64,000 bases of DNA from Stieleria varia (GTDB lineage Bacteria > Planctomycetota > Planctomycetia > Pirellulales > Pirellulaceae). The notes under the pieces were generated by a model that was not told where the DNA came from, searched no databases, and was given only the letters and a program-made list of their open reading frames with translations. Below, piece by piece: positions 1-64,000 of this stretch (position 1 is the first letter of the stretch; every line of letters begins with the position of its first letter). Location: assembly GCF_038443385.1 (NCBI RefSeq), contig NZ_CP151726.1:4216001-4280000 (forward strand). The letters run 5' to 3'. Made by a program: the position numbers and the translations under genes.

Positions 1-11
1 TTTAGGTGGGC

Positions 12-122
12 TTAGCGAGGTCCGATCATCCAACTGAACATGGCGAACAGCAGGGTGACCAAGCAACAGGACAGTTGCCAGGCATACGCGGCTGCATCAG
101 CAGGTAGGAGTGGGTAGTTCAT
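12..122 (-). CDS. 36-residue single-span membrane microprotein
   Basis: A short reading frame encoding 36 residues, MNYPLLPADA then a hydrophobic stretch (about residues 14-34, WQLSCCLVTLLFAMFSWMI), ending GPR. It has a strong Shine-Dalgarno (AAGGGAGG about 7 nt before the ATG), which most genes in this window lack, and this is the main reason to believe it. It lies downstream of two Flp pilin genes on the same strand, so a role in the Flp/Tad pilus or its membrane platform is possible but only inferred from position. I recognise no family. It could also be a regulatory leader peptide of a gene beyond the window edge. Confidence 0.5.
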   Translation of the reverse strand: MNYPLLPADAAAYAWQLSCCLVTLLFAMFSWMIGPR

Positions 123-279
123 TTGGGACCTCCCTTTCTTGATGGAAGGGGGTGACAACCGAGGTTGTGTGAGGTGGTCTACGTGAGGTGGTCAGAGTGT
201 GCTCATCAGGGCGGGATGAAGCAGGAGCGGTGGTCGACGATGTCCGAACCGTGTCCGGCTTGGTCGGGGCTCGACGCGG

Positions 280-308
280 CCGGTGAGAACCGCTTGGTTT
301 CTCACCGG
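280..308. other. perfect hairpin downstream of the first flp gene
   Basis: CCGGTGAGAA pairs with TTCTCACCGG around a 9-nt loop. It lies 80 nt past the stop of the first pilin gene. No T-run follows on the minus strand, so it is not a standard intrinsic terminator. It could be an RNA 3'-end stabiliser or processing site. The rest of 123-387 shows no gene. Confidence 0.35.
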
Positions 309-387
309 CAACACGTCGAAATCCGGTGGGGTTGCGGCGCCGTACTCGCAACAGAATCGCGAACGCAGACACCGCAGCCCACAAAAA

Positions 388-564
388 TCAGTTACCGATT
401 GCGGTGCCGACTTCTTCGAACTTGCCTTTGGCGTTGGTTCCGATGGTGCCGACGGCAGCCAAGCAGACAACGACGATCAAAGCCAACATGACGGCGTACT
501 CAACTGCGGTTGGTCCGTCTTCTTCTTTCAAAAACTCAACGATGCTATTAGCGAACTTTTTCAT
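388..564 (-). CDS. flp: Flp/Fap family type IVb pilin, copy 1
   Basis: 58-residue Flp pilin, the major subunit of Flp/Tad adhesive pili. It begins MKKFANSIVEFLKEEDG and continues PTAVEYAVMLALIVVVC. The G17 / E22-Y23 arrangement is the class IVb prepilin site: a TadV/CpaA-type peptidase would cut after G17, leaving a 41-residue mature pilin with E at +5. The following hydrophobic stretch (about 20-40) is the assembly helix. A GAGG motif lies 8 nt before the ATG. The mature part is identical to the second copy at 1280-1456; only leader residues 6 and 8 differ. It has its own conserved upstream promoter-like element, so the two copies are probably transcribed separately. The rest of the tad locus is presumably outside the window. 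Confidence 0.93.
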   Translation of the reverse strand: MKKFANSIVEFLKEEDGPTAVEYAVMLALIVVVCLAAVGTIGTNAKGKFEEVGTAIGN

Positions 565-844
565 CTTTATTTCCTCGGCTGAGAGCCGGCGTTAAAACCG
601 GAACTCGACGACTATGAAGCAAGGGTCATTTCAACGTGAAAGGATTCCCAACGTCCCAGTTCATCTCTCAGACCCATCATCGGTGCTCCAACGCAGGCAC
701 TGCCATTGGAAAGAGCGTTGCCGACGTAAACGTCTGCTTTCAGAGATTCACTGGCTTTGCGGCATCTACATGCAACGGATCAATCCATTGAATGTCGGTC
801 CCAACAAAGCAGAGCGATTCAGTTCGAATTCACTCTCTATAGGG

Positions 845-872
845 AACGTATGCCAGGAATTCGAAGAGTCAA
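845..872 (-). promoter_or_regulatory. candidate sigma-70 promoter of flp copy 1
   Basis: On the minus strand TTGACT, a 16-nt spacer and TACGTT. The same two hexamers at the same spacing occur upstream of flp copy 2 (1831-1858), inside a longer conserved block, while the spacers have diverged. Conservation between duplicated loci is the argument. It implies a leader of about 270 nt before the pilin ATG. The -10 match (TAnnnT) is modest. Confidence 0.45.
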
Positions 873-1042
873 AAAACTCCGGCCAGACAAACCTTGACGA
901 TTCATTCGAGGTGACGGTTGTACAGTTTGTGTCAGGTGATCTGTTGGGCCGTCGGCAGGCACCGCGTAAACTGTATTGCGTGACTGGAAACCGCCATTCG
1001 GACTGAATCAGTTGCAGCGAATGTTCAGGTGAGCACTGAACT

Positions 1043-1109
1043 CGTTTAACCCGTGCCCGAAGGGTAGGTCGTGTTCCGTTGAGCGTCGCTTTCGGCTACC
1101 GGCTAAACG
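1043..1109. repeat. imperfect palindrome with CGTTTA ends
   Basis: CGTTTAACCCGTGCCCGAAG on the left and a right arm ending CTACCGGCTAAACG read as an inverted pair. The arms resemble the GTTTGACCC..AGCC motif of the repeat at 34081-34253, so this may be a distant member of a dispersed palindromic family. Confidence 0.4.
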
Positions 1110-1185
1110 AAATCGCCGAATTCGGGAGCTGTGTGCATCGGTGCTGCGGTTAAAGGAAAGTCAACGCGAGGACATGCAACCGCGC

Positions 1186-1223
1186 AAAAAAAAACTGCCG
1201 ACCAACTCGCGTTGGCCGACAGT
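1186..1223 (-). terminator. intrinsic terminator of flp copy 2
   Basis: On the minus strand ACTGTCGGCCAAC, loop GCGA, then GTTGGTCGGCAGT, followed directly by a run of nine T. The 13-bp stem has two G-T wobbles. It lies about 57 nt after the pilin stop codon, as expected for a monocistronic, highly expressed pilin gene. Confidence 0.85.
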
Positions 1224-1279
1224 CGATTATCAATGAGTTTGCTCGGCTTCCCCCAAAGCTGTCGCAAGCCTCGGCGAAA

Positions 1280-1456
1280 TCAGTTACCGATAGCGGTACC
1301 GACTTCTTCGAACTTGCCTTTTGCGTTGGTACCGATGGTTCCGACGGCGGCAAGACACACGACGACGATCAACGCCAACATAACGGCGTACTCAACGGCG
1401 GTCGGTCCATCTTCTTCCTTCAAGAACTCAACAAGGCTGGTTGCAAACTTTTTCAT
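1280..1456 (-). CDS. flp: Flp/Fap family type IVb pilin, copy 2
   Basis: Second Flp pilin, 58 residues from the chosen start (MKKFATSLVEFLKEEDG). An in-frame ATG six nt upstream exists, but its spacing to the GAGG motif is only 3 nt. The start at 1456 has 9 nt and matches the other copy. Processing after G17 would give the same 41-residue mature pilin as copy 1 (PTAVEYAVML... to C-terminal VGTAIGN). At DNA level the mature-coding parts differ at about 15 silent positions, so the identity is maintained by selection and is not a sign of recent duplication. A terminator follows (1186-1223). Confidence 0.94.
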   Translation of the reverse strand: MKKFATSLVEFLKEEDGPTAVEYAVMLALIVVVCLAAVGTIGTNAKGKFEEVGTAIGN

Positions 1457-1830
1457 TTTCATTTTCCTCGGTATGAGAATGGCCCTCTAGGAGCCTCCCT
1501 CGACGACGTTTAAAGGGCCGTTTCAACGTAAAACGGCTTCTGAAATCAGCTCGTCTCCGAAAACACACCTTGGTTTTCATGCCTCCGAGTCAAGACTCTT
1601 GGACATTCATTTTCCCTTGGCAGTCCGGCGATCCTGAGGCCCCACATCGGCAACTGCATCCGATGTGATGCCCACGGACCCGTAACTTTGCGCCCCGCCT
1701 TCTCAAACGGTTTGCCTTTTTCCGGGAGCTCGGCTGACCTCTCGTACCGACGACTCAGGCATGACACGCATGACCTCAGACGCCAGTCCGACAGGAGAGA
1801 ACCTTTCATCAAGAACTGTTCTCTAATGGG
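1457..1830. other. leader region of flp copy 2, no gene seen
   Basis: About 370 nt between the candidate promoter (1831-1858) and the pilin start. It shares blocks with the leader of copy 1. Frames here have unconvincing composition (Arg/Cys-rich, no start signals). A long structured or regulatory leader is possible. Confidence 0.4.
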
Positions 1831-1858
1831 AACGTATGTCACGAATCGAGAGAGTCAA
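1831..1858 (-). promoter_or_regulatory. candidate sigma-70 promoter of flp copy 2
   Basis: TTGACT, 16-nt spacer, TACGTT on the minus strand. The hexamers and spacing equal those of copy 1. It lies between the end of the SGNH hydrolase gene and the pilin leader. Confidence 0.45.
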
Positions 1859-1891
1859 AATGAAGGAAAACGGAATTACGAAAATCCTTCC

Positions 1892-2647
1892 CTAAAGGTG
1901 TTTGCGGATCAGTTCCGCTACATGCTGGCCGAGCTTTTTGGATCCCTCTGCGGTGTAGTGAACGTTCGCCGGTCGTTGCGTGCTTTCGATCTCTTTGGCA
2001 AAGCTGAACATGGGATCGGTTTCGATCCCACCGACTTCCGCTATGACCTTCGCTGCCATCGCGTTGTACTTGGCCGAATCCCCGGGAACTCGTCCGGCGG
2101 CGCCTTGCGGAACCGGAGTCGTCTCTCGCCAAATGACAACACGCCCGGCCTTTTTGAGACGCTCGGCGATCGTTCGGATGTTCTTGCCATAGTCCTCGAG
2201 GGAGACTTGCTGGTGACTATCGGGAGCCGTGGGGGATGCGAGATTCTCGCCCTTGGGCCCCATGTACTTCAGATCGTGCAACCCAAAGTTAAAATGGATG
2301 ACATCCCATTTTCGGTCACCAAGCCACTTGTCCAGGTTCTGAACGCCGTTGGTCGTCGGCCCGCAATTGGTGGGCGGTCGCCAAACATTCGCGGTGCCTT
2401 TTAATGCTTCGCGTACATCCAGCATGTATCCGATGGAGATGGAGTCGCCGATCAGCAGCACGTGGGGTAGTCCCTCCACGACATCCGGTGCTTCGTATGC
2501 GGGATTGACCCGGGCTGCGGCTGGTTTACGTTGTGCTTTCTTGGGTGCATCTTGGTCCTGGGCCAAACATGCGGACGTGGTCACGAACGACACGCACAGC
2601 AGACACATGATCACCGGACAAACTCTCGCTGCCAACATACGTTTCAT
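1892..2647 (-). CDS. secreted SGNH/GDSL-type hydrolase
   Basis: 251 residues from ATG 2647. This start gives a normal signal peptide (MKRMLAARVCPVIMCLLCVS..., cleavage near ACLAQ) and avoids overlap with the divergent thiamine gene. SGNH fold signatures: block I GDSISIGYM with the nucleophile at about S69, an NFGLHD segment at the block III position, and a C-terminal VHYTAEG carrying the catalytic His. The usual Asp three residues before that His is Ala here (ANVH), so the triad looks incomplete and the enzyme may use a Ser-His dyad. Substrate unknown; such secreted planctomycete enzymes often act as carbohydrate esterases. Start codons of this gene and of thiD2-thiE are only 23 nt apart, so each promoter must lie within or next to the other gene. 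Confidence 0.8.
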   Translation of the reverse strand: MKRMLAARVCPVIMCLLCVSFVTTSACLAQDQDAPKKAQRKPAAARVNPAYEAPDVVEGLPHVLLIGDSISIGYMLDVREALKGTANVWRPPTNCGPTTNGVQNLDKWLGDRKWDVIHFNFGLHDLKYMGPKGENLASPTAPDSHQQVSLEDYGKNIRTIAERLKKAGRVVIWRETTPVPQGAAGRVPGDSAKYNAMAAKVIAEVGGIETDPMFSFAKEIESTQRPANVHYTAEGSKKLGQHVAELIRKHL

Positions 2648-2670
2648 CGCTCTCTCAACAGTGCTACAAA

Positions 2671-3810
2671 TTGAACGGAAATCCCCGGGTCGTCTATCGT
2701 ATTCTAGATGCCTCCGCGAATCGAGCAGGAGAAGGCCTGCGGACGCTGGAGGAGTATGCTCGATTCGCACGCGATGACGCTGAGATGTCCGCAGAGATCA
2801 AGTCGCTGCGACACGATCTCGCCAATCTAATGAAGCGGTTGGATCGCGACGCATTGCTTGCCGCCCGCAATGTGCGTTCGGATGTGGGCACAACCATCCA
2901 AACCAAGTCAGAATATCAGCGAACAGACACGCTCGATGTCGTCGTCGCGGCAGGCACCCGCGTTGCTCAATCGATGAGATGCTTGGAGGAATACGGGAAA
3001 ATTCTCGATCCAGAATTCTCCAAGGGGATTGAGTCCCTGAGATACCGCGTTTACATCGTCGCCGCAAACATCGAACGAAGCCTCCTCAGGGACCGGGGAA
3101 CGTCGACGGCCGATGACCAATCGCCAGGTGATGTTCGGACCGGGCCACAACGTCGGGACTTGCTGGCCGGGGCAATGCTCTACGCTTTGGTGGACGTGTT
3201 TAATACCGCCGAGAAGCTGCTGTCACATTGTGATCAACTCACGCAATCCGGCGTGGACATCATCCAATTGCGTGACAAGAACACGGATGATCGAACACTC
3301 TATGAACGATCTGTCGTTCTTGCGCGTCGATTGCAGTCCACCAACACGCTCTTGATCATCAATGACCGAACCGACATTGCGATCGCGGCCGGCGCCGACG
3401 GCGTCCACTTGGGGCAATCGGAATTGCCGATCCGAGAAGCGAGGCGGATGCTGGGTTCCGATCGTCTGATCGGGGCATCGACGCACACGATCGAACAAGT
3501 TCACCGGGCGATCGGCGACGGCGCCGACTACATCGGATGCGGCCCCGTCTTTCCGGGGGCGACCAAGTCCTTTGATCATTTCCCCGGCGTGGAGTTTTTG
3601 GGGCAAGTGCACTCGTCAACCGTGGAGACTCCACGCCCGGCGTTTGCCATCGGCGGCATCAATGAGCACAACATCGAACGAGTCCTCGATGCAGGATTTC
3701 ATCGGATTGCCGTGTCAGGTGCGATCAGAGACGCGGCGTCTCCGGGAGATGCCGCCGCCGCCCTCAAGCAACGCTTGCTCGACTCACGTCGCTGGCGGGC
3801 CGTTGATTGA
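2671..3810 (+). CDS. thiE: fused ThiD2-like domain plus thiamine-phosphate synthase
   Basis: 379 residues. The N-terminal part (about 8-140; YRILDASANRAGEGLRTLEE) matches the ThiD2 domain known from cyanobacterial ThiE fusions, assigned to HMP-phosphate kinase. The C-terminal part (about 168-375) is ThiE, joining HMP-PP and thiazole phosphate into thiamine phosphate: IIQLRDK, IINDRTD, DGVHLGQ, YIGCGPVF, AIGGI, AVSGAI. The fusion would cover two successive steps of thiamine synthesis in the cytoplasm. The only in-frame start before the conserved YRILDA segment is TTG 2671, without an SD. The last codons and the TGA stop lie within the inverted repeat of an intergenic element (3792-3909), so the present C-terminus is partly repeat-derived. 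Confidence 0.9.
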   Translation: MNGNPRVVYRILDASANRAGEGLRTLEEYARFARDDAEMSAEIKSLRHDLANLMKRLDRDALLAARNVRSDVGTTIQTKSEYQRTDTLDVVVAAGTRVAQSMRCLEEYGKILDPEFSKGIESLRYRVYIVAANIERSLLRDRGTSTADDQSPGDVRTGPQRRDLLAGAMLYALVDVFNTAEKLLSHCDQLTQSGVDIIQLRDKNTDDRTLYERSVVLARRLQSTNTLLIINDRTDIAIAAGADGVHLGQSELPIREARRMLGSDRLIGASTHTIEQVHRAIGDGADYIGCGPVFPGATKSFDHFPGVEFLGQVHSSTVETPRPAFAIGGINEHNIERVLDAGFHRIAVSGAIRDAASPGDAAAALKQRLLDSRRWRAVD

Positions 3811-3909
3811 GTGAGCCGCGACGCGTAAGCGGCCGGACTTAAAACGCTGCCCGGTGCCTTACGGCTCACCCTTGCGTCACCAATCTTGGCTAGATCAACG
3901 GCTCGCTAG
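3792..3909. repeat. palindromic repeat, family E, covering the thiE stop
   Basis: 118 bp with imperfect inverted ends: CTGGCGGGCCGTTGAT on the left, ATCAACGGCTCGCTAG on the right. The interior carries a GTGAGCCGCGACGCGTAAGC arm and a CCGGTGCCTTACGGCTCACC arm. Close copies lie at 56297-56421 and, inverted, 61220-61344; a half copy lies near 56563-56590. The left end encodes the last residues and stop of thiD2-thiE. Confidence 0.8.
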
Positions 3910-3921
3910 CCTGGCATTGAA

Positions 3922-4260
3922 TCACTGCTGCGATTGCAGCATCTGTGCGCGAGCCATCGCGTCTTCGGCTTTCTGAATGTAGGTCTGATCTTGCGTGCCC
4001 GCCCATGCTCGTTGATAGGTCACGCTCATCGCGGTGAAATTGAACGAGTCGGTCGGCTCCAATTCACACGCTTTCTCGCCATGCTCGATGGCTTCGGCGT
4101 GTTGGCCTGTCTTGGTGTAGACACGTGCGAGTGCCAAGTGCGCCAGGACAAACGATTCGTCTTCGGCGACAATCGCCTTGAGTCCATCGATCGCTTCGGT
4201 GAACTTTTCATCGTCGATCAGTTTTTCGACGTCGTTGTATTGGGCGTGAAGATCGCTCAT
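3922..4260 (-). CDS. small TPR-repeat protein
   Basis: 112 residues (MSDLHAQYNDVEKLIDDE...). Helical TPR pattern: EKFTEAIDGLKAIVAEDESF, VLAHLALARVYTKTGQHAEA, IEHGEKACELEPTDSFNFTA, then a third helical pair. No signal peptide or membrane span, so a cytoplasmic adaptor is likely. Similar small TPR proteins are common in planctomycetes without assigned function. It ends 12 nt from the family E repeat and starts upstream of the ppdK terminator on the same strand, so it has its own promoter or weak read-through. Confidence 0.75.
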   Translation of the reverse strand: MSDLHAQYNDVEKLIDDEKFTEAIDGLKAIVAEDESFVLAHLALARVYTKTGQHAEAIEHGEKACELEPTDSFNFTAMSVTYQRAWAGTQDQTYIQKAEDAMARAQMLQSQQ

Positions 4261-4402
4261 TGGAATCTATCGTAGGAAAATTGGGTTTGAACGGGGGCCA
4301 AAAAGTTGACCCCATTAAACGTCATCTCGCACGACGACGAAAGGGAGGCGAGCGGGTCAGGCAGCGGATTGCTCGCCTCGCCCGACTCAACGGTTGCAGC
4401 AA

Positions 4403-4437
4403 GAAAAAAGCCTTCCGCGGATCAACCGCGAAAGGCT
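4403..4437 (-). terminator. intrinsic terminator of ppdK
   Basis: On the minus strand AGCCTTTCGCGG, loop TTGAT, CCGCGGAAGGCT, then TTTTTTC. The 12-bp stem has one G-T wobble and starts about 43 nt after the ppdK stop. Confidence 0.88.
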
Positions 4438-4479
4438 ATGAGTTATCCAGATGCTGCTGTGCAGCAGATCAGCTGATGA

Positions 4480-7119
4480 CTAGCTATTGATCAGGGCTGC
4501 TTGAGCGGCGGCCAGTCGGGCGATCGGCACACGGAAGGGGCTGCAGCTGACGTAGTTCAATCCTGCACGGTGGCAGAATTCAACCGAGCTTGGCTCGCCG
4601 CCGTGCTCGCCACAGATACCGACCTTGAGGTCCTTCTTGGTCGAACGTCCCTTTTGAACGCCCATCTCGACCAATTGTCCCACGCCGGTTTGGTCCAGGG
4701 ACTGGAAGGGGTCGACCAACAGGATGTCCTGGTGCAGGTAATCTGGCAAGAACGTTCCCACATCGTCACGGCTGTACCCGAACGTCATTTGCGTCAGGTC
4801 GTTTGTGCCGAAACTGAAGAAGTCTGCGTATTGAGCGACGTCATCTGCGGTCAAGCAAGCACGTGGGATTTCGATCATCGTGCCGATCGAGATATCCAAC
4901 TTGCCGGAGAACTTCTTCGCTTCGATGGTCGATGCGATGGTTTCCTCGACCTTGCCACGCAGCAGCTTCAATTCGGCAGCAGTGCCGACCAACGGGATCA
5001 TGATTTCAGGCATCGCCTTGATCTTGCGTCCCGCACAGTTGATCGCTGCTTCTACGATCGCACGGACTTGCATCTCCAGGATTTCTGGATAGGTGATGCT
5101 CAAGCGGCAACCGCGGTGACCCAGCATGGGGTTCGACTCGTGCAAGGCCTCGGAACGCTTCTTGATTTCCGCAGGCTTTACACCGAGTTCGGTCGCCATG
5201 TCTTTTTGCGCGGCGGCTTCGTGAGGCAGGAACTCGTGCAACGGCGGATCCAGTAGACGCACGGTCACGGGCAGGCCGTCCATCGCTTTGAAAATGCCTT
5301 CAAAGTCTTTGCGTTGGAAAGGCAACAGCTTCTTCAGGGCAGCGCGTCGATCCTTTTCATCTTGTGCCAGAATCATCGAACGCATGTGGATGATGCGATC
5401 TGGCTCAAAGAACATGTGTTCGGTACGGCACAGGCCGATGCCTTCGGCGCCGAAATCACGTGCACGTTTGCTGTCTGCGGGTGAATCCGCATTGGTGCGA
5501 ACGGCAAGGGTGCGGAACTCATCCGCCCACTTCATCAATTGGGCAAAGTCACCGGAGAGCTTCGGCTCTTGGGTCTCGACTTCACCCAACATGACTTCGC
5601 CGGTCGTTCCGTCCAAGCTGATGACGTCGTTGACGCCGAGCGTCTTTCCGTTGACCTTGATCTTGCGACCTTTCTCATCGATTTCGACATCGCCGGCTCC
5701 GGCGACACAGCATTTACCCCAACCGCGAGCAACCACGGCGGCGTGGCTGGTTGCACCACCGGTGCTGGTCAAGATGCCGACGGCGGCGTTCATGCCGTCG
5801 ACGTCTTCGGGGCTGGTTTCGCGACGCACCAGGATGACTTTTTCGCCGGCATCTGTACGCTCACGAGCTTCTTCAGCCGAAAACGCCAGCTTGCCGACGG
5901 CGGCACCTGGCGAAGCATTGATACCACGGCAGAGAACATCCGCTGCGTTGCGAGCGGTCGGTTTGAAACTGGGCAGCAACAGTTGGGTCAAGTCGTTCGC
6001 AGGAACCCGCATCACGGCGGCTTTCTTGTCGATCAACTTTTCCTTGACCATGTCGCAAGCGATCTTGACGGCTGCGATACCGGTACGCTTGCCGGTACGC
6101 GTTTGCAGCATGAACAACGTTCCACGCTCGATCGTGAATTCGATGTCTTGCATTTCCGCGTAGTGCGTTTCGAGCGTCTTTTTGACTTCGAGCAACTCCT
6201 TGTAGATCGCACGATTCCACTTCGGCATGTCGGCGACTTGCTCGGGAGTACGAATCCCGGCCACGACGTCTTCGCCTTGAGCGTTGACGAGGAACTCGCC
6301 GAAGAACTTGTTTTCGCCGGTGTTGGGGTTACGGGTGAAAGCAACTCCGGTTCCGCAGTCGTCGCCCATGTTGCCGTAGACCATCGACTGGACGTTCACG
6401 GCGGTACCGAGCAGACCACGGATGCCTTCGATCTCACGGTAGCGGACGGCACGTGACGTGTTCCACGATTCGAAAACCGCTTTGACCGCCAGTTCCAGTT
6501 GCTTGACGGGGTCCTGAGGGAATTCCTCGCCGGTGTGTTGCTTGTAGACATCCTTGTACTCATCGCACAATTGCTTCAGGCCTTCGGCGGGCACGTCGGT
6601 GTCTTCGCTGACCTTGTACTTCTTTTTGATCTTATCAAAGGCTTTTTCGAATTGATGGTGATCCATTCCCATCACCACGTCGCCGAACATGTTGATCAAG
6701 CGGCGATACGCGTCGTAAGCGAAACGTTCGTTCTTGGTGGCTTTTGCCAAGCCGGCGGTGGAGACGTCGTTCAGACCCAGGTTCAGAATCGTGTTCATCA
6801 TGCCGGGCATGCTGACGGCAGCGCCGCTACGGACGCTGACCAGCAACGGATTGGACTCGTCGCCGAACTTTTTGCTGAGTTCTTTTTCCATCGTCGCGAT
6901 GGCCTTGTCGACTTCCTCCATCAAGCCGCTGGGCAATTGCTTGCCCGCTTTGTAGTAGGCGTCACAAACTTCGGTCGTGATTGTGAAACCGGGAGGGACT
7001 GGCAGTCCGATGGAGGTCATCTCTGCCAGATTCAACCCTTTGCCGCCAATGAGGGTCTTGGACTTTCCTTTGCCTTCGGTCTTTGTCTTGCCGAAGTAGT
7101 AAACCATCTTGTTCGCCAT
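4480..7119 (-). CDS. ppdK: pyruvate, phosphate dikinase
   Basis: 879 residues, the normal length of PPDK, which interconverts pyruvate + ATP + Pi and phosphoenolpyruvate + AMP + PPi in the cytoplasm. N-terminal ATP-grasp part with GGKGLNLAEM near residue 26 and VRSGAAVSMPGMM near 97. Central swivelling domain with the phospho-accepting His near 457 in TGGATSHAAVVARGWGK. C-terminal PEP/pyruvate TIM barrel with GICGEHGGEPSSVEF near 835, containing the catalytic Cys. ATG 7119 gives the expected MANKMVYYFG start. Transcribed alone, ended by a strong terminator, and divergent from cysS across a 568-nt region. Confidence 0.97.
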   Translation of the reverse strand: MANKMVYYFGKTKTEGKGKSKTLIGGKGLNLAEMTSIGLPVPPGFTITTEVCDAYYKAGKQLPSGLMEEVDKAIATMEKELSKKFGDESNPLLVSVRSGAAVSMPGMMNTILNLGLNDVSTAGLAKATKNERFAYDAYRRLINMFGDVVMGMDHHQFEKAFDKIKKKYKVSEDTDVPAEGLKQLCDEYKDVYKQHTGEEFPQDPVKQLELAVKAVFESWNTSRAVRYREIEGIRGLLGTAVNVQSMVYGNMGDDCGTGVAFTRNPNTGENKFFGEFLVNAQGEDVVAGIRTPEQVADMPKWNRAIYKELLEVKKTLETHYAEMQDIEFTIERGTLFMLQTRTGKRTGIAAVKIACDMVKEKLIDKKAAVMRVPANDLTQLLLPSFKPTARNAADVLCRGINASPGAAVGKLAFSAEEARERTDAGEKVILVRRETSPEDVDGMNAAVGILTSTGGATSHAAVVARGWGKCCVAGAGDVEIDEKGRKIKVNGKTLGVNDVISLDGTTGEVMLGEVETQEPKLSGDFAQLMKWADEFRTLAVRTNADSPADSKRARDFGAEGIGLCRTEHMFFEPDRIIHMRSMILAQDEKDRRAALKKLLPFQRKDFEGIFKAMDGLPVTVRLLDPPLHEFLPHEAAAQKDMATELGVKPAEIKKRSEALHESNPMLGHRGCRLSITYPEILEMQVRAIVEAAINCAGRKIKAMPEIMIPLVGTAAELKLLRGKVEETIASTIEAKKFSGKLDISIGTMIEIPRACLTADDVAQYADFFSFGTNDLTQMTFGYSRDDVGTFLPDYLHQDILLVDPFQSLDQTGVGQLVEMGVQKGRSTKKDLKVGICGEHGGEPSSVEFCHRAGLNYVSCSPFRVPIARLAAAQAALINS

Positions 7120-7687
7120 GGTTGATCTCTGTGAAATCCGTCTTAGAAAGGGGGCGTAAATACGGCGTCAGGGTGACCGGGAATCTCCGCAGTTGGGAGA
7201 ATCCTGGCGTCCGACCGCAGTGAAAATTGCAGTGAAATGAGACCAGAAAAATGGCCCTGGGCTCGAAACGCAAGAAACCATGGGAGACGGTTTCTGAGCG
7301 AGGGGAATGCCGAGCCCAGCCGGGGCCCTGCCAGCCCTGTCGGGGCCCTGCCGGCCCGACGGGGACCGCCAAGCGGCCATTAGCGTATTTCAGGGCCGAG
7401 ATTTGGTCAATGAGCCTATCCATCGCCACTTCTGCAATTGCGGATCAGCCCATCGAATCGCCCTCGGCGATTTCCCGCTTGCCCCGTACAATCTAGATCG
7501 ATGAGCTCGATTGCTCCGAAAAATCCCGCCGTTGAGGCTCGTCCCCAGACAAGGCTCGTCTTGCCCAGAACACGCCCTAAAGCCTAAAAAGCCCAGCGGA
7601 GCCTTCAGAAGGACCAGCGGAATAGCCTCCTGATCAGCGGCAAAGTCGCCTGATCTCTACCAGAACATTTCTACAAGCACAGTCAGC
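7120..7687. other. divergent ppdK-cysS intergenic region
   Basis: No convincing gene. There is a GC-rich patch near 7316-7370 with short repeated GGGGCCCTGCC units. At 7487 a TACAAT hexamer is followed nine nt after its end by an ATG opening a 28-codon frame (7501-7587), a possible leaderless upstream ORF of cysS. Both ppdK and cysS promoters should be here, but no -35/-10 pair is clear. Confidence 0.4.
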
Positions 7688-9295
7688 ATGAGTACCGCGA
7701 CAGCCTCCAGTCACTCGCACGTCCTGCCCGCCACCGGCCAACTCCGCGTCTACAACACGCTCAGCAAGACGAAGGAGCCGTTTGAGCCGCTTGAGCCGCC
7801 CAAGGTCGGTATCTATCTGTGCGGACCCACCGTCTACGCGGAATCTCACATCGGCCACATGGTCGGCCCCGTGATCTTTGACACGATCAAACGGTACCTG
7901 ACCTACTGCGGCTACCAAGTCACATGGGTCGTCAATATCACTGACGTGGACGACAAACTGATCAACAAGAGCAAGGAGCGTGGGATCCCGATCTGCCAAA
8001 TCGCGACCGAAATGACGGCCGATTACTTGGCCAATCTACGTGAATTGGGGGTCAATCAAATCGACCACATGCCTCGGGCAACCGACTACATCGGCCACAT
8101 CATCCGATTCATCCAGCAGTTGGTGGACAAGGACCACGCATACGCGGTCGATGGCGACGTGTTCTTTGACGTGGCCAAGGACCCTCGCTACGGACAACTT
8201 TCCAATCGACGCAGCGACGATCAGCAGGGCGAAGGCGGCGGAGCAGCGGCCAAGAAACGATCCCCCGGTGACTTTGCCCTCTGGAAATCCGCCAAAGCAG
8301 GTGAGATCGCTTGGGACAGCCCTTGGGGCTCCGGCCGACCCGGATGGCACATCGAGTGCAGCGCCATGAGCCACGAGATCCTCGGTAAGACCTTTGATAT
8401 CCACGGCGGCGGCTTGGACTTGATGTTCCCCCACCACGAAAACGAACTGGCACAAAGTAGCTGCTGCCACGACGCGCCGATGGTCAAATACTGGATGCAC
8501 AACGGCCTGATGCGAGCCGGTGAGAAAGGCAAGGTCGGTGGCAAGAGTGACCGCGACGACCAAGCCGCCAATGAGGCGTCGACCGAGGAAGCCGCATCGG
8601 GCAAGATCAGCCGCAGCAAAGGCGCCGGCGGATTGTCCGATCTGATTCGCCAACAGACCGGCGAGCGGATCCGTTTCTTTCTGCTCCGCACGCACTACCG
8701 ATCGACCATCGTTTACAACAACGAAGGACTCGAGGAAGCAGGCACGTCGCTGGAGGCTTTTTACCGTTTCTTTGCCCGCTACCAGGAAATCACCGGCGAG
8801 TCGTTCTATGCGATCGACGTCGCCAAGACCCGAGCAGCCGGCGAATTTGATCCCGCTCAAGACGAATTGCTGAAGCAGGTCCACGAGCTACGTGAAAAAT
8901 ACCTCGCAGCCATGGACGACGATTTCAATACCGGAGCCGCGATCAGTACGCTGTTCGATTGGCTCCGCATGCTCAATCGTCACATGGACCAAAACAATTT
9001 GGCTGCAGGTGCCGACGCTGACTCACCCGCCGTCCGCTCGCTTGCTAAAGCCACAGAAGTGTTTCGTGAGCTGGCCTCGATTCTCGGGCTGTTCGTCAAA
9101 GCTCCGCCGCAAGGAGGCGGTGACGATGACTCAGCGGACTTACTCGATCAAGCCATCCGGTTGCTGATCGATCTACGCAAAGAAGCACGCGAGAAAAAGG
9201 ACTACGCCACGGGCGATGCGATTCGTGATCGCTTGACCGCGATGGGCATCGCTTTGTTGGACAAGAAAGAAGGGACCTCGTGGGAACGAAGCTGA
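7688..9295 (+). CDS. cysS: cysteinyl-tRNA synthetase
   Basis: 535 residues, class Ia synthetase charging tRNA-Cys. Core features: [14 protein letters not shown] with a HIGH box at 54-57 and C45 as a zinc ligand, [18 protein letters not shown], and [10 protein letters not shown] before the helical domain. It is longer than the roughly 460-residue bacterial norm. About 30 extra residues (charged, Glu/Ala/Ser-rich) sit just before the KMSKS loop, and the loop itself reads KISRSKG near 304 rather than KMSKSLGN. The overall frame is intact, so this looks like a lineage variant and not decay. The last 16 nt overlap ruvC, implying translational coupling. Confidence 0.96.
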
Positions 9296-9798
9296 CTTCG
9301 CCCCTCAAAATCCTTGGTATCGACCCGGGGCTGAACGTGACCGGGTACGGTGTGATCGAGATCCATGGCAAAACGCCACAGCTTTGCGAAGCCGGCGTCA
9401 TCCGCAGCAAAGCCCGTGATAGCCTGGAACAGCGATTGGCGGAACTTCACGAAGGTGTCACCGAAGTCATCGAGTTGCACCGCCCGAAATTCCTTGCCCT
9501 GGAGCAACTTTATTCTCACTACCAACGCCCACGCACCGCGATCTTGATGGGGCACGCCCGTGGCGTGATCTGCTTGGCCGCTGCCCAAGCCGGGATCGAA
9601 GTCAAAAGCATCGAACCGACACGAGTGAAGAAAACGATGACCGGCAACGGTCACGCCCCCAAAAGCCAGATCCAACAAGCTGTCAAGTTGCAGCTCAATC
9701 TCACCGAGATTCCCGAGCCCGCCGACGTTGCCGACGCCCTGGCCATCGCCATCTGCGGCCACCACTTCAGCAACTCGCCACTGTCCAAGCTGTTCTGA
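9280..9798 (+). CDS. ruvC: Holliday junction resolvase RuvC
   Basis: 172 residues, normal length. RuvC cuts four-way DNA junctions during recombination, with RuvAB. The four acidic catalytic residues are visible at family spacing: D15 (ILGIDPGLN), E75 (FLALEQLY), D149 and D152 ([10 protein letters not shown]). The GTG start at 9280 lies inside the cysS end, giving a 16-nt overlap. No later start precedes the conserved first strand. ruvA and ruvB are not adjacent. Confidence 0.95.
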
Positions 9799-9883
9799 TG
9801 GAGAGTCGCCGTCAGCATCGCTGGTGACCAGGCTAGGCGCCATCCAGATCGCGAATCAAGCTTTCATCTCACATAAACAAAAC

Positions 9884-12800
9884 TCACTCTGGCTCACCGT
9901 CAGCATTTTCTAAGTCTTTGACTTCGGTGTCGCTATCATCCACGCCTTCTTCGGCATCAAGCATCTCCTTCAACTCAAGTAGGGCGGGATGGGAATGTAG
10001 AAAGCTCATCGAATAAAACTGCAACGCGCCTCCGATGGCGTCTGGTGATCTCAACATCTTTCGATAAATCGGTAGCGCCTCGTCGGTTTGCCCCAATCGA
10101 TGCAGGCATCCCGCCTCGATCCCCATCTGATTCATTGGCCCCAAAAACTGGTAGCCTTTCGATTTCGACTTCCAGTATTTCCTTGCCAACTCAAGTGCTT
10201 CGTCGTATCTGCCGCACTCAAAGAAAACCAGAGCGGCAACCAACTGAGTCTGGCCATCTTCAGGAAACTCCTCCAGGACGATTTCGATGAGAAACTCGAT
10301 GTTGTCGAGCGTGTGTAGGCGGTGTAACGCAGGCCTTCGGCGTCTCGCATCAATCGTCGCAACGAATAAGGGATCAGCCCCGTCTCTGCTCCATGCGATG
10401 AGGGCATTGCGAAGTGTGTCCCGGAGGACTCCGGCGTTTTGCCATCCCTGTCTACAATGATGGCGGACCCATGCTGCTGTTTCGTCTGGTCCCTTTGTCG
10501 CCAGATGAAAGAAAACCGCGTACGATCGCTGAGACTCATACTCCGCATGCTCCAAGGCCCTCTCCATCTCATCAAACGCTTCGTCATCCCGCCCGAGATC
10601 GGACAGCAGCCAAGCAATCATTTCCCGTTCCTCGAATCCGCCTGCTCCCAAATCAACGCACTTACGCATACTCGCCAGACAATTCTCATGATCCTTGATG
10701 CTGAGATAGCATTGAACAAACTGGCGTTCCAGAGGGAGTGAATCCGGTTGCTGACGCGATGCACTCTTCAGCAGCGAAAGCCGTTGTTGAGCCCGATCTG
10801 TCTCACCCAAAAGCCGACTTAACACAATGATGGCGTCGGCATCAGAGGGGTGAAGCTCAAGTTGCTCTCGGAGCAACTGCTCGGCATGTTCAAACTGCCC
10901 CAAAGAGAGCATGCAACTGGCGAGTTTAACTCTTTCGGTAAACTGATCTGGATTGGCAGAAAATGCCTGCCCCAAAAACTCCGCAGCCGCTTCGCGTTTC
11001 CCATTCGTCAGGCACTCGTTTGCGCGTTCGATGAAGGCAACTTGCAGCTTTGAAATCGCCCGATCATTCAATGCCAAGTTGAGTTGTCGCTTGGCGAGCG
11101 AGAAGACACGTCGAGTCAAATCCGAATTGGCGTCGGGGTTTTGGCGGAGCGTCAATGCGATGAAGCGGTCCAAGGCATTGGCATCGTTGGGGCGCAAGGA
11201 GACCGCGGCTGTCGCGTAGCCCATGGCATCTTCTCCCGTGGCCAGCCAATTGCCCATTCGGTTTTCGGCCAATGCCAGTAGCAGACGCTCGTTGTCCATT
11301 GATCGAACATAGGATTGCTGCAAGAGTTCGTATGCCAGGTCATGTATATTGAACCACTCGATTTCGTCGAATGTCCAATAGACGCGGATCTTTGTCAGTC
11401 GCTTCGTTCGGGGCGTTTCCTCTTTAGATGAGTACACCCGAACACGAAGTCCGTCGCGGAACTCCGTGGAGTTGGGAAACTCCACTTTGACGATGCAAGA
11501 ACAGACCTCACGTCCAGGGGGATGAGCAAACTTCCAAGCGGTCCCGTAATCTTGGTTGAACGCACCTTGAATCGGGCCGTCATAGGATCGAACTTGATCC
11601 GCCATCACATTTGTCTTCTTGAACTCCACCGCTCCGCCGTAGGAATGGCCTCTGCCGAACAGTTCAAGGATCGAAACTCTTTGAAAAGCACGATCAGATA
11701 GAGCCGAATCATCGAAGGTATCGATCCGAAACGCAGTGGGTGCGGGGTGCCCTTTTGGAAAACCGAGATAGTCGAGTGTGACGTCAAACTGCTGCCCAGG
11801 CGTGACTGTAATCCAGCCGTCGTCGGTCAGCGATGCATCCACATTGCTACCGATGCGTGGATCCTTTGTTTGCCACTGAATCTCATTTCTCAACTTCTCG
11901 ACCGTGCGATCGTTGGCGGATTGATTGACGAGATCAGAGAGCAGGATGATGTGATCGACCGGATGCTCACTCGCTGAGGGATCGCTAAGTAACCGCTGCA
12001 GCGACTCCAAGCCGGGGTTTTGCAACGATGCCCACAATTGCTGTGTCCATGGGTCTTGGTTCGCCTGATTCAATCTCTCCACGATTTGATCGACGTTTGC
12101 AGCGGTCGATTCGACATCCACGTGATCCGAGACACTCAGACGCAATCTCGCAAAATTTTGATCGCCCCACCGAGGGATGGAATGGTTGTGAAAGGTGATC
12201 CTCAACACGCGTGCAGTTCCCGGAGACGCCTCACTCAACAGCGTTTCATTCGCCATTTCGCCCATTCCGGCATCGTCCAAGCGAAAAATCGCCCATTGCT
12301 GACGAGTCGGCGAGAGCGTCAGATTCCAATGTGTTGCCGTGAGAGGTTCGTTGCGAAAACAAAATGAAGCCTCTGAGGACACGATGGAAATCGGCACGAC
12401 CCGTTCGCCCTGGACAAGTTCAACGACGAGGTTCGACATGCACGCACTGCCATCCGGGCCCCGCCCAATGGTCCCAGTTGCCGCGTCAACGTTGTCCTCA
12501 CCCCGAGTGCTCGGCAAGGCTTCGATTCGCAGCAATTCTGGGGTACTGTCCGATAGCGGGAAATCGAATTGATACACATCGCAAATCGGATTCTTTCCGA
12601 TTGCTTCGATGGAACCGTCTTGCCGCTGAACCAACTGTGCACCACCTTTCGAATCGTACTGCCCGTCCTGCAGCAATCGCCACGGGATTTCGGCTCGCAT
12701 TGTCGCAGGGGTGGCCTGTGCGACGGCCACTTGCAATAGTCGCAGGTGGATTTCGATTCGAGAGCGAGCCCACTCGGGCAACCGCTCTAATTTATCTAAG

Positions 12801-14683
12801 CCTTGTTCAGGTGATTGCAGATCCAGTCCCCACTCCTGTAACGCTTCGATCGTCGGGCCGATCGCAATACCGCTGGCGAAGTGTGGCTTTTCCTCAACAC
12901 TCCATGAACGGACGATCGGCGCTGATACGTCTTGGTCCATCGCCTCAAATCGAATCTTCTCGATTCGGTTCAGCAGCAAGATCGTTTCATTGATCTCTTC
13001 CCATTGATTGCGGAGACTGGCGACGCGGTCATGGACTTCGTTCCCTTCATCGTTCAGGCCCCCTTGCCACTCCTCTGCTTGCAGCACCGCCGCCCTGGCG
13101 CGATCCAGCTGCCCCTGAGTCGGGGCTTCCTGTGCGATATCAGCAAGCGATGTGGCGCCCGCAGTCAGCTCTTTGTCGATCCGGGCGACGATTTCGCGTT
13201 GCCGTTGTTTCAGCTCTTCGATTTGATTTTGCTGAACGAGCGCCGCGCGACGTTCAGCGTCCGCGAGGGCCTCTCGATTTCGTGCGATCCACCACCCCAC
13301 GGCGAGCGAACCGGCGAAACCGATGATGACAATGCTCAGCAGCATCGTACTGAGCCGTCGCCGCCGTCGCTCGGCCGCCGCAGTTTGCTCTGCTTCCTCT
13401 GCCCTTGCCCCCGAAGCAGCTCGATCCAGTTCTGCAACCCTCAGTCGGTCCTCCAGACTCGTTCGATACTCGATCATCTTGTGGGCAAGTTCACCTGCAT
13501 TGGCGGGCCGATCCAACTTGTTCGGCGAGAGAGCCTCTCGCACGATCGCCTTCAGAGCATCGTCGCAACCGCACTCGTCCAGACGCTGGTAGCATTCCTG
13601 CAGGTCCCCTTGGCGAACCATTTGCAACAGCTTGCGACCGTCGGGTTCGCGATAGGCGGGGTACCCGGTCAGGATGCGACACAAAATGGAGCCCAATGCG
13701 AATACGTCTGAACGGAAGTCCATTTCGTGGACGAGGCCGTTGGCCTGTTCGGGCGGCATGTAGGCAAGCGTACCGATGACGCTGCCGATTCGCGTTCGCG
13801 ACTCATCGGTCTGACTCGGGTCGGAATGGCTATCGGGAGAACTGGGCGTCTGAATGACCGTGACCGTTTGTTCGATAAGCTTGCCCGTGTCAGAAAGCTC
13901 ACCTTTGGCGACGACCACGCCTGGGTCTAGATCTTCCCGTGCATTCCTTTCTGCGACGATAGCCGACTCATCTGGTTGGCCGACGACCTTTGCCAAGCCC
14001 CAATCGAGGACTTGAACCTCGCCAAACGCTCCCACCATGATGTTGGACGCTTTCAAGTCACGATGGATGACATTCTTGGAATGCGCGTAGGCCAGGGTTT
14101 GGCACACCGAGACAAACGGGTCAAGCCAAACCTTCACATCGTTGGCGACGCCGTGCTGCTCCAGGGAATCGCTCAGCGTCTGTCCCTTGACGTACTTCAT
14201 CGTAAAGTACGAGATGCCTGAATCGAGCGTGCCGAAGTCATAGATGGGAACGATCCCAGGGTGTTGTAGCTGGCCGCCAATCTGCGCCTCTTCGACAAAT
14301 CGACGATGAAGGTCGACTCTCGACGTACCTTCACGCCTCAAGACCTTGAGCGCGACGTTGCGTCCCAGCACATGATCCAGGACCAAGTAGACCTCGCCCA
14401 TTCCACCACACCCAAGCAATCGCCGATAAGCGTATCGACGGGGTAGCGTTGGCGCATCGCCAGGAATGAAATCAGAGTCCGCAGCGGGTTCGGCAAATCC
14501 GTCGACGGCCAACCCGCATCCCTCGTTTGCACGCGACGGTTTCCGCATGTCCGAGTTTGCGAAATCAAAGGCACGCCCCAGCGTATCGAGTGAAACATCG
14601 CCGTCGGTATTACGATCATCAAGCCGAGTGGGATGGTCGCTTCCTCGTCCCGAGTTCGATGATGCGTTGTTCTCGTCTGTCAT
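9884..14683 (-). CDS. giant membrane Ser/Thr protein kinase with sensory and TPR domains
   Basis: About 1599 residues from ATG 14683 (a GTG 33 nt upstream is possible). Hanks-type kinase domain about 85-420: glycine loop GCGGMGEVY (91-99), VALK lysine (113), HRDLKASN (Asp 209), DWG in place of DFG, MPPEQ. Between DWG and MPPEQ there is an insert of about 75 polar residues in the activation segment. A transmembrane helix (about 450-475, LLSIVIIGFAGSLAVGWWI) and a coiled coil follow. The outer part has a region near 710-830 resembling the beta-sandwich insert of planctomycete PSD1 cytochrome proteins, a second beta-rich region near 1000-1110, and TPR-like repeats to the C-terminus. It lies about 97 nt downstream of the subtilase gene on the same strand, so co-transcription is plausible. 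Ligand and targets unknown. Confidence 0.88.
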   Translation of the reverse strand: MTDENNASSNSGRGSDHPTRLDDRNTDGDVSLDTLGRAFDFANSDMRKPSRANEGCGLAVDGFAEPAADSDFIPGDAPTLPRRYAYRRLLGCGGMGEVYLVLDHVLGRNVALKVLRREGTSRVDLHRRFVEEAQIGGQLQHPGIVPIYDFGTLDSGISYFTMKYVKGQTLSDSLEQHGVANDVKVWLDPFVSVCQTLAYAHSKNVIHRDLKASNIMVGAFGEVQVLDWGLAKVVGQPDESAIVAERNAREDLDPGVVVAKGELSDTGKLIEQTVTVIQTPSSPDSHSDPSQTDESRTRIGSVIGTLAYMPPEQANGLVHEMDFRSDVFALGSILCRILTGYPAYREPDGRKLLQMVRQGDLQECYQRLDECGCDDALKAIVREALSPNKLDRPANAGELAHKMIEYRTSLEDRLRVAELDRAASGARAEEAEQTAAAERRRRRLSTMLLSIVIIGFAGSLAVGWWIARNREALADAERRAALVQQNQIEELKQRQREIVARIDKELTAGATSLADIAQEAPTQGQLDRARAAVLQAEEWQGGLNDEGNEVHDRVASLRNQWEEINETILLLNRIEKIRFEAMDQDVSAPIVRSWSVEEKPHFASGIAIGPTIEALQEWGLDLQSPEQGLDKLERLPEWARSRIEIHLRLLQVAVAQATPATMRAEIPWRLLQDGQYDSKGGAQLVQRQDGSIEAIGKNPICDVYQFDFPLSDSTPELLRIEALPSTRGEDNVDAATGTIGRGPDGSACMSNLVVELVQGERVVPISIVSSEASFCFRNEPLTATHWNLTLSPTRQQWAIFRLDDAGMGEMANETLLSEASPGTARVLRITFHNHSIPRWGDQNFARLRLSVSDHVDVESTAANVDQIVERLNQANQDPWTQQLWASLQNPGLESLQRLLSDPSASEHPVDHIILLSDLVNQSANDRTVEKLRNEIQWQTKDPRIGSNVDASLTDDGWITVTPGQQFDVTLDYLGFPKGHPAPTAFRIDTFDDSALSDRAFQRVSILELFGRGHSYGGAVEFKKTNVMADQVRSYDGPIQGAFNQDYGTAWKFAHPPGREVCSCIVKVEFPNSTEFRDGLRVRVYSSKEETPRTKRLTKIRVYWTFDEIEWFNIHDLAYELLQQSYVRSMDNERLLLALAENRMGNWLATGEDAMGYATAAVSLRPNDANALDRFIALTLRQNPDANSDLTRRVFSLAKRQLNLALNDRAISKLQVAFIERANECLTNGKREAAAEFLGQAFSANPDQFTERVKLASCMLSLGQFEHAEQLLREQLELHPSDADAIIVLSRLLGETDRAQQRLSLLKSASRQQPDSLPLERQFVQCYLSIKDHENCLASMRKCVDLGAGGFEEREMIAWLLSDLGRDDEAFDEMERALEHAEYESQRSYAVFFHLATKGPDETAAWVRHHCRQGWQNAGVLRDTLRNALIAWSRDGADPLFVATIDARRRRPALHRLHTLDNIEFLIEIVLEEFPEDGQTQLVAALVFFECGRYDEALELARKYWKSKSKGYQFLGPMNQMGIEAGCLHRLGQTDEALPIYRKMLRSPDAIGGALQFYSMSFLHSHPALLELKEMLDAEEGVDDSDTEVKDLENADGEPE

Positions 14684-14780
14684 TTCGCGATACGGATTCT
14701 GTAGGGCGCGACCCACTCGACGGACTTACAGGGGGTACCAAACTGTGGCAATCCAAGCTCGTGAAATGGTCTTGAGAGGC

Positions 14781-17700
14781 TCAGTCTATCTCTCGCGATC
14801 CGATTGTACTGAAGACTTCATCGAACATGTTCAGGTTCGATGTCGCAGTCGTCGATTCAGAGCCATCCATTGCCGTCGGAGCGGTCGGAATCGAAGGCTC
14901 TGTCGCGGGCAACGTTCCGCCCGTCAACTGGAAAACCTCGAACAGATCACCTGAAAAACTGATCGTGCCGTTGCCGTCGATGTCATAACGGCGGAAGCTC
15001 GGATCCGCGGGATCGTTTCCAGTGTTTGAGAAAACGGTAAAAAGGTCTCCTGAGAAGCTAACGGAACCGGAGTTGTCGACGTCCCCTGGCAACACATTGA
15101 ATCGAAAGTGAAAGTCGCCAAGTGTGTTGGAGTCACCGGACGAAGATTCTTGACCGGTCGTCCATTCACCGTCCAGCCGGTTTCCCGCAGCGTCCGTCAA
15201 TGTGTCGAACACCGTCAACAGCATTCGATCCGCCTGGATACTGGCCAACGGACGAATCACCAGCCGATAGGTTGCCGGGTCGTAATCAATCGAATCCACC
15301 CGAGCCAAGTTCAGTCCGTCAGCGCCCTGCAGGAACAGGTGTTCGGGTGCCAGCGAATCTCCAACATCCTCGCTGAACTGTATAGTGATTTCATCGACTC
15401 CGCCTCGCCATGGCACGCTATGGGATTGATGAATACCACGCAACGAATAGCCGGGTTCATCGCCAAAAGTCTGACGCAGAGCCGAACCCCACTGCTCTGA
15501 GTTGACCCAGACATCGTCAATCCGTGGCGGCGTGACGTCGGGCGCAAAGTAGACGCCGAAGTTGTATCCGAGAAGCGGATCGCCGGTCACCACTGTCAGG
15601 TCCAGTTGGCCACTGGACGGATACGTCGCCACGGCGTGGTCAACGGGGCGGACTGTGATCCGATGATTACCCTGTGGCACATCCACGAACACGTAGTTTC
15701 CGGATTCATTGGCGGGAGTAATTGGATTGTCCGCCTGAGTCGTGGTGACACGGTCGACGCTGCCATCACCGTCGATATCCAGTTCGACAACTTGACCGGG
15801 AACCCCCGCGTCCGAAACGATCGGGTAGCTAAGCCGGAATTCGAATCCTGCACCGAGCCGCTGGACCACGACTCCGTTGCCAAACTGCACCGTGGCAGTC
15901 AATTCACCGTCCGACAGCCAACCGTTGATCGTCGCTGCATCGACCACCAGCGAATCCGAATCGGAAACAAGCAGATCGCCGCTGTTGACATTTCCGAGCC
16001 ACTGCAACGTCAACTCATTCTCGATGATGACGGTCGCCCCGGTGTTGGCGACACCCAGATAGCCAATCGCGGAAAGCTCCAGCGTCGCATCCCCCACGGC
16101 GGTTCCCATCGAAGCGATGGAAACATTCGTCACGATATCTCGCAGCACGGCAAGCGGGGCTTGATAGCTGCCCGAAGCAAGGTTTTCATCGGCGCTGACG
16201 TAGGCGATGGTGATCTTGATGAAGTTGCTATTGTTGGACGAAAACGATCCAGGGGCGATCGTTGTTGCTTGGAGCTGCAATACACCATCTGCGATAGCGG
16301 CGTCCCAAGCAGGCCCCTCCAGTTCCACGGTACGCGTGGCGTAGATCTCTGCATTGCCCTCCGGCTGAACTCCGGCGAACAGGGGATAAGTGATCGAGTC
16401 GAGCTTGACATTGAGTGTCGCATTCGCCAAACCCAGGTGACCACGGACCTGAACGGTCATTCTGGCGGCACCTGCGAAAGTCGGCAGGTTGGTGAGCGTG
16501 TAGTTCGATGGCACGTATGGAAAAATGGAGCCACCGAATGTGTGCGTCACAACAAACTCATGGTCGGCTCGTGAGTGAATGACACCGTCATTGTCCGAGT
16601 CATTGTAGACCGACCCAAAGATGGACGACTCAGGCGGATTGAGCAACACAGAAACCGTGTCGAGCCCGACACCCTGATTGCGATTGTTCGTCTCGTTTGT
16701 TTCAGCGATCAAACCGGTCGCGTCAACCACGTAGCCGATTGTGTAGTTCGTCTGCCCGTCCGTCCAGAACGTTTCGCCAGGACCTGGTAACGTCAAACGA
16801 ACTTGATCAACGATGCTGCCGCTGCCCAGGACCCCGGCAATGGAATCGGTTCCGATCCGGTAGTCCGTCGCAGGATCGATCGTGCTGTCGGAGCTGATGT
16901 AGAACTCAATGATCGAACCTGGGGTGGGACCGCCACCCGAGTTGGATACCGTGTATTCCAGTTCGACGACTCCGCCCCAGACGTCGTCTGAGGACAGAAC
17001 CGTCAATCCGGCGCCGGCTAAATCCTGGGGTAAATTATTGATGGTCACCCCAACCTGATCGACGCCTTCGGTGCTGCTAAGGTTGTTGAGCTCATTGAGC
17101 TCATCAATCGCTGAGAGTGAATCCACCCAAAGTCCAATCGTGTACTGCGAGTCGAAATCCCAGAACGGATCGTTGGCGGCAGGGAACGTAAATGGGACGG
17201 TCAAATTCGTGGACTGGCCGGCGCCCAGCGACGGTACAGCGGCATCCGCCAGTCGCAAGTCGCCGGTGAAGGAAACGACTTCGTTTCGACTCACAAACAA
17301 GCCGACTTCCGAGACAGGTGTTGCGGTGGAGCCCGAGTTGGTGATGGTGAAAGTCGCTGAGCCGGCGTCACCACGAAGCGGTCCGGCACTGACGGTTAGA
17401 TTCGAGATCGACAAATCGCTCGAGCTTTCCGCCATCGCCACAATGGATTCCGCGAGTGCCAACATATCAACGCCGGGATAGTCCACGCCCGTTTCGGGAA
17501 TCAATCCACGCCCCGGTCCGGTTTGGCGAATGAGGTGCTCGAACTCTTTGAACGTCAGGCGTCGACCAAGCTGATCCTCCGCGACTTCCTGAGCCAACAA
17601 GACCACTCCGGCAACGTGCGGCGAGGCCATCGACGTACCCGCCAGCGAACGGACGCCACCTCCCGGCCACGCCGCTTCGACCCGATCGCCAGGCGCAAAC

Positions 17701-18866
17701 ACGGTTGTCAACTCAGGGTCTCGCTGAGAGAATCCGCTGAGTCCACCGCCACTACGTTCGCTACCGATCGACAATGAATTAGGGTCTGCCGATGGATATC
17801 CCACGCCGTTTCCGTTTCCCGAATGGTACTCATTTCCCGATGAAGAAACGACAATGATATTCATGGCCGCCAATGCCGCCATTTCGTCTCCGATTCCATA
17901 CTGACTGATCGCTTCGGTGATGAAACTGCCGTCACCGAGCGACATATTCACGCTGGCAATGTTGTAGGTGGCCGCGTTGCTGACGACCCACTTCAACGCT
18001 TGCTCGACACCAGCGAAACTGCCGGAGCCGCGTGAATTCTGTGTTTTCAGGGCAATGATGTCCGCGCCAGGGGCCACGCCCTCGTACTGACTGTCACTGG
18101 AGGCAACGGTCGCAGCCACATGAGTGCCGTGCCCGTTGTCATCATCTGCCGACGCAGTGCCCACGAAACTCGCTTGATACACGATTCGGTCGGCGATGCC
18201 GTCACCGTTTGAATCGGGGCCGAAGTGGGGGTGATCCAAGTCGATCCCGCTGTCGATGATGACCGTCGCAAACGATCCGCCATCGAACGAGGCAAAGCGA
18301 CTGTCGGATCTGAAACCATCGATGTTGATTCGATTGGTCGACGCGACCAAGTTGACGCCCACCGAATCGGTGGGCTCCAACGGCTCGATCAATGTGGGAA
18401 TCCGAATCGGTATGTCCGATCCCGTTAGCGAAAGTTCTGCCAAGGCCTTTGCAACCGCGTCGGAAACGTCGCGATCGCTGGCCTCGTCGAAGCCAAAAGA
18501 CACAGAATCGTTGGCCAAATCATTCGACGTCGTGCTATCGGAGATCGATATCACTGGATTGAAGTGGTCACTGCTGTAGTATGGACCGTAGAACGCCGAA
18601 CCATTTTGCGCTGTATCGATCAATAGGGCGTCGCTACCAGCAGCGTCCCCTGCGGTGGTTTGCACACTGACTTCTGCCGGCTCGTCCACAAACTCGTGGG
18701 GCTCGCAGAACTCGATTCCCTCGAACCCGGCAGCGTCGAGCAAACAACGGGCCTCCAACCTCTCCAGTCCGGTGCGTGTTCTGAGCCTCGCTATGGCGTG
18801 GCGAAGTCCTTGACGTCTTTGCGCTGTCGCCCGGACATCACGATGGAACCATTTGAGTGTGACCAC
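14781..18866 (-). CDS. secreted subtilisin-like protease with CARDB-type repeats and dockerin-like tail
   Basis: 1361 residues. The start is GTG 18866, with GAGG 9 nt upstream and no in-frame ATG before the conserved region. The N-terminus carries GLERLEARCLLDA, the planctomycete extracellular motif (Planc_extracel type). Peptidase S8 domain about 198-470 with the complete triad: D205 (VIIDSGIDLDHPHFG), H246 (NGHGTHVAAT), oxyanion N345 (SSSGNEYH), S412 (AGTSMASPHVAG). Two CARDB-like modules follow (about 480-745; DLSISNLTV.., INNLPQDLAG..), then beta-rich regions. Near the C-terminus are two calcium-loop repeats, GDVDNSGSVSFSGDLF and YDIDGNGTISFSGDLF, of dockerin/EF-hand type. Expected outside the cell or on its surface. 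Confidence 0.93.
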   Translation of the reverse strand: MVTLKWFHRDVRATAQRRQGLRHAIARLRTRTGLERLEARCLLDAAGFEGIEFCEPHEFVDEPAEVSVQTTAGDAAGSDALLIDTAQNGSAFYGPYYSSDHFNPVISISDSTTSNDLANDSVSFGFDEASDRDVSDAVAKALAELSLTGSDIPIRIPTLIEPLEPTDSVGVNLVASTNRINIDGFRSDSRFASFDGGSFATVIIDSGIDLDHPHFGPDSNGDGIADRIVYQASFVGTASADDDNGHGTHVAATVASSDSQYEGVAPGADIIALKTQNSRGSGSFAGVEQALKWVVSNAATYNIASVNMSLGDGSFITEAISQYGIGDEMAALAAMNIIVVSSSGNEYHSGNGNGVGYPSADPNSLSIGSERSGGGLSGFSQRDPELTTVFAPGDRVEAAWPGGGVRSLAGTSMASPHVAGVVLLAQEVAEDQLGRRLTFKEFEHLIRQTGPGRGLIPETGVDYPGVDMLALAESIVAMAESSSDLSISNLTVSAGPLRGDAGSATFTITNSGSTATPVSEVGLFVSRNEVVSFTGDLRLADAAVPSLGAGQSTNLTVPFTFPAANDPFWDFDSQYTIGLWVDSLSAIDELNELNNLSSTEGVDQVGVTINNLPQDLAGAGLTVLSSDDVWGGVVELEYTVSNSGGGPTPGSIIEFYISSDSTIDPATDYRIGTDSIAGVLGSGSIVDQVRLTLPGPGETFWTDGQTNYTIGYVVDATGLIAETNETNNRNQGVGLDTVSVLLNPPESSIFGSVYNDSDNDGVIHSRADHEFVVTHTFGGSIFPYVPSNYTLTNLPTFAGAARMTVQVRGHLGLANATLNVKLDSITYPLFAGVQPEGNAEIYATRTVELEGPAWDAAIADGVLQLQATTIAPGSFSSNNSNFIKITIAYVSADENLASGSYQAPLAVLRDIVTNVSIASMGTAVGDATLELSAIGYLGVANTGATVIIENELTLQWLGNVNSGDLLVSDSDSLVVDAATINGWLSDGELTATVQFGNGVVVQRLGAGFEFRLSYPIVSDAGVPGQVVELDIDGDGSVDRVTTTQADNPITPANESGNYVFVDVPQGNHRITVRPVDHAVATYPSSGQLDLTVVTGDPLLGYNFGVYFAPDVTPPRIDDVWVNSEQWGSALRQTFGDEPGYSLRGIHQSHSVPWRGGVDEITIQFSEDVGDSLAPEHLFLQGADGLNLARVDSIDYDPATYRLVIRPLASIQADRMLLTVFDTLTDAAGNRLDGEWTTGQESSSGDSNTLGDFHFRFNVLPGDVDNSGSVSFSGDLFTVFSNTGNDPADPSFRRYDIDGNGTISFSGDLFEVFQLTGGTLPATEPSIPTAPTAMDGSESTTATSNLNMFDEVFSTIGSREID

Positions 18867-18944
18867 AACAAGAACCCTCGTGCCGATCGCAATGCAGAAT
18901 GTAAAGAAAGTGGGAGACAGCAGACGACGCGTCGCAAATTTGCG

Positions 18945-19649
18945 TCAGGCTCGAATAACGTTTGATAACGCAGTCCTGCGTCGACGCCTCATCATGGCGC
19001 ATCCACAGACCAATCCGACCAGTGCACAAATACCGCTTGGCTCGGGAACAGCACTGATCGTCACGGTGGCGTTGTTGAATTGGACGGTCGATAAATCAAT
19101 CAGACCGATTCCGGAACGTAGCGAGAAATCGGTGTCGGTGGAGGCGAAGTTGAAATCAAAGGTTTGGCCTGCTGCGATCCCGGAACGAAAGACAGCGTCG
19201 AATGTGAAAATCTGCAAATCGGATGAGGCATCCAAAGGAACGACCCCCAATCCTCCGAAAAAGATGTCGTCGCCATTTCGCTCCGTCTCACCAATACTCA
19301 AGGGTGCAAACACAAGCGGAGTCAGGTTGACGATCGAGACATCGCTTGAGGGCAACTGACGGCCGGCAATGTCGATCACGATGTCAAATGTCTGCAGTTG
19401 CTCGCCAGGATCACCATCGATGATGCCCGTAAACGAAACGGTCCCCCCGGTGCTGCTCTGAACGGTGCGGGAGGCAGGCGTCAGCGTCAACGAAAAGGCC
19501 GCATGGGCCGATCCAGATCCGGACGACCCAAACCACGGAATCAAACCAACAGCCATCAGCAAAATGGCGGAAAGACGCCGTGCTTTGACGGCTGTGTCTC
19601 CTCGGTACCATGTGAGGCAACCACTCGAAATGCTAAGCTCTTGGTTCAT
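18945..19649 (-). CDS. PEP-CTERM sorted exported protein
   Basis: 234 residues. The signal peptide ends near SAHA, preceded by a somewhat long N-region. A beta-rich middle with cohesin-like character (LTLTPASRTVQSSTGGTVSF, FDIVIDIAG) is followed by a C-terminal PEP-CTERM signal: AVPEPSG, a hydrophobic helix (ICALVGLVCGCAMM) and RRRRR. Such tails are recognised by exosortase for surface attachment or export with exopolysaccharide. No exosortase gene is in the window. It precedes the subtilase on the same strand by 78 nt. The cohesin-like middle next to a dockerin-like protease could mean the two proteins bind each other; this is inference. Confidence 0.82.
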   Translation of the reverse strand: MNQELSISSGCLTWYRGDTAVKARRLSAILLMAVGLIPWFGSSGSGSAHAAFSLTLTPASRTVQSSTGGTVSFTGIIDGDPGEQLQTFDIVIDIAGRQLPSSDVSIVNLTPLVFAPLSIGETERNGDDIFFGGLGVVPLDASSDLQIFTFDAVFRSGIAAGQTFDFNFASTDTDFSLRSGIGLIDLSTVQFNNATVTISAVPEPSGICALVGLVCGCAMMRRRRRTALSNVIRA

Positions 19650-19827
19650 GGATTCGTCGCGTCGGCGGAGTAGATCGGGCTGTCACGGCTGGAAAAACCA
19701 GTTTGTTACCAGTTTGTTTCCAGTTGATTGGGAGGCTAATGCCTCGCGGTTTTCAAGTCAACCAGAAAGTCACAATCGTGGGCAATTTGCGATCGTTTTG
19801 GCAATCGAACAGGGAGTGAGCGTTCAA

Positions 19828-20772
19828 ATGACCCCACCAGCAGACAACGATCAGGATGGATGCCTCGTCTGCGGAAGTGCCGAAAAACGCCTACGTCGTG
19901 GCCTTTGCAACCGCCACTACCAACAATTCTTGAGGCGGCAGAATGGCATTTCAGAGGCGGAGGGTCCGGCCGCAGCAGAGACATTTGAGAACGATTGCAT
20001 TTGGCGAGGCCTGCTGAAACCCAAGGAAAAGGGCGGGCGTCCGAAGCAAGACGACGGAGACGTGTTTGCGGAGGTTGCTGAGGCGTCTGGTTCCGCCAAA
20101 ACGCTTGTGACTTTGGCTTCATTGCGTGATGAACAGATTTCTCCTCTGCTGGTTGCTGCTTTCACCTCTGTCGGCTCCAAAGGCCACGGGCTGTTCGCAG
20201 ACGGATTGCTCACCCTGATCAACGGCCATTTTCGTCGCACGTCGAGAATGACGAACGAAGAAGCAACCGAAACGGTTGTGATGGAACAGGAGGACACCAT
20301 CGGAGTGAACCTCAACGGGCTGGAAGACCGTGCAATCGAAGGTGCAATCAAAGATAAAATTGACAGTGCATTGATGGGGCTGTCTGCTTCGCTCCCGAAT
20401 ATTTCGGACTGGTCGTCTCTACGAGTTGCTCAACAGCATGCTCATTGGTCTCGTCAATTGTTATTGGAAACAGTGGAGCACCGCGTCTCGCCATTTCATC
20501 TGCGAACGGACTTCTACCGACGGGTGCGAGACAAACTCTCTCCGCAGCGGACAGACCTTGAGTTTCGGCATCAGATTCTTGATTTCCTTAGCGACACTGA
20601 CACGTTTGAGCAAACGGTAACCGACGCTTTCAGCTTTCAATTGTTTGGCGGCTTGTCCACCGATGAGGTTTCGAAGCTGCTGGATGTTTCTCGCGAAGAG
20701 CTATTGCTGATGCAATCCCGAATGAAAGTCGGCTTGTTGCGGCAATTTGAGATGAGCAGCACGCCCCATTGA
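19828..20772 (+). CDS. zinc-knuckle protein with sigma-region-4-like C-terminus, function unknown
   Basis: 314 residues. Start ATG 19828 has AGGGAG upstream at good spacing; the frame is open further upstream but without signal. The N-terminus has a compact C12-x2-C15-x11-C27-x2-H30 zinc site (CLVCGS...GLCNRHYQQFLRR), a layout seen in small DNA-binding or recruitment knuckles. The middle is helical and unassigned. The last 45 residues, FGGLSTDEVSKLLDVSREEL and following helix, resemble the helix-turn-helix of ECF sigma region 4, but no region 2 is recognisable. An 85-nt gap separates it from the membrane protein downstream on the same strand. A transcription regulator is the best guess; not recognised as any named family. 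Confidence 0.65.
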   Translation: MTPPADNDQDGCLVCGSAEKRLRRGLCNRHYQQFLRRQNGISEAEGPAAAETFENDCIWRGLLKPKEKGGRPKQDDGDVFAEVAEASGSAKTLVTLASLRDEQISPLLVAAFTSVGSKGHGLFADGLLTLINGHFRRTSRMTNEEATETVVMEQEDTIGVNLNGLEDRAIEGAIKDKIDSALMGLSASLPNISDWSSLRVAQQHAHWSRQLLLETVEHRVSPFHLRTDFYRRVRDKLSPQRTDLEFRHQILDFLSDTDTFEQTVTDAFSFQLFGGLSTDEVSKLLDVSREELLLMQSRMKVGLLRQFEMSSTPH

Positions 20773-20857
20773 GTGCTTCGCGGCATTACAATGAGCTGCA
20801 AACCCGAAGGTTCGGCTGGCGGGCCGAAACTCTGAACGACTTGCCGACCGCCTGTGG

Positions 20858-22075
20858 ATGATGGAAATGAGCGAAGTGATTCCCGGATCGAACCCGAACA
20901 ACATTCCCAGCCCCTCAGACTCCACGGATTGGAATCGAGAGCTGACGTCGACCCTCGACGCGATTCGTAGCGGAACGGACAAGTCTCGTGGGTGGACGTT
21001 CGATATGGATGACGCGCCCGAGCTCAATTCGGATCCGCTCGCCACGGCTCCAGTGCTACGAGAAGCACTGGTGTTCTTTCAATCGGAGCTACATCCGGTA
21101 TGGAAAGAAACCGACAGCAAGGCACTGAAGAGTCAATCGCGGCACAAGATCGTTGCCAACCTCGCAATCTGGTCCGGGGTTGCTGCCGTGGCGATGGCGA
21201 TCCTGCAACTCGTATTAGCCCACGTGCTGCCCACGGTCACGATTCTGACGACGATCCTCGAATTCGTCTCCATCGTGCTGGCTGCGATCACGGTGATGAT
21301 GGGCATCACGCTCCACTTTCACCACAACTGGTTGTCCGCAAGACAATCCGCCGAACGTTTGCGTTCGCTGAAGTTCCAGTCGCTGGCATGGCACGAACTG
21401 TGGTGTGACTTGGACGCTTGGAAGACACGAGTCCGTGAGCAAATCAACAAACTGCGACACCTATCCAATGAACAAGCCGAGCGTTGGGCGACTGAGTCCG
21501 ATTCCGCAGCACCCGATGAAGCCATGGATCCTGGTTGCCCGATCCCGCCAACGGAGTTGCGTGCGATCGCGGACTACTACCGCATCAAACGACTTGAGTT
21601 TCAAAAGAACTACTTTGACCTGCAATCCAATCGTGCCAACCGCTACTCGTGGGCACACCATTGGAAGCTTTCGCTCGTGATCTTCTTTGCCAGCGTCATC
21701 ATCGTGTTGATGCATGGCGTGATCAGCTTGGCCTTGTCGCAGGGGCATGCCGAGGAGACGGCGACAACGGACGTCGACCATCATTCTTTCTGGCACATCG
21801 TCGAGTTCTGCCTGATCGGACTGGCCGCGTTGCTGCCAGTCATCGGTTTCGGCGTTCGCGCATGGATGAGCGCCTTTGAATTTCCCCGCAGCCGCAACTT
21901 GTTCCGAGCGAAGTCCTTGGCCCTGGATACCCCCATCGCCGTCTTGAAGGACTCGCCATACGACGAAACGGATTCCCTCCGCGTTCTGCAATCGCTTTCA
22001 CACAGCGAGTATTTCTTGATCACCGAACACCGCGAATGGTGTCGCCTGCAGATCGAAACCGAGTGGTTTCTGTAG
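20858..22075 (+). CDS. SLATT/DUF4231-like four-helix membrane protein
   Basis: 405 residues. Two paired hydrophobic segments: about 110-155 (IWSGVAAVAMAILQLVLAHV, FVSIVLAAITVMMGITLHF) and about 275-335 (LSLVIFFASVIIVLMHGVIS, IVEFCLIGLAALLPVIGFG). After the first pair comes HHNWLSARQSAERLRSLKF, and before the second YYRIKRLEFQKNYFDLQSNR. Both are typical of SLATT/DUF4231 two-helix modules, which in other bacteria are predicted pore-forming effectors tied to nucleotide second-messenger immune systems. No cyclase, SLOG or TIR gene is adjacent. The partner upstream is the zinc-knuckle protein. Family assignment rests on motif resemblance only. Confidence 0.6.
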   Translation: MMEMSEVIPGSNPNNIPSPSDSTDWNRELTSTLDAIRSGTDKSRGWTFDMDDAPELNSDPLATAPVLREALVFFQSELHPVWKETDSKALKSQSRHKIVANLAIWSGVAAVAMAILQLVLAHVLPTVTILTTILEFVSIVLAAITVMMGITLHFHHNWLSARQSAERLRSLKFQSLAWHELWCDLDAWKTRVREQINKLRHLSNEQAERWATESDSAAPDEAMDPGCPIPPTELRAIADYYRIKRLEFQKNYFDLQSNRANRYSWAHHWKLSLVIFFASVIIVLMHGVISLALSQGHAEETATTDVDHHSFWHIVEFCLIGLAALLPVIGFGVRAWMSAFEFPRSRNLFRAKSLALDTPIAVLKDSPYDETDSLRVLQSLSHSEYFLITEHREWCRLQIETEWFL

Positions 22076-22116
22076 CGGGAAAGCCAACACTGTCGCCGGT
22101 CGACGTCTTTTTTGCC

Positions 22117-22528
22117 AAAATCACGCGGAGCGATGATTGCTACATGGGTTTCGCGACAGCTATTTCTCGTACGGTCATCAGTACGGTGGGTACTGTTATC
22201 GTCCCCTAGGGACGTATTGCATTCCGTCCCGAAGGGACATGACAAAATAGCCCAGGGCAAAGCGCAGCGTCGCCCTGGGTTGCTATGCGTCGTAACACCC
22301 CAAGCCCCGAAGTGGGCGTTACAGTGTTTTTTCGACACGGGATGAAGCAGCGTTTTGCCCTTTCAGGGCGAGGTGGTTGTTGGGTGTTCGATTACCCAGG
22401 GCGGCGCTGCGTTCTGCCCTGGGCTTTCATGTTCGGCCCCTTCGGGGCGTGTGGAAGATAAGTATTCTGATTCTCTGCTAAAATCACGTGGAGTGTTGAT
22501 TGCTACATGGGTTTCGTGACACCTATTT
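22117..22528. repeat. cluster of GC-rich palindromes flanked by 49-bp direct repeats
   Basis: Direct repeats at 22117-22165 and 22480-22528 are identical at 44 of 49 positions (core GATTGCTACATGGGTTTCG). Between them lie six small hairpins: CGTCCCGAAGGGAC, CCCAGGGC/GCCCTGGG (twice), GCCCTTTCAGGGC, AAGCCCCGAAG and GGCCCCTTCGGGGC. No coding sequence. The whole 22076-22620 gap is this element plus a right-arm fragment of the CACGTAG repeat family near 22536-22563. Confidence 0.8.
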
Positions 22529-22620
22529 ACTACGCGTCCCGAGAGGCGCGGCTACGTGTTTTCCTTCAAGGCTCCCTCGTCAAACCGCACGTCGAAGGAA
22601 CTTTGGGTTAAATTGGAACG

Positions 22621-25600
22621 ATGCCCACCTCAATTTCCCACCTGCTGCTGTTTCTCTGGATTCCACTGCTCGGCCTTTTGACCGGCCATGCACACGCCGA
22701 AGGCATCGATTTTGTCCGTGACATTCGGCCGATCCTCTCGGAGAACTGTTCGTTCTGTCACGGCCCTGACGAAGCGACTCGAGAAGCCGATCTGCGGCTG
22801 GACACTGCCGACGGTGTGGCAACCGTTATCGACAAGACCAGCGCAGCGAGCGAACTCTACCGTCGCCTCATCACAGAAGATCCAGACGAGCGGATGCCGC
22901 CGCCTGAGTCGAATCGGAAACTAACACCAGAGCAGATCGAGCTGCTACGTCGTTGGATGGATGACGGTGCGAAGTGGGAACAGCATTGGTCGTTCCGCCC
23001 GATCACTTCGCCGCCCATCCCGCGTGTCGATCCCAATCCGGTCGCACCGATCCGAAACCCCATTGATGCGTTCGTTCAAAGCAAACTGGCTGAGCATGAT
23101 TTGACTCCGTCGCCCGAAGCTCCCCGAGCAACGTTGATTCGTCGACTCAGCTTGGACCTCACCGGCTTGCCACCGACGCCTGATCAAGTCGACGAGTTCC
23201 TCGCGGACAACGACCCCGACGCATACGCTCGCCTAGTGGATCGACTGCTGGACAGTCCAGCCTACGGCCAACGCATGGCTTGGGACTGGTTGGACGCTGC
23301 ACGATACGCGGACACCAACGGCTATCAAGGAGACAACGAGCGGACGATGTGGCCGTGGCGAGACTGGGTCGTCAATGCGTTCAACGACAACATGCCGTAC
23401 GACCAATTCACGATCTGGCAGTTGGCTGGTGATCTGTTGCCCGACGCAACGCACGAACAGAGACTGGCGACCGGGTTTTGTCGAAACCACATGATCAACG
23501 GCGAAGGAGGACGGATCGCGGAAGAAAACCGTGTCGAGTACGTGATGGACATGTCCGAAACGATGGGCACGGTTTGGCTGGGGCTGACGCTGAATTGCTG
23601 CCGTTGCCACGACCACAAGTACGACCCCGTCACCAACGCAGAGTATTACCAGCTCTTTGCCTATTTCAATCAAACCCCGGTCAACGGTGGCGGTGGCGAC
23701 GCACAGATGGCGCCCAACTTGCCCACGCCATCCGCCGAGCAACGCAAACAATTGGCGGACGTGAACGAGCAGATCGCTGCGCTCGATCAATCGATCCAAA
23801 CATTGACAAAATCACTGGCCGCCCAGCAGGCTAAATGGGAACAAGGCGAATTGGCTCGTCTGACCGCGACGACTCAGTGGCATCCGTTGCACCCCGAAAA
23901 AGTCTTCGCCAACCACACGCAAACGCGAACCTTGCCCGACGACTCGGTGCTGACGTCCGGCCCTGCGGCTGACAACGACACTTACATGGTCATCGCAAAA
24001 ACTGATCTGCGTCGGGTCACCGCGGTTCGCTTGGAAGCCCTGCGTCATCCATCGATGACCGAAGGTAGTCTCTCCAAGGCCGATAGCGGCAACTTCGTCC
24101 TCACCGGAATCGAAGTCAGCGTGGTTGAATCGGAGTCGGATGAGGCACCCGTGCATCCCTTTGCCACCGCGGAAGCCACCTTCGAACAAGGCGATTTGAA
24201 AGCGACCAAAGCCTTTGACGGAAATCCCAAGACAGGCTGGGCGGTCTACGAAGGCCGAATCGTGGACCGTGAACATGAGGCTGTCTTTCGTTTCAAAGAA
24301 CCGCTGATTCCTACTGCCGACAAACAGATCAAGATCGTTTTACGTCACGATTCGGTCCATCAAAGACACAACTTGGGCCGATTCCGCTTGTCGCTCACCG
24401 ACCACGCGGAACCCAGACTCGGCGAAGTGACCGATCAGTTGCTGACGGCGTTGCGGGTCGCCCCCGATGACCGGAGCGCCGAACAACGCACGTTGGTCTC
24501 CGACGCTTATCGTGACTCCAACCCGGAATTCAAGTCACTGCAGGACGAGCGAGCCAAGCTGGTTGAGCGTCGTGGGAAAATCGAAAAGAGTTTTCCAAAA
24601 GTGATGGTGATGGCGGACATGAGCAAGCCACGAGAAACGTTCATCTTGGAGCGCGGGTTGTACAACAAACCGAAAGAGCCGGTGACGGCAGAGCTGCCGG
24701 CGTTCTTGCCAACGCCCGAACAGTCCACCGAAGTCAACGATCGCCTCTCCTTGGCTCGCTGGCTGGTCGACTCTCAGAATCCGTTGACCGCACGGGTAAC
24801 CGTCAACCGATTCTGGCAACAGGTTTTCGGAATCGGTTTGGTCAAGACAACCGAAGACTTTGGCGCACAAGGCGAAATTCCCGTCCACATGGATCTGCTG
24901 AACTGGTTGTCGGATCAGTTTCGCCAGGACGGGTGGAACGTCAAGAACCTGATGCGTTTGATCGTCACCAGCCACACGTATCGACAATCCTCCAAGATCA
25001 CCGACCAAGACGTCTATCAACGTGACCCCGACAATCGGCTGTTGGCACGCGGTTCTCGTTATCGATTGCCCTCATGGATGATTCGTGATCAAGCCTTGGC
25101 GATCAGCGGTCTCTTGTCGCCCCAACAAGGCGGTCCGGCGGTCAACACGTATCAACCCGCAGGGATTTGGGAAGAAGCGTCCTTTGGCAAGAAGGTTTAC
25201 CGACGCGATTCGGGTAGCCAGCTCTATCGCCGAAGCCTGTACACCTTTTGGCGTCGGATCATCGCGCCGACGATGTTCTTTGACAACGCCACACGTCAGA
25301 CTTGCACGGTCAAGGTCAGTCGTACCAACACGCCGCTGCACGCGTTGCAGACGTTGAACAACGAAGCCTATGTGGAGGCGGCTCGCGTGTTGGCCGCCGG
25401 TGCCCTGCAGTCATCCGCTGCAACGGACGCGGATCGCATCGACTGGATCATGAAACGCTCGGTCGCTCGCACTGCCCAAGACGCAGAGCGATCCATCTTG
25501 CTGGCCGGCTTGCAACGGACTCGGCAACAATTCAAGGACTCGCCCGAAGCTGCAGCAAAGCTGATTGCGATCGGCGAGTCGCCTCGCGACGAGTCTCTCG

Positions 25601-25677
25601 ACACGTTGGATCACGCCGCTTGGACCAGTCTCTGTCTCGCGGTCCTGAACTTGGACGAGACGCTCAATCGTGAGTGA
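22621..25677 (+). CDS. planctomycete cytochrome-type protein (PSCyt1-DUF1549-DUF1553)
   Basis: 1018 residues, exported. Signal peptide 1-26 (…GHAHA). Single c-type haem motif C43-SF-C46-H47 in a PSCyt1 domain with the MPPPES loop. DUF1549 (PSCyt2) about 130-350 with GERMAWDWLDAARYADTNGYQ-type residues and a second CRCHDHKYDP cysteine/histidine cluster. A beta-rich insert about 455-610 (VRLEALRHPS, GNFVLTGIEV). DUF1553 (PSD1) about 695-960 (NPLTARVTVNRFWQQ.FG, LPSWMIRDQALA, TPLHALQTLNN). Biochemical role unproven; these proteins are abundant in marine planctomycetes and thought to be periplasmic redox or polysaccharide-related. The DUF1501 partner follows 21 nt downstream. Confidence 0.93.
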   Translation: MPTSISHLLLFLWIPLLGLLTGHAHAEGIDFVRDIRPILSENCSFCHGPDEATREADLRLDTADGVATVIDKTSAASELYRRLITEDPDERMPPPESNRKLTPEQIELLRRWMDDGAKWEQHWSFRPITSPPIPRVDPNPVAPIRNPIDAFVQSKLAEHDLTPSPEAPRATLIRRLSLDLTGLPPTPDQVDEFLADNDPDAYARLVDRLLDSPAYGQRMAWDWLDAARYADTNGYQGDNERTMWPWRDWVVNAFNDNMPYDQFTIWQLAGDLLPDATHEQRLATGFCRNHMINGEGGRIAEENRVEYVMDMSETMGTVWLGLTLNCCRCHDHKYDPVTNAEYYQLFAYFNQTPVNGGGGDAQMAPNLPTPSAEQRKQLADVNEQIAALDQSIQTLTKSLAAQQAKWEQGELARLTATTQWHPLHPEKVFANHTQTRTLPDDSVLTSGPAADNDTYMVIAKTDLRRVTAVRLEALRHPSMTEGSLSKADSGNFVLTGIEVSVVESESDEAPVHPFATAEATFEQGDLKATKAFDGNPKTGWAVYEGRIVDREHEAVFRFKEPLIPTADKQIKIVLRHDSVHQRHNLGRFRLSLTDHAEPRLGEVTDQLLTALRVAPDDRSAEQRTLVSDAYRDSNPEFKSLQDERAKLVERRGKIEKSFPKVMVMADMSKPRETFILERGLYNKPKEPVTAELPAFLPTPEQSTEVNDRLSLARWLVDSQNPLTARVTVNRFWQQVFGIGLVKTTEDFGAQGEIPVHMDLLNWLSDQFRQDGWNVKNLMRLIVTSHTYRQSSKITDQDVYQRDPDNRLLARGSRYRLPSWMIRDQALAISGLLSPQQGGPAVNTYQPAGIWEEASFGKKVYRRDSGSQLYRRSLYTFWRRIIAPTMFFDNATRQTCTVKVSRTNTPLHALQTLNNEAYVEAARVLAAGALQSSAATDADRIDWIMKRSVARTAQDAERSILLAGLQRTRQQFKDSPEAAAKLIAIGESPRDESLDTLDHAAWTSLCLAVLNLDETLNRE

Positions 25678-25698
25678 AGCCCGCCGAAGGAACATGCC

Positions 25699-27183
25699 AT
25701 GAATCCGCTACAACAGAACCACCAGCATCTCAATCGACGCCACTTCTTTGGCCGCAGCGCGACCGGGATCGGCACGGCGGCGCTCGCCAGTTTGCTGGCC
25801 AAAGATGGCTTCTCTGCCAACACAATTGCCGACACGCCCGTTGCCGAAAAGCCACGATTCGGGGGTTTGCCCGACCTGCCGCACTTTGCCCCCAAAGCGA
25901 AGCGGGTCATCTATCTGTTTCAGAACGGAGCACCGACCCACGTCGACTTGTTCGACTGGAAACCGAACCTCAAGAAACTGCACAAAGAGCCCGTTCCGTT
26001 GTCGTACATCGGTGACCGCCGATTCAGCACGATGACGGGCAAGGCTGATGGCAAGCTACTGTTGGCACCGATCGAACCGTTTGCCCAACATGGCGAGAGC
26101 GGCGCATGGGTCAGCGAATTAATGCCGCACACCGCCAAGATCGCCGACGAGTTGTGTTTTGTCAAAAGCATGCACACCGAGCAAGTCAACCATGCCCCAG
26201 CAATCAACTTCATGCTCAGCGGCGGCGAGATGCCCGGCCGACCGACCGCCGGCGCCTGGTTGACTTATGGCCTGGGCAGTGAGACCGATGAGCTGCCATC
26301 CTTTGTCGTGATGACCAGCATCACCAAAGACACTTCGTGCGGCCAGATCTTTTACGATTTCTACTGGGGCAGCGGCTTCCTGCCCTCTCGATTTCAAGGC
26401 GTCAAGTTTCGCGGCAGCGGCGATCCTGTCTTGTACGTTTCCAACCCGGACGGAATGAGCCGAGAGATGCGGCGTGGGTGGCTGGACGATATCGCGGCGA
26501 TCAACGAATTGAAACTGCAAGAGTATGGAGACCCCGAGATCGCCACGCGGATTGCTCAATACGAAATGAGTTTCAAGATGCAATCCAGTGTTCCAGAGCT
26601 GGCTGATTTGTCCGGCGAGTCCCGCGAGACCCTGGAAATGTACGGACCGGGAGTGCAAGAACCGGGAACCTTTGCCCACAACTGCTTGCTCGCTCGTCGA
26701 TTGGTCGAGCGCGGCTGCCGGTTTGTCCAACTGATGCACGCCGGCTGGGATCAACACAACAGCTTGACCACCGAACTGTACAAGCAGTGCCGCGACACGG
26801 ACCAATCCAGTGCGGCGTTGGTGCGAGACCTCAAACAGCGCGGGCTATTGGAAGACACGCTGGTGATTTGGGGCGGTGAGTTCGGACGCACCCCGTTCTT
26901 GCAAGGCGACATCAACAATCGAGAGCGTTGGGGACGCGACCATCATCCCTACGCTTACACGTTATGGATGGCCGGCGGCGGTGTCAAACCGGGGATCAGC
27001 TATGGCGCGACAGATGACTTGGGAATCAACGTCGTCGAGAACCCGGTGCACGTGCATGATTTCCAGGCGACCTTGTTGCACCTGTTGGGGGTCGACCATG
27101 AGCGGTTGACCTACAAATTCCAAGGCCGCCAATTCCGCTTGACCGACGTACACGGCCACGTCGTCAAAGACATCCTCACGTAG
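25699..27183 (+). CDS. DUF1501 exported protein, Tat-type signal
   Basis: 494 residues, start ATG 25699 with GAAGGA upstream. Near the N-terminus, NRRHFFGRSATGIGTAALAS is a twin-arginine signal. The body matches DUF1501, a sulfatase/alkaline-phosphatase-like fold: VIYLFQNGAPTHVDLFDWKP, KSMHTEQVNHAPA, FVQLMHAGWDQHNSL, VIWGGEFGRTPF, GRDHHPYAYTLWMAGGGVKPG. The conserved D/H residues would bind metals. It pairs with the preceding cytochrome-type gene as one unit. Its TAG stop lies inside a palindromic repeat (27177-27267). Confidence 0.93.
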   Translation: MNPLQQNHQHLNRRHFFGRSATGIGTAALASLLAKDGFSANTIADTPVAEKPRFGGLPDLPHFAPKAKRVIYLFQNGAPTHVDLFDWKPNLKKLHKEPVPLSYIGDRRFSTMTGKADGKLLLAPIEPFAQHGESGAWVSELMPHTAKIADELCFVKSMHTEQVNHAPAINFMLSGGEMPGRPTAGAWLTYGLGSETDELPSFVVMTSITKDTSCGQIFYDFYWGSGFLPSRFQGVKFRGSGDPVLYVSNPDGMSREMRRGWLDDIAAINELKLQEYGDPEIATRIAQYEMSFKMQSSVPELADLSGESRETLEMYGPGVQEPGTFAHNCLLARRLVERGCRFVQLMHAGWDQHNSLTTELYKQCRDTDQSSAALVRDLKQRGLLEDTLVIWGGEFGRTPFLQGDINNRERWGRDHHPYAYTLWMAGGGVKPGISYGATDDLGINVVENPVHVHDFQATLLHLLGVDHERLTYKFQGRQFRLTDVHGHVVKDILT

Positions 27184-27267
27184 GCGAGTCTCTCCGTGAC
27201 TCGCAAAATACTCGCAAAATCGAGCCGAAGTCTCGATGTTCGCGTCTCGGAGAGACGCGGCTACGTG
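27177..27267. repeat. CACGTAG-ended palindromic repeat, family H, covering the DUF1501 stop
   Basis: 91 bp starting CACGTAGGCGAGTCTC and ending GAGACGCGGCTACGTG (14 of 16 inverted matches), with internal small hairpins (GCGAGTC/GACTCGC; GCGTCTCGGAGAGACGC). A second, left-arm copy lies at 29034-29082 and a right-arm fragment near 22536-22563. The DUF1501 stop codon is the TAG of CACGTAG. Confidence 0.8.
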
Positions 27268-27280
27268 TTTTACTCAGCCT

Positions 27281-28894
27281 TCACCTACCGACGACAACGC
27301 GGAAGCCCAAGAAGCCTTCCCGGTAGTCCGGTGCGGAGTGAAAGCGACTTGCAGACCTGCAATAACTGGCGTTATAGATCCAGCTACCGCCGCGAACCGC
27401 GCGGTACGAGCCAGTCGATGGACCTTGGGGGTCGACGATGCTTCCTACCGGATAGTCGGCCTGCCAATCCGAGCACCATTCCCAAGCATTACCGTGCATA
27501 TCGTACAGACCAAATGCACTCGCTCGCTTAAGCCCGACCTCATGAGCATACTTTTCTGTTGTTGAGTTGCCATCGCCAACAAGTCCACCCCACCAAGCAA
27601 ATTCGTTCAAGCTGACAACCACATCTCCAAAACTGAACGTCGTGGTCGTGCCGGCTCGGCATGCATATTCCCATTCGGCTTCCGTCGGTAAGCGGTAAGT
27701 CTTACCCTCTCTTGCACTCAATTTCTTGCAAAACTCGACCGCATCCTCCCAGCTCACAAAAGTCGCTGCGACGTTCGACCCCTCTTTGACGTATTCCTGT
27801 CCTCTCCAAGGCGTCGTCCCCATCACCGATTCCCACTGTCCCTGAGTCACCTCTGTCGTGCCAATGTAAAAGTCCTTGCTGAGTGTCACGCGATGCTGGG
27901 TCTCATCATCGTCTCGGCCTTCTTCGGTTGGGGGCGATCCCATCAGAAAGGTACCTGCGGGAATCAAGTTCAGTGTCATGCCGATGCTGTTGGTGATCGA
28001 TTTCGCGGTTGCCTCCAATTGTGGCTTCGTCGGATTCATCTGGGCGGGTTGCCGACCGCTGTCAAGTCGTACCAATTCCATTGCTCCCGTGGCGCGTCCC
28101 ACACGTTCGGGAATCTGCGGTTTACCGATGTTCACTCGTGCCCATTTTTGCACGCTCTTGATCGTGAAATATTCCAACTCGATGAGATCAACGGCCTGGT
28201 CTCCATCATCGTCGGCTTCGCCTGCCAAAGCGCGGTTGACGAAGTGAAAGAAGACGCCGCTTTGCAAATCTGGCGATTCAAACGATTGCTGCGAGGCACT
28301 GCAGCTGAAAATCGCGACCGTTCCACCGGCGAGAACCGGCGGCACGCGATCAAGAACGGGCTCCAGCTCGATCCGCTTGGTCGTCTTGGCCACCTGTGTC
28401 AACGGATCGTCTCGGCAAGCGTCGACCAACAGCAACTTCGTTCGTGCTTTGCAGCGGTTGAGCGAGTCGTAGATCTCGGTCAAGGATATGAGTGTCGATT
28501 TGTCTGTCGGCTTGGCGTCCAAGGGACAGAAGTAGTTGACCGGATCGCCCTTGAATTGCAGTCCGTGCCCAGAGAATCCGACGATGATCGAATCGTTGGG
28601 ACCAAGCTCACTGAGCAACAATTGGAACTCGCGTCGGATCTGATCCGACCGCGGAGATAGGCGAGCTTTTTGAGCCGCCATGCGCTGTGTCATCAGCACG
28701 ATGTTTTCTTGCGGGACGCCGGATTTGGAGAGAGTGCCCGCCAGCGTGTGAACGTCGTCTTCGGTGTATTTCAGCGCGGTCAGCTCGTTGTGCAGCGAGT
28801 AGTCACGCACTCCGACCAAAAACGCGTACTGGTCAGCTTGAACGGGCGAGACCAGGGCGAGCAGCAGTAAGATGATCAGGTTGCGAGTGGTCAT
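27281..28894 (-). CDS. exported caspase-like protease fused to FGE-sulfatase domain
   Basis: 537 residues from ATG 28894, chosen because it opens directly into a signal peptide (MTTRNLIILLLLALVSPVQA). Caspase-like (C14, metacaspase p20) domain about 22-260 with the catalytic dyad H110 (VGFSGHGLQF) and C160 (LLLVDACRDDP). C-terminal formylglycine-generating-enzyme-like domain about 310-537: NLIPAGTFLMGS, DFYIGTTEVTQGQWE, YRLPTEAEWEYACRAG, YDMHGNAWEWCSDW, RAVRGGSWI, GFRVV. FGE-like domains outside true FGEs often act as lectin-type or binding modules. Such fusions are known in planctomycetes, cyanobacteria and proteobacteria; the substrate is unknown. It lies between two copies of the CACGTAG repeat. 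Confidence 0.92.
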   Translation of the reverse strand: MTTRNLIILLLLALVSPVQADQYAFLVGVRDYSLHNELTALKYTEDDVHTLAGTLSKSGVPQENIVLMTQRMAAQKARLSPRSDQIRREFQLLLSELGPNDSIIVGFSGHGLQFKGDPVNYFCPLDAKPTDKSTLISLTEIYDSLNRCKARTKLLLVDACRDDPLTQVAKTTKRIELEPVLDRVPPVLAGGTVAIFSCSASQQSFESPDLQSGVFFHFVNRALAGEADDDGDQAVDLIELEYFTIKSVQKWARVNIGKPQIPERVGRATGAMELVRLDSGRQPAQMNPTKPQLEATAKSITNSIGMTLNLIPAGTFLMGSPPTEEGRDDDETQHRVTLSKDFYIGTTEVTQGQWESVMGTTPWRGQEYVKEGSNVAATFVSWEDAVEFCKKLSAREGKTYRLPTEAEWEYACRAGTTTTFSFGDVVVSLNEFAWWGGLVGDGNSTTEKYAHEVGLKRASAFGLYDMHGNAWEWCSDWQADYPVGSIVDPQGPSTGSYRAVRGGSWIYNASYCRSASRFHSAPDYREGFLGFRVVVGR

Positions 28895-29033
28895 CGATAC
28901 ATTTCTGAGTTGTGGCTTGGATGATGAGCCACGGTATGCGGTTCGGAGGACTACAGGAACGGCACGGATATTGTACTCAGAAAGTGAATCGGATTCCGCC
29001 GAGTGTTCGATCGACTGACCAGCCACAACATTC

Positions 29034-29082
29034 CACGTAGGCGAGTCTCTCCGAGACTCGCAAAATCGAGCCGAAGGCTCGA
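29034..29082. repeat. CACGTAG repeat, family H, second copy (left arm)
   Basis: Starts CACGTAGGCGAGTCTCTCCG as at 27177 and contains two perfect hairpins: GCGAGTCTC/GAGACTCGC and TCGAGCC/GGCTCGA. It ends 3 nt before the stop codon of the ATPase gene. Confidence 0.75.
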
Positions 29083-29084
29083 CA

Positions 29085-30737
29085 TCACTGGGCTTTTGCG
29101 CCGCGCATTTTGGAGAGGATCTCTTGGTAGTCGACCTTCACTCGGGATGCGCCCATGTCGATTCGCGTCGGTTCGCGTTCGGAGGCTTCCAGATCAATTT
29201 CTTCGCTGATGATCACGATGTCTCGATCGTCGCGGTAGTGCGGGGACTCTTCCTCGGCCGGTTCGTCGTACCAAACCACCGTGGGTCTCGGTCCAGACTT
29301 CGTCGGAGCCTCGTCACTGTTCTCAGTCGCCTTGAATGACTCAGGCTCCATCTCGGCTTCGGCTTGGACCTGGATCGTGTCCGCCGCAAAGCTGCTCAGG
29401 CTGACGATCTCGGAGTGCAACATCGATTCGATGCTGTAGGTTTCCGCAGCAGTCGGTTGTGGCGATTGGGTTTCCGATCGAGAGCTGGAAACCGCAGCGA
29501 CGCTGCCCACATTGATTTGTTCTTCGTCGTCAAAATCACCGAACAAGCGTCCGGTATCGACCGGTTGGCGAGTTTCTCGTAGAGGTTGCGTCGTTGGTTG
29601 CGTCAGCGGTTCGTTCAGCTCGATGTCCGCGAACAGCTCGATCGGCAACGGCGCGACGGCACAATCAAAGAACGGTGTTTCAAAATCGATCGGCGTCTCC
29701 AACTCACTGACTTCGTTGTACTCAGCGGGTACATTGGTGTCGGACGAACAGACGACTTCTTCTTCGCATGGTGTTGCCGTTTCGCAGACCTCATCGCAGC
29801 ATTCTTCGCTGGATGATTCAACAACCTGCTGCTGACCGAACGAATCGCCCATGGGTGTGTCGTCCAAGGTTCCGAACTCGATGGTCGAGCTTTCGCCAAC
29901 CAATCTAGGTTCCTCCATCATCGGGCTGGGCAACTGCTGCAGTTGTGCCCAAGCACGATCGACGACGGAATCGTCGATGAGTTGTTGATTCCCATCAGCC
30001 GCACAATCAATGGCTTCGGTCATCATTTGATTGACGAGCCGTGGAACTCCGCTTGCGGCATGATGAATCGCCGCGATCGCTCCGTCGGTGATCGTCCCGT
30101 CTGGCTCGGCGCCGCATTGTTCGATCGCGTCGCGAATGTACGTGCGGGTCTCGCCTGCGTTCATCGGATGCAAATAGCATCGAGTCGCGATTCGCTGAGC
30201 GAAGCCGTTCATCGATGGGGCCGCAAGCATTTCGTCGAGTTTGACGCCGCCCACAACGATGGCTGTCACACGCGGTTGACCTTCACGCATAATGTTGGTC
30301 AACATGCGGATCGACTCCAGCAAATCTTCCGTCAGCGTCTGAGCTTCGTCGATCACCAACAGCAGCCCGCAAGGTTTTCCCATCGGGCCGTTGATCCGCT
30401 GTTCCATCATCGACTGAAAATCGTCATCGCGATGGTTTTCCAAGGCAACGCCGAGACGATTGAGCATTTGGCGACGCAGCGTTTTTTCGTCCAGGATGGG
30501 TGTTTCGCCCAAGACGACGATGTCGTGCGTTGCTGAGAACCGTTGAGCAATGACGCCGCACAGCAACGATTTTCCGGTTCCGGGAGGACCGATCACTGAG
30601 ATCAAGGACTCGTGGGCACGAACGCTGCGACTGATCCGTTCCAGTGATTCATTGACGCTGCCGATCGGGACAAAACGGCTCACGCAGGGGAATGCGGGAA
30701 AAGGTGGCAGGGTGAAGTCGTTGTCAAAGTTCTTCAT
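29085..30737 (-). CDS. ExeA-like AAA ATPase with long acidic tail
   Basis: 550 residues. AAA/ExeA-type ATPase in residues 1-280: Walker A GPPGTGKS (50-57), Walker B LLLVIDEAQ (125-133), then GFAQRIATRCYLHPM and a SGVPRLVNQMM sensor-2-like segment. Relatives act in type II secretion (ExeA/GspA) or in exopolysaccharide/exosortase clusters. The C-terminal half (about 285-550) is acidic, Ser/Glu-rich and probably disordered (repeated EEV, ETPCEE, DEEQ). No membrane segment. The gene for a small membrane protein lies 150 nt upstream on the same strand. The start MKNFDNDF fits relatives in opening directly before the ATPase core. Confidence 0.85.
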   Translation of the reverse strand: MKNFDNDFTLPPFPAFPCVSRFVPIGSVNESLERISRSVRAHESLISVIGPPGTGKSLLCGVIAQRFSATHDIVVLGETPILDEKTLRRQMLNRLGVALENHRDDDFQSMMEQRINGPMGKPCGLLLVIDEAQTLTEDLLESIRMLTNIMREGQPRVTAIVVGGVKLDEMLAAPSMNGFAQRIATRCYLHPMNAGETRTYIRDAIEQCGAEPDGTITDGAIAAIHHAASGVPRLVNQMMTEAIDCAADGNQQLIDDSVVDRAWAQLQQLPSPMMEEPRLVGESSTIEFGTLDDTPMGDSFGQQQVVESSSEECCDEVCETATPCEEEVVCSSDTNVPAEYNEVSELETPIDFETPFFDCAVAPLPIELFADIELNEPLTQPTTQPLRETRQPVDTGRLFGDFDDEEQINVGSVAAVSSSRSETQSPQPTAAETYSIESMLHSEIVSLSSFAADTIQVQAEAEMEPESFKATENSDEAPTKSGPRPTVVWYDEPAEEESPHYRDDRDIVIISEEIDLEASEREPTRIDMGASRVKVDYQEILSKMRGAKAQ

Positions 30738-30887
30738 CGGAGACAGGTCTCACAACGCGTGGAGTGGTACGGAGACGCCAGGCACGTCAGCCAGGAGGAT
30801 GCAATCGCCGTAATCGTTACTATCGACACAACCGGCAAAGTACGTGAGCCGGATTTGGGGCAGAAAAATTCAATTCCGCGTCGCCGT

Positions 30888-31577
30888 TCAAAACACCAAC
30901 AGAATGCAAGCAAATCCGCCGAGGCTCGCCAGGCTTGCCAAGCTGTACTGTCGGATTCGCACGGCAACTGGTTGTCGGCGTCGCTTGGGCACCGCGGGGA
31001 TCTTCATCGTCCAGTGTTTGTAGCCCGATGCCATCAGCACGCCGACGAGGAACGCCGCATGAAAAGCGAACTGAGGAAGACTGCGTGGGATGGTTTCACC
31101 GAGTTGGACGGCAATTCCGCTGGAGTTTGTGTTCTCACTGGCGAAGGGGGCCGATTGGGTACTCGGCTCAACGATCGGGCTGGAGACGGCCGCGGGCGAC
31201 AGCGTGGTTTCGCTGACGGCGGCTTCGTAGGAAGCGATCACCACGTCGTCGCTGATGGACGCGGTTGCGGCAACGGTGTCGACCGATCCGTTGGCATCAC
31301 GCGGGGGATTTGCTCGATAAAAACTATCCAACTCACGCCGCCAAGTCGCAACGGCCACATCAGGGGAGTTTGATTGCAATTCCTTGGCCAGCAGAGCGGT
31401 CCCGATCAGCTCCAGCCGCGGGTCATTGGTCGCCAGTGATCGGGTTTCCCAATGGCCAGACGAGGTTTCCAGGTGCACAATCTGACGTGCTGGTGAGCGT
31501 GGCCAAAGAGCCAGCGTCAGCACACAGGAGGCTGAAAAAACGAGCAAGAGATCGCGAACAGCGAAACGGTCTTTCAT
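30888..31577 (-). CDS. membrane protein, function unknown
   Basis: 229 residues. ATG 31577 was chosen because GAGGAG lies 8 nt upstream and the protein then opens with a membrane segment (VRDLLLVFSASCVLTLALWP). The middle is Ser/Thr/Glu-rich (periplasmic linker). Two further hydrophobic stretches occur near the C-terminus (FAFHAAFLVGVLMASGY; YSLASLASLGGFACILLVF), separated by a basic stretch PKRRRQPVAVRIR. No family recognised. Upstream of and probably co-expressed with the ExeA-like ATPase; divergent from trpF. Confidence 0.6.
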   Translation of the reverse strand: MKDRFAVRDLLLVFSASCVLTLALWPRSPARQIVHLETSSGHWETRSLATNDPRLELIGTALLAKELQSNSPDVAVATWRRELDSFYRANPPRDANGSVDTVAATASISDDVVIASYEAAVSETTLSPAAVSSPIVEPSTQSAPFASENTNSSGIAVQLGETIPRSLPQFAFHAAFLVGVLMASGYKHWTMKIPAVPKRRRQPVAVRIRQYSLASLASLGGFACILLVF

Positions 31578-31691
31578 GATGGGCTCCTCGGCGGCGATGG
31601 AATCTTTAAGGGTATCGGGTAAGTTGCCGACTTGAGAACAGTTGAAACGGTTTAGAAATTTCCGGTGGTAGCGATTTTTGGCGGAGCGTCT

Positions 31692-32396
31692 GTGTTCAAA
31701 ATCAAAATCTGTGGAGTGAAGCTCAAGTCGGACATCGACGCGGTTGGAGAATCGCCTGCCGATGCGATCGGGTTGAACTTCTTTCGCCCCAGCGTCCGCT
31801 ATGTGGATCCTCTCGAACCGTCCACGTTGGAACTGACTCGCCGCGCGGCCAGCTTGGGGCTGATGCGAGTGGGCGTCTTTGTGAACGAGCCGCTGGAGTC
31901 CATCGTGGAGATCGCCCGCGCGGTCGACTTGGACGTGGTCCAACTGCACGGCGATGAGACATTGACGTTCGCCCAGTCACTGCAGGACGCTGGTATTCGC
32001 GTGATCCGTGCAATCAAAGTCCCAGTGATAGTGGAGGATCGGACTCAAAACCCGGTCGTGGTTGCGGTGGGAGAATGGGGACACGCGGGTTTCCATTTGC
32101 TGTTGGACGCCGATGCGGGGCCACAGCACGGGGGCAGCGGCAAATCGATTGACTGGCAGGCGGTTCATGCTTGGTCAGCCCAAAACCCCGAGATCTCCTG
32201 GACGTTGGCTGGTGGTCTGCGAAGCGACAATGTAGCGCAGGCGATCGCGGCCAGTGGTGCCTGCAGCGTGGACACGGCCAGCGGTGTGGAGTCCTCCAGG
32301 GGAGTCAAGTCAGCGGAAATGATCCGCCAGTTTGCGGCTGCCGCGGAGGCCGCATTGGCTCAAAACAGGCCAAACGCTGGAAAAAATCTCTTTTGA
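31692..32396 (+). CDS. trpF: phosphoribosylanthranilate isomerase
   Basis: 234 residues from GTG 31692, which has GGAG 5 nt upstream and gives the family-like start MFKIKICG; another GTG lies 27 nt earlier. TrpF converts phosphoribosylanthranilate to CdRP in tryptophan synthesis. Visible signatures: KICG near the N-terminus with the catalytic Cys, GLNFFRPSVRYV, VQLHGDE, LLLDADAGPQHGGSGKSIDW (slightly extended), LAGGL and VDTASGVES with the catalytic Asp. No other trp genes are adjacent; a scattered trp pathway is usual in this phylum. Confidence 0.95.
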   Translation: MFKIKICGVKLKSDIDAVGESPADAIGLNFFRPSVRYVDPLEPSTLELTRRAASLGLMRVGVFVNEPLESIVEIARAVDLDVVQLHGDETLTFAQSLQDAGIRVIRAIKVPVIVEDRTQNPVVVAVGEWGHAGFHLLLDADAGPQHGGSGKSIDWQAVHAWSAQNPEISWTLAGGLRSDNVAQAIAASGACSVDTASGVESSRGVKSAEMIRQFAAAAEAALAQNRPNAGKNLF

Positions 32397-32637
32397 TTCC
32401 CCGTTAGGACTGACCAAAAACGCCGGTATGCGTATCATCTAGCCAACGCAACCGTCCTAGTCGGAATCCTTTTCCGGGGCGTTGCGGTGCCTCGAGCACG
32501 TGCCTCTCCCCTTTTGGCAGCCTTGCCGAGGTGTGCACGCGTTCGGGGGATTGCGAACCAGCGGGAGTCCTCGTGGTCGGTCCGTAGCCCCTCTCACGCA
32601 AATCACTACGTTCCACTTTCAACCTACGGAGTTTGCT
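32397..32637 (+). promoter_or_regulatory. 241-nt leader of ahcY, possibly structured
   Basis: A TAGGAC/GTCCTA stem (32405-32410 with 32454-32459) encloses a 43-nt loop. Downstream, CCTCG near 32490 can pair with CGAGG near 32527, and CCCC/GGGG pairs are possible. Genes for S-adenosylhomocysteine hydrolase are often under SAH or SAM riboswitches, but I could not fit the SAH riboswitch consensus here. GGAG lies 6 nt before the GTG start. Confidence 0.35.
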
Positions 32638-33984
32638 GTGTCGCAAGTCGAGACCGATCGATTGCCCTACAAAGTCAAAGACATTTCGTTGGCCGAGTTT
32701 GGCCGCAAAGAAATCAATTTGGCCGAAACCGAAATGCCAGGCCTGATGGCTTTGCGCAAGAAATACGGTGAGTCCAAACCGCTCACCGGCGCTCGCATCG
32801 CGGGTTGTCTGCACATGACGATCCAGACCGCCGTCTTGATCGAGACGCTGGTCGAGTTGGGCGCGGAAGTCACCTGGAGTAGCTGCAACATTTTCAGCAC
32901 CCAAGACCACGCTGCAGCCGCGATCGCCGCCGCAGGAATCCCTGTCTATGCTTGGAAAGGCATGACGGAGCAAGAGTTCGATTGGTGCATCGAGCAAACG
33001 TTGCACTTCCCCTCGGGCAAGCCGCTGAACATGATCCTGGACGACGGCGGTGACTTGACCGCCATGATTCATGACCGGTTCCCTGAACTGCTGACCGACA
33101 TCCACGGCATCAGCGAAGAAACCACGGCCGGTATCCACCGCCTGGAAGTTCTCAATCGTAGCGGCAAGCTACAAGTGCCCGCGATCAACGTCAACGATAG
33201 CGCGACCAAGAGCAAGTTCGATAACTTGTACGGCTGCCGCGAATCACTCGCAGACGGCGTCAAACGTGCGACCGACATCATGTTGGCCGGCAAAGTCGCC
33301 GTGGTGTGTGGTTATGGCGACGTGGGCAAAGGCTGTGCACACAGCCTGCAACGTTACGGTTGCCGCGTCATCGTTACCGAAATCGACCCCATCAACGCCC
33401 TGCAAGCGTCGATGGAAGGATTCGAAGTCACGACGATGGAACACGCTTGCAAGGAAGGTCGTTTGTTCGTCACCACGACGGGCAACAAGGACATCATCTT
33501 GGGCAAGCACATGGTCGAGATGCCCGAAGACGCCATCCTGTGCAACATCGGTCACTTCGATACCGAGATCGATATCGCTTGGTTGGAAAAGGAAGTGGCG
33601 GCTGGACGTGCGACCAAGGACGAGATCAAGCCGGCCGACATCGGTGCGGTCGATCGTTACACCTTCAAGGCAACCGGACGCAGCGTGATCACGTTGGCAA
33701 AAGGCCGCTTGGTCAACCTCGGATGTGCGACCGGTCACCCCAGCTTTGTGATGAGCACGTCGTTCACCAACCAAGTGCTTGCCCAATTGGAACTGTGGAA
33801 CAACCGCGACAACGACACCTACAAGGTGCAAGTCTACTTGTTGCCCAAACGATTGGACGAGGAAGTCGCCCGATTGCACTTGGACGCCCTCGGCGTCAAG
33901 CTCACGACGCTGACCCAAGAGCAAGCCGATTACATCGGCGTCCCAGTGGAAGGACCCTACAAGTCCGATCACTACCGATATTAA
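32638..33984 (+). CDS. ahcY: adenosylhomocysteinase
   Basis: 448 residues. Hydrolyses S-adenosylhomocysteine to adenosine and homocysteine, closing the methylation cycle; NAD-dependent, cytoplasmic. GTG 32638 with GGAG upstream is chosen over the longer frame, whose first 52 residues do not resemble the family. Signatures: [59 protein letters not shown], the NAD loop [10 protein letters not shown], and the terminal YKSDHYRY that reaches the neighbouring subunit. A strong terminator follows 22 nt downstream. Confidence 0.97.
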
Positions 33985-34006
33985 TCGGTCGGCGGAAATA
34001 GAAACG

Positions 34007-34041
34007 AAAGCCGTGTGCGCGAAAGCCACACGGCTTTTTTT
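34007..34041 (+). terminator. intrinsic terminator of ahcY
   Basis: AAGCCGTGTG, loop of 9, CACACGGCTT, then a T-run. Perfect 10-bp stem. Confidence 0.93.
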
Positions 34042-34044
34042 GTC

Positions 34045-34072
34045 GTACGTCAGCCTCTCCACGCTGACATCT
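34045..34072. repeat. GTACGTCAGC hairpin, family G
   Basis: GTACGTCAGCCTCTCCACGC followed by TGACATCTG. A degenerate member of a dispersed hairpin also at 55872-55900 and three times in 63832-63936. Confidence 0.7.
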
Positions 34073-34080
34073 GCCGCCGA

Positions 34081-34253
34081 TTCGTTTGACCCGCAGCCGA
34101 AGGCGCAGGAGACACCACCAAACGGTTTGCCCCGCAGAGTTCAATGCCGGATCCGCCTACGCCTGTCGGCTACGGGTCAAACAGGCAGTTGCTCCCTTCG
34201 TTTGACCCGCAGCCGAAGGCGCAGGAGACACCACCAAACGGCTTGCCCCGCAG
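34081..34253. repeat. 57-bp direct repeat pair with inverted middle
   Basis: 34081-34137 and 34197-34253 agree at 56 of 57 positions (start TTCGTTTGACCCGCAGCCGA). Between them GGCTACGGGTCAAAC (34168-34182) is an inverted match of the repeat start. The second copy ends 20 nt before the DUF1501 stop. Confidence 0.85.
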
Positions 34254-34273
34254 ATGCGATCCGCGACCTGATG

Positions 34274-35731
34274 CTAACCAAACAGGTCGTTGATCACTCG
34301 CGCGGGCTCGACACCGGTGAGGCGGAAATCCAAGCCCTGGAACTTGTACGTGAACCGTTCATGGTCGATCCCTAGCATGTGCAACATCGTGGCGTGAAAA
34401 TCGCGAACGTGCACACGATTTTCTACGGCGTTGTACCCAAACTCATCCGTTGCACCATAGTTTGTACCGCCCTTCACGCCGCCACCGGCCATCCACATCG
34501 AGAATCCTTTGATGTGGTGGTCTCGTCCACTTCCCTGTGCCATCGGGGTGCGTCCGAATTCGCCTCCCCAGACGATCAAGGTGTCTTGCAACATACCGCG
34601 TTGTTTCAGATCGTTGACCAGCGCCGCAGTTCCTTGATCGACCAGCTTTGCCGTGTTTGCCACTCCGGCTTTCACACCCCCGTGGTGATCCCATCCACGG
34701 TGATACAACTGAATGAATCGAACTCCACGCTCGGCCAATCGGCGTGCGAGCAAGCAGTTGCTGCCGAAGGAGCCATCGCCGGGCGTGCAGCCGTACATGT
34801 CGACAATGTGTTTGGGTTCGTCGGACATGTCGGTCAGCTCGGGCACTGACGCTTGCATGCGGAATGCCATTTCATAGCCTGCCAGCCGCGTTGCGATTTC
34901 GGGATCGCGCAACTCTGTGTTTCTCAGCGAGTTGATTCTTGCGACAGCATCGACAACGTCGCGTTGCTGTTCACGGCTGACCCCTTCGGGATTGCCCACG
35001 TAATGAACGGGATTACCCGTCGAGTACATCTGGACTCCCTGGTATCGACTGGGCAAGAAACCGGAGTGCCACTGACGCGAGCTGATCGGTTGGCTTTGCC
35101 CGCCGCCTTCGCTGGTCAGTACGATGAAACCGGGCAGGTCTTGCGTTTCGCAGCCCAAGCCGTAGAGCACCCAGGAGCCCATCGACGGTCTGCCGCTGAT
35201 GGCGGTTCCCGTGTTGAAAAATGTGTGAGCCGGGTCGTGATTGATCTGTTCGGTGTGCAGCGAATTGATCACACACATTTCGTCGGCCAATCCACTGATG
35301 TGTTCAAAGACACTGGACATGCGCAAGCCGCTTTTGCCGTACGACTTGAACTCGTGTTGTCCTCCCATCACCTTCAACGCCTTGCCCTGCAACTGGGCGA
35401 TCGGTTGACCTTTCGTGATCGACTCGGGCATCGGCTGTCCATCCAGTTTTGCCAGGGTCGGTTTTTCGTCGAACGTCTCCAGATGGCTCGGGCCGCCCGC
35501 CATGCACAAGTGGATCACACGTTTGATTCGTGGCGGATGATGAGGGGCCGGTAAGACGCCGCGGAAACTGCTGATGGCGTCCGCCGGTGCGTTCGCGGAT
35601 ACGTTCGCTGCGTGCAAGTTCGCCGACTGTCGCAGCATCGTACTCAGTGCGATCGCTCCGATACCGGTTTGTCGCAAAAAGGTACGTCTGGCCAGCAGTC
35701 GTTCAGCGGATTCGGGGGTGTTGAGGGACAT
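34274..35731 (-). CDS. DUF1501 exported protein, second copy
   Basis: 485 residues. Starts MSLNTPESAERLLARRTFLR with a Tat-like ARRTFLRQTGIGAIALS signal. DUF1501 body: KRVIHLCMAGGPSHLETFDEKP, NSLHTEQINHDPAHT, FIQLYHRGWDHHGGV, IVWGGEFGRTPMAQG, GRDHHIKGFSMWMAGGGVKGG. Same fold family as the gene at 25699 but only moderately similar. It follows the PSD1 cytochrome-type gene by 13 nt on the same strand, reproducing the partner order seen at 22.6-27.2 kb, so the two proteins probably work together in the periplasm. Confidence 0.93.
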   Translation of the reverse strand: MSLNTPESAERLLARRTFLRQTGIGAIALSTMLRQSANLHAANVSANAPADAISSFRGVLPAPHHPPRIKRVIHLCMAGGPSHLETFDEKPTLAKLDGQPMPESITKGQPIAQLQGKALKVMGGQHEFKSYGKSGLRMSSVFEHISGLADEMCVINSLHTEQINHDPAHTFFNTGTAISGRPSMGSWVLYGLGCETQDLPGFIVLTSEGGGQSQPISSRQWHSGFLPSRYQGVQMYSTGNPVHYVGNPEGVSREQQRDVVDAVARINSLRNTELRDPEIATRLAGYEMAFRMQASVPELTDMSDEPKHIVDMYGCTPGDGSFGSNCLLARRLAERGVRFIQLYHRGWDHHGGVKAGVANTAKLVDQGTAALVNDLKQRGMLQDTLIVWGGEFGRTPMAQGSGRDHHIKGFSMWMAGGGVKGGTNYGATDEFGYNAVENRVHVRDFHATMLHMLGIDHERFTYKFQGLDFRLTGVEPARVINDLFG

Positions 35732-35744
35732 GATTCGATACCGT

Positions 35745-38700
35745 TTAATAACGTGTGATGGTTTCGTGCAAGTTCAACAAGACGCGAGCGACACCGGTCC
35801 AAGCGGCCAGCTCCGCGGGATCGAGCTGCGTTTCCACGACAGCGTCACCGGTGGCGATCAGTTTCTTCGCTGCTTCGATGTCAGCCTGATATTCTTTCAA
35901 GTGTTCGTTGAAAAGTTTTTGCAGTTCATCGGAAATCAATTCATCGGGGCCGCGAGAGACGGCCGTCGTGTAGGCCCATTGGATTTTCGCAGGCACATCC
36001 GAGCCGCCTTCACGCATGATGCGGGCTGCGAACACCCTGGCGGCTTCGACGAACGTGGGATCGTTCAGCAACACCAGAGCTTGCAAGGGCGTGTTCGAAC
36101 GGGCTCGCGCCGCCGTGCATTCTTCGCGACTGGGCGCGTCGAACGCTTTCAGCATCGGGTGCAGGAAAGTACGTTGCCAGTGCGTGTAAACCCCGCGTCG
36201 ATATTGATCGGCACCGTCATCGGCTTGGTAAGTCCTGCGAGGGAAGTTCAACTGTGCGTAGTACCCGGCCGGCTGATACGGATGCGTGCTCGGTCCACCG
36301 ACGGACTCCGTCAGCAATCCGCTCGTCGCAAGCGCCGCGTCGCGCACCATTTCCGCGTCGATACAGAATCGACCTTGCCGGGCGAAAAGATCGTTGTAGG
36401 GATCGACATTCTTCAACTCGGGCGTTGGTGTGGATGAGCGCCGATAGGTTTCGCTCATCACAATCCAGCGCATCAGGGCTTTGATGTCCCAGCCCGACTG
36501 CACGAACTCGATCGACAACGCGTCGAGCAAGTCTGGGTAGGACGGATAGGTGCCCTGGCCGCCCAAATCATCGACGCTGGTACACAAGCCACGACCGAAC
36601 AGCAGACTCCACATTCGATTGGTCATCGTGCGTGCCGTCAGCGGGTTGTCGCTGCGGCAAAGCCAGTCGGCCAAGTCGAGTCGAGTGGCGCGACGTCCGT
36701 CGACATTCAAGTCGCCCAGGAACGCTGGTATCGCAGGCTCGACCACGGCTCCGCTATCGTCCAACCAGTTGCCGCGAGGCAAAATACGGATCGTGCGTGG
36801 CTCAACAGATTTGCTGACGACCGTCAGTGGTGCAGATTCCTCCACCGATTTTCGATCCGCCTGCAAAGCCGCAAGCTGTTTGCGGTAGGCGACCATCGGC
36901 TCTGCGTGGTCCAGATAGTACTGATGCAGCTCGGCTGTCCGTTCCGGTTTGCGGTCCGACGGGGCTACCGCTAGCGTTTCTGCGATGTTCTGAGGCAGTC
37001 CGGTCGACGACACCCAGCCGGCTTGATCCCAGTGGACCAAACCGCCGAATTGGGTGAAGGCCATTCCGTTGATTTCTTTGCCGGCGGGCAATCCGATTTC
37101 AGCCGGATCGACTTCCAAACGCACCCACTTTCCCAACTCCGGCAGTGGACCCGCACGGTGGTAGCCGTCCCATGATTCGGGCCTGCGTCCATACTCGATG
37201 TCATCGCTGCCCCAAACGTATCGATGGTCCCATGAACCGTCGTTGAGTTGGATCATCAGCGCTTTGGGAGGATTCTTGGGGTCTAGGTGTACCCAAGCAT
37301 AAAACCGCGTGTTCGGCTCAACCTTTGTTGTGGGGTTCGCGCCCTCGAAAAAGTGTTGCACTAGTCCGCCACTTTCCTGGCGACGCGATGATTTACCGCT
37401 ATGGACGGGGACTTTCTTTCCAGAAACAAATTTCCAATCGCCGTTGCTCTTCCCGCCGGTCTCCTGCGCATCGTCGACCCACGGCATGTCAACTTCTTTG
37501 GACTCCACCATTTTTTGACGTGTCAGCGTTTCCCAATCCGCAAGTTTCGCGAGTGCTTGCTCACGGACCTTGGGTTCGTCAGCCTGCAGTTCGGCGATCT
37601 GACGATCCAACGCATAGAGCTGCTGTTGCTGTTCGTCGCTGGGAACGCGAATCATCGGTGGTCGCTCACGTGCTCCGTAAACACCGCGTTCCTCCAGGTC
37701 GGCGAAGAAAGCGCCGAGCGAGTAAAAGTCTTTGGAGGTGTAAGGATCGTATTTGTGATCGTGACACTGGGCGCACCCGACGGTTGCCCCCATGAAAACT
37801 TGGGAGACATTTCGGACGCGATCGGCAAAGTAAATTGCCAAGTATTCCTTCGCCTGCGATCCGCCTTCCTCCGTCGTCTGATTCAGTCGGTTGTACCCCG
37901 AGGCGACTCTTTGCTGCAGCGTGGCATCGGGCAACAAGTCTCCGGCGAGTTGTTCACGCACGAATTGATCGTACGGCATGTTTTCGTTGAATGCGTTGAT
38001 CACGTAGTCTCGGTACGGTGACTGCGAGACGTTTTGATCACCGTGGTATCCGACCGTGTCGGCGTATCGAACCAAGTCCAGCCAATAGATCGCCATGCGT
38101 TCGCCGAAGCGCGCCGATCCGAGCAGCCGATCGACGACGCGATGGTAGGCGCCTTCGGATGAGTCATTGATAAACGCGTCGACTTCCTCGGGCGTCGGTG
38201 GCATCCCCGTCAAGTCGAACGAGAGCCGACGGATCAAAGTGATGCGGTCGGCGATCGGCGCGGGTGCAATGCCGGACGCTGTGAGTTCTTGTTGGACCGC
38301 AGCGTCGATCATCGCCGTGGGATTGCCTTGATGTTCGCTCAACATCGGAGTCAACTGCATGGGCGTGTACGCCCAATGTGGCTCGTACGTGGCTCCTTCG
38401 TCGATCCAACGTTTCAGCAGCGATTTCTCCTCGTCAGTGAGCGACTTGTGCGACTCCGGTGGCGGCATGACTTCGTCGGCGTCGTCAGACTCGATACGAC
38501 GTATGAGTTCGCTTTCACCGGAGTTGTGGGGAGTGAATGCCTTTGCCTCGATCGCTTGATCACGTAGATCCAGACGTAAACCGCCTTCGACAGTCTCGGC
38601 ATCGGGACCGTGGCAGGCAAAACACTTGTCCGTCAGCACGGCACGAATGTCTCGGTTAAAGCGAATGGTGGGCTCAGCGGCATTGGTGAGCTCGGTGGAG

Positions 38701-38786
38701 CTGAGCACGAGCGTGAACAGCAACGTTGAGGAAAACGTCAATCGCGTGACGCGGCAGCAGCGTGGCAACATGGGATTCCGACGCAT
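35745..38786 (-). CDS. planctomycete cytochrome-type protein (PSCyt1-DUF1549-DUF1553), second copy
   Basis: About 1013 residues from ATG 38786 (a start 90 nt upstream adds a low-complexity Arg/Pro/Ser stretch and is less likely). Signal peptide, then PSCyt1 with CFACH haem motif and VMPPPESHKSLT; DUF1549 with GERMAIYWLDLVRYADTVGY and CAQCHDHKYDP; a central beta-rich insert (about 450-610); DUF1553 with NPLTARTMTNRMWSLLFGRG, DAEMVRDAALATSG and NTPLQALVLLNDPTFVEAAR. It is exported and likely binds haem covalently. Paired with the following DUF1501 gene. The upstream DNA (38790-38880) is rich in imperfect GATCGATTG-type repeats. Confidence 0.93.
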   Translation of the reverse strand: MRRNPMLPRCCRVTRLTFSSTLLFTLVLSSTELTNAAEPTIRFNRDIRAVLTDKCFACHGPDAETVEGGLRLDLRDQAIEAKAFTPHNSGESELIRRIESDDADEVMPPPESHKSLTDEEKSLLKRWIDEGATYEPHWAYTPMQLTPMLSEHQGNPTAMIDAAVQQELTASGIAPAPIADRITLIRRLSFDLTGMPPTPEEVDAFINDSSEGAYHRVVDRLLGSARFGERMAIYWLDLVRYADTVGYHGDQNVSQSPYRDYVINAFNENMPYDQFVREQLAGDLLPDATLQQRVASGYNRLNQTTEEGGSQAKEYLAIYFADRVRNVSQVFMGATVGCAQCHDHKYDPYTSKDFYSLGAFFADLEERGVYGARERPPMIRVPSDEQQQQLYALDRQIAELQADEPKVREQALAKLADWETLTRQKMVESKEVDMPWVDDAQETGGKSNGDWKFVSGKKVPVHSGKSSRRQESGGLVQHFFEGANPTTKVEPNTRFYAWVHLDPKNPPKALMIQLNDGSWDHRYVWGSDDIEYGRRPESWDGYHRAGPLPELGKWVRLEVDPAEIGLPAGKEINGMAFTQFGGLVHWDQAGWVSSTGLPQNIAETLAVAPSDRKPERTAELHQYYLDHAEPMVAYRKQLAALQADRKSVEESAPLTVVSKSVEPRTIRILPRGNWLDDSGAVVEPAIPAFLGDLNVDGRRATRLDLADWLCRSDNPLTARTMTNRMWSLLFGRGLCTSVDDLGGQGTYPSYPDLLDALSIEFVQSGWDIKALMRWIVMSETYRRSSTPTPELKNVDPYNDLFARQGRFCIDAEMVRDAALATSGLLTESVGGPSTHPYQPAGYYAQLNFPRRTYQADDGADQYRRGVYTHWQRTFLHPMLKAFDAPSREECTAARARSNTPLQALVLLNDPTFVEAARVFAARIMREGGSDVPAKIQWAYTTAVSRGPDELISDELQKLFNEHLKEYQADIEAAKKLIATGDAVVETQLDPAELAAWTGVARVLLNLHETITRY

Positions 38787-39014
38787 GGAGGGAAACGACA
38801 GGTGGGAGGTCGATGGGGTGGACCGGTCGACGGGGCGGGACAGATCGATTGGGCGGAACAGGTCGATTGCCCGCATTGATGGACGCGTTGATCGACACTG
38901 GATCTAACGCTAGTTTACACCGGATCGAGACCTGCTTGGATATCAGCCTGAGGATTTACTGGTTCTGGGGTGGGGGGCGGACGGTGTTTAGAAATTGAAC
39001 GCAAATTTGTGCAA

Positions 39015-39785
39015 ATGACGATGAAGCTTGTTTCATGGAATGTCAACGGAATCCGTGCCGCGATGGACAAGGGATTTCGAGACTATGTGGTAGCCGATCA
39101 GCCCGACGTGTTGTGTTTGCAGGAGGTCAAGGCCGAGCGTGAGCAAGTCGACTTGGCTTGGGCCGACGAGCTGGGCTACCACCAGATTTGGAACAGTGCC
39201 CAGAAAAAGGGATACAGCGGCACATCGATATGGAGCAAGCAGCCTCCGAAGAGTCATGCGTTGGGCCTGGGAATTGACGAGCATGATCAGGAAGGTCGAG
39301 TGATCACGGCGACGTTTGACAATTTTCACCTCGTGACCGTTTACACGCCCAACTCAAAACGTGAGCTGCTGCGGTTGGATTACCGCCAACGCTGGGACGC
39401 AGATTTTCTCAGCTATCTGCGAAAACTGAATCGACGCAAACCGGTCGTGTTTTGCGGTGATCTGAATTGTGCCCACAAAGAAATCGATTTGGCAAATCCG
39501 AAACAGAACCGCAAGAACGCAGGCTTTACTGACGAAGAACGCCAGGGGATCGACAACGTGGTCAAGTCGGGGTTCGTCGACTCACTGCGTCATTTCGATG
39601 ACTCACCCGGTCGCTACACCTGGTGGACATACCGCAGCAATGCAAGAGAGAAGAACATCGGCTGGCGTCTGGATTACTTTTGGGTCGCCAAGAAAATGAT
39701 CGACTCAGTGACTGGAGCAGACATTCGTTGTGACGTCTTTGGCTCGGACCATTGTCCGGTCGAGTTGACACTGGACTTTGGATAG
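39015..39785 (+). CDS. xth: exodeoxyribonuclease III family AP endonuclease
   Basis: 256 residues from ATG 39015 (ATG 39021 also possible). Repairs abasic sites and removes 3' blocking groups from DNA. EEP-fold motifs: LVSWNVNGIRAA, LCLQEVKAE with the metal-binding Glu, VTVYTPNS, VVFCGDLNCAHKEID with Asp/Asn, GFVDSLRHF, YTWWTYRSNAREKNIGWRLDYF and the terminal SDHCPVEL with the catalytic Asp-His. Stand-alone gene flanked by surface-protein operons on the opposite strand. Confidence 0.96.
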   Translation: MTMKLVSWNVNGIRAAMDKGFRDYVVADQPDVLCLQEVKAEREQVDLAWADELGYHQIWNSAQKKGYSGTSIWSKQPPKSHALGLGIDEHDQEGRVITATFDNFHLVTVYTPNSKRELLRLDYRQRWDADFLSYLRKLNRRKPVVFCGDLNCAHKEIDLANPKQNRKNAGFTDEERQGIDNVVKSGFVDSLRHFDDSPGRYTWWTYRSNAREKNIGWRLDYFWVAKKMIDSVTGADIRCDVFGSDHCPVELTLDFG

Positions 39786-39832
39786 TCGAGTTTGCGGAAC
39801 GCTAAGCAACGAGCAATCTGTTGCTGACGTAG

Positions 39833-39879
39833 TGGACGAGGTTACAAGTCCTTGCGCACGGGACTCGTAGCCTCGTCCA
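39833..39879. repeat. large imperfect hairpin downstream of xth
   Basis: TGGACGAGGTTACAAGTCC pairs with GGACTCGTAGCCTCGTCCA around a short loop. No T-run; likely another small palindromic repeat. Single copy seen. Confidence 0.6.
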
Positions 39880-39908
39880 ATACGAAACTTGTCCCCCTCA
39901 AATAATTC

Positions 39909-39960
39909 CGTATCGGATTTCGCTAGAAATCCCCTGTGACGGGAATTCTGGCGAATCCCA
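39909..39960. repeat. family A palindrome (GGATTTCGCCAGAAATC type), copy 1
   Basis: Arms GGATTTCGCTAGAAATCCCC and GGGAATTCTGGCGAATCCC. Other copies at 41494-41568, 44242-44300 and a half copy at 61166-61194. Confidence 0.85.
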
Positions 39961-40001
39961 CGACCAAGTGCGTCAGCAAATAATCCGTTATGTGGCTCGG
40001 G

Positions 40002-40058
40002 CCCGCTAGCCGATGAATTGCCCGCTAGCCGATGAATTGCCCGCTAGCCGATGAATTG
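40002..40058. repeat. 19-bp tandem triplication at the DUF1552 gene end
   Basis: Three exact, adjacent copies of CCCGCTAGCCGATGAATTG. On the minus strand each encodes the last residues QFIG and a TAG stop, so the true stop (40044-40046) is followed by two duplicated copies of the gene end. It includes CTAG. Confidence 0.95.
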
Positions 40059-41450
40059 CTCGATCGGTCCACGTTGGTCAACCGTCAATGCGACATCCAG
40101 AGCGCCGTAGTGATCGATCGAATTTCCATACGCGTTCAGGATGGTCGTGTACCAATTGCCAAGTGTCTTGTGGCCTTCTGTGTCGTATCCGGGCAAGCGG
40201 ATGTAGCGACGACGAATGTCCAGACGTGTGTTCTCGCCAGCGAGCACAAGAAACGGCCACTCCGTACCCTTGCTGTGATGCGTTTCACCATTGTTTGGCA
40301 GATAGAACAGAACAGTATTGTCGAACATCGTGCCTCCCGCCTCGGGGACACTTTTCAAACGAGTAACGATGCGGTCGATCAACGTCATATGTTGCAGCCG
40401 CACCTTTTCGCGGATCTCAGGAGCCTCAACACCAGCAATGGCTTTGCCATGCCCGACATCGTGCAGATTGACACTCTCGCCTTCGATTCCCGGCAATCCC
40501 GTGTACCGTGTTCCCAATTCATCAGCGGTGAACGCGACGACATTGGTCATTCCAGAAATCAATGTGGACAACAAGACTTCGACCAATCCGAACTGCCTAT
40601 CGACGGTGGAAAGATTCTCTGCGAGATACTTGGCGTCGAGTTGCGGGATGTGCTTGCGAATCACTTCACCCATGGCTTCCACGCGACCGTTTCGTAGACG
40701 GATGTCGTGCAACGCGTCGGCATAGTTGGCGACCTTGCGATGTTCGATGCCAGCCAGGTGGCTTGCCAGCGAAGCTTCATCTTCTGACAAGAACTGTAAA
40801 ACCTTGCGTTCCAGTTCATAGCGAACTCGGGCGTCTTGATCGGCGGACACCGATTTGAACAGTTCCTGCAGCGCAATCTTTGGTGATCCGAATGCATAGT
40901 TGGGTTGTTGCGGGCCGCGAGCCGAGAAGCCTTTCTCGATTCCGTTGATATTCCCTCGCGAGTTGCCACCTTCACTGGGAAAGCAAGCCAGTTCGATATG
41001 GTGAAAAGGAGATGGAAAAAGGTCTGCGAGTTCAAAGTCCACGGTTGCCCATTGGATGGAACTGAGGCGTTCGTTTGCTTTGTAGGCTCCGAGTGACGAA
41101 CACCAAGTGTGATGCCCGGTCGTGCACATTTTGCCTGACAAGCCTTGGAGGATCGTCAGATTTTGTTTGTGCTCCGCGATCGGGCTCATCCACTCAGGCA
41201 ATTCATGCTCGTCGAGATCGGCGACGAAAGCGTCCTTGCGCTGCTCCGCCTCCAATTGCTTGGAGTTGAACGTCGGGGGGACCAACGAACCGGGCAGCAG
41301 TCCGTTGCCTTTGTGCATGAAGATGAAGCGTTTGGGTGGCACAACTGAATTGCCGTCCGCCAGCAACGTTTGCGACGCGAGGCTGAGCGCTCCGATTCCG
41401 GCCAATGATTGAGAAAGGAATGCTCGTCGATTGTTCATCATGTGTTTCAT
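40044..41450 (-). CDS. DUF1552 exported protein
   Basis: 468 residues. N-terminal NNRRAFLSQSLAGIGALSLASQ is a Tat-like signal. The body matches DUF1552: KRFIFMHKGNGLLPGSLVPP, ILQGLSGKMCTTGHHTWCSS, HHIELACFPSEGG, VAFTADELGTRY, FYLPNNGETHHSKGTEWPF. Function unproven. In planctomycetes this family is almost always next to a DUF1592/DUF1588-type cytochrome gene, as here (125 nt downstream of it). A family A repeat lies between the two genes, and the gene end carries a 19-bp triplication. Confidence 0.92.
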   Translation of the reverse strand: MKHMMNNRRAFLSQSLAGIGALSLASQTLLADGNSVVPPKRFIFMHKGNGLLPGSLVPPTFNSKQLEAEQRKDAFVADLDEHELPEWMSPIAEHKQNLTILQGLSGKMCTTGHHTWCSSLGAYKANERLSSIQWATVDFELADLFPSPFHHIELACFPSEGGNSRGNINGIEKGFSARGPQQPNYAFGSPKIALQELFKSVSADQDARVRYELERKVLQFLSEDEASLASHLAGIEHRKVANYADALHDIRLRNGRVEAMGEVIRKHIPQLDAKYLAENLSTVDRQFGLVEVLLSTLISGMTNVVAFTADELGTRYTGLPGIEGESVNLHDVGHGKAIAGVEAPEIREKVRLQHMTLIDRIVTRLKSVPEAGGTMFDNTVLFYLPNNGETHHSKGTEWPFLVLAGENTRLDIRRRYIRLPGYDTEGHKTLGNWYTTILNAYGNSIDHYGALDVALTVDQRGPIEQFIG

Positions 41451-41493
41451 TGGATAGGTGAGCGACGCTTGGCAGGTGCGGTGTGTTCGATGG

Positions 41494-41568
41494 CGTAGTG
41501 GATTTCGCCAGAAATCCTTTTTGAAGGGGAGTATTCTTGTGGGGAATTCTGGCGAATCCCATTACGAG
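41494..41568. repeat. family A palindrome, copy 2
   Basis: Arms GGATTTCGCCAGAAATCC and GGGAATTCTGGCGAATCCC, then ATTACGAG. It lies between the DUF1588-type gene (stop 6 nt away) and the DUF1552 gene, and may affect the relative expression of the two. Confidence 0.88.
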
Positions 41569-41574
41569 GTTTGT

Positions 41575-44202
41575 TCAGCGGGTGTCTTTACGGTACATGA
41601 ATGAATCAGAGGTCAGTAGCGAAACGATGACTGCTTGAAAGCTGCCGCCGCTTTCGACGTACGCACGATCGGCGTCGATCAGCGTTTGTGAATCGGAAAG
41701 CATTTCGTTGCGTCCCATAAAATAGCGGAAAGCGTGGCGGATGATCGATTGTCGAACTCGTTCGGATTTCGCCAACCTGTCGATCAAGTCGAATGCATCG
41801 GCAACTTCGCCGTCGATGTTCGGATCGCCGGTTCCATCGAGTATCCCGGTCGCATCGACGGGCTTTGTTTTGTGCAAATCCGCCGTCGTTTTCCCATTGC
41901 CCCGCTGGAGCAGATTGTCGGGATGTTCGAGACTTTCATTGGTTCGGTAGCGGCCAAAATCATCAAATATCTCAAAGGGCAAACCGAGGGGATTCATTTG
42001 CTGGTGGCATTTCCAGCATTCTTCCGTTCTGGTCACGGAATCGAGTCGCTCTCGCAGGGTGCGGTGGTGATCCTCGGGGATTTGAGCGTCAACGGTAATG
42101 GGCACGTCTGGCACCCGACCTGCCAACAGTTTTTCTCGGATCCAACGACCTCTGCGAACCGGGTCCGTTTCTGTGTTTTGCGAATGGGCCAGTAACCAAG
42201 CCGGGTGCGTCAAGATTCCTTTGCGATAGGGAACCGCGAAAGGCTGGACGACCGGATAGTCCCATGTTTCGACTTCTTCGTACTTGCCACGAGACCAACG
42301 GCCCTGATAGTCCAACGGACCGGCACCTGGAACGGGAGGCAAGTTATAGATTTCTGAATGCCGAAATTTTTGGCCACCGTGAAAGAACCAAGGAAAGGTG
42401 ATCGGCGTCCGCCCTTTACCAAAGGTGTGCTCAAAGAAAAGCATGAACCTTTCAAAGTCTCTGATATGGTGCTTTCGGCGGTCCTCCCGAAGATCCGTGA
42501 CGCGGATGATCGCAAAGAGTTCTTTGTGTCGTTCAAAGTTGTCTAGGAGAGCTTGCTCTGTGTTGTCGCGCCAGTCAGTGTCTTTGAGTCCCTCGTAGAC
42601 GCGTCGCCACTCCGCAACGATCTTTTGGCCTTCCTCGTTGCTCTTGGTGTGGAGGACAAAGAACTCGTTGGTGGTCAACAATCTGGCAAAGACGTCTTGG
42701 TCGTCTTGTAGAATCAAGTCGACCACTCGATCCGCTTCATTGGTGACGGAGCCCGCGGTGCCGCTGTAGTCGCGACCGGCATTGTCATAGAACCCTCCGC
42801 TTCTCGCGACGTCCTTGAACAGTTTGATGCTGTTTGGGTAACCAAAGAACTCACGAAAGAATCGATTGATTTTCGGATGCGTGACCGAATGCGAGCGGAT
42901 GTGGATGCCGTTGAGTGCCGAATCTCCTTCGGCGAAAAAGGTCTGCTTGTCGTTGAGCAGGCGTGTCACCTCTCGGCGATAGTCTTCCTTTGTCGTCAGT
43001 TGCCCCTGTTTAGCGGCGTTGACCAATTGTTCATCGGGGACACGGTCATCAATGGCGTACGCGATCGCATAGCAGGCTTCGCGTGGAGAAAGCTTTCGTC
43101 TGCCGAACGGGTCACAGTCTCCCTCTCCGAACTCCTGACGATACAAAAACTCGGATTTCAACAGCACGCTGACGAGCATTTGTTGCAGGCCTTCCTCGTT
43201 GCCGCCCAACTCGATCGACGATCGAAGCAACGGGAGATACTGTTCGATCTCTTCTGTCGTGGCGTCTCGCTGTAGCACGCAATCGAACTGAGCGTGGATG
43301 GCCGCGATCATTTCATCATCGCTAGGGGATGCGGCCTTTTTGACGACCGTCACAAAAGCGTCTGGCGGATTGGTCGGGTACCAACGGTCTTTGGGGTTGG
43401 GGAATTCCAGCGTGCGAGAGTTTTCGCCGTGATGCAGTGCGCCGAAAATCTGTTTCTGAGAGATCCATTGCGCATTATTCATCATCACGAGCAAATGTCC
43501 GCCGTCGAGCGCGGCAGTGTCGTAGTAGCGCACGCCCGATTGATCGGGCAGAACGATTGGATTGGTCACGCCATAGAAGCTTCGCTGCCGCTGCCGACCG
43601 GTAAGCTTGAATACGGCATTGACGCGTTCGTGAAAAATCTGCGGACTGACGAGCCAGCGTCGAGCGGGCGTGAACGGTTTGTCTTGAATGTCTCCCGAGA
43701 ATAACTTGTCGTGGTCGACAAAGTTTCCGTAGGCCGGTTCCCGCAGTTTTTCATCTAATTTCGAAGCGTTCCTGGCCCGCAGTGTGTTGCGAAGCCAACT
43801 GACAAGCTGATCGCGGTCGGCGATGCTGAGCGACTCGGCGTCTGGCGGTGGCATCAGCCCAAAGAACAGTTGGTCTTGAACTCGGTTCAGGAGTTCCAAT
43901 TTCGCATCCGACGAGAGCGAATCGAAATGGTCCAAACGCAGTTCCGCTTCCGCCGAATCACCTTCGTGACAATCCATGCAATGCGATGACACGATCGCTC
44001 GCACGTTGTCTGGAAAACGCAGTGGCGTGGCGTCGTCTGCCGTGGCATCAGCGTTCAACGCAAGGAGACCTGCTAACGAGACCAACGTTGGCAGGACCAT
44101 TGCCATCGCGAATACCCAGCGGAGCCTGGAGTTGCAGCGGTGAGACAATCGAAAGCTCCGGCAAATCAGAATGATCGGGTGGGACGTGGCGGGATGTTGC
44201 AT
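41575..44202 (-). CDS. exported cytochrome-type protein of the DUF1587/1595/1592/1588/1585 architecture
   Basis: 875 residues. Basic N-terminus and hydrophobic signal (VFAMAMVLPTLVSLAGLLAL). First haem-type motif CMDCH near 76 in a PSCyt1-like domain with GLMPPPDAESLS. Then the characteristic chain: REACYAIAYAIDDRVPDEQL (about 385), FFREFFGYPNSIKLFKD (DUF1592 region, about 460), YRKGILTHPAWLLAHS.NTETDPVRRGRWIREKLLAG (DUF1588), a second CxxCH in ECWKCHQQMNPLG, and a C-terminal FRYFMGRNE (DUF1585). Di-haem periplasmic protein, probably redox-active; substrate unknown. Forms a pair with the DUF1552 gene. Confidence 0.92.
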   Translation of the reverse strand: MQHPATSHPIILICRSFRLSHRCNSRLRWVFAMAMVLPTLVSLAGLLALNADATADDATPLRFPDNVRAIVSSHCMDCHEGDSAEAELRLDHFDSLSSDAKLELLNRVQDQLFFGLMPPPDAESLSIADRDQLVSWLRNTLRARNASKLDEKLREPAYGNFVDHDKLFSGDIQDKPFTPARRWLVSPQIFHERVNAVFKLTGRQRQRSFYGVTNPIVLPDQSGVRYYDTAALDGGHLLVMMNNAQWISQKQIFGALHHGENSRTLEFPNPKDRWYPTNPPDAFVTVVKKAASPSDDEMIAAIHAQFDCVLQRDATTEEIEQYLPLLRSSIELGGNEEGLQQMLVSVLLKSEFLYRQEFGEGDCDPFGRRKLSPREACYAIAYAIDDRVPDEQLVNAAKQGQLTTKEDYRREVTRLLNDKQTFFAEGDSALNGIHIRSHSVTHPKINRFFREFFGYPNSIKLFKDVARSGGFYDNAGRDYSGTAGSVTNEADRVVDLILQDDQDVFARLLTTNEFFVLHTKSNEEGQKIVAEWRRVYEGLKDTDWRDNTEQALLDNFERHKELFAIIRVTDLREDRRKHHIRDFERFMLFFEHTFGKGRTPITFPWFFHGGQKFRHSEIYNLPPVPGAGPLDYQGRWSRGKYEEVETWDYPVVQPFAVPYRKGILTHPAWLLAHSQNTETDPVRRGRWIREKLLAGRVPDVPITVDAQIPEDHHRTLRERLDSVTRTEECWKCHQQMNPLGLPFEIFDDFGRYRTNESLEHPDNLLQRGNGKTTADLHKTKPVDATGILDGTGDPNIDGEVADAFDLIDRLAKSERVRQSIIRHAFRYFMGRNEMLSDSQTLIDADRAYVESGGSFQAVIVSLLTSDSFMYRKDTR

Positions 44203-44241
44203 TCTAGTCCGAATTTTCCATCAGCCGCAGCGTGATAAACA

Positions 44242-44300
44242 CCGTAATGGATTTCGCCAGAAATCCCCTGCGAAAGGAATTCTGGCGAATCCCATTACGG
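44242..44300. repeat. family A palindrome, copy 3, covering the gluQ stop
   Basis: 59 bp with ends CCGTAATGGATTTCGCCAGA and mirrored GAATCCCATTACGG. The best-preserved copy. On the minus strand its right end supplies the TAA stop of gluQ. Confidence 0.92.
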
Positions 44301-45236
44301 GGTGGAGGGTGGGGCGAACTCCGTATCGTCGACCACGACGGGGTTGCGATTCAGTTGCTGCCAGCCGAATGAACTGATCAGTTCAGTTGCAGTGACCGGT
44401 CCGCGAGTATCGATCAGGCCTGCGCTGTTCGCCGCCCAGCCGACGATTCTTTCCGGTGCGACTCCTCTTTCGCGAAAGTGACTCAGTCGCGTGTCGCCGT
44501 GTCTCTTTGCCAACCGTCGTCCATCCGGCCCGGTGACGAGCGGGACGTGCGCATAGCTGGGAACTTCGTAGCCCAATGCGTTGATCAAATCCAATTGGCG
44601 AAACGTGCTGGCGACCAAGTCGTCACCTCGAACGATCTCCGTCACCACTTGGTCTGCATCGTCAACAACCACAGCGAGTTGATAGGATGGGCTGCCTGTT
44701 TTCTGAGTGACGGGAAAGTCGCCCAGTGTTTGCGCGGGATTGCAGGATTGCCGACCAAGCACCAGGTCGTCGAACTCGATCGTCGCATCGCGGGCTCGAA
44801 ATCGCCAACAGAAGGAACCCTCAGGCGGCAAAGTGTCGCCGGACTGCCAGTGAGAACAGGTCCCCGGATAGACAGGACCTTCGCCGCGAAAAGTGCTTTC
44901 GTGAGGCGCAGACGCGGCTTCTGCGATGTCTTTTCGCGAACAAGTACACGGATAGACGCTGTTGTTCGCGATCAGTTGGTCCAGCGCAGTGTGGTACAAG
45001 TCCAAACGCTCGGTCTGCACGATGGGTTCCCCATCCCAGTCAATCCCCAGCCATTGCAAGTCATCGATCGCTTGCTGAGCCGCCCATGGTTTGACCCTGG
45101 GTGAATCGACATCTTCGATCCGAAGCCGCAGCGAACCACCCGAGCGGCGGACGGACCAGTAAGCCAGCAGGAACGTTCTCGCGTTTCCCAGATGTTGCGC
45201 TCCTGTGGGTGATGGCGCGAGTCGGCCCGTTATCAT
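44295..45236 (-). CDS. gluQ: glutamyl-Q tRNA(Asp) synthetase
   Basis: 313 residues. A truncated GluRS paralogue without the anticodon domain that places glutamate on queuosine of tRNA-Asp. Signatures: GRLAPSPTGAQHLGNARTFL with the HIGH-like box, LRIEDVDSPRVKPWA, zinc site CTCSRKDI ... YPGTCSHW (Cys-x-Cys, Tyr, Cys), QLAVVVDDADQVVTEIVRGDDLV, and LAKRHGDTRLS as the KMSKS-like loop. Start ATG 45236. The C-terminal codons (PPSTP) and TAA stop run into a family A repeat. Confidence 0.93.
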   Translation of the reverse strand: MITGRLAPSPTGAQHLGNARTFLLAYWSVRRSGGSLRLRIEDVDSPRVKPWAAQQAIDDLQWLGIDWDGEPIVQTERLDLYHTALDQLIANNSVYPCTCSRKDIAEAASAPHESTFRGEGPVYPGTCSHWQSGDTLPPEGSFCWRFRARDATIEFDDLVLGRQSCNPAQTLGDFPVTQKTGSPSYQLAVVVDDADQVVTEIVRGDDLVASTFRQLDLINALGYEVPSYAHVPLVTGPDGRRLAKRHGDTRLSHFRERGVAPERIVGWAANSAGLIDTRGPVTATELISSFGWQQLNRNPVVVDDTEFAPPSTP

Positions 45237-45389
45237 GTCTCTTGGTTCCCTGGACTTCCGTACTCCATCAAGTGTAGCGGATCCGCGGCCTACGTTGTCA
45301 CGACTCCGGCCAATGGGATAAACTGTAGGCAGTGTTCTTGGAGAGCACTGAAGTGGCTTGTGGTCGATTTCTCAATCACTGACGTGTCC

Positions 45390-45809
45390 ATGCCTGTCGA
45401 AATGCATTTGGCTCGGATCATCATTTCTGAGCTTACTGAGAATCAACTGATTTACTTAAAGGAAGTCGACGGAGAGCGAGAGTTCCCGATCTTGATCGGA
45501 ATCTTTGAAGCGACCAACATCGATCGACGCGTCAAAGAGGTCGACTACTCACCACCGCGACCACTGACGCATGATCTGGTCGTGCGAGTCGCGGAGTCAC
45601 TCGGCGCGATCATCGAAAGTGTGATCATCAGTGACCTTAGCGATCAGACTTACTATGCGTTGTTGCGTCTGCGTGACGAGAATGACGAGCTGATCGAAAT
45701 CGATTGTCGGCCCAGTGATGCGATCGCGGTCGCGGTGACGTTTTCGCCCCAGTTGCCGATCTTCGTCGCCGAGCACGTGCTGGACGAAGCGACTTCGACG
45801 CCCTTTTGA
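45390..45809 (+). CDS. bifunctional nuclease family protein (DUF151)
   Basis: 139 residues from ATG 45390 (MPVEMHLARIIISE, the family-typical beginning); a GTG at 45360 would add ten residues. DUF151 core: LKEVDGEREFPILIGIFEA, IVESVIISDL-type strand, YYALLRL, ELIEIDCRPSDAIAVAV, PIFVAEHVLDEA. The plant homologue BFN has RNase and DNase activity; bacterial roles are unclear. It lies 46 nt before panC on the same strand; this order has no obvious functional logic. Confidence 0.88.
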   Translation: MPVEMHLARIIISELTENQLIYLKEVDGEREFPILIGIFEATNIDRRVKEVDYSPPRPLTHDLVVRVAESLGAIIESVIISDLSDQTYYALLRLRDENDELIEIDCRPSDAIAVAVTFSPQLPIFVAEHVLDEATSTPF

Positions 45810-45855
45810 TGATCCCACCGGATAATCCACCAGGACAGCCTGCGGGCGGCATGAC

Positions 45856-46710
45856 ATGGAACGTTTGACGACGCCTGAGCAGGCGTACCAATTCGTGATG
45901 CAGCGGCGGATGCGAGGCGAAACCGTCGGCCTCGTTCCGACAATGGGGGCCTTGCACGAAGGTCACTTGTCGTTGGTGAAGCTGAGCCGCCAGACTTGTG
46001 ATCACACCGTCGCCACCATCTTTGTCAATCCGACCCAGTTCGCGCCGACGGAGGATCTGTCGAAATATCCACGGACTCTGCAGCAAGACTGCGACTCACT
46101 GGAACGCATGGGTACCGATGCGGTGTTCCTGCCGGCCAACGAAACGATGTATCCGGATGGATTCAGCACGATGGTCGGTGTCCCGGAAGTCGGCAAGACG
46201 CTGGAAGGTGTCTGTCGTCCGACTCATTTCCAAGGTGTCACGACGATCGTCCTGAAATTGTTCAACCTCTTGCCGGCAACCCATGCCGTCTTTGGCAGCA
46301 AAGACTACCAGCAACTGCGAGTGATCGAAGCCATGGTGCGGGACCTGAATGTTCCCATCGAAATCGTCCCAGGCAAGACGGTGCGTGAGCCCGACGGTCT
46401 GGCCATGAGTAGTCGAAATCGCTATCTCTCCGAAGGCGATCGTCGGCGCGCGTTGCTGTTGTCCGCTGCACTCAATCGCGCCAGCGAAATGACTCAAGAC
46501 GGCGTGTCCAGCGTTTCGGACTTGGAATCCGAAATGCGGCGCGTGCTACTTGGATCGGCGGAAACCGCCGGCGTGGACAAGATCGACTATGCAACCGTTG
46601 TGGATGCGAGGACGCTTTGCCCCATCGATCAGCTTCGTTCGCCGGCGATTGCTTTGATTGCGGCTTACGTCGGTCAAACGCGATTGATCGACAATCGCAT
46701 CCTGTTGTAA
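45856..46710 (+). CDS. panC: pantothenate synthetase
   Basis: 284 residues. Joins pantoate and beta-alanine using ATP. Signatures: VGLVPTMGALHEGHLSLV with the HIGH-like box, FVNPTQFAPTEDLSKYPRT, VCRPTHFQGVTTIVLKLFNL, AVFGSKDYQQLRVI, REPDGLAMSSRNRYLS with the KMSKS-like segment, and a C-terminal dimer/lid part. Normal length, ATG 45856. panB is not adjacent. Confidence 0.96.
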   Translation: MERLTTPEQAYQFVMQRRMRGETVGLVPTMGALHEGHLSLVKLSRQTCDHTVATIFVNPTQFAPTEDLSKYPRTLQQDCDSLERMGTDAVFLPANETMYPDGFSTMVGVPEVGKTLEGVCRPTHFQGVTTIVLKLFNLLPATHAVFGSKDYQQLRVIEAMVRDLNVPIEIVPGKTVREPDGLAMSSRNRYLSEGDRRRALLLSAALNRASEMTQDGVSSVSDLESEMRRVLLGSAETAGVDKIDYATVVDARTLCPIDQLRSPAIALIAAYVGQTRLIDNRILL

Positions 46711-46790
46711 AAACCGGTGATGTTGCAACGACCTACGCGTCGTTTCGGCCGAGCCAACTGGAATTCACCTCTCAATAGAACAACCGATTC

Positions 46791-47762
46791 ATGATTCGAC
46801 GCATTTTGGTCACCGGTGGAGCCGGTTTCTTGGGCTCGCACCTTTGCGAACGCTTGGTCGACGACGGGCACGATGTTATCTGCCTGGACAACTTTTTCAC
46901 CAGCCAAAAAACCAACGTCGCGCATCTGTTGGATCGACCGAATTTTGAACTGATTCGGCACGACATCACGTTGCCGATCTATTTGGAAGTCGACCAGGTC
47001 TACAACATGGCTTGTCCGGCAGCACCCGGGCATTATCAGTACAACCCGATCAAGACGATCAAGACCAGCGTGTTGGGCTCCATCAACATGCTGGGCGTCG
47101 CCAAGCGTTGCGGGGCCAGGATCCTGCAAGCGAGTACCAGCGAAGTCTACGGGGATCCTGAAGTGCACCCGCAGGTGGAAAGCTATCGAGGCAGCGTCAA
47201 TCCGATCGGTATTCGTGCCTGTTATGACGAAGGAAAGCGGGTGGCGGAGACGTTGTTCATGGACTATCACCGCAGCAACAACGTGGACGTTCGCATCGTT
47301 CGGATTTTCAACACCTACGGACCTAGAATGCATCCGTACGATGGTCGCGTCGTGTCGACGTTCATTCGCCAAGCACTCGCTGGTGAGAACATCACGATCT
47401 TTGGCGACGGTTCGCAGACGCGTTCGTTCTGCTACCGAGACGATTTGGTGGATGTCATCATCCGGATGATGAACAACGAAGATGGCTTCGTCGGTCCCGT
47501 GAATATCGGAAACCCAGTCGAGTTCACGATCCGAGAACTTGCCGAACAGGTCATCCAGATCTGTGGATCGGGCAGCAAGCTCGTCGAGCGACCGTTGCCG
47601 TCCGATGATCCGACACGACGTCGTCCCGACATCAGTCTGGCCAAAGAAAAACTTGGTTGGGAGCCAAAGGTGCCGTTGGCTGTCGGCTTGCAGCAAACCA
47701 TCGATTGGTTTCGGACCATCAACGTCTCGGACTACCGTCCGCCCACACCGAATTTTACGTGA
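46791..47762 (+). CDS. UDP-glucuronate decarboxylase (UDP-xylose synthase)
   Basis: 323 residues of extended SDR type. [20 protein letters not shown] binds [56 protein letters not shown], then Y-x3-K in [62 protein letters not shown]. The combination FFTSQK / [10 protein letters not shown] / HPYDGRVVS is typical of UXS, making UDP-xylose for surface glycans. It converges on the ABC permease gene with only 10 nt between stops. Confidence 0.93.
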
Positions 47763-47772
47763 GCTGCATCCA

Positions 47773-49380
47773 TCAATCACGCTGCCAGCGAATGGCCAGC
47801 AGTCGGGCGATGACCAGGAATGCGACACCGCACAATGTCAGAACGACGAGCTGAGGCCACAGCGTGCTGACCGGCAACTCTCGCCAGAATACTTTGTCGT
47901 ACCCATCCAGTGCCCACGCATTGAATGTCCAAAGTCCGACGTCTCGCATCTGCTGGCTCATCACATAACGGGGCACCATCGAACCGCCCAATGCGCTCAT
48001 GGTCAGAATCAAGATCACGGACAGACCGTTGAGCTGACCGCGTGTCTTGCACAGCGTGGCCAGCATCAGTCCGAAGGCGGCCGCGGCGAACGAAGTCACG
48101 GTGGTCATCATCAAAAATCCGTCCCAATGGCCGATCACGTTGACGCCAAAGACGAGTTGCCCCCAGGCGAACATCACAGAGACTTGGACGATCCCCAGCA
48201 GAGTCAGATAAAACCATTTGCCCAGGATCAGTTGGTCCATGGTCAATTGAGTCGACAACAAACGATCCAAAGTCTGGTTCTCGCGTTCCTCCAACAACGC
48301 CCCACCGCCACTGGTCGACCCGAACAGCAGGAACATCACGGCGATTCCGGCGGCATACATGCTGACGACCGGGTTGGACTTTTGGTCGCCGATGACATCG
48401 ACAATCTCAACGGGCGATTGAGAAAGCAGATCCGTGTCACCGGTGAACTGGCTGCCGGGGCCGGTGCTTATTTCCGGTCGCCCGATGTCATCAATAGCAC
48501 CACCCTCGGCGGGTGCGTTGTAGGAAGCGGGTGCGATGTCACCCAATGGTGTTGAGTTGCCCGTACGTGTTGAGTTGGATGTCAGTTCCGTCGGCCGCAA
48601 TGATTGCCAAGGGCGCTCGGTGTCTGTTTCCGGAGACGGATTTTCGGGGGAATCCTCCGTCGGCTGGCGGATCGGCTCGGAAGTCGGATTGCCACGCTGC
48701 TGCAACGTGGTGCTCGGACGCATCGGCGACACGTTGGTCGGAGTGGCTTGCAGAGGCCGTGGCGGAGTGGGCGACGATTCTTCGGTGTCACGCGGCTCGG
48801 TGTCGCGAGGCTGACTTTCTTGCGGCTCGGCGGTCGGGTTGGCAGCTTGGTCGGATGTTGGCAGTTGCGAAAAATCGATGGCGGGCATCGACTGCAGCGC
48901 CATTTCCTCATCTCGTTGCAGCGCCGCCATACGATGCTTTGCTTGAGTCATCATCAGGGATCGCCCCACCAACGCCGAGACAACTTGTCCGGCCACTTGA
49001 TCGGATGCATCCGTCAGCAGTTGAGCGGTGATGGGTTGCTGATCACTGTCTTTGCTTTGTAAAACAATCGCCAGTGTCACGCTGCCGCTGCGGACCAATC
49101 GCTCGGCTTGAGCGCGGGTGAGTTTTTGTCCCGAGTCGGCTCGCATGACACGTAGGCCATCGTTTTCTCGCAACGATTGAGACAGCTCGGTGCTAGTCGA
49201 CGTGTTGGACTCGTCCACCACGACGACTTTGATGCGTGGTGTCGATCCGCTGCCGATGCCTTTGCCAAAAATCAATGCAAAGACGCTAAAGAAAGCGATG
49301 GGGACGACGAAGGCGAGCAGCAACTCGACTCGATTGTGCAGCAGCCGGCGAAGGCTGATCATCATGACAGTACGTATCAT
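47773..49380 (-). CDS. ABC-2 type permease with large extracytoplasmic insert
   Basis: 535 residues. One N-terminal helix (LLLAFVVPIAFFSVFALIFG), a long soluble region (about 40-355) and about five C-terminal helices (YAAGIAVMFLLFG, WFYLTLLGIVQVSVMFAWGQL, VTSFAAAAFGLMLA, LSVILILTMSALGGSMV, VVLTLCGVAFLVIARL), as in ABC-2 exporters of the YhgE/DrrB-like class. About 130 residues of the soluble part (185-315) are Pro/Thr/Ser/Glu-rich and low complexity. The ATP-binding partner gene ends 5 nt upstream. Exported substrate unknown. Confidence 0.9.
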   Translation of the reverse strand: MIRTVMMISLRRLLHNRVELLLAFVVPIAFFSVFALIFGKGIGSGSTPRIKVVVVDESNTSTSTELSQSLRENDGLRVMRADSGQKLTRAQAERLVRSGSVTLAIVLQSKDSDQQPITAQLLTDASDQVAGQVVSALVGRSLMMTQAKHRMAALQRDEEMALQSMPAIDFSQLPTSDQAANPTAEPQESQPRDTEPRDTEESSPTPPRPLQATPTNVSPMRPSTTLQQRGNPTSEPIRQPTEDSPENPSPETDTERPWQSLRPTELTSNSTRTGNSTPLGDIAPASYNAPAEGGAIDDIGRPEISTGPGSQFTGDTDLLSQSPVEIVDVIGDQKSNPVVSMYAAGIAVMFLLFGSTSGGGALLEERENQTLDRLLSTQLTMDQLILGKWFYLTLLGIVQVSVMFAWGQLVFGVNVIGHWDGFLMMTTVTSFAAAAFGLMLATLCKTRGQLNGLSVILILTMSALGGSMVPRYVMSQQMRDVGLWTFNAWALDGYDKVFWRELPVSTLWPQLVVLTLCGVAFLVIARLLAIRWQRD

Positions 49381-49385
49381 CTGGC

Positions 49386-50405
49386 TCAGTCTCGCAGCTC
49401 GTTGCCGGTCAGATGCAGAAACACGTGATGCAGCGTCGGAGAGTGAATCTCCAAATCGGTAACTTCGTATCCATGGCTGCGTACGGCGTCGATCAGAGGA
49501 GCGAGTTGTAACGCGATGTCTTCGATCCGCGTATCGAACGCCCGTTCGCCGGTTTTGCCAACGCGACCTGCGCGCGTGCCCCAGATCGGCAACGGTTCTG
49601 TGATCGGTTCACTGAGTTTGACCCGGACCATTCGTGAGCTGCCCAGGGTTTGATCGATCAGGTACTCCAAATCACCGTCAGCGATCACCTCTCCTTTGTC
49701 AACGATCACGATCCGGTCGGTGCTCTGCTGGGCTTCATCCAAATGGTGTGTCGTCAAAAGTATCGCGGTTCCGTTTTCGTTCAACTCGTCCAGCATGGTA
49801 AAGATGCGTTGACGGCTTTGGGGGTCCACGCCGACGGTGGGTTCATCCAACAGGATGATGTTGGGTTGGTGCAGGACGCCGCATGCCAAGTTGATTCGGC
49901 GTTTCATGCCCCCCGAAAAGCTGCCGACCAATTCGCGAGATCGAGTCTCCAAGCCAGTCCATTGCAACGCCCACTTCACTCGATCCTGGAGGTTGCGTCC
50001 CCGCAGTCCATGAAATCGCCCGAATGCGGCTAGGTTTTCGCGAGCGGTGAGGTCGGCATAGAGCGCCAGATCTTGAGGGACGAACCCGAGCGAGTTGCGT
50101 GCTTCAGGGCTTTCAATGGGTTCGCCCAGCAATTTGATCGAGCCGCTGGTCGGTTTGGTTCTCCCCGCGATCATGCGAATCAGGGTGGTTTTACCGGCAC
50201 CGTTTGGTCCCAACAACGCCAACCTTTCGCCTTGCGCGAGCGTGAAACTGACGCCGCGAACCGCTTCGGTCGAACCGAACGATTTGTGCAGATCGTTGAT
50301 TTGCAGTGCGGGGTGGCTGGAGCGAATCAAGTCGGTGGGTCCAATGGTATTCGCGGCATTCTCGGTTAGCATTGTTGCAACGGGGACATTGTGGCAAAAA
50401 GGCAT
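49386..50405 (-). CDS. ABC transporter ATP-binding protein
   Basis: 339 residues from ATG 50405 (ATG 50372 and GTG 50417 are alternatives; none has an SD). Walker A LLGPNGAGKTT, Q-loop FVPQDLALY, signature GSFSGGMKRR, Walker B IILLDEPTVG, H-loop LLTTHHLDEA. DrrA/CcmA-like class with a C-terminal extension that may be regulatory. Energises the adjacent ABC-2 permease; the pair forms one unit on the minus strand. Confidence 0.95.
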   Translation of the reverse strand: MPFCHNVPVATMLTENAANTIGPTDLIRSSHPALQINDLHKSFGSTEAVRGVSFTLAQGERLALLGPNGAGKTTLIRMIAGRTKPTSGSIKLLGEPIESPEARNSLGFVPQDLALYADLTARENLAAFGRFHGLRGRNLQDRVKWALQWTGLETRSRELVGSFSGGMKRRINLACGVLHQPNIILLDEPTVGVDPQSRQRIFTMLDELNENGTAILLTTHHLDEAQQSTDRIVIVDKGEVIADGDLEYLIDQTLGSSRMVRVKLSEPITEPLPIWGTRAGRVGKTGERAFDTRIEDIALQLAPLIDAVRSHGYEVTDLEIHSPTLHHVFLHLTGNELRD

Positions 50406-50655
50406 GCTCTGAGTCACGACGAACCCGTCAGGATTCCCTGCGGATTCCGGGCGGATTGGGCAAGTTGGTCCGGAATGCTGGTTTGGCGCACTGAGTTGAA
50501 ACGCAGTGGGATTTCGGAGAACATTGGTTTTTAAGACTGGTTTTCACTGGTTTGGGCTGCGCAGCACGCTTTTGCCACTCAAAATCAGCGTCCAACTCGG
50601 TGCTTACTGCTATTCTTTTTGCCTCGTTCGCCCCCTATCGCTGCCCTGAGCCCTC

Positions 50656-51219
50656 ATGAGCGACCTCGACGACTCTCCGCCGGAAATCCAGACGCCGACA
50701 CTGTGGCAGCAGAATCACGGCAATTTTCTGTTGTTCTGGGTGATTGCAATCACCCTGGTCGGGTTCATCGTTCTGTATGCACGACCCGACTTGCCCGTCG
50801 AGCCGCCCGTTGATTCGACCGTGGAGTTGTTGGAGGCCAGCGACGTGGGGCCATCGTTGGTTGTCCGAGTCACGGGCAAAGAGGACATGCCACCGGGGGA
50901 GGTCAAGATCGCGATTTACGACTCTGCGGAGGCGTTTCGAGACCCGTCCAAAGCCTATTTGAAACATTCGGTCCCGCACGAAAACGGAATCGCCGTCTGG
51001 CTGATACCGACGGAAGAGCTGCCATCGAGCTTTGGCGTTGCTGCGTACATGGATAGCGACGGTGATGGCGAGTTGACCAAGAACCAACTCGGGATGCCGC
51101 TTGAGCCGTTCGGATTCTCACGCAATGCGCGAGGGCTGTTCGGGTCGCCACCAGAGTTTGGCGACACGATCTTGAATCGCCCAAGTGAGACATCGCAAAT
51201 CGAAGTCTTGTTGCGCTGA
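50656..51219 (+). CDS. membrane-anchored DUF2141 protein
   Basis: 187 residues. Short cytoplasmic N-terminus, one membrane helix (about 23-42, NFLLFWVIAITLVGFIVLYA), then a DUF2141 beta domain: VKIAIYDSAEAF, ENGIAVWLIP, FGVAAYMDSDGDGELTKNQL, GMPLEPFGFSRNARGLFGSP. The DSDGDGEL loop resembles a calcium site. Exported side; function unknown. Downstream DNA is repeat-rich for more than 1 kb. Confidence 0.82.
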   Translation: MSDLDDSPPEIQTPTLWQQNHGNFLLFWVIAITLVGFIVLYARPDLPVEPPVDSTVELLEASDVGPSLVVRVTGKEDMPPGEVKIAIYDSAEAFRDPSKAYLKHSVPHENGIAVWLIPTEELPSSFGVAAYMDSDGDGELTKNQLGMPLEPFGFSRNARGLFGSPPEFGDTILNRPSETSQIEVLLR

Positions 51220-51302
51220 ACGATCCAGCCAACTGGGCTGTTCAAAATTTGGCTTTGTGGCACTGTGACGCACCGCAAGTTTCTGTCACCTCTCCCGGCG
51301 CA

Positions 51303-51433
51303 GGAGACTGCTGATTGAATCGTTTTTCGTTATCACTGTGAGCCGATGGCGCTAGCCACGGGCCTCGAAGGGTTGGGACAGCACCATTAGGCCCGCGGCT
51401 AGCGCCTTGCGGCTCACTAAATCAGCAGTCTCC
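51303..51433. repeat. palindromic repeat with GGAGACTGCTGATT ends
   Basis: Inverted ends GGAGACTGCTGATT and AATCAGCAGTCTCC, inside them GTGAGCC...GGCTCAC and GGCGCTAGCC...GGCTAGCGCC arms. Related in layout to family E, with different ends. Confidence 0.8.
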
Positions 51434-51487
51434 GCAGCTGGGGGAGGTCGGATCGAGCGAAGCAAGATCCGGGAGGGGGCCTACGCT

Positions 51488-51710
51488 GGGCTGTTCAAAG
51501 TTTGGTGTTGACATTGTTTTTTCAGTTCATGATTTTGTTCCATGCATCGCAATCAAAGTGAGCCTCAGGCGCTAGCCGTGGGCCGGCACCACAATCCGCC
51601 TCAGGTCCACGGCTAGCGCCTGAGGCTCACTGGGGTTACCAGCTGCGCCGGCAGTAGGGACATAAACTTGCGCAAACTCAAAACGACCCAACGCCAAATT
51701 TTGCCAGCCC
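51488..51710. repeat. family D inverted-repeat element, short copy
   Basis: 223 bp with imperfect ends (left GGGCTGTTCAAAGTTTGGTG). The interior holds a CAGGCGCTAGCCGTGGGCC palindrome. The complement matches much of the larger family D element at 56084-56545, so the two are in opposite orientation. No ORF; MITE-like. Confidence 0.82.
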
Positions 51711-51714
51711 ACCA

Positions 51715-51807
51715 CTAGCCCGGATTATTCACAACCCGACGCGTCAGCGAGGGATACTCGGTAAATCCCTCGCTTACGCGGCGGGTGATGGAAAAGCGAA
51801 GCACTAG
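51715..51807. repeat. CTAG-bounded hairpin element, family B, truncated right end
   Basis: Starts CTAGCCCGGATTATTCA, then a long hairpin whose arms are AACCCGACGCGTCAGCGAGG and a near mirror. The usual right end is missing; it stops at the CTAG shared with the next element. Confidence 0.8.
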
Positions 51808-52395
51808 TGCATCGTCCAGTCTTAGAGCGTGGGTTTGGTAGATGAGCCGTTTTGGCGTTAGCCACGGTTTTCTTAGAACGTGGGTTCGGTAGATGAGCCG
51901 TTTTGGCGTTAGCCACGGTTTTCTTAGAACGTGGGTTCAGTAGATGAGCCGTTTTGGCGTTAGCCACGGTTTTCTTAGAACGTGGGTTCGGTAGATGAGC
52001 CGTTTTGGCGTTAGCCACGGTTTTCTTAGAACGTGGGTTCAGTAGATGAGCCGTTTTGGCGTTAGCCACGGTTTTCTTAGAGCGTGGGTTCGGTAGATGA
52101 GCCGTTTTGGCGTTAGCCACGGTTTTCTTAGAACGTGGGTTCGGTAGATGAGCCGTTTTGGCGTTAGCCACGGTTTTCATAGAGCGTGGGTTCGGTAGAT
52201 GAGCCGTTTTGGCGTTAGCCACGGTTTTCTTAGAACGTGGGTTCGGTAGATGTGCCGTTTTGGCGTTAGCCACGGTTTTCTTAAAACGTGGGTTCGATAG
52301 ATGAGCCGTTTTGGCGTTAGCCACGGTTTTCGTGACACAACCGTGGCTATCGCCAAAACGGCTAACCCCAAAATCAAGACCGGACGATGCACTAG
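51804..52395. mobile_element. CTAG-bounded palindromic element, family C, with a tenfold 51-bp array
   Basis: 592 bp. Terminal inverted repeats of 20 bp: CTAGTGCATCGTCCAGTCTT left and its mirror right, one mismatch. Inside, exactly ten head-to-tail 51-bp units (51821-52330; a typical unit contains CGTTTTGGCGTTAGCCACGG), then a single inverted arm (52339-52363) complementary to part of each unit. A sibling at 63188-63320 has one unit and one inverted arm. No transposase; a non-autonomous, MITE- or REP-like element is the likely class. The reading frame through the array is a by-product of the 51-bp period. Confidence 0.85.
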
Positions 52396-53735
52396 CGGAG
52401 TTTTGAAATTCCGGCTTGTGGTTGAATCCGACGCCACACGCGTTTGAGAGATTCCTTGAGCGGCATCTTTTTGATCGTTGAGATGGCAGCGGTTTCGACG
52501 GCACGCCATCCGCGATGAAAGCGGGATCGGGTGATGCATCCGAACGCGACCGAGCCCGTCGCATCGGTTTGTTTCAGCTTGTATGGCTGTTCACCGTAAC
52601 CCATGTCGACACAACGAATGCCGTTCTGGGTTGCGTCCGTCAGGATCGCGGTGAACAACGCTGTACCCGGCGAATAACGACTGAATTCTGGCGTGTAGGC
52701 GGGAAACCAGTAGTGCAGCAGGTCGTTTTCGATCAGACCGTAATGTGCCGCAACGACTCGGTCGCCGGCGTACAACACTGACAGAATTCCACGGGGGCGT
52801 TCACGGTTATCCGGGGCACCATCGGCGACGAACAGTTCGTCCATCAACGTTCGTGTCCACTGTGTCGAAAACAGGTCCAAGATGTGCGTGCGTTGATACT
52901 GCTCGCGTTTCCATTGGATCGTTTGATGCAGCAGCTGGGTGTCTCGGCAGTCAAAGACGAAGCTCACCGGTCCGATTTCTCGCTCCATCTTTCGTGTCTT
53001 TTGTCCTTGGCGTCCGATCGTCTTGTGTGCTTTCCCAAGCCGCTTCAGATAAGCCGCTGAGTCGTCGCCGACATCGGCGCGGAAGGATTGAATGAGTCCG
53101 TGGCTGTGAGGTGCCAACGTCTCTGCTTCGGCCCCAACCATGGCGTGAAAGTCGAACGCTTTGACGTCGAGCTGTTCCAACAGCCACAGCCAATCGATCT
53201 GCACATCAGGCGGACAGATGATGTTGTGAGCGTCGTTGAGGAATCGCCCCACCGGAACGGCGGAACCTCGGAAGCGGTGAAACGGCAGGAAGCCGATAGG
53301 CTGAGACCCGTCGGCTTGCGATTCGTCGAAAAGGATTGCGACTTGGACATCACCCCTGGAACGGTGAACGGCCGCAGAAAACTCTGGCGAGAAAAACGGC
53401 GTTGAGAACTCTGGACGCATCGCGCGGATCATCCGCCAACGATCGAGTTCCGCTTCACTCAGTCGGTCCATCGCCGTGACTTGGACGGTCAATGTCGGCG
53501 AGCCCAACGTCTGGAGTTTAGATGTTGGCGAGCTTGATGTGGCGTCAACACTTGCTACCTGTGCTGTTTTCGCAGTGTCATCGTGGTCGTGCACCTGACC
53601 ATCGTCGGCGGGTTTGTCAGTAGAACTCAACCCATGCAGAGCCCCCACTCCGGCAACCTCAGTGGCCGAAGAGGCAAAGTCGTCGCGATTGGGCTCGATC
53701 AAACTGGACAAAGGAACGCTGGACGTAATGTTCAT
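52392..53735 (-). CDS. BcsL/CelD-like GNAT acyltransferase
   Basis: 447 residues. A 65-residue Ser/Ala/Asp-rich N-terminal extension, then a FemAB/GNAT-like domain of the CelD/BcsL family (about 75-420): FSPEFSAAVHRSRGDVQVAI, GFLPFHRFRGSAVPVGRFLND, AAYLKRLGKAHKTIGRQGQK, WKREQYQRTHILDLFSTQWT, GDRVVAAHYGLIENDLLHYW, YSPGTALFTAILTDATQNG, DMGYGEQPYKLKQTDA. Members are thought to acylate exopolysaccharide or cellulose-like polymers. No polysaccharide synthase is adjacent. Its TAG stop is formed by the CTAG boundary of the family C element. Confidence 0.85.
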   Translation of the reverse strand: MNITSSVPLSSLIEPNRDDFASSATEVAGVGALHGLSSTDKPADDGQVHDHDDTAKTAQVASVDATSSSPTSKLQTLGSPTLTVQVTAMDRLSEAELDRWRMIRAMRPEFSTPFFSPEFSAAVHRSRGDVQVAILFDESQADGSQPIGFLPFHRFRGSAVPVGRFLNDAHNIICPPDVQIDWLWLLEQLDVKAFDFHAMVGAEAETLAPHSHGLIQSFRADVGDDSAAYLKRLGKAHKTIGRQGQKTRKMEREIGPVSFVFDCRDTQLLHQTIQWKREQYQRTHILDLFSTQWTRTLMDELFVADGAPDNRERPRGILSVLYAGDRVVAAHYGLIENDLLHYWFPAYTPEFSRYSPGTALFTAILTDATQNGIRCVDMGYGEQPYKLKQTDATGSVAFGCITRSRFHRGWRAVETAAISTIKKMPLKESLKRVWRRIQPQAGISKLR

Positions 53736-54128
53736 TGGCGATTGACAACCGCCAAGGATACTCCGATTTGAGCCTGTTTATCCATCACCCCTGCCATTTG
53801 AGGCGACTTTCACTGCTGAAAAACCGTTTTTGCCGGTTCGCTCCATTATTTTGGTCGCGTGGGGGGACGACCGGTTTTGGAGCCGCCCGAAATCGACACG
53901 GATGGGCCTTTTCGGCGGCCTTTCTTACCTTCCGACAGAGTCAGCGAAAGACCGCTCGCCGATTTTTGACACCTTGCGTAGACTTTATTACCTGGTCACG
54001 CTGCACTTTGGTGTCAAAGTGTACGCGCGACCGAATCGTTTTAAGCTCAGTTTGGACCCCCGAGGCGGGAAATCTCAGCGTCGGCAGCGTTTCATCGTGA
54101 CGTTTCACAGGATCGGACTTTCTAGAAA
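53736..54128. other. intergenic region upstream of sufU
   Basis: 393 nt between divergent genes. No credible gene. A TTGACA at 53967 is followed by TAGACT and TTTATTAC at non-ideal spacing, so a promoter is possible but not clear. Short palindromes such as AAAACCG...CGGTT near 53820-53875. Confidence 0.35.
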
Positions 54129-54578
54129 ATGCCCAGCGAACAAGACATTTACGAAGAACACGTGCTGGATCACTACGAAGATCCCTATCACCGTGGACCG
54201 CTGGAATCGGCGACACACGCCGACGAAGGCAAAAACCCGCTGTGTGGCGATGTCGTTCAAGTGAGCTTGCGTTTGAGCGATGACGGGCGGATCGAGGAAG
54301 CATGGTTTGAGGGTGAGGGTTGCGTGATCAGTCAAGCCTCCGCGTCGATGCTGATCGAAAAGGTGGAAGGCAAGACGCTGGATGAAGTCAAAGCGTTTTC
54401 GGCGGACGAGATGCTGGAGCTGTTTGGCCCAAAACTGACACCGAACCGCCAGAAGTGCTGTCTGCTCTCATGGAGAGTCCTGCAAAGCGCCATTCACGCA
54501 CCGGTCGACGCCGGTGACTCCGAGGACGACTCAGATGGACCGCATTTCGGCGGCCCCAGTTTGAGCGAAGAAAGCTGA
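54129..54578 (+). CDS. sufU: SufU-type iron-sulfur scaffold / sulfur acceptor
   Basis: 149 residues. In other bacteria SufU accepts sulfur from SufS. The zinc/sulfur ligands are at the expected places: C39 and D41 (NPLCGD), C65 (GEGCVISQAS), C110 (NRQKCCLLSW). The region between C65 and C110 carries the SufU-type extra segment relative to IscU. The C-terminal tail is acidic. The stop is 5 nt before the sufS ATG, so the two are co-translated. No sufBCD in the window. Confidence 0.92.
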   Translation: MPSEQDIYEEHVLDHYEDPYHRGPLESATHADEGKNPLCGDVVQVSLRLSDDGRIEEAWFEGEGCVISQASASMLIEKVEGKTLDEVKAFSADEMLELFGPKLTPNRQKCCLLSWRVLQSAIHAPVDAGDSEDDSDGPHFGGPSLSEES

Positions 54579-54583
54579 ATTTG

Positions 54584-55855
54584 ATGTTGCCCCATCCCGA
54601 ACGATTCCAAATCGATTTTCCCATCCTGAGTCGCGTCACCAACAGCGGCGCGGCACTGGCCTTCTTGGACAACGCCGCCAGCACACAACGCCCCGATGCG
54701 GTGTTGCAAGCGATGGATCGTTGTTACAGAGAATACTACGCCAACGTGCATCGGGGGATTCACACGCTGAGCGAAGCGTCGACGGAGGCGTATGAACAGG
54801 CGCGAGAGGAAACACGACGCTTTCTCAATGCCCGATCGCGATGCGAAATCGTTTTCACAGCCGGAGCCACTGCGGCGATCAATGCGGTCGCGCGTTGCTG
54901 GGGCGATCAGAACATCGGTCCCGACGATGTGATCTTACTGACCATCGCTGAGCATCACGCAAACATCGTACCCTGGCATCAGTTGGCAAGCCGTGTCGGA
55001 TGCCGAATCGAGTTCGTGCCGTTGGAAGATGACTTTACGATCGATACCCAACGCGTATCGCAGATGCTCGCTGAACTGCGTCCAAAACTCTTTGCGTTCA
55101 CGGCAACGAGTAACGTGCTGGGAACCGATTTTCCTGTCCAGCAGTGGGGCGAATTGGCTCGAGCGGTCGGTGCGGTGACGTTGGTGGATGCGGCTCAAGC
55201 CGTTCCCCATCGAAAAATCGATGTCCAGCAATGGAATAGTGATTTCGTTGTGTTCAGCGGTCACAAAGTTTGCGGACCGACTGGAATTGGCGTGCTGTAT
55301 GGGAAAGAAACATTGTTGGATGAGATGCCGCCGTTTTTGGGCGGTGGGGCGATGATCGATACGGTAACCACGTCCGGGTTCACGACCGCGTCATTGCCCG
55401 ATAAATTCGAAGCCGGTACGCCGCCGATCGTGGAAGCCATCGGGCTGGCCGAAGCGATCCGTTACGTCTCGGCGATCGGGATGGACAACATTCACGAGCA
55501 TGAACGCCAATTGACGGTGCAAGCCGATGAGGGACTGCGAGCGATTGACGGCGTCTCAATCGTCGGCCCAAGGCCGGATCAAAAAAGCGGTATCGTCAGT
55601 TTCACGGTCGAGGGCGTGCACGCGCATGACGTCGCGCAATGGTTGGACACACGTGGGATCGCGGTTCGAGCCGGGCACCACTGCACGATGCCCTTGCACG
55701 CTTCTCTAGGAATCAGCGCAACGGCGCGAGCCAGTTTCTATTTCTACAACCGTGCCGATGAAGTCGACCGTTTGATCGCTGCCGTACACGAAGTGCGAGA
55801 AAAATTCGCATCACGTGGCCGACGTCGCAGAAAGCCAGCAAGCCCGTTGAGCTAG
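54584..55855 (+). CDS. sufS: SufS-type cysteine desulfurase
   Basis: 423 residues from ATG 54584 (a TTG sits 3 nt upstream). PLP enzyme taking sulfur from cysteine for Fe-S cluster assembly. Signatures: YLDNAAST-type AFLDNAASTQRPDAVL, FTAGATAAINAVA, LTIAEHHANIVPW, VDAAQAVPH, PLP-Lys near 227 in FVVFSGHKVCGPTGIGVLYG, and the active Cys near 367 in RAGHHCTMPLHASLG. Class II (SufS) by the RAGHHC context and length. Partner of sufU. Confidence 0.95.
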   Translation: MLPHPERFQIDFPILSRVTNSGAALAFLDNAASTQRPDAVLQAMDRCYREYYANVHRGIHTLSEASTEAYEQAREETRRFLNARSRCEIVFTAGATAAINAVARCWGDQNIGPDDVILLTIAEHHANIVPWHQLASRVGCRIEFVPLEDDFTIDTQRVSQMLAELRPKLFAFTATSNVLGTDFPVQQWGELARAVGAVTLVDAAQAVPHRKIDVQQWNSDFVVFSGHKVCGPTGIGVLYGKETLLDEMPPFLGGGAMIDTVTTSGFTTASLPDKFEAGTPPIVEAIGLAEAIRYVSAIGMDNIHEHERQLTVQADEGLRAIDGVSIVGPRPDQKSGIVSFTVEGVHAHDVAQWLDTRGIAVRAGHHCTMPLHASLGISATARASFYFYNRADEVDRLIAAVHEVREKFASRGRRRRKPASPLS

Positions 55856-55871
55856 CCCGCTGAGTTAGAGA

Positions 55872-55900
55872 CGTACGTCAGCCTTTCCAGGCTGACATTG
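55872..55900. repeat. GTACGTCAGC hairpin, family G
   Basis: CGTACGTCAGCCTTTCCAGG then CTGACATTG; stem GTCAGCCT/AGGCTGAC. It lies 16 nt after the sufS stop and could act as a transcript-end structure. Confidence 0.8.
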
Positions 55901-55947
55901 GGGGCAGTTGATTGAGTGCGTTACGCAGTTCTTATGAGCCGATAACG

Positions 55948-56079
55948 CCAGCCCGGATTATTCACGCGACTCAATACGGTCTGCGCCTATCAGCCTCCAC
56001 GCGATAGCGTTCGGTTCTCACGCCTGTAATCGGGAACCGGACGTTATCGCGTTCCGGCTGATGAATCATCCGCGCCTAG
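55948..56079. repeat. family B element with a different internal hairpin
   Basis: Ends match family B (left CAGCCCGGATTATTCA, right TGAATCATCCGCGCCTAG) but the inside is another palindrome (CGCGATAGCGTTCGGTTC with its mirror). The shared ends suggest they are what is recognised, not the cargo. Confidence 0.75.
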
Positions 56080-56083
56080 TGGT

Positions 56084-56545
56084 GGACTGCTCAAAGTTTG
56101 GTGTTGTGTCTTTTTGGGTTTGCGCAAGTTTATGTCCCTCCTGCCGGCGCAGCTGATAACCCCAGTGAGCCTCAGGCGCTAGCCGTGGGCCTGAGGCGGA
56201 TTGTGGTGCCGGCCCACTACCGGCGCAGCCGGTGGCCCCCAGTGAGCCTCAGGCGCTAGCCGTGGGCCTGAGGCGGATTGTGGTGCCGGCCCACGGCTAG
56301 CAGGCCGTTGATTTAGTGAGCCGCGACGCGTAGGCGGCCGGGCCTATCGCATTGCCCGGTGCCTTACGGCCCACGGCTCACCCTTGCGTTCCCAATTTCG
56401 ATTAAATCAACAGGCCACTAGCCGTGGGCCTGAGGCGGATTGTGGTGCCGGCCCACGGCTAGCGCCTGAGGCTCACTTTAATTGCGATACATGAACAAAA
56501 ACATGGACTGAAAAAACAATGTCAACACCAAACTTTGAGCAGTCC
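56084..56545. mobile_element. family D MITE-like element with perfect 23-bp inverted ends and a nested insertion
   Basis: 462 bp. Positions 56084-56106 and 56523-56545 are perfect inverted repeats (core CTCAAAGTTTGGTGTTG). The interior contains the CAGGCGCTAGCCGTGGGCC palindrome more than once and is interrupted by a family E element (56297-56421) at a CTAG. No coding sequence. The simpler copy at 51488-51710 shows the uninterrupted form. Confidence 0.88.
56297..56421. repeat. family E element nested inside family D
   Basis: 125 bp, begins CTAGCAGGCCGTTGATTTAG and ends AAATCAACAGGCCACTAG. CTAG at both borders. The host sequence ...CCCACGGCTAG | CTAGCCGTGGG... shows the insertion lies at or duplicates CTAG. 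Confidence 0.85.
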
Positions 56546-56593
56546 AGCTGCATACGCGTCACGGCTCACTCAATCAACAACCCACGCTTGTCG

Positions 56594-56917
56594 TCACTCT
56601 GGCTTTGAACGTCGAAAGACAGCCACGATGTCTTCGACCGGAATGACGTAGAGCTGATTGTCGTGTTCCAGGTCCACCGGGACCGAGTTCTTGGGGTGGA
56701 ACAGGATCTTGTCGTATTGTTTCAACGGCAATTCATCGTCGTTCTCGACGACAGCGCTGATGGTCACGATCCGACCGGTGATGGTCGGAATCTCCGCCGC
56801 GTCTGGCAAAGCGATTCCGCCGCGAGTTTCACGCTTCGGCTCGTCTTTTCGCACAAGGACGCGATCGCCGATGGGCTCGACGTATTCGAATGGTGTATTT
56901 GCCGATTTCTTGGCCAT
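56594..56917 (-). CDS. groES: GroES co-chaperonin without adjacent groEL
   Basis: 107 residues, slightly longer than usual because of an N-terminal AKKSANTPFEYVE. Cpn10 core: PIGDRVLVRKDEPKRETRGG (the mobile loop region is short), IALPDAAEIPTITGRIVTIS, LKQYDKILFHPKNSVPVDLE, LYVIPVEDIVAVFRR. GroES caps the GroEL cage. TTGGAG lies 4 nt before ATG. No groEL on either side and no CIRCE operator seen upstream. Planctomycetes often carry several groES/groEL genes, so this may be a specialised copy. Confidence 0.9.
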   Translation of the reverse strand: MAKKSANTPFEYVEPIGDRVLVRKDEPKRETRGGIALPDAAEIPTITGRIVTISAVVENDDELPLKQYDKILFHPKNSVPVDLEHDNQLYVIPVEDIVAVFRRSKPE

Positions 56918-57316
56918 TTCCGCTCCAACACGGTTCTTTTTGACAACTTAACAGTTCCACCGTCATCATATCGTCCAGCAGCATACAAACCACAATGTTC
57001 ACTGCAACAAGGAGGGAATTATTCAGTCGAAAGTACTGTTTTTGGGAGTGATCAGCGTCGTGAAACTCGCTCATTGGGATGAACGATAACCCCCGATGCA
57101 ACCGATTTCAGTGGCTTCTCTAAACCCCGCTGAACCAGCCGATCGAATCAGCCGATTCAAGTACACAATACGCTCCGAAATGGACTCGCGTATTGACGCT
57201 TTGAAATCGACCCGCGTATTGACGCGTAAAAATGGAAACGCGTCTTCATGGTCTGGGACAGGATGCCGGACTAGATCAACATCGCACAAACACTCTTCTG
57301 GCAAGAAATCACTGAC
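56918..57316. other. divergent region between groES and the 1102-residue gene
   Basis: 399 nt, no gene seen. On the minus strand CTGCAA/AGCATA elements (TTGCAG, 16-nt spacer, TATGCT; 56980-57007) could be the groES promoter. A 26-bp-period direct repeat lies at 57184-57225. Confidence 0.35.
57184..57225. repeat. 16-bp direct repeat, operator-like
   Basis: ACTCGCGTATTGACGC at 57184 and ACCCGCGTATTGACGC at 57210, one mismatch, 26 bp apart, about 100 nt before the start of the 1102-residue gene. It could be a paired regulator site. Confidence 0.45.
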
Positions 57317-60300
57317 ATGCGCAAGGATGTAAAACGATCACTGGTTATCTGGCCTGCATCGGCATCGATCATCGTCATCATGGTCGCGACCGTCGGTTCC
57401 GGCAACAACGGTGGCGCTCGTGCTTTATCGTGGTTGAATCGTCAACTCCACGACGCTTGGCTGGCAATGGGTGACGGCGCCAGCGGTATGAATGATCCAG
57501 AACCGAGCAAGACCAAGCGGGCCGAATCAGCATCCCCAAATGATCTGTCGGCGATCCAACGGTTCAATGACGTGCCGGTGGTGTTGTCCCGACCTCAGCA
57601 GGCTCCTGTCCTCAATGTGATCACTCAAAATCGGGCATCCGAAACCAAAATCGAGCCCCGCGAAACGGTCAGCCATGTCGAATCGGCGTCGGACCATGCG
57701 GTTGCTGATTCGATCGACTGGACGACGATCGATTCCACGCCGTTGGCCAGCGATCCGACTCCGACCGTCAATGCAACGCTTTTTCCACTGCTGGAGCGAA
57801 GCGAACAGGGAGCCCTAGGACTTGCACTTCCGACACGTCTGGCGGAAATGGTTCAAAATGACGTCGGCGGACACTATCGCGAACAGGTTGAAAGCATCCG
57901 CCGGAACGTGCCGTCCAATCGTCCCGACGTGTTGGCAAACGAAATCGATCGCGGGTCGAATGATGAATCGACAACAACAGACACCCGGCGGAGCTTCCAG
58001 CCGCAGTCGGACAACCTGGATTGGGACATGAGCCTCTCACCGGCTCGCGTACCAGTAATCGTGCAAGAGAACACGATGCGGCAGGACACGATGCAGCAGG
58101 ACACGCCCGACACGTTTTCGGCCGCCGCATCCACCGCCAATGAGTCGTCGGTTACCATCGATACGAGCCCTTTGTTTCATAATGACGAAGTATCGGCAGA
58201 GGGCAACGCAGGGTTTCGCGACAATGTCGGGACATTCAATTCGATAGCCCTTTCGCCCAACAAAAAGCCAACGGACCCGATCTCGCCTGAACCGATTTTG
58301 GAGAGCAATTCAATCATCGTGAGTTCGCGGGATGCGTTGACGACCGCTGCTGATGACATTGGGTCGATCATGTCGCGACGTACCGATTTGGATCAGCAGC
58401 CAGAGCCCGGTACGATCGTGATGGACGCCCAACGCGACATCGAAACCACTCGATCGCTGGCGGAAGGAAACCCGGCAGGTTGGCCGATCTGCAAGCAGTT
58501 GAGTGTCCAATTAAAATCGCTTTCGATGCCGGGGGCGTCTGATGAGTCTAGACCAGCTGGGCAATTGGTTGCGGCTCGTCGCTCGGTCGATCCTGAGATG
58601 GTTCGCTGGTCACAGGACGTTCAAAGCTTGTTGGCTCAGCTCCAATCGCTTGATCGGATCGGCAATCCTCAAGCCGGCCCGTTGGTCGAACAGTTGGAAC
58701 AACTCAGTCGTCAGGGCAGCAATTCGGCTGAAAAGCTGCAAGACCGCGACGCCCAGATTCAGTGGTTGCGTGCGTCCCACGCCGTGGCTCGCCGCGCGGC
58801 CGTATGGAAACACATTTGGCAGCTTGCCAACCGAAGTTCGACAAATCGATGGGTGGGCGATTTGGAAGGCTTGGACGCGAGCGAGACGACTGCGATGGCT
58901 GCTGCAAGCATGCATCCCGTCGAAGCCGCCGAAGCACTGCGGCGCGAACTTGGCGACAGTGCAGCTGCTCAACAGTGGGGTCAGTATCTGCTGCTGTCTC
59001 AGATCATCGATGCGGCAAACTCCGAAGACCCCAATGACCGAGTGGCAGTGGCGAGACAACTGATTTCACGCGTCGAGCAATCGCAGCTTTCACCTGAGCA
59101 AAAGTCATTCTTGTCGGGACCCGCCATTGCGAAACTGGCTGACTCGGTCCGTCCTTGGTCGATCGTGCCGATTGACTATGCCGCCTTGCTGAATCAACTG
59201 GAGCGTACGGAAGCCAACTCGATCGATTTGGTTTCCACCGATGTCGCAGACGCGATCCAATCGATACGCTTCGCCGACAGCGAATCAGCGTCGAACGTAG
59301 CAAGCGTGATCGATACCCATTATCGAAACGCCAATGTTCGTTTGGCATTGACCCAGCAGATGCTCAATCGAATGCTGCCAGACGTTCCCGTGCAAAACAA
59401 GCCCGTGCGGACACGCATCTTGGGCAGTCGGGTTGTCGGTACCAGTCAGATTCAAAGTGATCTGGATTTGCAATTGATTCCCAATCCATCGGGATGGTCC
59501 GTCGAGCTGAGGACTCTCGGCAATGTTCAAACACGATCCATCGGTCACAAAGGTCCAGCAGCAGTCGCCACCGCTGGGAACAGCAGCTTTGTTGCATCGA
59601 CCACCATCGATGTCACCCCGAGCAGAGTGGCTGTGGGACAGACGGACGTGTCCGTCAATGGTCACACCCGATTGCGAAACATTGAAACCAGCTATGATAG
59701 TTGGCCATTGGTCGGACCACTGATCAAGGTGATCGCAGAAAAGAAATACCGAGAAGGATCCGGAATCGCTCAGCGAATCGCGGATCGACGGATCAGCGAT
59801 TCGGTTAGCGAAGAAATCGAACAGACGATCGATGAAAAATTGGAACAGGCATCGCAGCGATTCAGCGAAACAGTGTTGGGACCGTTGAATCGATTGAACC
59901 TGGACCCACAAGTCATCGATCTATCGACATCGCCGGAACGATTGATCGCGCGCTACCGAATGGCAAGCTCCAGTCAGCTTTCCTCATTCACGCCGCGGCC
60001 ACGTGCCCCCGGCGACAGCCTGATGAGTTTGCAGGTTCATCAGTCCGCGTTGAACAACACGCTGCAGCAGCTCGTCGCGCGAGACGACGTCGCTCCGATC
60101 TCGTTGATCATGCGGGACTGTTTGGATGTGCTGGGGCAGCGAGACGCGGCTTTGCCGAGCGACTTGCCCGACGATGTCCGGATTCGCTTCACCAAGTCGC
60201 GACCCGTGACATTCGAGTTCGAAGACGGCAAGGTGTGGCTGACGATGCGGATCATTCGATTCGAAAGCGGCGACCGAATGGTCTTGACGAATTTCATCGT

Positions 60301-60625
60301 GCGGGCAAGCTATGTGCCTGAGATCAATGGTCTGGACGCCCACTTGGTGCGAGACGGACATCTCAGCATCAGCGGTCCTGGAATGTCGATGCGAGAACGT
60401 CTGCCGGTGCGTGCGATTTTCAACAAGGTCTTGTCTTCATCGCGTCCCCTGCCGATCACCTCGCCCCGTCTGACTCAATTGGATGCCGCTGACGGCTTGG
60501 TGATCAGCCAACTGGAACTGCGTGACGGCTGGCTTGGGCTTGCCATCAGCGATGCCGACCGAGTTCCGACGCAACCGTCATCGCCCGAGGAAGACGACGA
60601 TCGGATTGCAACCCGTCCGGAGTGA
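57317..60625 (+). CDS. large exported or anchored protein, function unknown
   Basis: 1102 residues. Basic start then a hydrophobic segment (about 8-28, [19 protein letters not shown]), so probably membrane-anchored or secreted. Residues 60-390 are low-complexity, polar and Ser/Thr/Asp-rich. From about 420 the sequence becomes helical and ordered ([40 protein letters not shown]). A later beta-rich part (about 690-1080) includes [20 protein letters not shown] and [19 protein letters not shown]. The end is acidic. No family recognised. It overlaps rnpA by 4 nt, implying translational coupling with an RNA-processing gene. Confidence 0.8.
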
Positions 60626-60984
60626 ATGTGTCGTTTCGATTTTCCAAAACACGACGTATCGCCAGCAGTGATCGATTCACGCTCGTTTTGAGACGTGGTG
60701 TTTGCGCGGCAGACGGGACGCTCGTTGTGTTTGCCATGTCACGGGGGGACCAGCAGCCGAGTCGGCTGGGGGTAACGATCCCAAAGAAAGCCGGAAACGC
60801 AGTGGCTCGAAATCATTGGAAACGGCTGATCCGAGAGTCGTTTCGCACTCAGCAAGATCGCATTCCCGACGGGTTTGATTTCGTCGTGCGGCCGAAAAAG
60901 GACGCGCAGGCAGATTGGGGTTCGATCCGAAAAGGGCTGCCCAAACTGGCCCTGAAAGCAATCCGCCGAGCCGGAGAGAAGTAG
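60622..60984 (+). CDS. rnpA: ribonuclease P protein component
   Basis: 120 residues. Protein subunit of RNase P, which trims tRNA 5' ends. Core: [40 protein letters not shown] then KRLIRESFR (the RNR box), [17 protein letters not shown] 60622 overlaps the previous stop (GTGA); GTG 60628 is an alternative. Unlike the usual rpmH-rnpA-yidC order, neither neighbour is present. A heptanucleotide tandem array begins at its stop codon. Confidence 0.93.
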
Positions 60985-61142
60985 TTCTTGGTTCTTGGTT
61001 CTTGGTTCTTGGTTCTTGGTTCTTGGTTCTTGGTTCTTGGTTCTTGGTTCTTGGTTCTTGGTTCTTGGTTCTTGGTTCTTGGTTCTTGGTTCTTGGTTCT
61101 TGGTTCTTGGTTCTTGGTTCTTGGTTCTTGGTTCTTGGTTCT
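60984..61142. repeat. GTTCTTG heptamer tandem array, 22.7 copies
   Basis: Twenty-two perfect copies of GTTCTTG (60984-61137) plus GTTCT. It starts on the last base of the rnpA stop codon and has no interruption. Perfect identity indicates recent slippage; length should vary between strains. No hairpin forms. Frames through it are artefacts. Confidence 0.97.
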
Positions 61143-61165
61143 ACGGAACTGCGACATGTTGTCAT

Positions 61166-61194
61166 CGTAATGGGATTCGCCAGAATTCCTTTTA
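61166..61194. repeat. family A half copy
   Basis: CGTAATGGGATTCGCCAGAA followed by TTCCTTTTA; equals one arm of the palindrome at 44242-44300. Confidence 0.75.
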
Positions 61195-61219
61195 CACGAC
61201 ATTGATTGAGGAACCGCGG

Positions 61220-61344
61220 CTAACAGCCTGTTGATTTATTTGGTGTTGCCGAAATACTGGTGAGCCGTTGGCCGTAAGGCCTCGGGCAATGAGTATGGCC
61301 CGGCCGCTCACGCGTCGCGGCTCACGAACTCAACAGTCTGCTAA
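61220..61344. repeat. family E element, inverted orientation
   Basis: Ends CTAACAGCCTGTTGATTTAT and CTCAACAGTCTGCTAAG; interior GTGAGCCGTTGGCCGTAAGG and CGCGTCGCGGCTCACGA. The reverse complement aligns with 56297-56421. Confidence 0.78.
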
Positions 61345-61372
61345 GGGTAGACCACCTCGGTTCGCGTCACGT

Positions 61373-62032
61373 TCAATCACCCAAGACCGCTTCGCCCCAC
61401 AGACTGGGGTCTTCCGCGACCGGGTATTCCGGCCCCAACGTCAAGGTTTGCCAACCCAACTCTCGGTCCACGACGGCGTAGTAAAGCCCGATTCGTGGTT
61501 GGTCATCCGGTTCAAATCCCGTCATCGCGGACTTGGGGATGATGCCACAGATCTCGTAACCGTCGTGACGCGGAAAGGCTTTGATCGGCAAGTCCGAAGC
61601 CGCAACCGGTTTGGGGTTTCCTCTGGCCCGGTTGATACCGATCAGCGAAGCAACCGGTTTTTCTCGTTGGGGGCCGCCGCCGGCCGGCATCCACAGAAAT
61701 CGATGACAGTACTGCGTCGCTCGGTGGATGTTGGGGCTGCAACGCGTGTCGATCCAAATGTGAAACCCGTCGCTCTCATCCAATCGCGTTTCGCGGCACC
61801 AAGGCAACTGACGTTTGCCGTTGACCAACACGTGAATCCCAATGCCCTCGGCGTTCCAAGCCAATCGCACGTCGGCGAACACCGGACGTTGAGCGAGCGC
61901 GCCGAAGGACGGCAGCCGACACGTCTCCGGCAGCTTCAAGCCTTTGACGGTCCAATCCAGTGGTGCTCTGCGCAATGTGACTTCGAACCGAAACAAAAAG
62001 GTCGGATCGATCAGTCTGTCATCCTTGGCCAA
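61373..62032 (-). CDS. CBM9/DOMON-like beta-sandwich protein
   Basis: 219 residues, no signal peptide. A beta-rich domain recalling CBM9-like/DOMON folds: FLFRFEVTLRRAPLDW, FADVRLAWNAEGIGIHVLVN, ETRLDESDGFHIWIDTR, HRFLWMPAGGG, GYEICGIIPKSAMTGFEPDD, RIGLYYAVVDRELGWQTL. The DESDGFHIWIDTR strand is the most telling. Conserved hypothetical in planctomycetes as far as I can judge; ligand unknown. It starts 9 nt after the aldo/keto reductase stop on the same strand, so the two are probably one operon. Confidence 0.65.
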   Translation of the reverse strand: MAKDDRLIDPTFLFRFEVTLRRAPLDWTVKGLKLPETCRLPSFGALAQRPVFADVRLAWNAEGIGIHVLVNGKRQLPWCRETRLDESDGFHIWIDTRCSPNIHRATQYCHRFLWMPAGGGPQREKPVASLIGINRARGNPKPVAASDLPIKAFPRHDGYEICGIIPKSAMTGFEPDDQPRIGLYYAVVDRELGWQTLTLGPEYPVAEDPSLWGEAVLGD

Positions 62033-62041
62033 CGTCGATGC

Positions 62042-63031
62042 TCACTCGTAGATTGGATAGAAAGTATTGAAAGCGGCTTCGGCAAAGTCGCCCGGATCGT
62101 TGAATCGTCGGTGACGGTCCAACGTGCTGATCGCGTTCATCTCGTCATCGGTTAATGCGATGTCGGCGATGGCGAGGTTCTCTCTCAAACGCTCCACACG
62201 CGACGTCTTTGGTACCACCGATGTTCCGCGTTGCACACCCCAACGCAGCAGGATTTGTGCGGGCGTGCGATCGTGATTGGCCGCGATTTCCTTCACAACG
62301 GGTTGCTCGATCACCGATTCCGCCGGCTCGGCCATGCCAAGCGAAAAGTACGACAATGCGCCCAGCGGCGAAAAACCGGTCACGTGAATCTGTGACTCGT
62401 TGCAGAATCGAATCAGTTTGTTCTGTGTCAAATACGGATGCAGCTCGATCTGCAGAACCGCCGGATGCGTGTCGCTGGACGCCATCAAGTCACGCAGTAG
62501 CGACGTGCCGAAGTTGCACACGCCGATTTCACGGACCAATCCCGCGTCGACCAACTCGTTCATCGCTTGCCAAGTCTCCCGGATCGGCACCGGGTCTTCC
62601 TTGATCCCAGGTTCCCCCGCATCGGGATCAAAAAACCAACCCGGCGGGTATCGTTTTTCAAAGGGCACGAAGGCTTGGGAGATCGGGAAGTGCATCAGGT
62701 AGAGGTCCAAGTGCTCCAATTGCAAGTCCCGGAGGCTACGTTCGCAGGCCGCTCGCACGTGTTCGGGGCGGTGATACGTATTCCACAGCTTGCTGGTCAC
62801 CCACAAGTCATCTCGTGAAGCGAGGCCATCGCCGATGGCCGACGCGATGCCTTCACCCGCTTGTTTCTCGTTGCCATAGTCACAGGCGGCGTCCAAGTGG
62901 CGGTAGCCGACTTTGATCGCATCACGGACAACGCCCGCCGTCGCGTCTTGGTCGATTTTCCACAGCCCCAGTCCGACCGACGGGATCTTGGAGCCACTGC
63001 GAAGAGAAAACGAAGGAACTGCGTCAGACAT
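62042..63031 (-). CDS. aldo/keto reductase
   Basis: 329 residues from ATG 63031, which gives the family start (FSLRSGSKIPSVGLGLWKID). NADPH-dependent carbonyl reductase fold with the full tetrad: Asp and Tyr in YRHLDAACDYGNEKQAG, Lys in WVTSKLWNTYH, His in DLYLMHFPI. Then IGVCNFGTSLLRDL, QIELHPYLTQNKLIRFC, LLRWGVQRGTSVVPKTSRVE for cofactor binding. Resembles xylose reductase/AKR2-like members in the LMHFPISQAFVPFE region and the C-terminal PIYE. Upstream of the CBM9-like gene. Confidence 0.95.
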   Translation of the reverse strand: MSDAVPSFSLRSGSKIPSVGLGLWKIDQDATAGVVRDAIKVGYRHLDAACDYGNEKQAGEGIASAIGDGLASRDDLWVTSKLWNTYHRPEHVRAACERSLRDLQLEHLDLYLMHFPISQAFVPFEKRYPPGWFFDPDAGEPGIKEDPVPIRETWQAMNELVDAGLVREIGVCNFGTSLLRDLMASSDTHPAVLQIELHPYLTQNKLIRFCNESQIHVTGFSPLGALSYFSLGMAEPAESVIEQPVVKEIAANHDRTPAQILLRWGVQRGTSVVPKTSRVERLRENLAIADIALTDDEMNAISTLDRHRRFNDPGDFAEAAFNTFYPIYE

Positions 63032-63121
63032 AACAAAGGGTGAATCAGAGGAGGAAGGAATTCGGTGGGACGATCCACGAGACCGGCCGCGACGGTAAAA
63101 TGCAATCAAATGGCGAAGGGC

Positions 63122-63191
63122 CTAGCCCGGATAATTCATAACCCGACGCGTAAGCGAGGGATACTCGGTTTAGTGAGCCGCAAGACGCTAG
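63122..63191. repeat. family B element, truncated
   Basis: CTAGCCCGGATAATTCATAA with the left hairpin arm, then TTTAGTGAGCCGCAAGACGCTAG. Its right part is replaced by the family C element starting at the shared CTAG. Confidence 0.75.
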
Positions 63192-63320
63192 TGCATCGTC
63201 CAGTCTTAGAACGTGGGTTCGGTAGATGAGCCGTTTTGGCGTTAGCCACGGTTTTCGTGACACAACCGTGGCTAACGCCAAAACGGCTAACCCCAAAATC
63301 AAGACCGGATGATGCACTAG
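63188..63320. mobile_element. family C palindromic element, single-unit form
   Basis: 133 bp, CTAG at both ends, same terminal repeats as 51804-52395. One 51-bp unit (63205-63255) and one inverted arm. A perfect 25-bp stem forms around a 10-nt loop (TTCGTGACAC). This is the likely ancestral form of the tenfold array. Confidence 0.88.
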
Positions 63321-63424
63321 CCCGGATAATTCATAACCCGACGCGTAAGCGACGGATACTCGGTAAATCCCTCGCTTACGCGTCGGGTTATGAAAAACAT
63401 TCCGCATGAATAATCCGCGCCTAG
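63317..63424. repeat. family B element, complete copy
   Basis: 108 bp from CTAGCCCGGATAATTCATAA to TGAATAATCCGCGCCTAG. The arms AACCCGACGCGTAAGCGACG and its mirror form a long hairpin. It shares its left CTAG with the family C element. Confidence 0.88.
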
Positions 63425-63565
63425 TGCTGCGTTCCTGAATTGACGTTGATTGGAAACGATACAAATACCAGCACGAAGCGCAAGCGAGTGAACAAAACGC
63501 CATGAATCACTCGCTTGCGCGTCGTGCTCGTATCAAAGCTCAACTCGCGATTCTGGCACTAACGG

Positions 63566-63625
63566 CCTACCCCACAGCGGCCTACCCCACAGCGGCTTGG
63601 ACTGCAGCGGGTTGGACTGCAGCGG
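63566..63625. repeat. four 15-bp tandem units
   Basis: CCTACCCCACAGCGG twice, then CTTGGACTGCAGCGG and GTTGGACTGCAGCGG. Open frames across this area (63425-63830) have repeat-derived composition (Trp/Ala/Pro), and I call no gene. Confidence 0.75.
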
Positions 63626-63831
63626 TGTCCATCGCCGTGAAATCGATCTCGCGTCATCCATTGTGTGCCAGCGGGCAACGCACGACCATGCCTCCCCGTC
63701 AAGAAACCCCGGTTCACGGAAAACTTGGCGTAAACCATCAAGTCGATGACACGGTCCCGAACGTCGCATCCCCATCCAGGGCGTTGCCATGATTCCGGCG
63801 AATTGGTACGTTTTTGGGTCCGCGAATTGCT

Positions 63832-63936
63832 GTACGTCAGTCTTTCCAGACTGACATACCCCCAACCCGTACGTCAGCCTTTCCAGGCTGACATACACCC
63901 CGTACACCGCATGTCAGGCTAGAAAGCCTGACGTAC
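63832..63936. repeat. three family G hairpins
   Basis: GTACGTCAGTCTTTCCAGAC at 63832, GTACGTCAGCCTTTCCAGGC at 63869, and an inverted copy at 63911-63936. The first two carry compensatory T/A versus C/G changes in both arms, which argues for selection on the hairpin. Remaining bases to 64000: nothing recognisable. Confidence 0.88.
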
Positions 63937-64000
63937 TACCTGTCCCAACACACACAGACTGCCGCTGCGGCGGAATTTCAACGTGATCGCTCCCCATCGC

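Follow-up and report, generated by a model that had tools for sequence, protein, structure and literature searches.

In a 64,000-nt stretch of the Stieleria varia genome (NZ_CP151726.1, positions 4,216,001-4,280,000; "the window" below means the whole of this stretch), stop codons of unrelated genes lie inside dispersed repeats, which raises the question of whether such repeats are steered to gene ends, survive there, or replace the ends of the proteins. An earlier note on the window had counted five such genes. Four of them, thiD2-thiE, DUF1501, gluQ, and the BcsL-like gene, indeed end inside dispersed repeats, but the fifth, DUF1552, does not. The repeat at its end is a triplication at a single locus that copies the gene's own final codons and stop, and we rejected it as a dispersed repeat since its sole match in the 9.72-Mb genome is itself. 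DUF1552 has no paralogue covering the end region in the analyzed sequence, where the gene matched only itself, twice. The same note had placed further repeat copies within a few nucleotides of other stops. The stop of a TPR gene (3922) is 12 nt from the family E copy that follows thiD2-thiE. A CTAG (55852-55855) forms the end of the ExeA-like ORF, and no element was recognized at it. The features of the window to which we refer are as follows.

2671-3810, plus strand: thiD2-thiE gene, with its TGA stop inside a family E copy
3791..3910, unstranded: copy of family E downstream of thiD2-thiE, bordered by CTGG on the left and by CTAG on the right
3793..3795, plus strand: TGG codon in the thiE frame in place of the border TAG, the putative former stop
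3808..3810, plus strand: current thiE stop TGA, within the family E terminus
25699-27183, plus strand: DUF1501 gene, whose stop is the TAG of a GTAG tag in a family H dimer
27177..27267, unstranded: family H dimer, two GTAG-tagged hairpins with the tags facing outward
27180..27183, plus strand: GTAG tag that provides the TAG stop of DUF1501, at a residue that is also the end in five of nine paralogues
40002..40058, unstranded: 19-bp tandem triplication of the end of DUF1552, including CTAG, at one locus
44243..44299, unstranded: family A dimer, REP-like hairpins tagged GTAG/GTAA
44295-45236, minus strand: gluQ gene, whose stop is the TAA of a GTAA tag in the family A dimer
44295..44298, minus strand: GTAA tag whose TAA is the gluQ stop
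51804..52395, unstranded: family C element with IS630-type ends and CTAG borders, lengthened by a tandem array (51 bp, 10 copies)
52392-53735, minus strand: BcsL-like GNAT gene, with its stop in the border CTAG of the family C element
52392..52395, minus strand: border CTAG whose minus-strand TAG is the BcsL-like stop; the end matches four same-genus orthologues
56297..56421, unstranded: family E copy, both borders CTAG, with other CTAG-bearing repeats alongside
63188..63320, unstranded: standard 133-bp family C copy, CTAG...CTAG
63317..63424, unstranded: family F copy, end CTAGCCCGGATNATTCA, sharing a border CTAG with the adjoining C copy (63188..63320)

The pooled analysis used an 864-kb sample made up of the window and 40 evenly spaced 20-kb stretches. 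Gene ends were taken from a custom codon-score caller, which missed some genes, and a repeat was defined by at least three self-BLAST hits inside the sample, a definition that rare repeats escape. For the null, each repeat block was moved within its own intergenic region, and insertion history lies outside this null. Genome-wide, the families are at least as large as counted here, and for families A, H, F, and E the loci analyzed were the best-matching 30 of each.

In this sample, 24 of the 485 called stops lie inside repeats, and the window contributes 4 of its 38. In the comparison with shuffled positions that the earlier note had proposed, overlap is above random intergenic placement: 22 repeat blocks overlap a stop, about 3.2-fold more than the 6.4-6.8 found after shuffling (6.8 in this comparison), and none of 500 shuffles gave as many. 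The excess is also present without the window (18 vs 5.5), in convergent regions (16 vs 5.4), and in codirectional ones (6 vs 1.3). The density of edges, with repeats pooled, is no higher at stops than in the next 30 nt; first edges occur at 3.4-6.2 per kb in each bin from -6 to +30 nt, at 2.1 per kb from 30 to 45 nt, and at 1.3-1.5 per kb from 45 to 120 nt. The repeats keep out of coding sequence and away from starts; they occupy a zone that runs outward from the stop, mostly between convergent genes. Their coverage of genes drops to background (0.8%) within some 20 nt of the stop on its upstream side. Pooled, the repeats form a 3′-proximal zone that is bounded on its inner side by the stop codon. 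Stop overlap may exceed the mere tail of the zone, since pooled blocks are 3.2-fold above shuffles at stops versus 1.6-fold in the adjoining 3-33 nt and the densest edge bin in convergent regions is -6 to -3.

The 24 repeat-borne stops comprise 6 in CTAG, 3 in GTAG, 3 in TTAG, 1 in ATAG, 8 TGA, and 3 TAA, and CTAG and GTAG tags leave over half of them unexplained. The earlier statement that no single codon accounts for the overlap is right in that three codons occur among the five stops it listed, but TAG provides 3 of those 5 and 13 of the 24, against 135 of the 485 stops overall.

We consider it likely that stops fall in repeats because repeats crowd at the 3′ ends of genes and because repeat ends spell stop codons, family C rebuilding CTAG stops and the tags of families A and H giving stops of their own. 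Intergenic repeats begin at the stop and are crowded into roughly the first 30 nt, chiefly between convergent genes, and several repeat families have ends that spell TAG or TAA. The zone itself would be shaped by purifying selection and not by insertion bias. The earlier note's suggestion that only insertions at gene ends survive fits the avoidance of coding sequence and starts and the outward extent of the zone; the selection itself we infer. Two kinds of element, one CTAG-bordered (families C and F) and the other a tagged REP-like dimer (families A and H), account for the four dispersed cases in the window, not for all 24 stops.

The family C element is a MITE of 133 bp that has IS630-type ends and CTAG on each side. 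With a search pattern that did not require CTAG, this word precedes 93 of the 101 ends of C that lie within the first 4.99 Mb and 39 of 40 elsewhere, the latter leaning to near-identical copies. Among the 141 of 181 ends examined, 11, from 10 elements, overlap a gene end; every one does so at -4 with the codon TAG, three of them by low-scoring gene calls (15, 15, and 18); one more C end, on the other side of its element at locus L224, lies inside a called gene of score 8.6. Outside repeats, CTAG occurs in the 864-kb sample 29 times at stops, 200 times in intergenic DNA, and 258 times in coding sequence, with 23 sites per kb in the stop bin, 0.25-0.8 immediately upstream, and 0-3.4 downstream. 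Family C sits at a word that is rare in coding sequence and common at TAG stops and between genes. Because C is flanked by CTAG on each side, its insertion into a CTAG stop would rebuild the stop and leave the protein unchanged.

The share of family C at stops is that of the CTAG supply. It amounts to 7 of 55 two-ended elements, and to 6 of 58 when the first 4.99 Mb is counted; free non-coding CTAG is at stops in 29 of 229 cases (Fisher p = 1.0 against 7 of 55) and, with repeats included, in 35 of 430 (p = 0.30). We therefore rejected a stop preference of C beyond CTAG supply, and the earlier proposal of targeting to gene ends finds no support in this family; for the pooled repeats, targeting is a less likely possibility.

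The borders of C fit insertion at TA with TA duplicated and CTAG preferred, a pattern in which duplicated units of TA and of CTAG are indistinguishable. One repeat context is uninserted, with a single CTAG, at locus L108 and carries a copy at L194/L195; this empty-site check gave any match for 6 of 56 C elements, several of them short. The 20-nt C end pattern also borders the C-terminus of an IS630-type transposase (a gene fragment) in Rhodopirellula rubra, so that C has terminal inverted repeats in common with an IS630-family element; the 85 aa available match NF033545 (E 1.4e-11) and DDE_3 (E 3.6e-6), both below the curated cut-offs. A transposase with C ends was not found in the S. varia genome, where a partner with diverged ends could escape; the 85-aa query had no match there, an empty result that alone shows nothing, and two DDE_3 hits have no C ends. 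The exact C end pattern occurs in 0 of 29 relatives, and among the 30 genomes searched C exists as an element only in its own. It presumably transposes by the mechanism of its IS630 relatives.

In families A and H, the stop is supplied as TAG or TAA by the unpaired GTAG or GTAA tag of a hairpin. Of 53 family H units, 43 have GTAG as the tag, unpaired ahead of a 9-bp stem; of 92 family A units, 35 have GTAG and 36 have GTAA (71 together). A looser family A pattern had GTAG or GTAA in 27 of 157 matches, a low share that is probably due to unrelated sequence taken in. Both families consist of 20-40 bp hairpins with an unpaired GTAG-type tag and in this fit the GTAG REPs described by Di Nocera and co-workers (2013, PMC3733652): short hairpins, often dimers, mainly between convergent or unidirectional genes and often <20 bp from the 3′ end in the genomes described, with baltica among the species in which different REP families coexist. 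Family A differs from that description in carrying GTAA as often as GTAG. A protein motif of the RAYT transposase had no match in the smaller part of the genome that was searched. Among the best-matching 30 loci of each family, F likewise has CTAG borders, with four of its five ends that overlap gene ends at -4 with TAG, and E has 0 of 48 borders on stops.

The earlier note had also held that repeats remodel C-termini, and in the cases tested this is mostly not borne out. Four same-genus orthologues of the BcsL-like protein end in SKLx-stop at the same place as the window protein, and four remoter matches (32-34% identity) are unaligned at the end; the DUF1501 protein aligns to the final residue with five of nine paralogues. 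Another C copy lies at the stop codon of a gene for a YchF-type GTPase, and the C-terminal domain ahead of it matches along 82 of 84 positions. That a stop codon lies inside a repeat is not enough to show that the protein was remodeled. The exceptions are thiE, which has about five extra residues relative to its relatives, derived from the E terminus, and a DUF1501-like gene at L188, whose reading frame runs on into an F terminus and ends inside it, giving an element-encoded tail. The left border of E is CTAG in most copies among those listed and CTGG in the copy after thiE; the border TAG may once have been the thiE stop and, now TGG, would be read through to TGA. These two genes are what speaks for the idea that repeats generally substitute native gene ends and create new C-termini, but the native ends of the BcsL-like and DUF1501 proteins and the fall of repeat coverage to background so close upstream of the stop make it improbable.

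It is unlikely, too, that the elements are steered to gene ends, for example by terminating transcription complexes or terminator DNA, so that overlap would reflect targeting and not survival. The excess over shuffles at stops agrees with steering. So does the confinement of dense edges to -6 to +30 nt: beyond it the density falls roughly threefold or more, also in convergent regions, for which downstream promoters are no explanation. Family C, on the other hand, tracks CTAG, and among the 101 C ends of the first 4.99 Mb there are 30 whose facing stop is >100 nt off and 41 whose facing start is >100 nt off. We give slightly more credence, while still doubting it, to retention of gene-end repeats because their hairpins help the host through 3′ end protection, termination, or translation control, the last of which has been reported for REPs close to stops. 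The predicted C hairpins are strong (-84.6 and -91.1 kcal/mol on the two strands), and a stop is inside or ≤30 nt away in 10 A and 14 H loci (best-matching 30 each), but the absence of the exact C end pattern from the 29 relatives argues against an old conserved role for C. Crowding in the 3′ zone together with repeat ends that spell stops is the reading that we prefer.

Repeat-encoded stops have already been published for BOX elements and GTAG REPs, and mobile repeats at or just past gene ends are largely a new example of a phenomenon described in other bacteria. In pneumococcus, 36 CDSs have a BOX-encoded stop, orthologues give no strong evidence of truncation, and repeats are overrepresented between convergent genes (2011, PMC3049150); BOX is unrelated in name and kind, and the BOX passages of that paper mention no CTAG target. 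What is new here is an IS630-type MITE that rebuilds CTAG stops, and a search of titles and abstracts found no report of a stop codon rebuilt by CTAG insertion and nothing relevant on Rhodopirellula and MITEs. Tenzen and Ohtsubo reportedly observed in 1991 that IS630 transposes preferentially to the TA in 5′-CTAG-3′. IS630 is autonomous, with a transposase gene, whereas C has none. ISY100, a relative of IS630, duplicates TA, according to PMC2170065. Pneumococcal RUP is described in PMC2229807 and PMC3049150 as a 107-bp, IS630-Spn1-like, intergenic MITE with a target containing TA, whose ends resemble those of an IS630-family element; C differs in its 133 bp, in CTAG at nearly all borders, and in that a search of its genome gave no partner IS. 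MITEPsy1 of Pseudomonas syringae is attributed in PMC3189936 to ISPsy2, which is assigned there, with a question mark, to IS5 and not to IS630.

The target word of a transposon may be at the same time a stop codon, and insertion can then be silent for the protein; the share at stops expected from CTAG supply alone gives a clean test of targeting versus survival at gene ends. Insertion of C adds a net 129 nt, or 43 codons, and two of its six frames are open; a sulfatase gene and a condensation-domain gene each carry C in frame within their coding sequence. We tentatively suggest, as a possibility with some way to go before it is probable, that C is unusually harmless in both settings, its CTAG target rebuilding TAG stops and its 129-nt gain and open frames making in-frame residence in genes tolerable.

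The earlier note had claimed that in five unrelated genes of the window (C1:4216001-4280000, in a genome that is one contig of 9,719,866 bases) the stop codon lies inside a dispersed repeat. We confirmed coordinates and frames for all five, and four do lie in dispersed repeats, including the DUF1501 stop, a TAG within the GTAG tag of a family H hairpin, and the gluQ stop, a TAA within the GTAA tag of a family A hairpin. The 19-bp triplication ending the DUF1552 gene (40002-40058) was rejected as a dispersed repeat because its sole match in the genome is itself; it triplicates the gene's own final codons and CTAG stop.

The sample for comparing stops with repeats consisted of the window and 40 stretches of 20 kb at even intervals, 864 kb in total. 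Repeats were marked by self-BLAST, and genes were called by a codon-score caller that gave 485 complete stops and 80% coding. Repeats hold 24 of these stops (13 TAG, 8 TGA, 3 TAA). When the 169 stop-side repeat blocks were shuffled within their own regions, 6.8 stop overlaps were expected versus 22 observed, a number reached in 0 of 500 shuffles. The corresponding values were 18 observed versus 5.5 expected with the window left out, 16 versus 5.4 in convergent regions alone and 6 versus 1.3 in codirectional regions, and block shuffles of the same sample gave no overlap excess on gene-start sides. The earlier note had proposed comparing stop distances with random intergenic placement, and its claim survives that comparison because stop overlap exceeds the shuffles and the start sides have no excess.

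The edge profile locates this excess. Between -30 and -6 nt relative to the stop (negative positions being inside the gene) the density of first repeat edges is 0.7-1.0 per kb; it rises to 3.4-6.2 per kb between -6 and +30 nt, then drops to 2.1 per kb at 30 to 45 nt and 1.3-1.5 per kb at 45 to 120 nt. Repeats make up 39% of convergent, 18% of codirectional and 6% of divergent intergenic regions; edge density in convergent regions is highest in the bin -6..-3 (15 per kb), and 1 of 48 codirectional edges falls within -6..0. The 3′-proximal crowding of repeats is real, as is the ability of repeat ends to spell stop codons. Such crowding, together with ends that spell TAG or TAA, is probably the best explanation of stops in repeats, a view we hold slightly less firmly given that more than half of the 24 sample stops are explained by neither CTAG nor GTAG tags.

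Of 53 family H hairpin units, 43 carry an unpaired GTAG tag, and family A units carry GTAG in 35 and GTAA in 36 of 92. Among the 30 best-matching loci of each family, a stop falls inside the matched stretch at one family A locus and at three of family H, where two stops occupy the tag and the third is a TAA on the edge. Within 30 nt there is a stop at 11 more family H loci and 9 more of family A. One paper describes GTAG REP termini as frequently supplying the stop codon of flanking ORFs (PMC3733652), and the family A and H stops agree with that description. Repeat-encoded stop codons as a general phenomenon are already published (PMC3733652; PMC3049150); the new part is an IS630-type MITE, family C, rebuilding CTAG stops. 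Near 15234 of stretch L156, a TAG stop in GTAG precedes a GTCATGCTCCGCATGAC hairpin, perhaps another GTAG-tagged family. Short hairpins at window 55872-55898 and 63831-63894 are preceded by GTAC (TACGTCAGCCTTTCCAGGCTGACAT), and some variants of these include CTAG and bear family C copies.

Family C copies mostly run 133 bp from CTAG to CTAG, with a mean identity to the consensus of 98.8% (48 copies used), and their ends gave 95 matches on one strand and 86 on the other. In the first 4.99 Mb, CTAG borders 93 of the 101 ends matched by a pattern that does not require it. For one repeat context there is also a copy lacking the insertion, and it carries a single CTAG. Eleven ends (10 elements) overlap gene ends, all at -4 with the border CTAG exactly on a TAG stop; six come from the first 4.99 Mb and five from the remainder, where near-identical copies are overrepresented, and three of the 11 depend on gene calls scoring 15, 15 and 18. 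Non-coding, non-repeat CTAG in the sample comprises 29 TAG stops and 200 intergenic sites, for an expected stop share of 12.7%, or 35/430 (8.1%) with repeat CTAG included. In comparison, stops host 7 of the 55 elements for which both ends are available; within the first 4.99 Mb the count is 6 of 58 (Fisher test against CTAG supply, with the total there taken as 57, p = 0.82). Since the observed share matches the supply, family C needs no stop preference beyond it.

Only two family C elements lie inside well-scoring genes, despite 258 of 487 non-repeat CTAG in the sample being coding; one further end is inside a called gene scoring 8.6 (L224).

Family C copies in ORFs
L234:1497-1629, +43 codons in frame
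L254, around 1501-1633, +43 codons in frame

The net gain is 129 nt, or 43 codons, and these copies use the two of six consensus reading frames that are open, both in the same orientation. One copy is close to the N-terminus of a predicted sulfatase gene, and the other is in a predicted gene matching condensation and AMP-binding domains, just past a condensation stretch ending at residue 185. At window 51820-52331, ten near-identical 51-bp tandem units bring a family C copy to 592 bp instead of 133, and at L109:1209-1633 the spacers between three consecutive copies are 13-nt units of a CTAG-containing short tandem array.

Family F, also CTAG-bordered, has TAG stops at -4 in 4 of 56 borders, and at an additional border (L188), read in another frame, the element supplies the stop and a short tail. 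None of 48 family E borders is at a stop. The family E copy ending thiE has CTGG as its left border, with an in-frame TGG codon in TAG's place. We infer that thiE would once have had a CTAG stop that mutated away, the next stop, TGA, falling in the family E terminus; a second copy (L007) likewise has a CTGG border, so the thiE border may already have been mutated on arrival.

Repeats had also been thought to remodel C-termini, which is borne out for thiE, with about five additional residues, and not for the BcsL-like and DUF1501 proteins, whose ends are shared with relatives. thiE ends 5-8 residues beyond 12 of 13 same-genus orthologues, the other (L297) ending later than thiE, and end positions vary among six orthologues outside the genus. 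Four of eight BcsL-like loci examined are same-genus orthologues with the identical end position after SKL (stops TAA, TGA, TGA and TAG); the other four, more distant (32-34% identity), do not align at the C-terminal end. Five of nine paralogous DUF1501 matches align through the last residue and one more through the last but one, and three of those five (L160, L172, L185) belong to the sample, where none of their stops is one of the 24 in repeats.

The 20-nt family C end pattern was found in eight stretches of named genomes, in a search that may omit records of the window's own genome.

Stretches with the family C end pattern
Rhodopirellula rubra, 2
Blastopirellula MAG, 1
Planctomycetaceae MAG, 2
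Caldilineaceae MAG, 2
Proteobacteria MAG, 1

The exact pattern was absent from the 29 relatives searched, 13 of them of the same genus. In R. rubra it also occurs at a terminus adjoining a gene fragment for an IS630-type transposase C-terminus, whose 85 aa score below both cut-offs (DDE_3, 27.3 bits against 28.6; NF033545, 44.4 against 100); transposase searches of the window's genome found no such IS with family C ends. Further short CTAG-to-CTAG elements with this end pattern and differing interiors (L302 and L306, 145 bp; L307 and L308, 79 bp) occur in the Planctomycetaceae and Caldilineaceae MAGs.

Elsewhere in the window, a GTTCTTG heptamer is repeated about 22.7 times with zero mismatches at the end of a small ORF (60984-61142), and one riboswitch was matched.

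1615-1725, minus strand, c-di-GMP-I-GGC riboswitch (Rfam RF03167, 61.6 bits)
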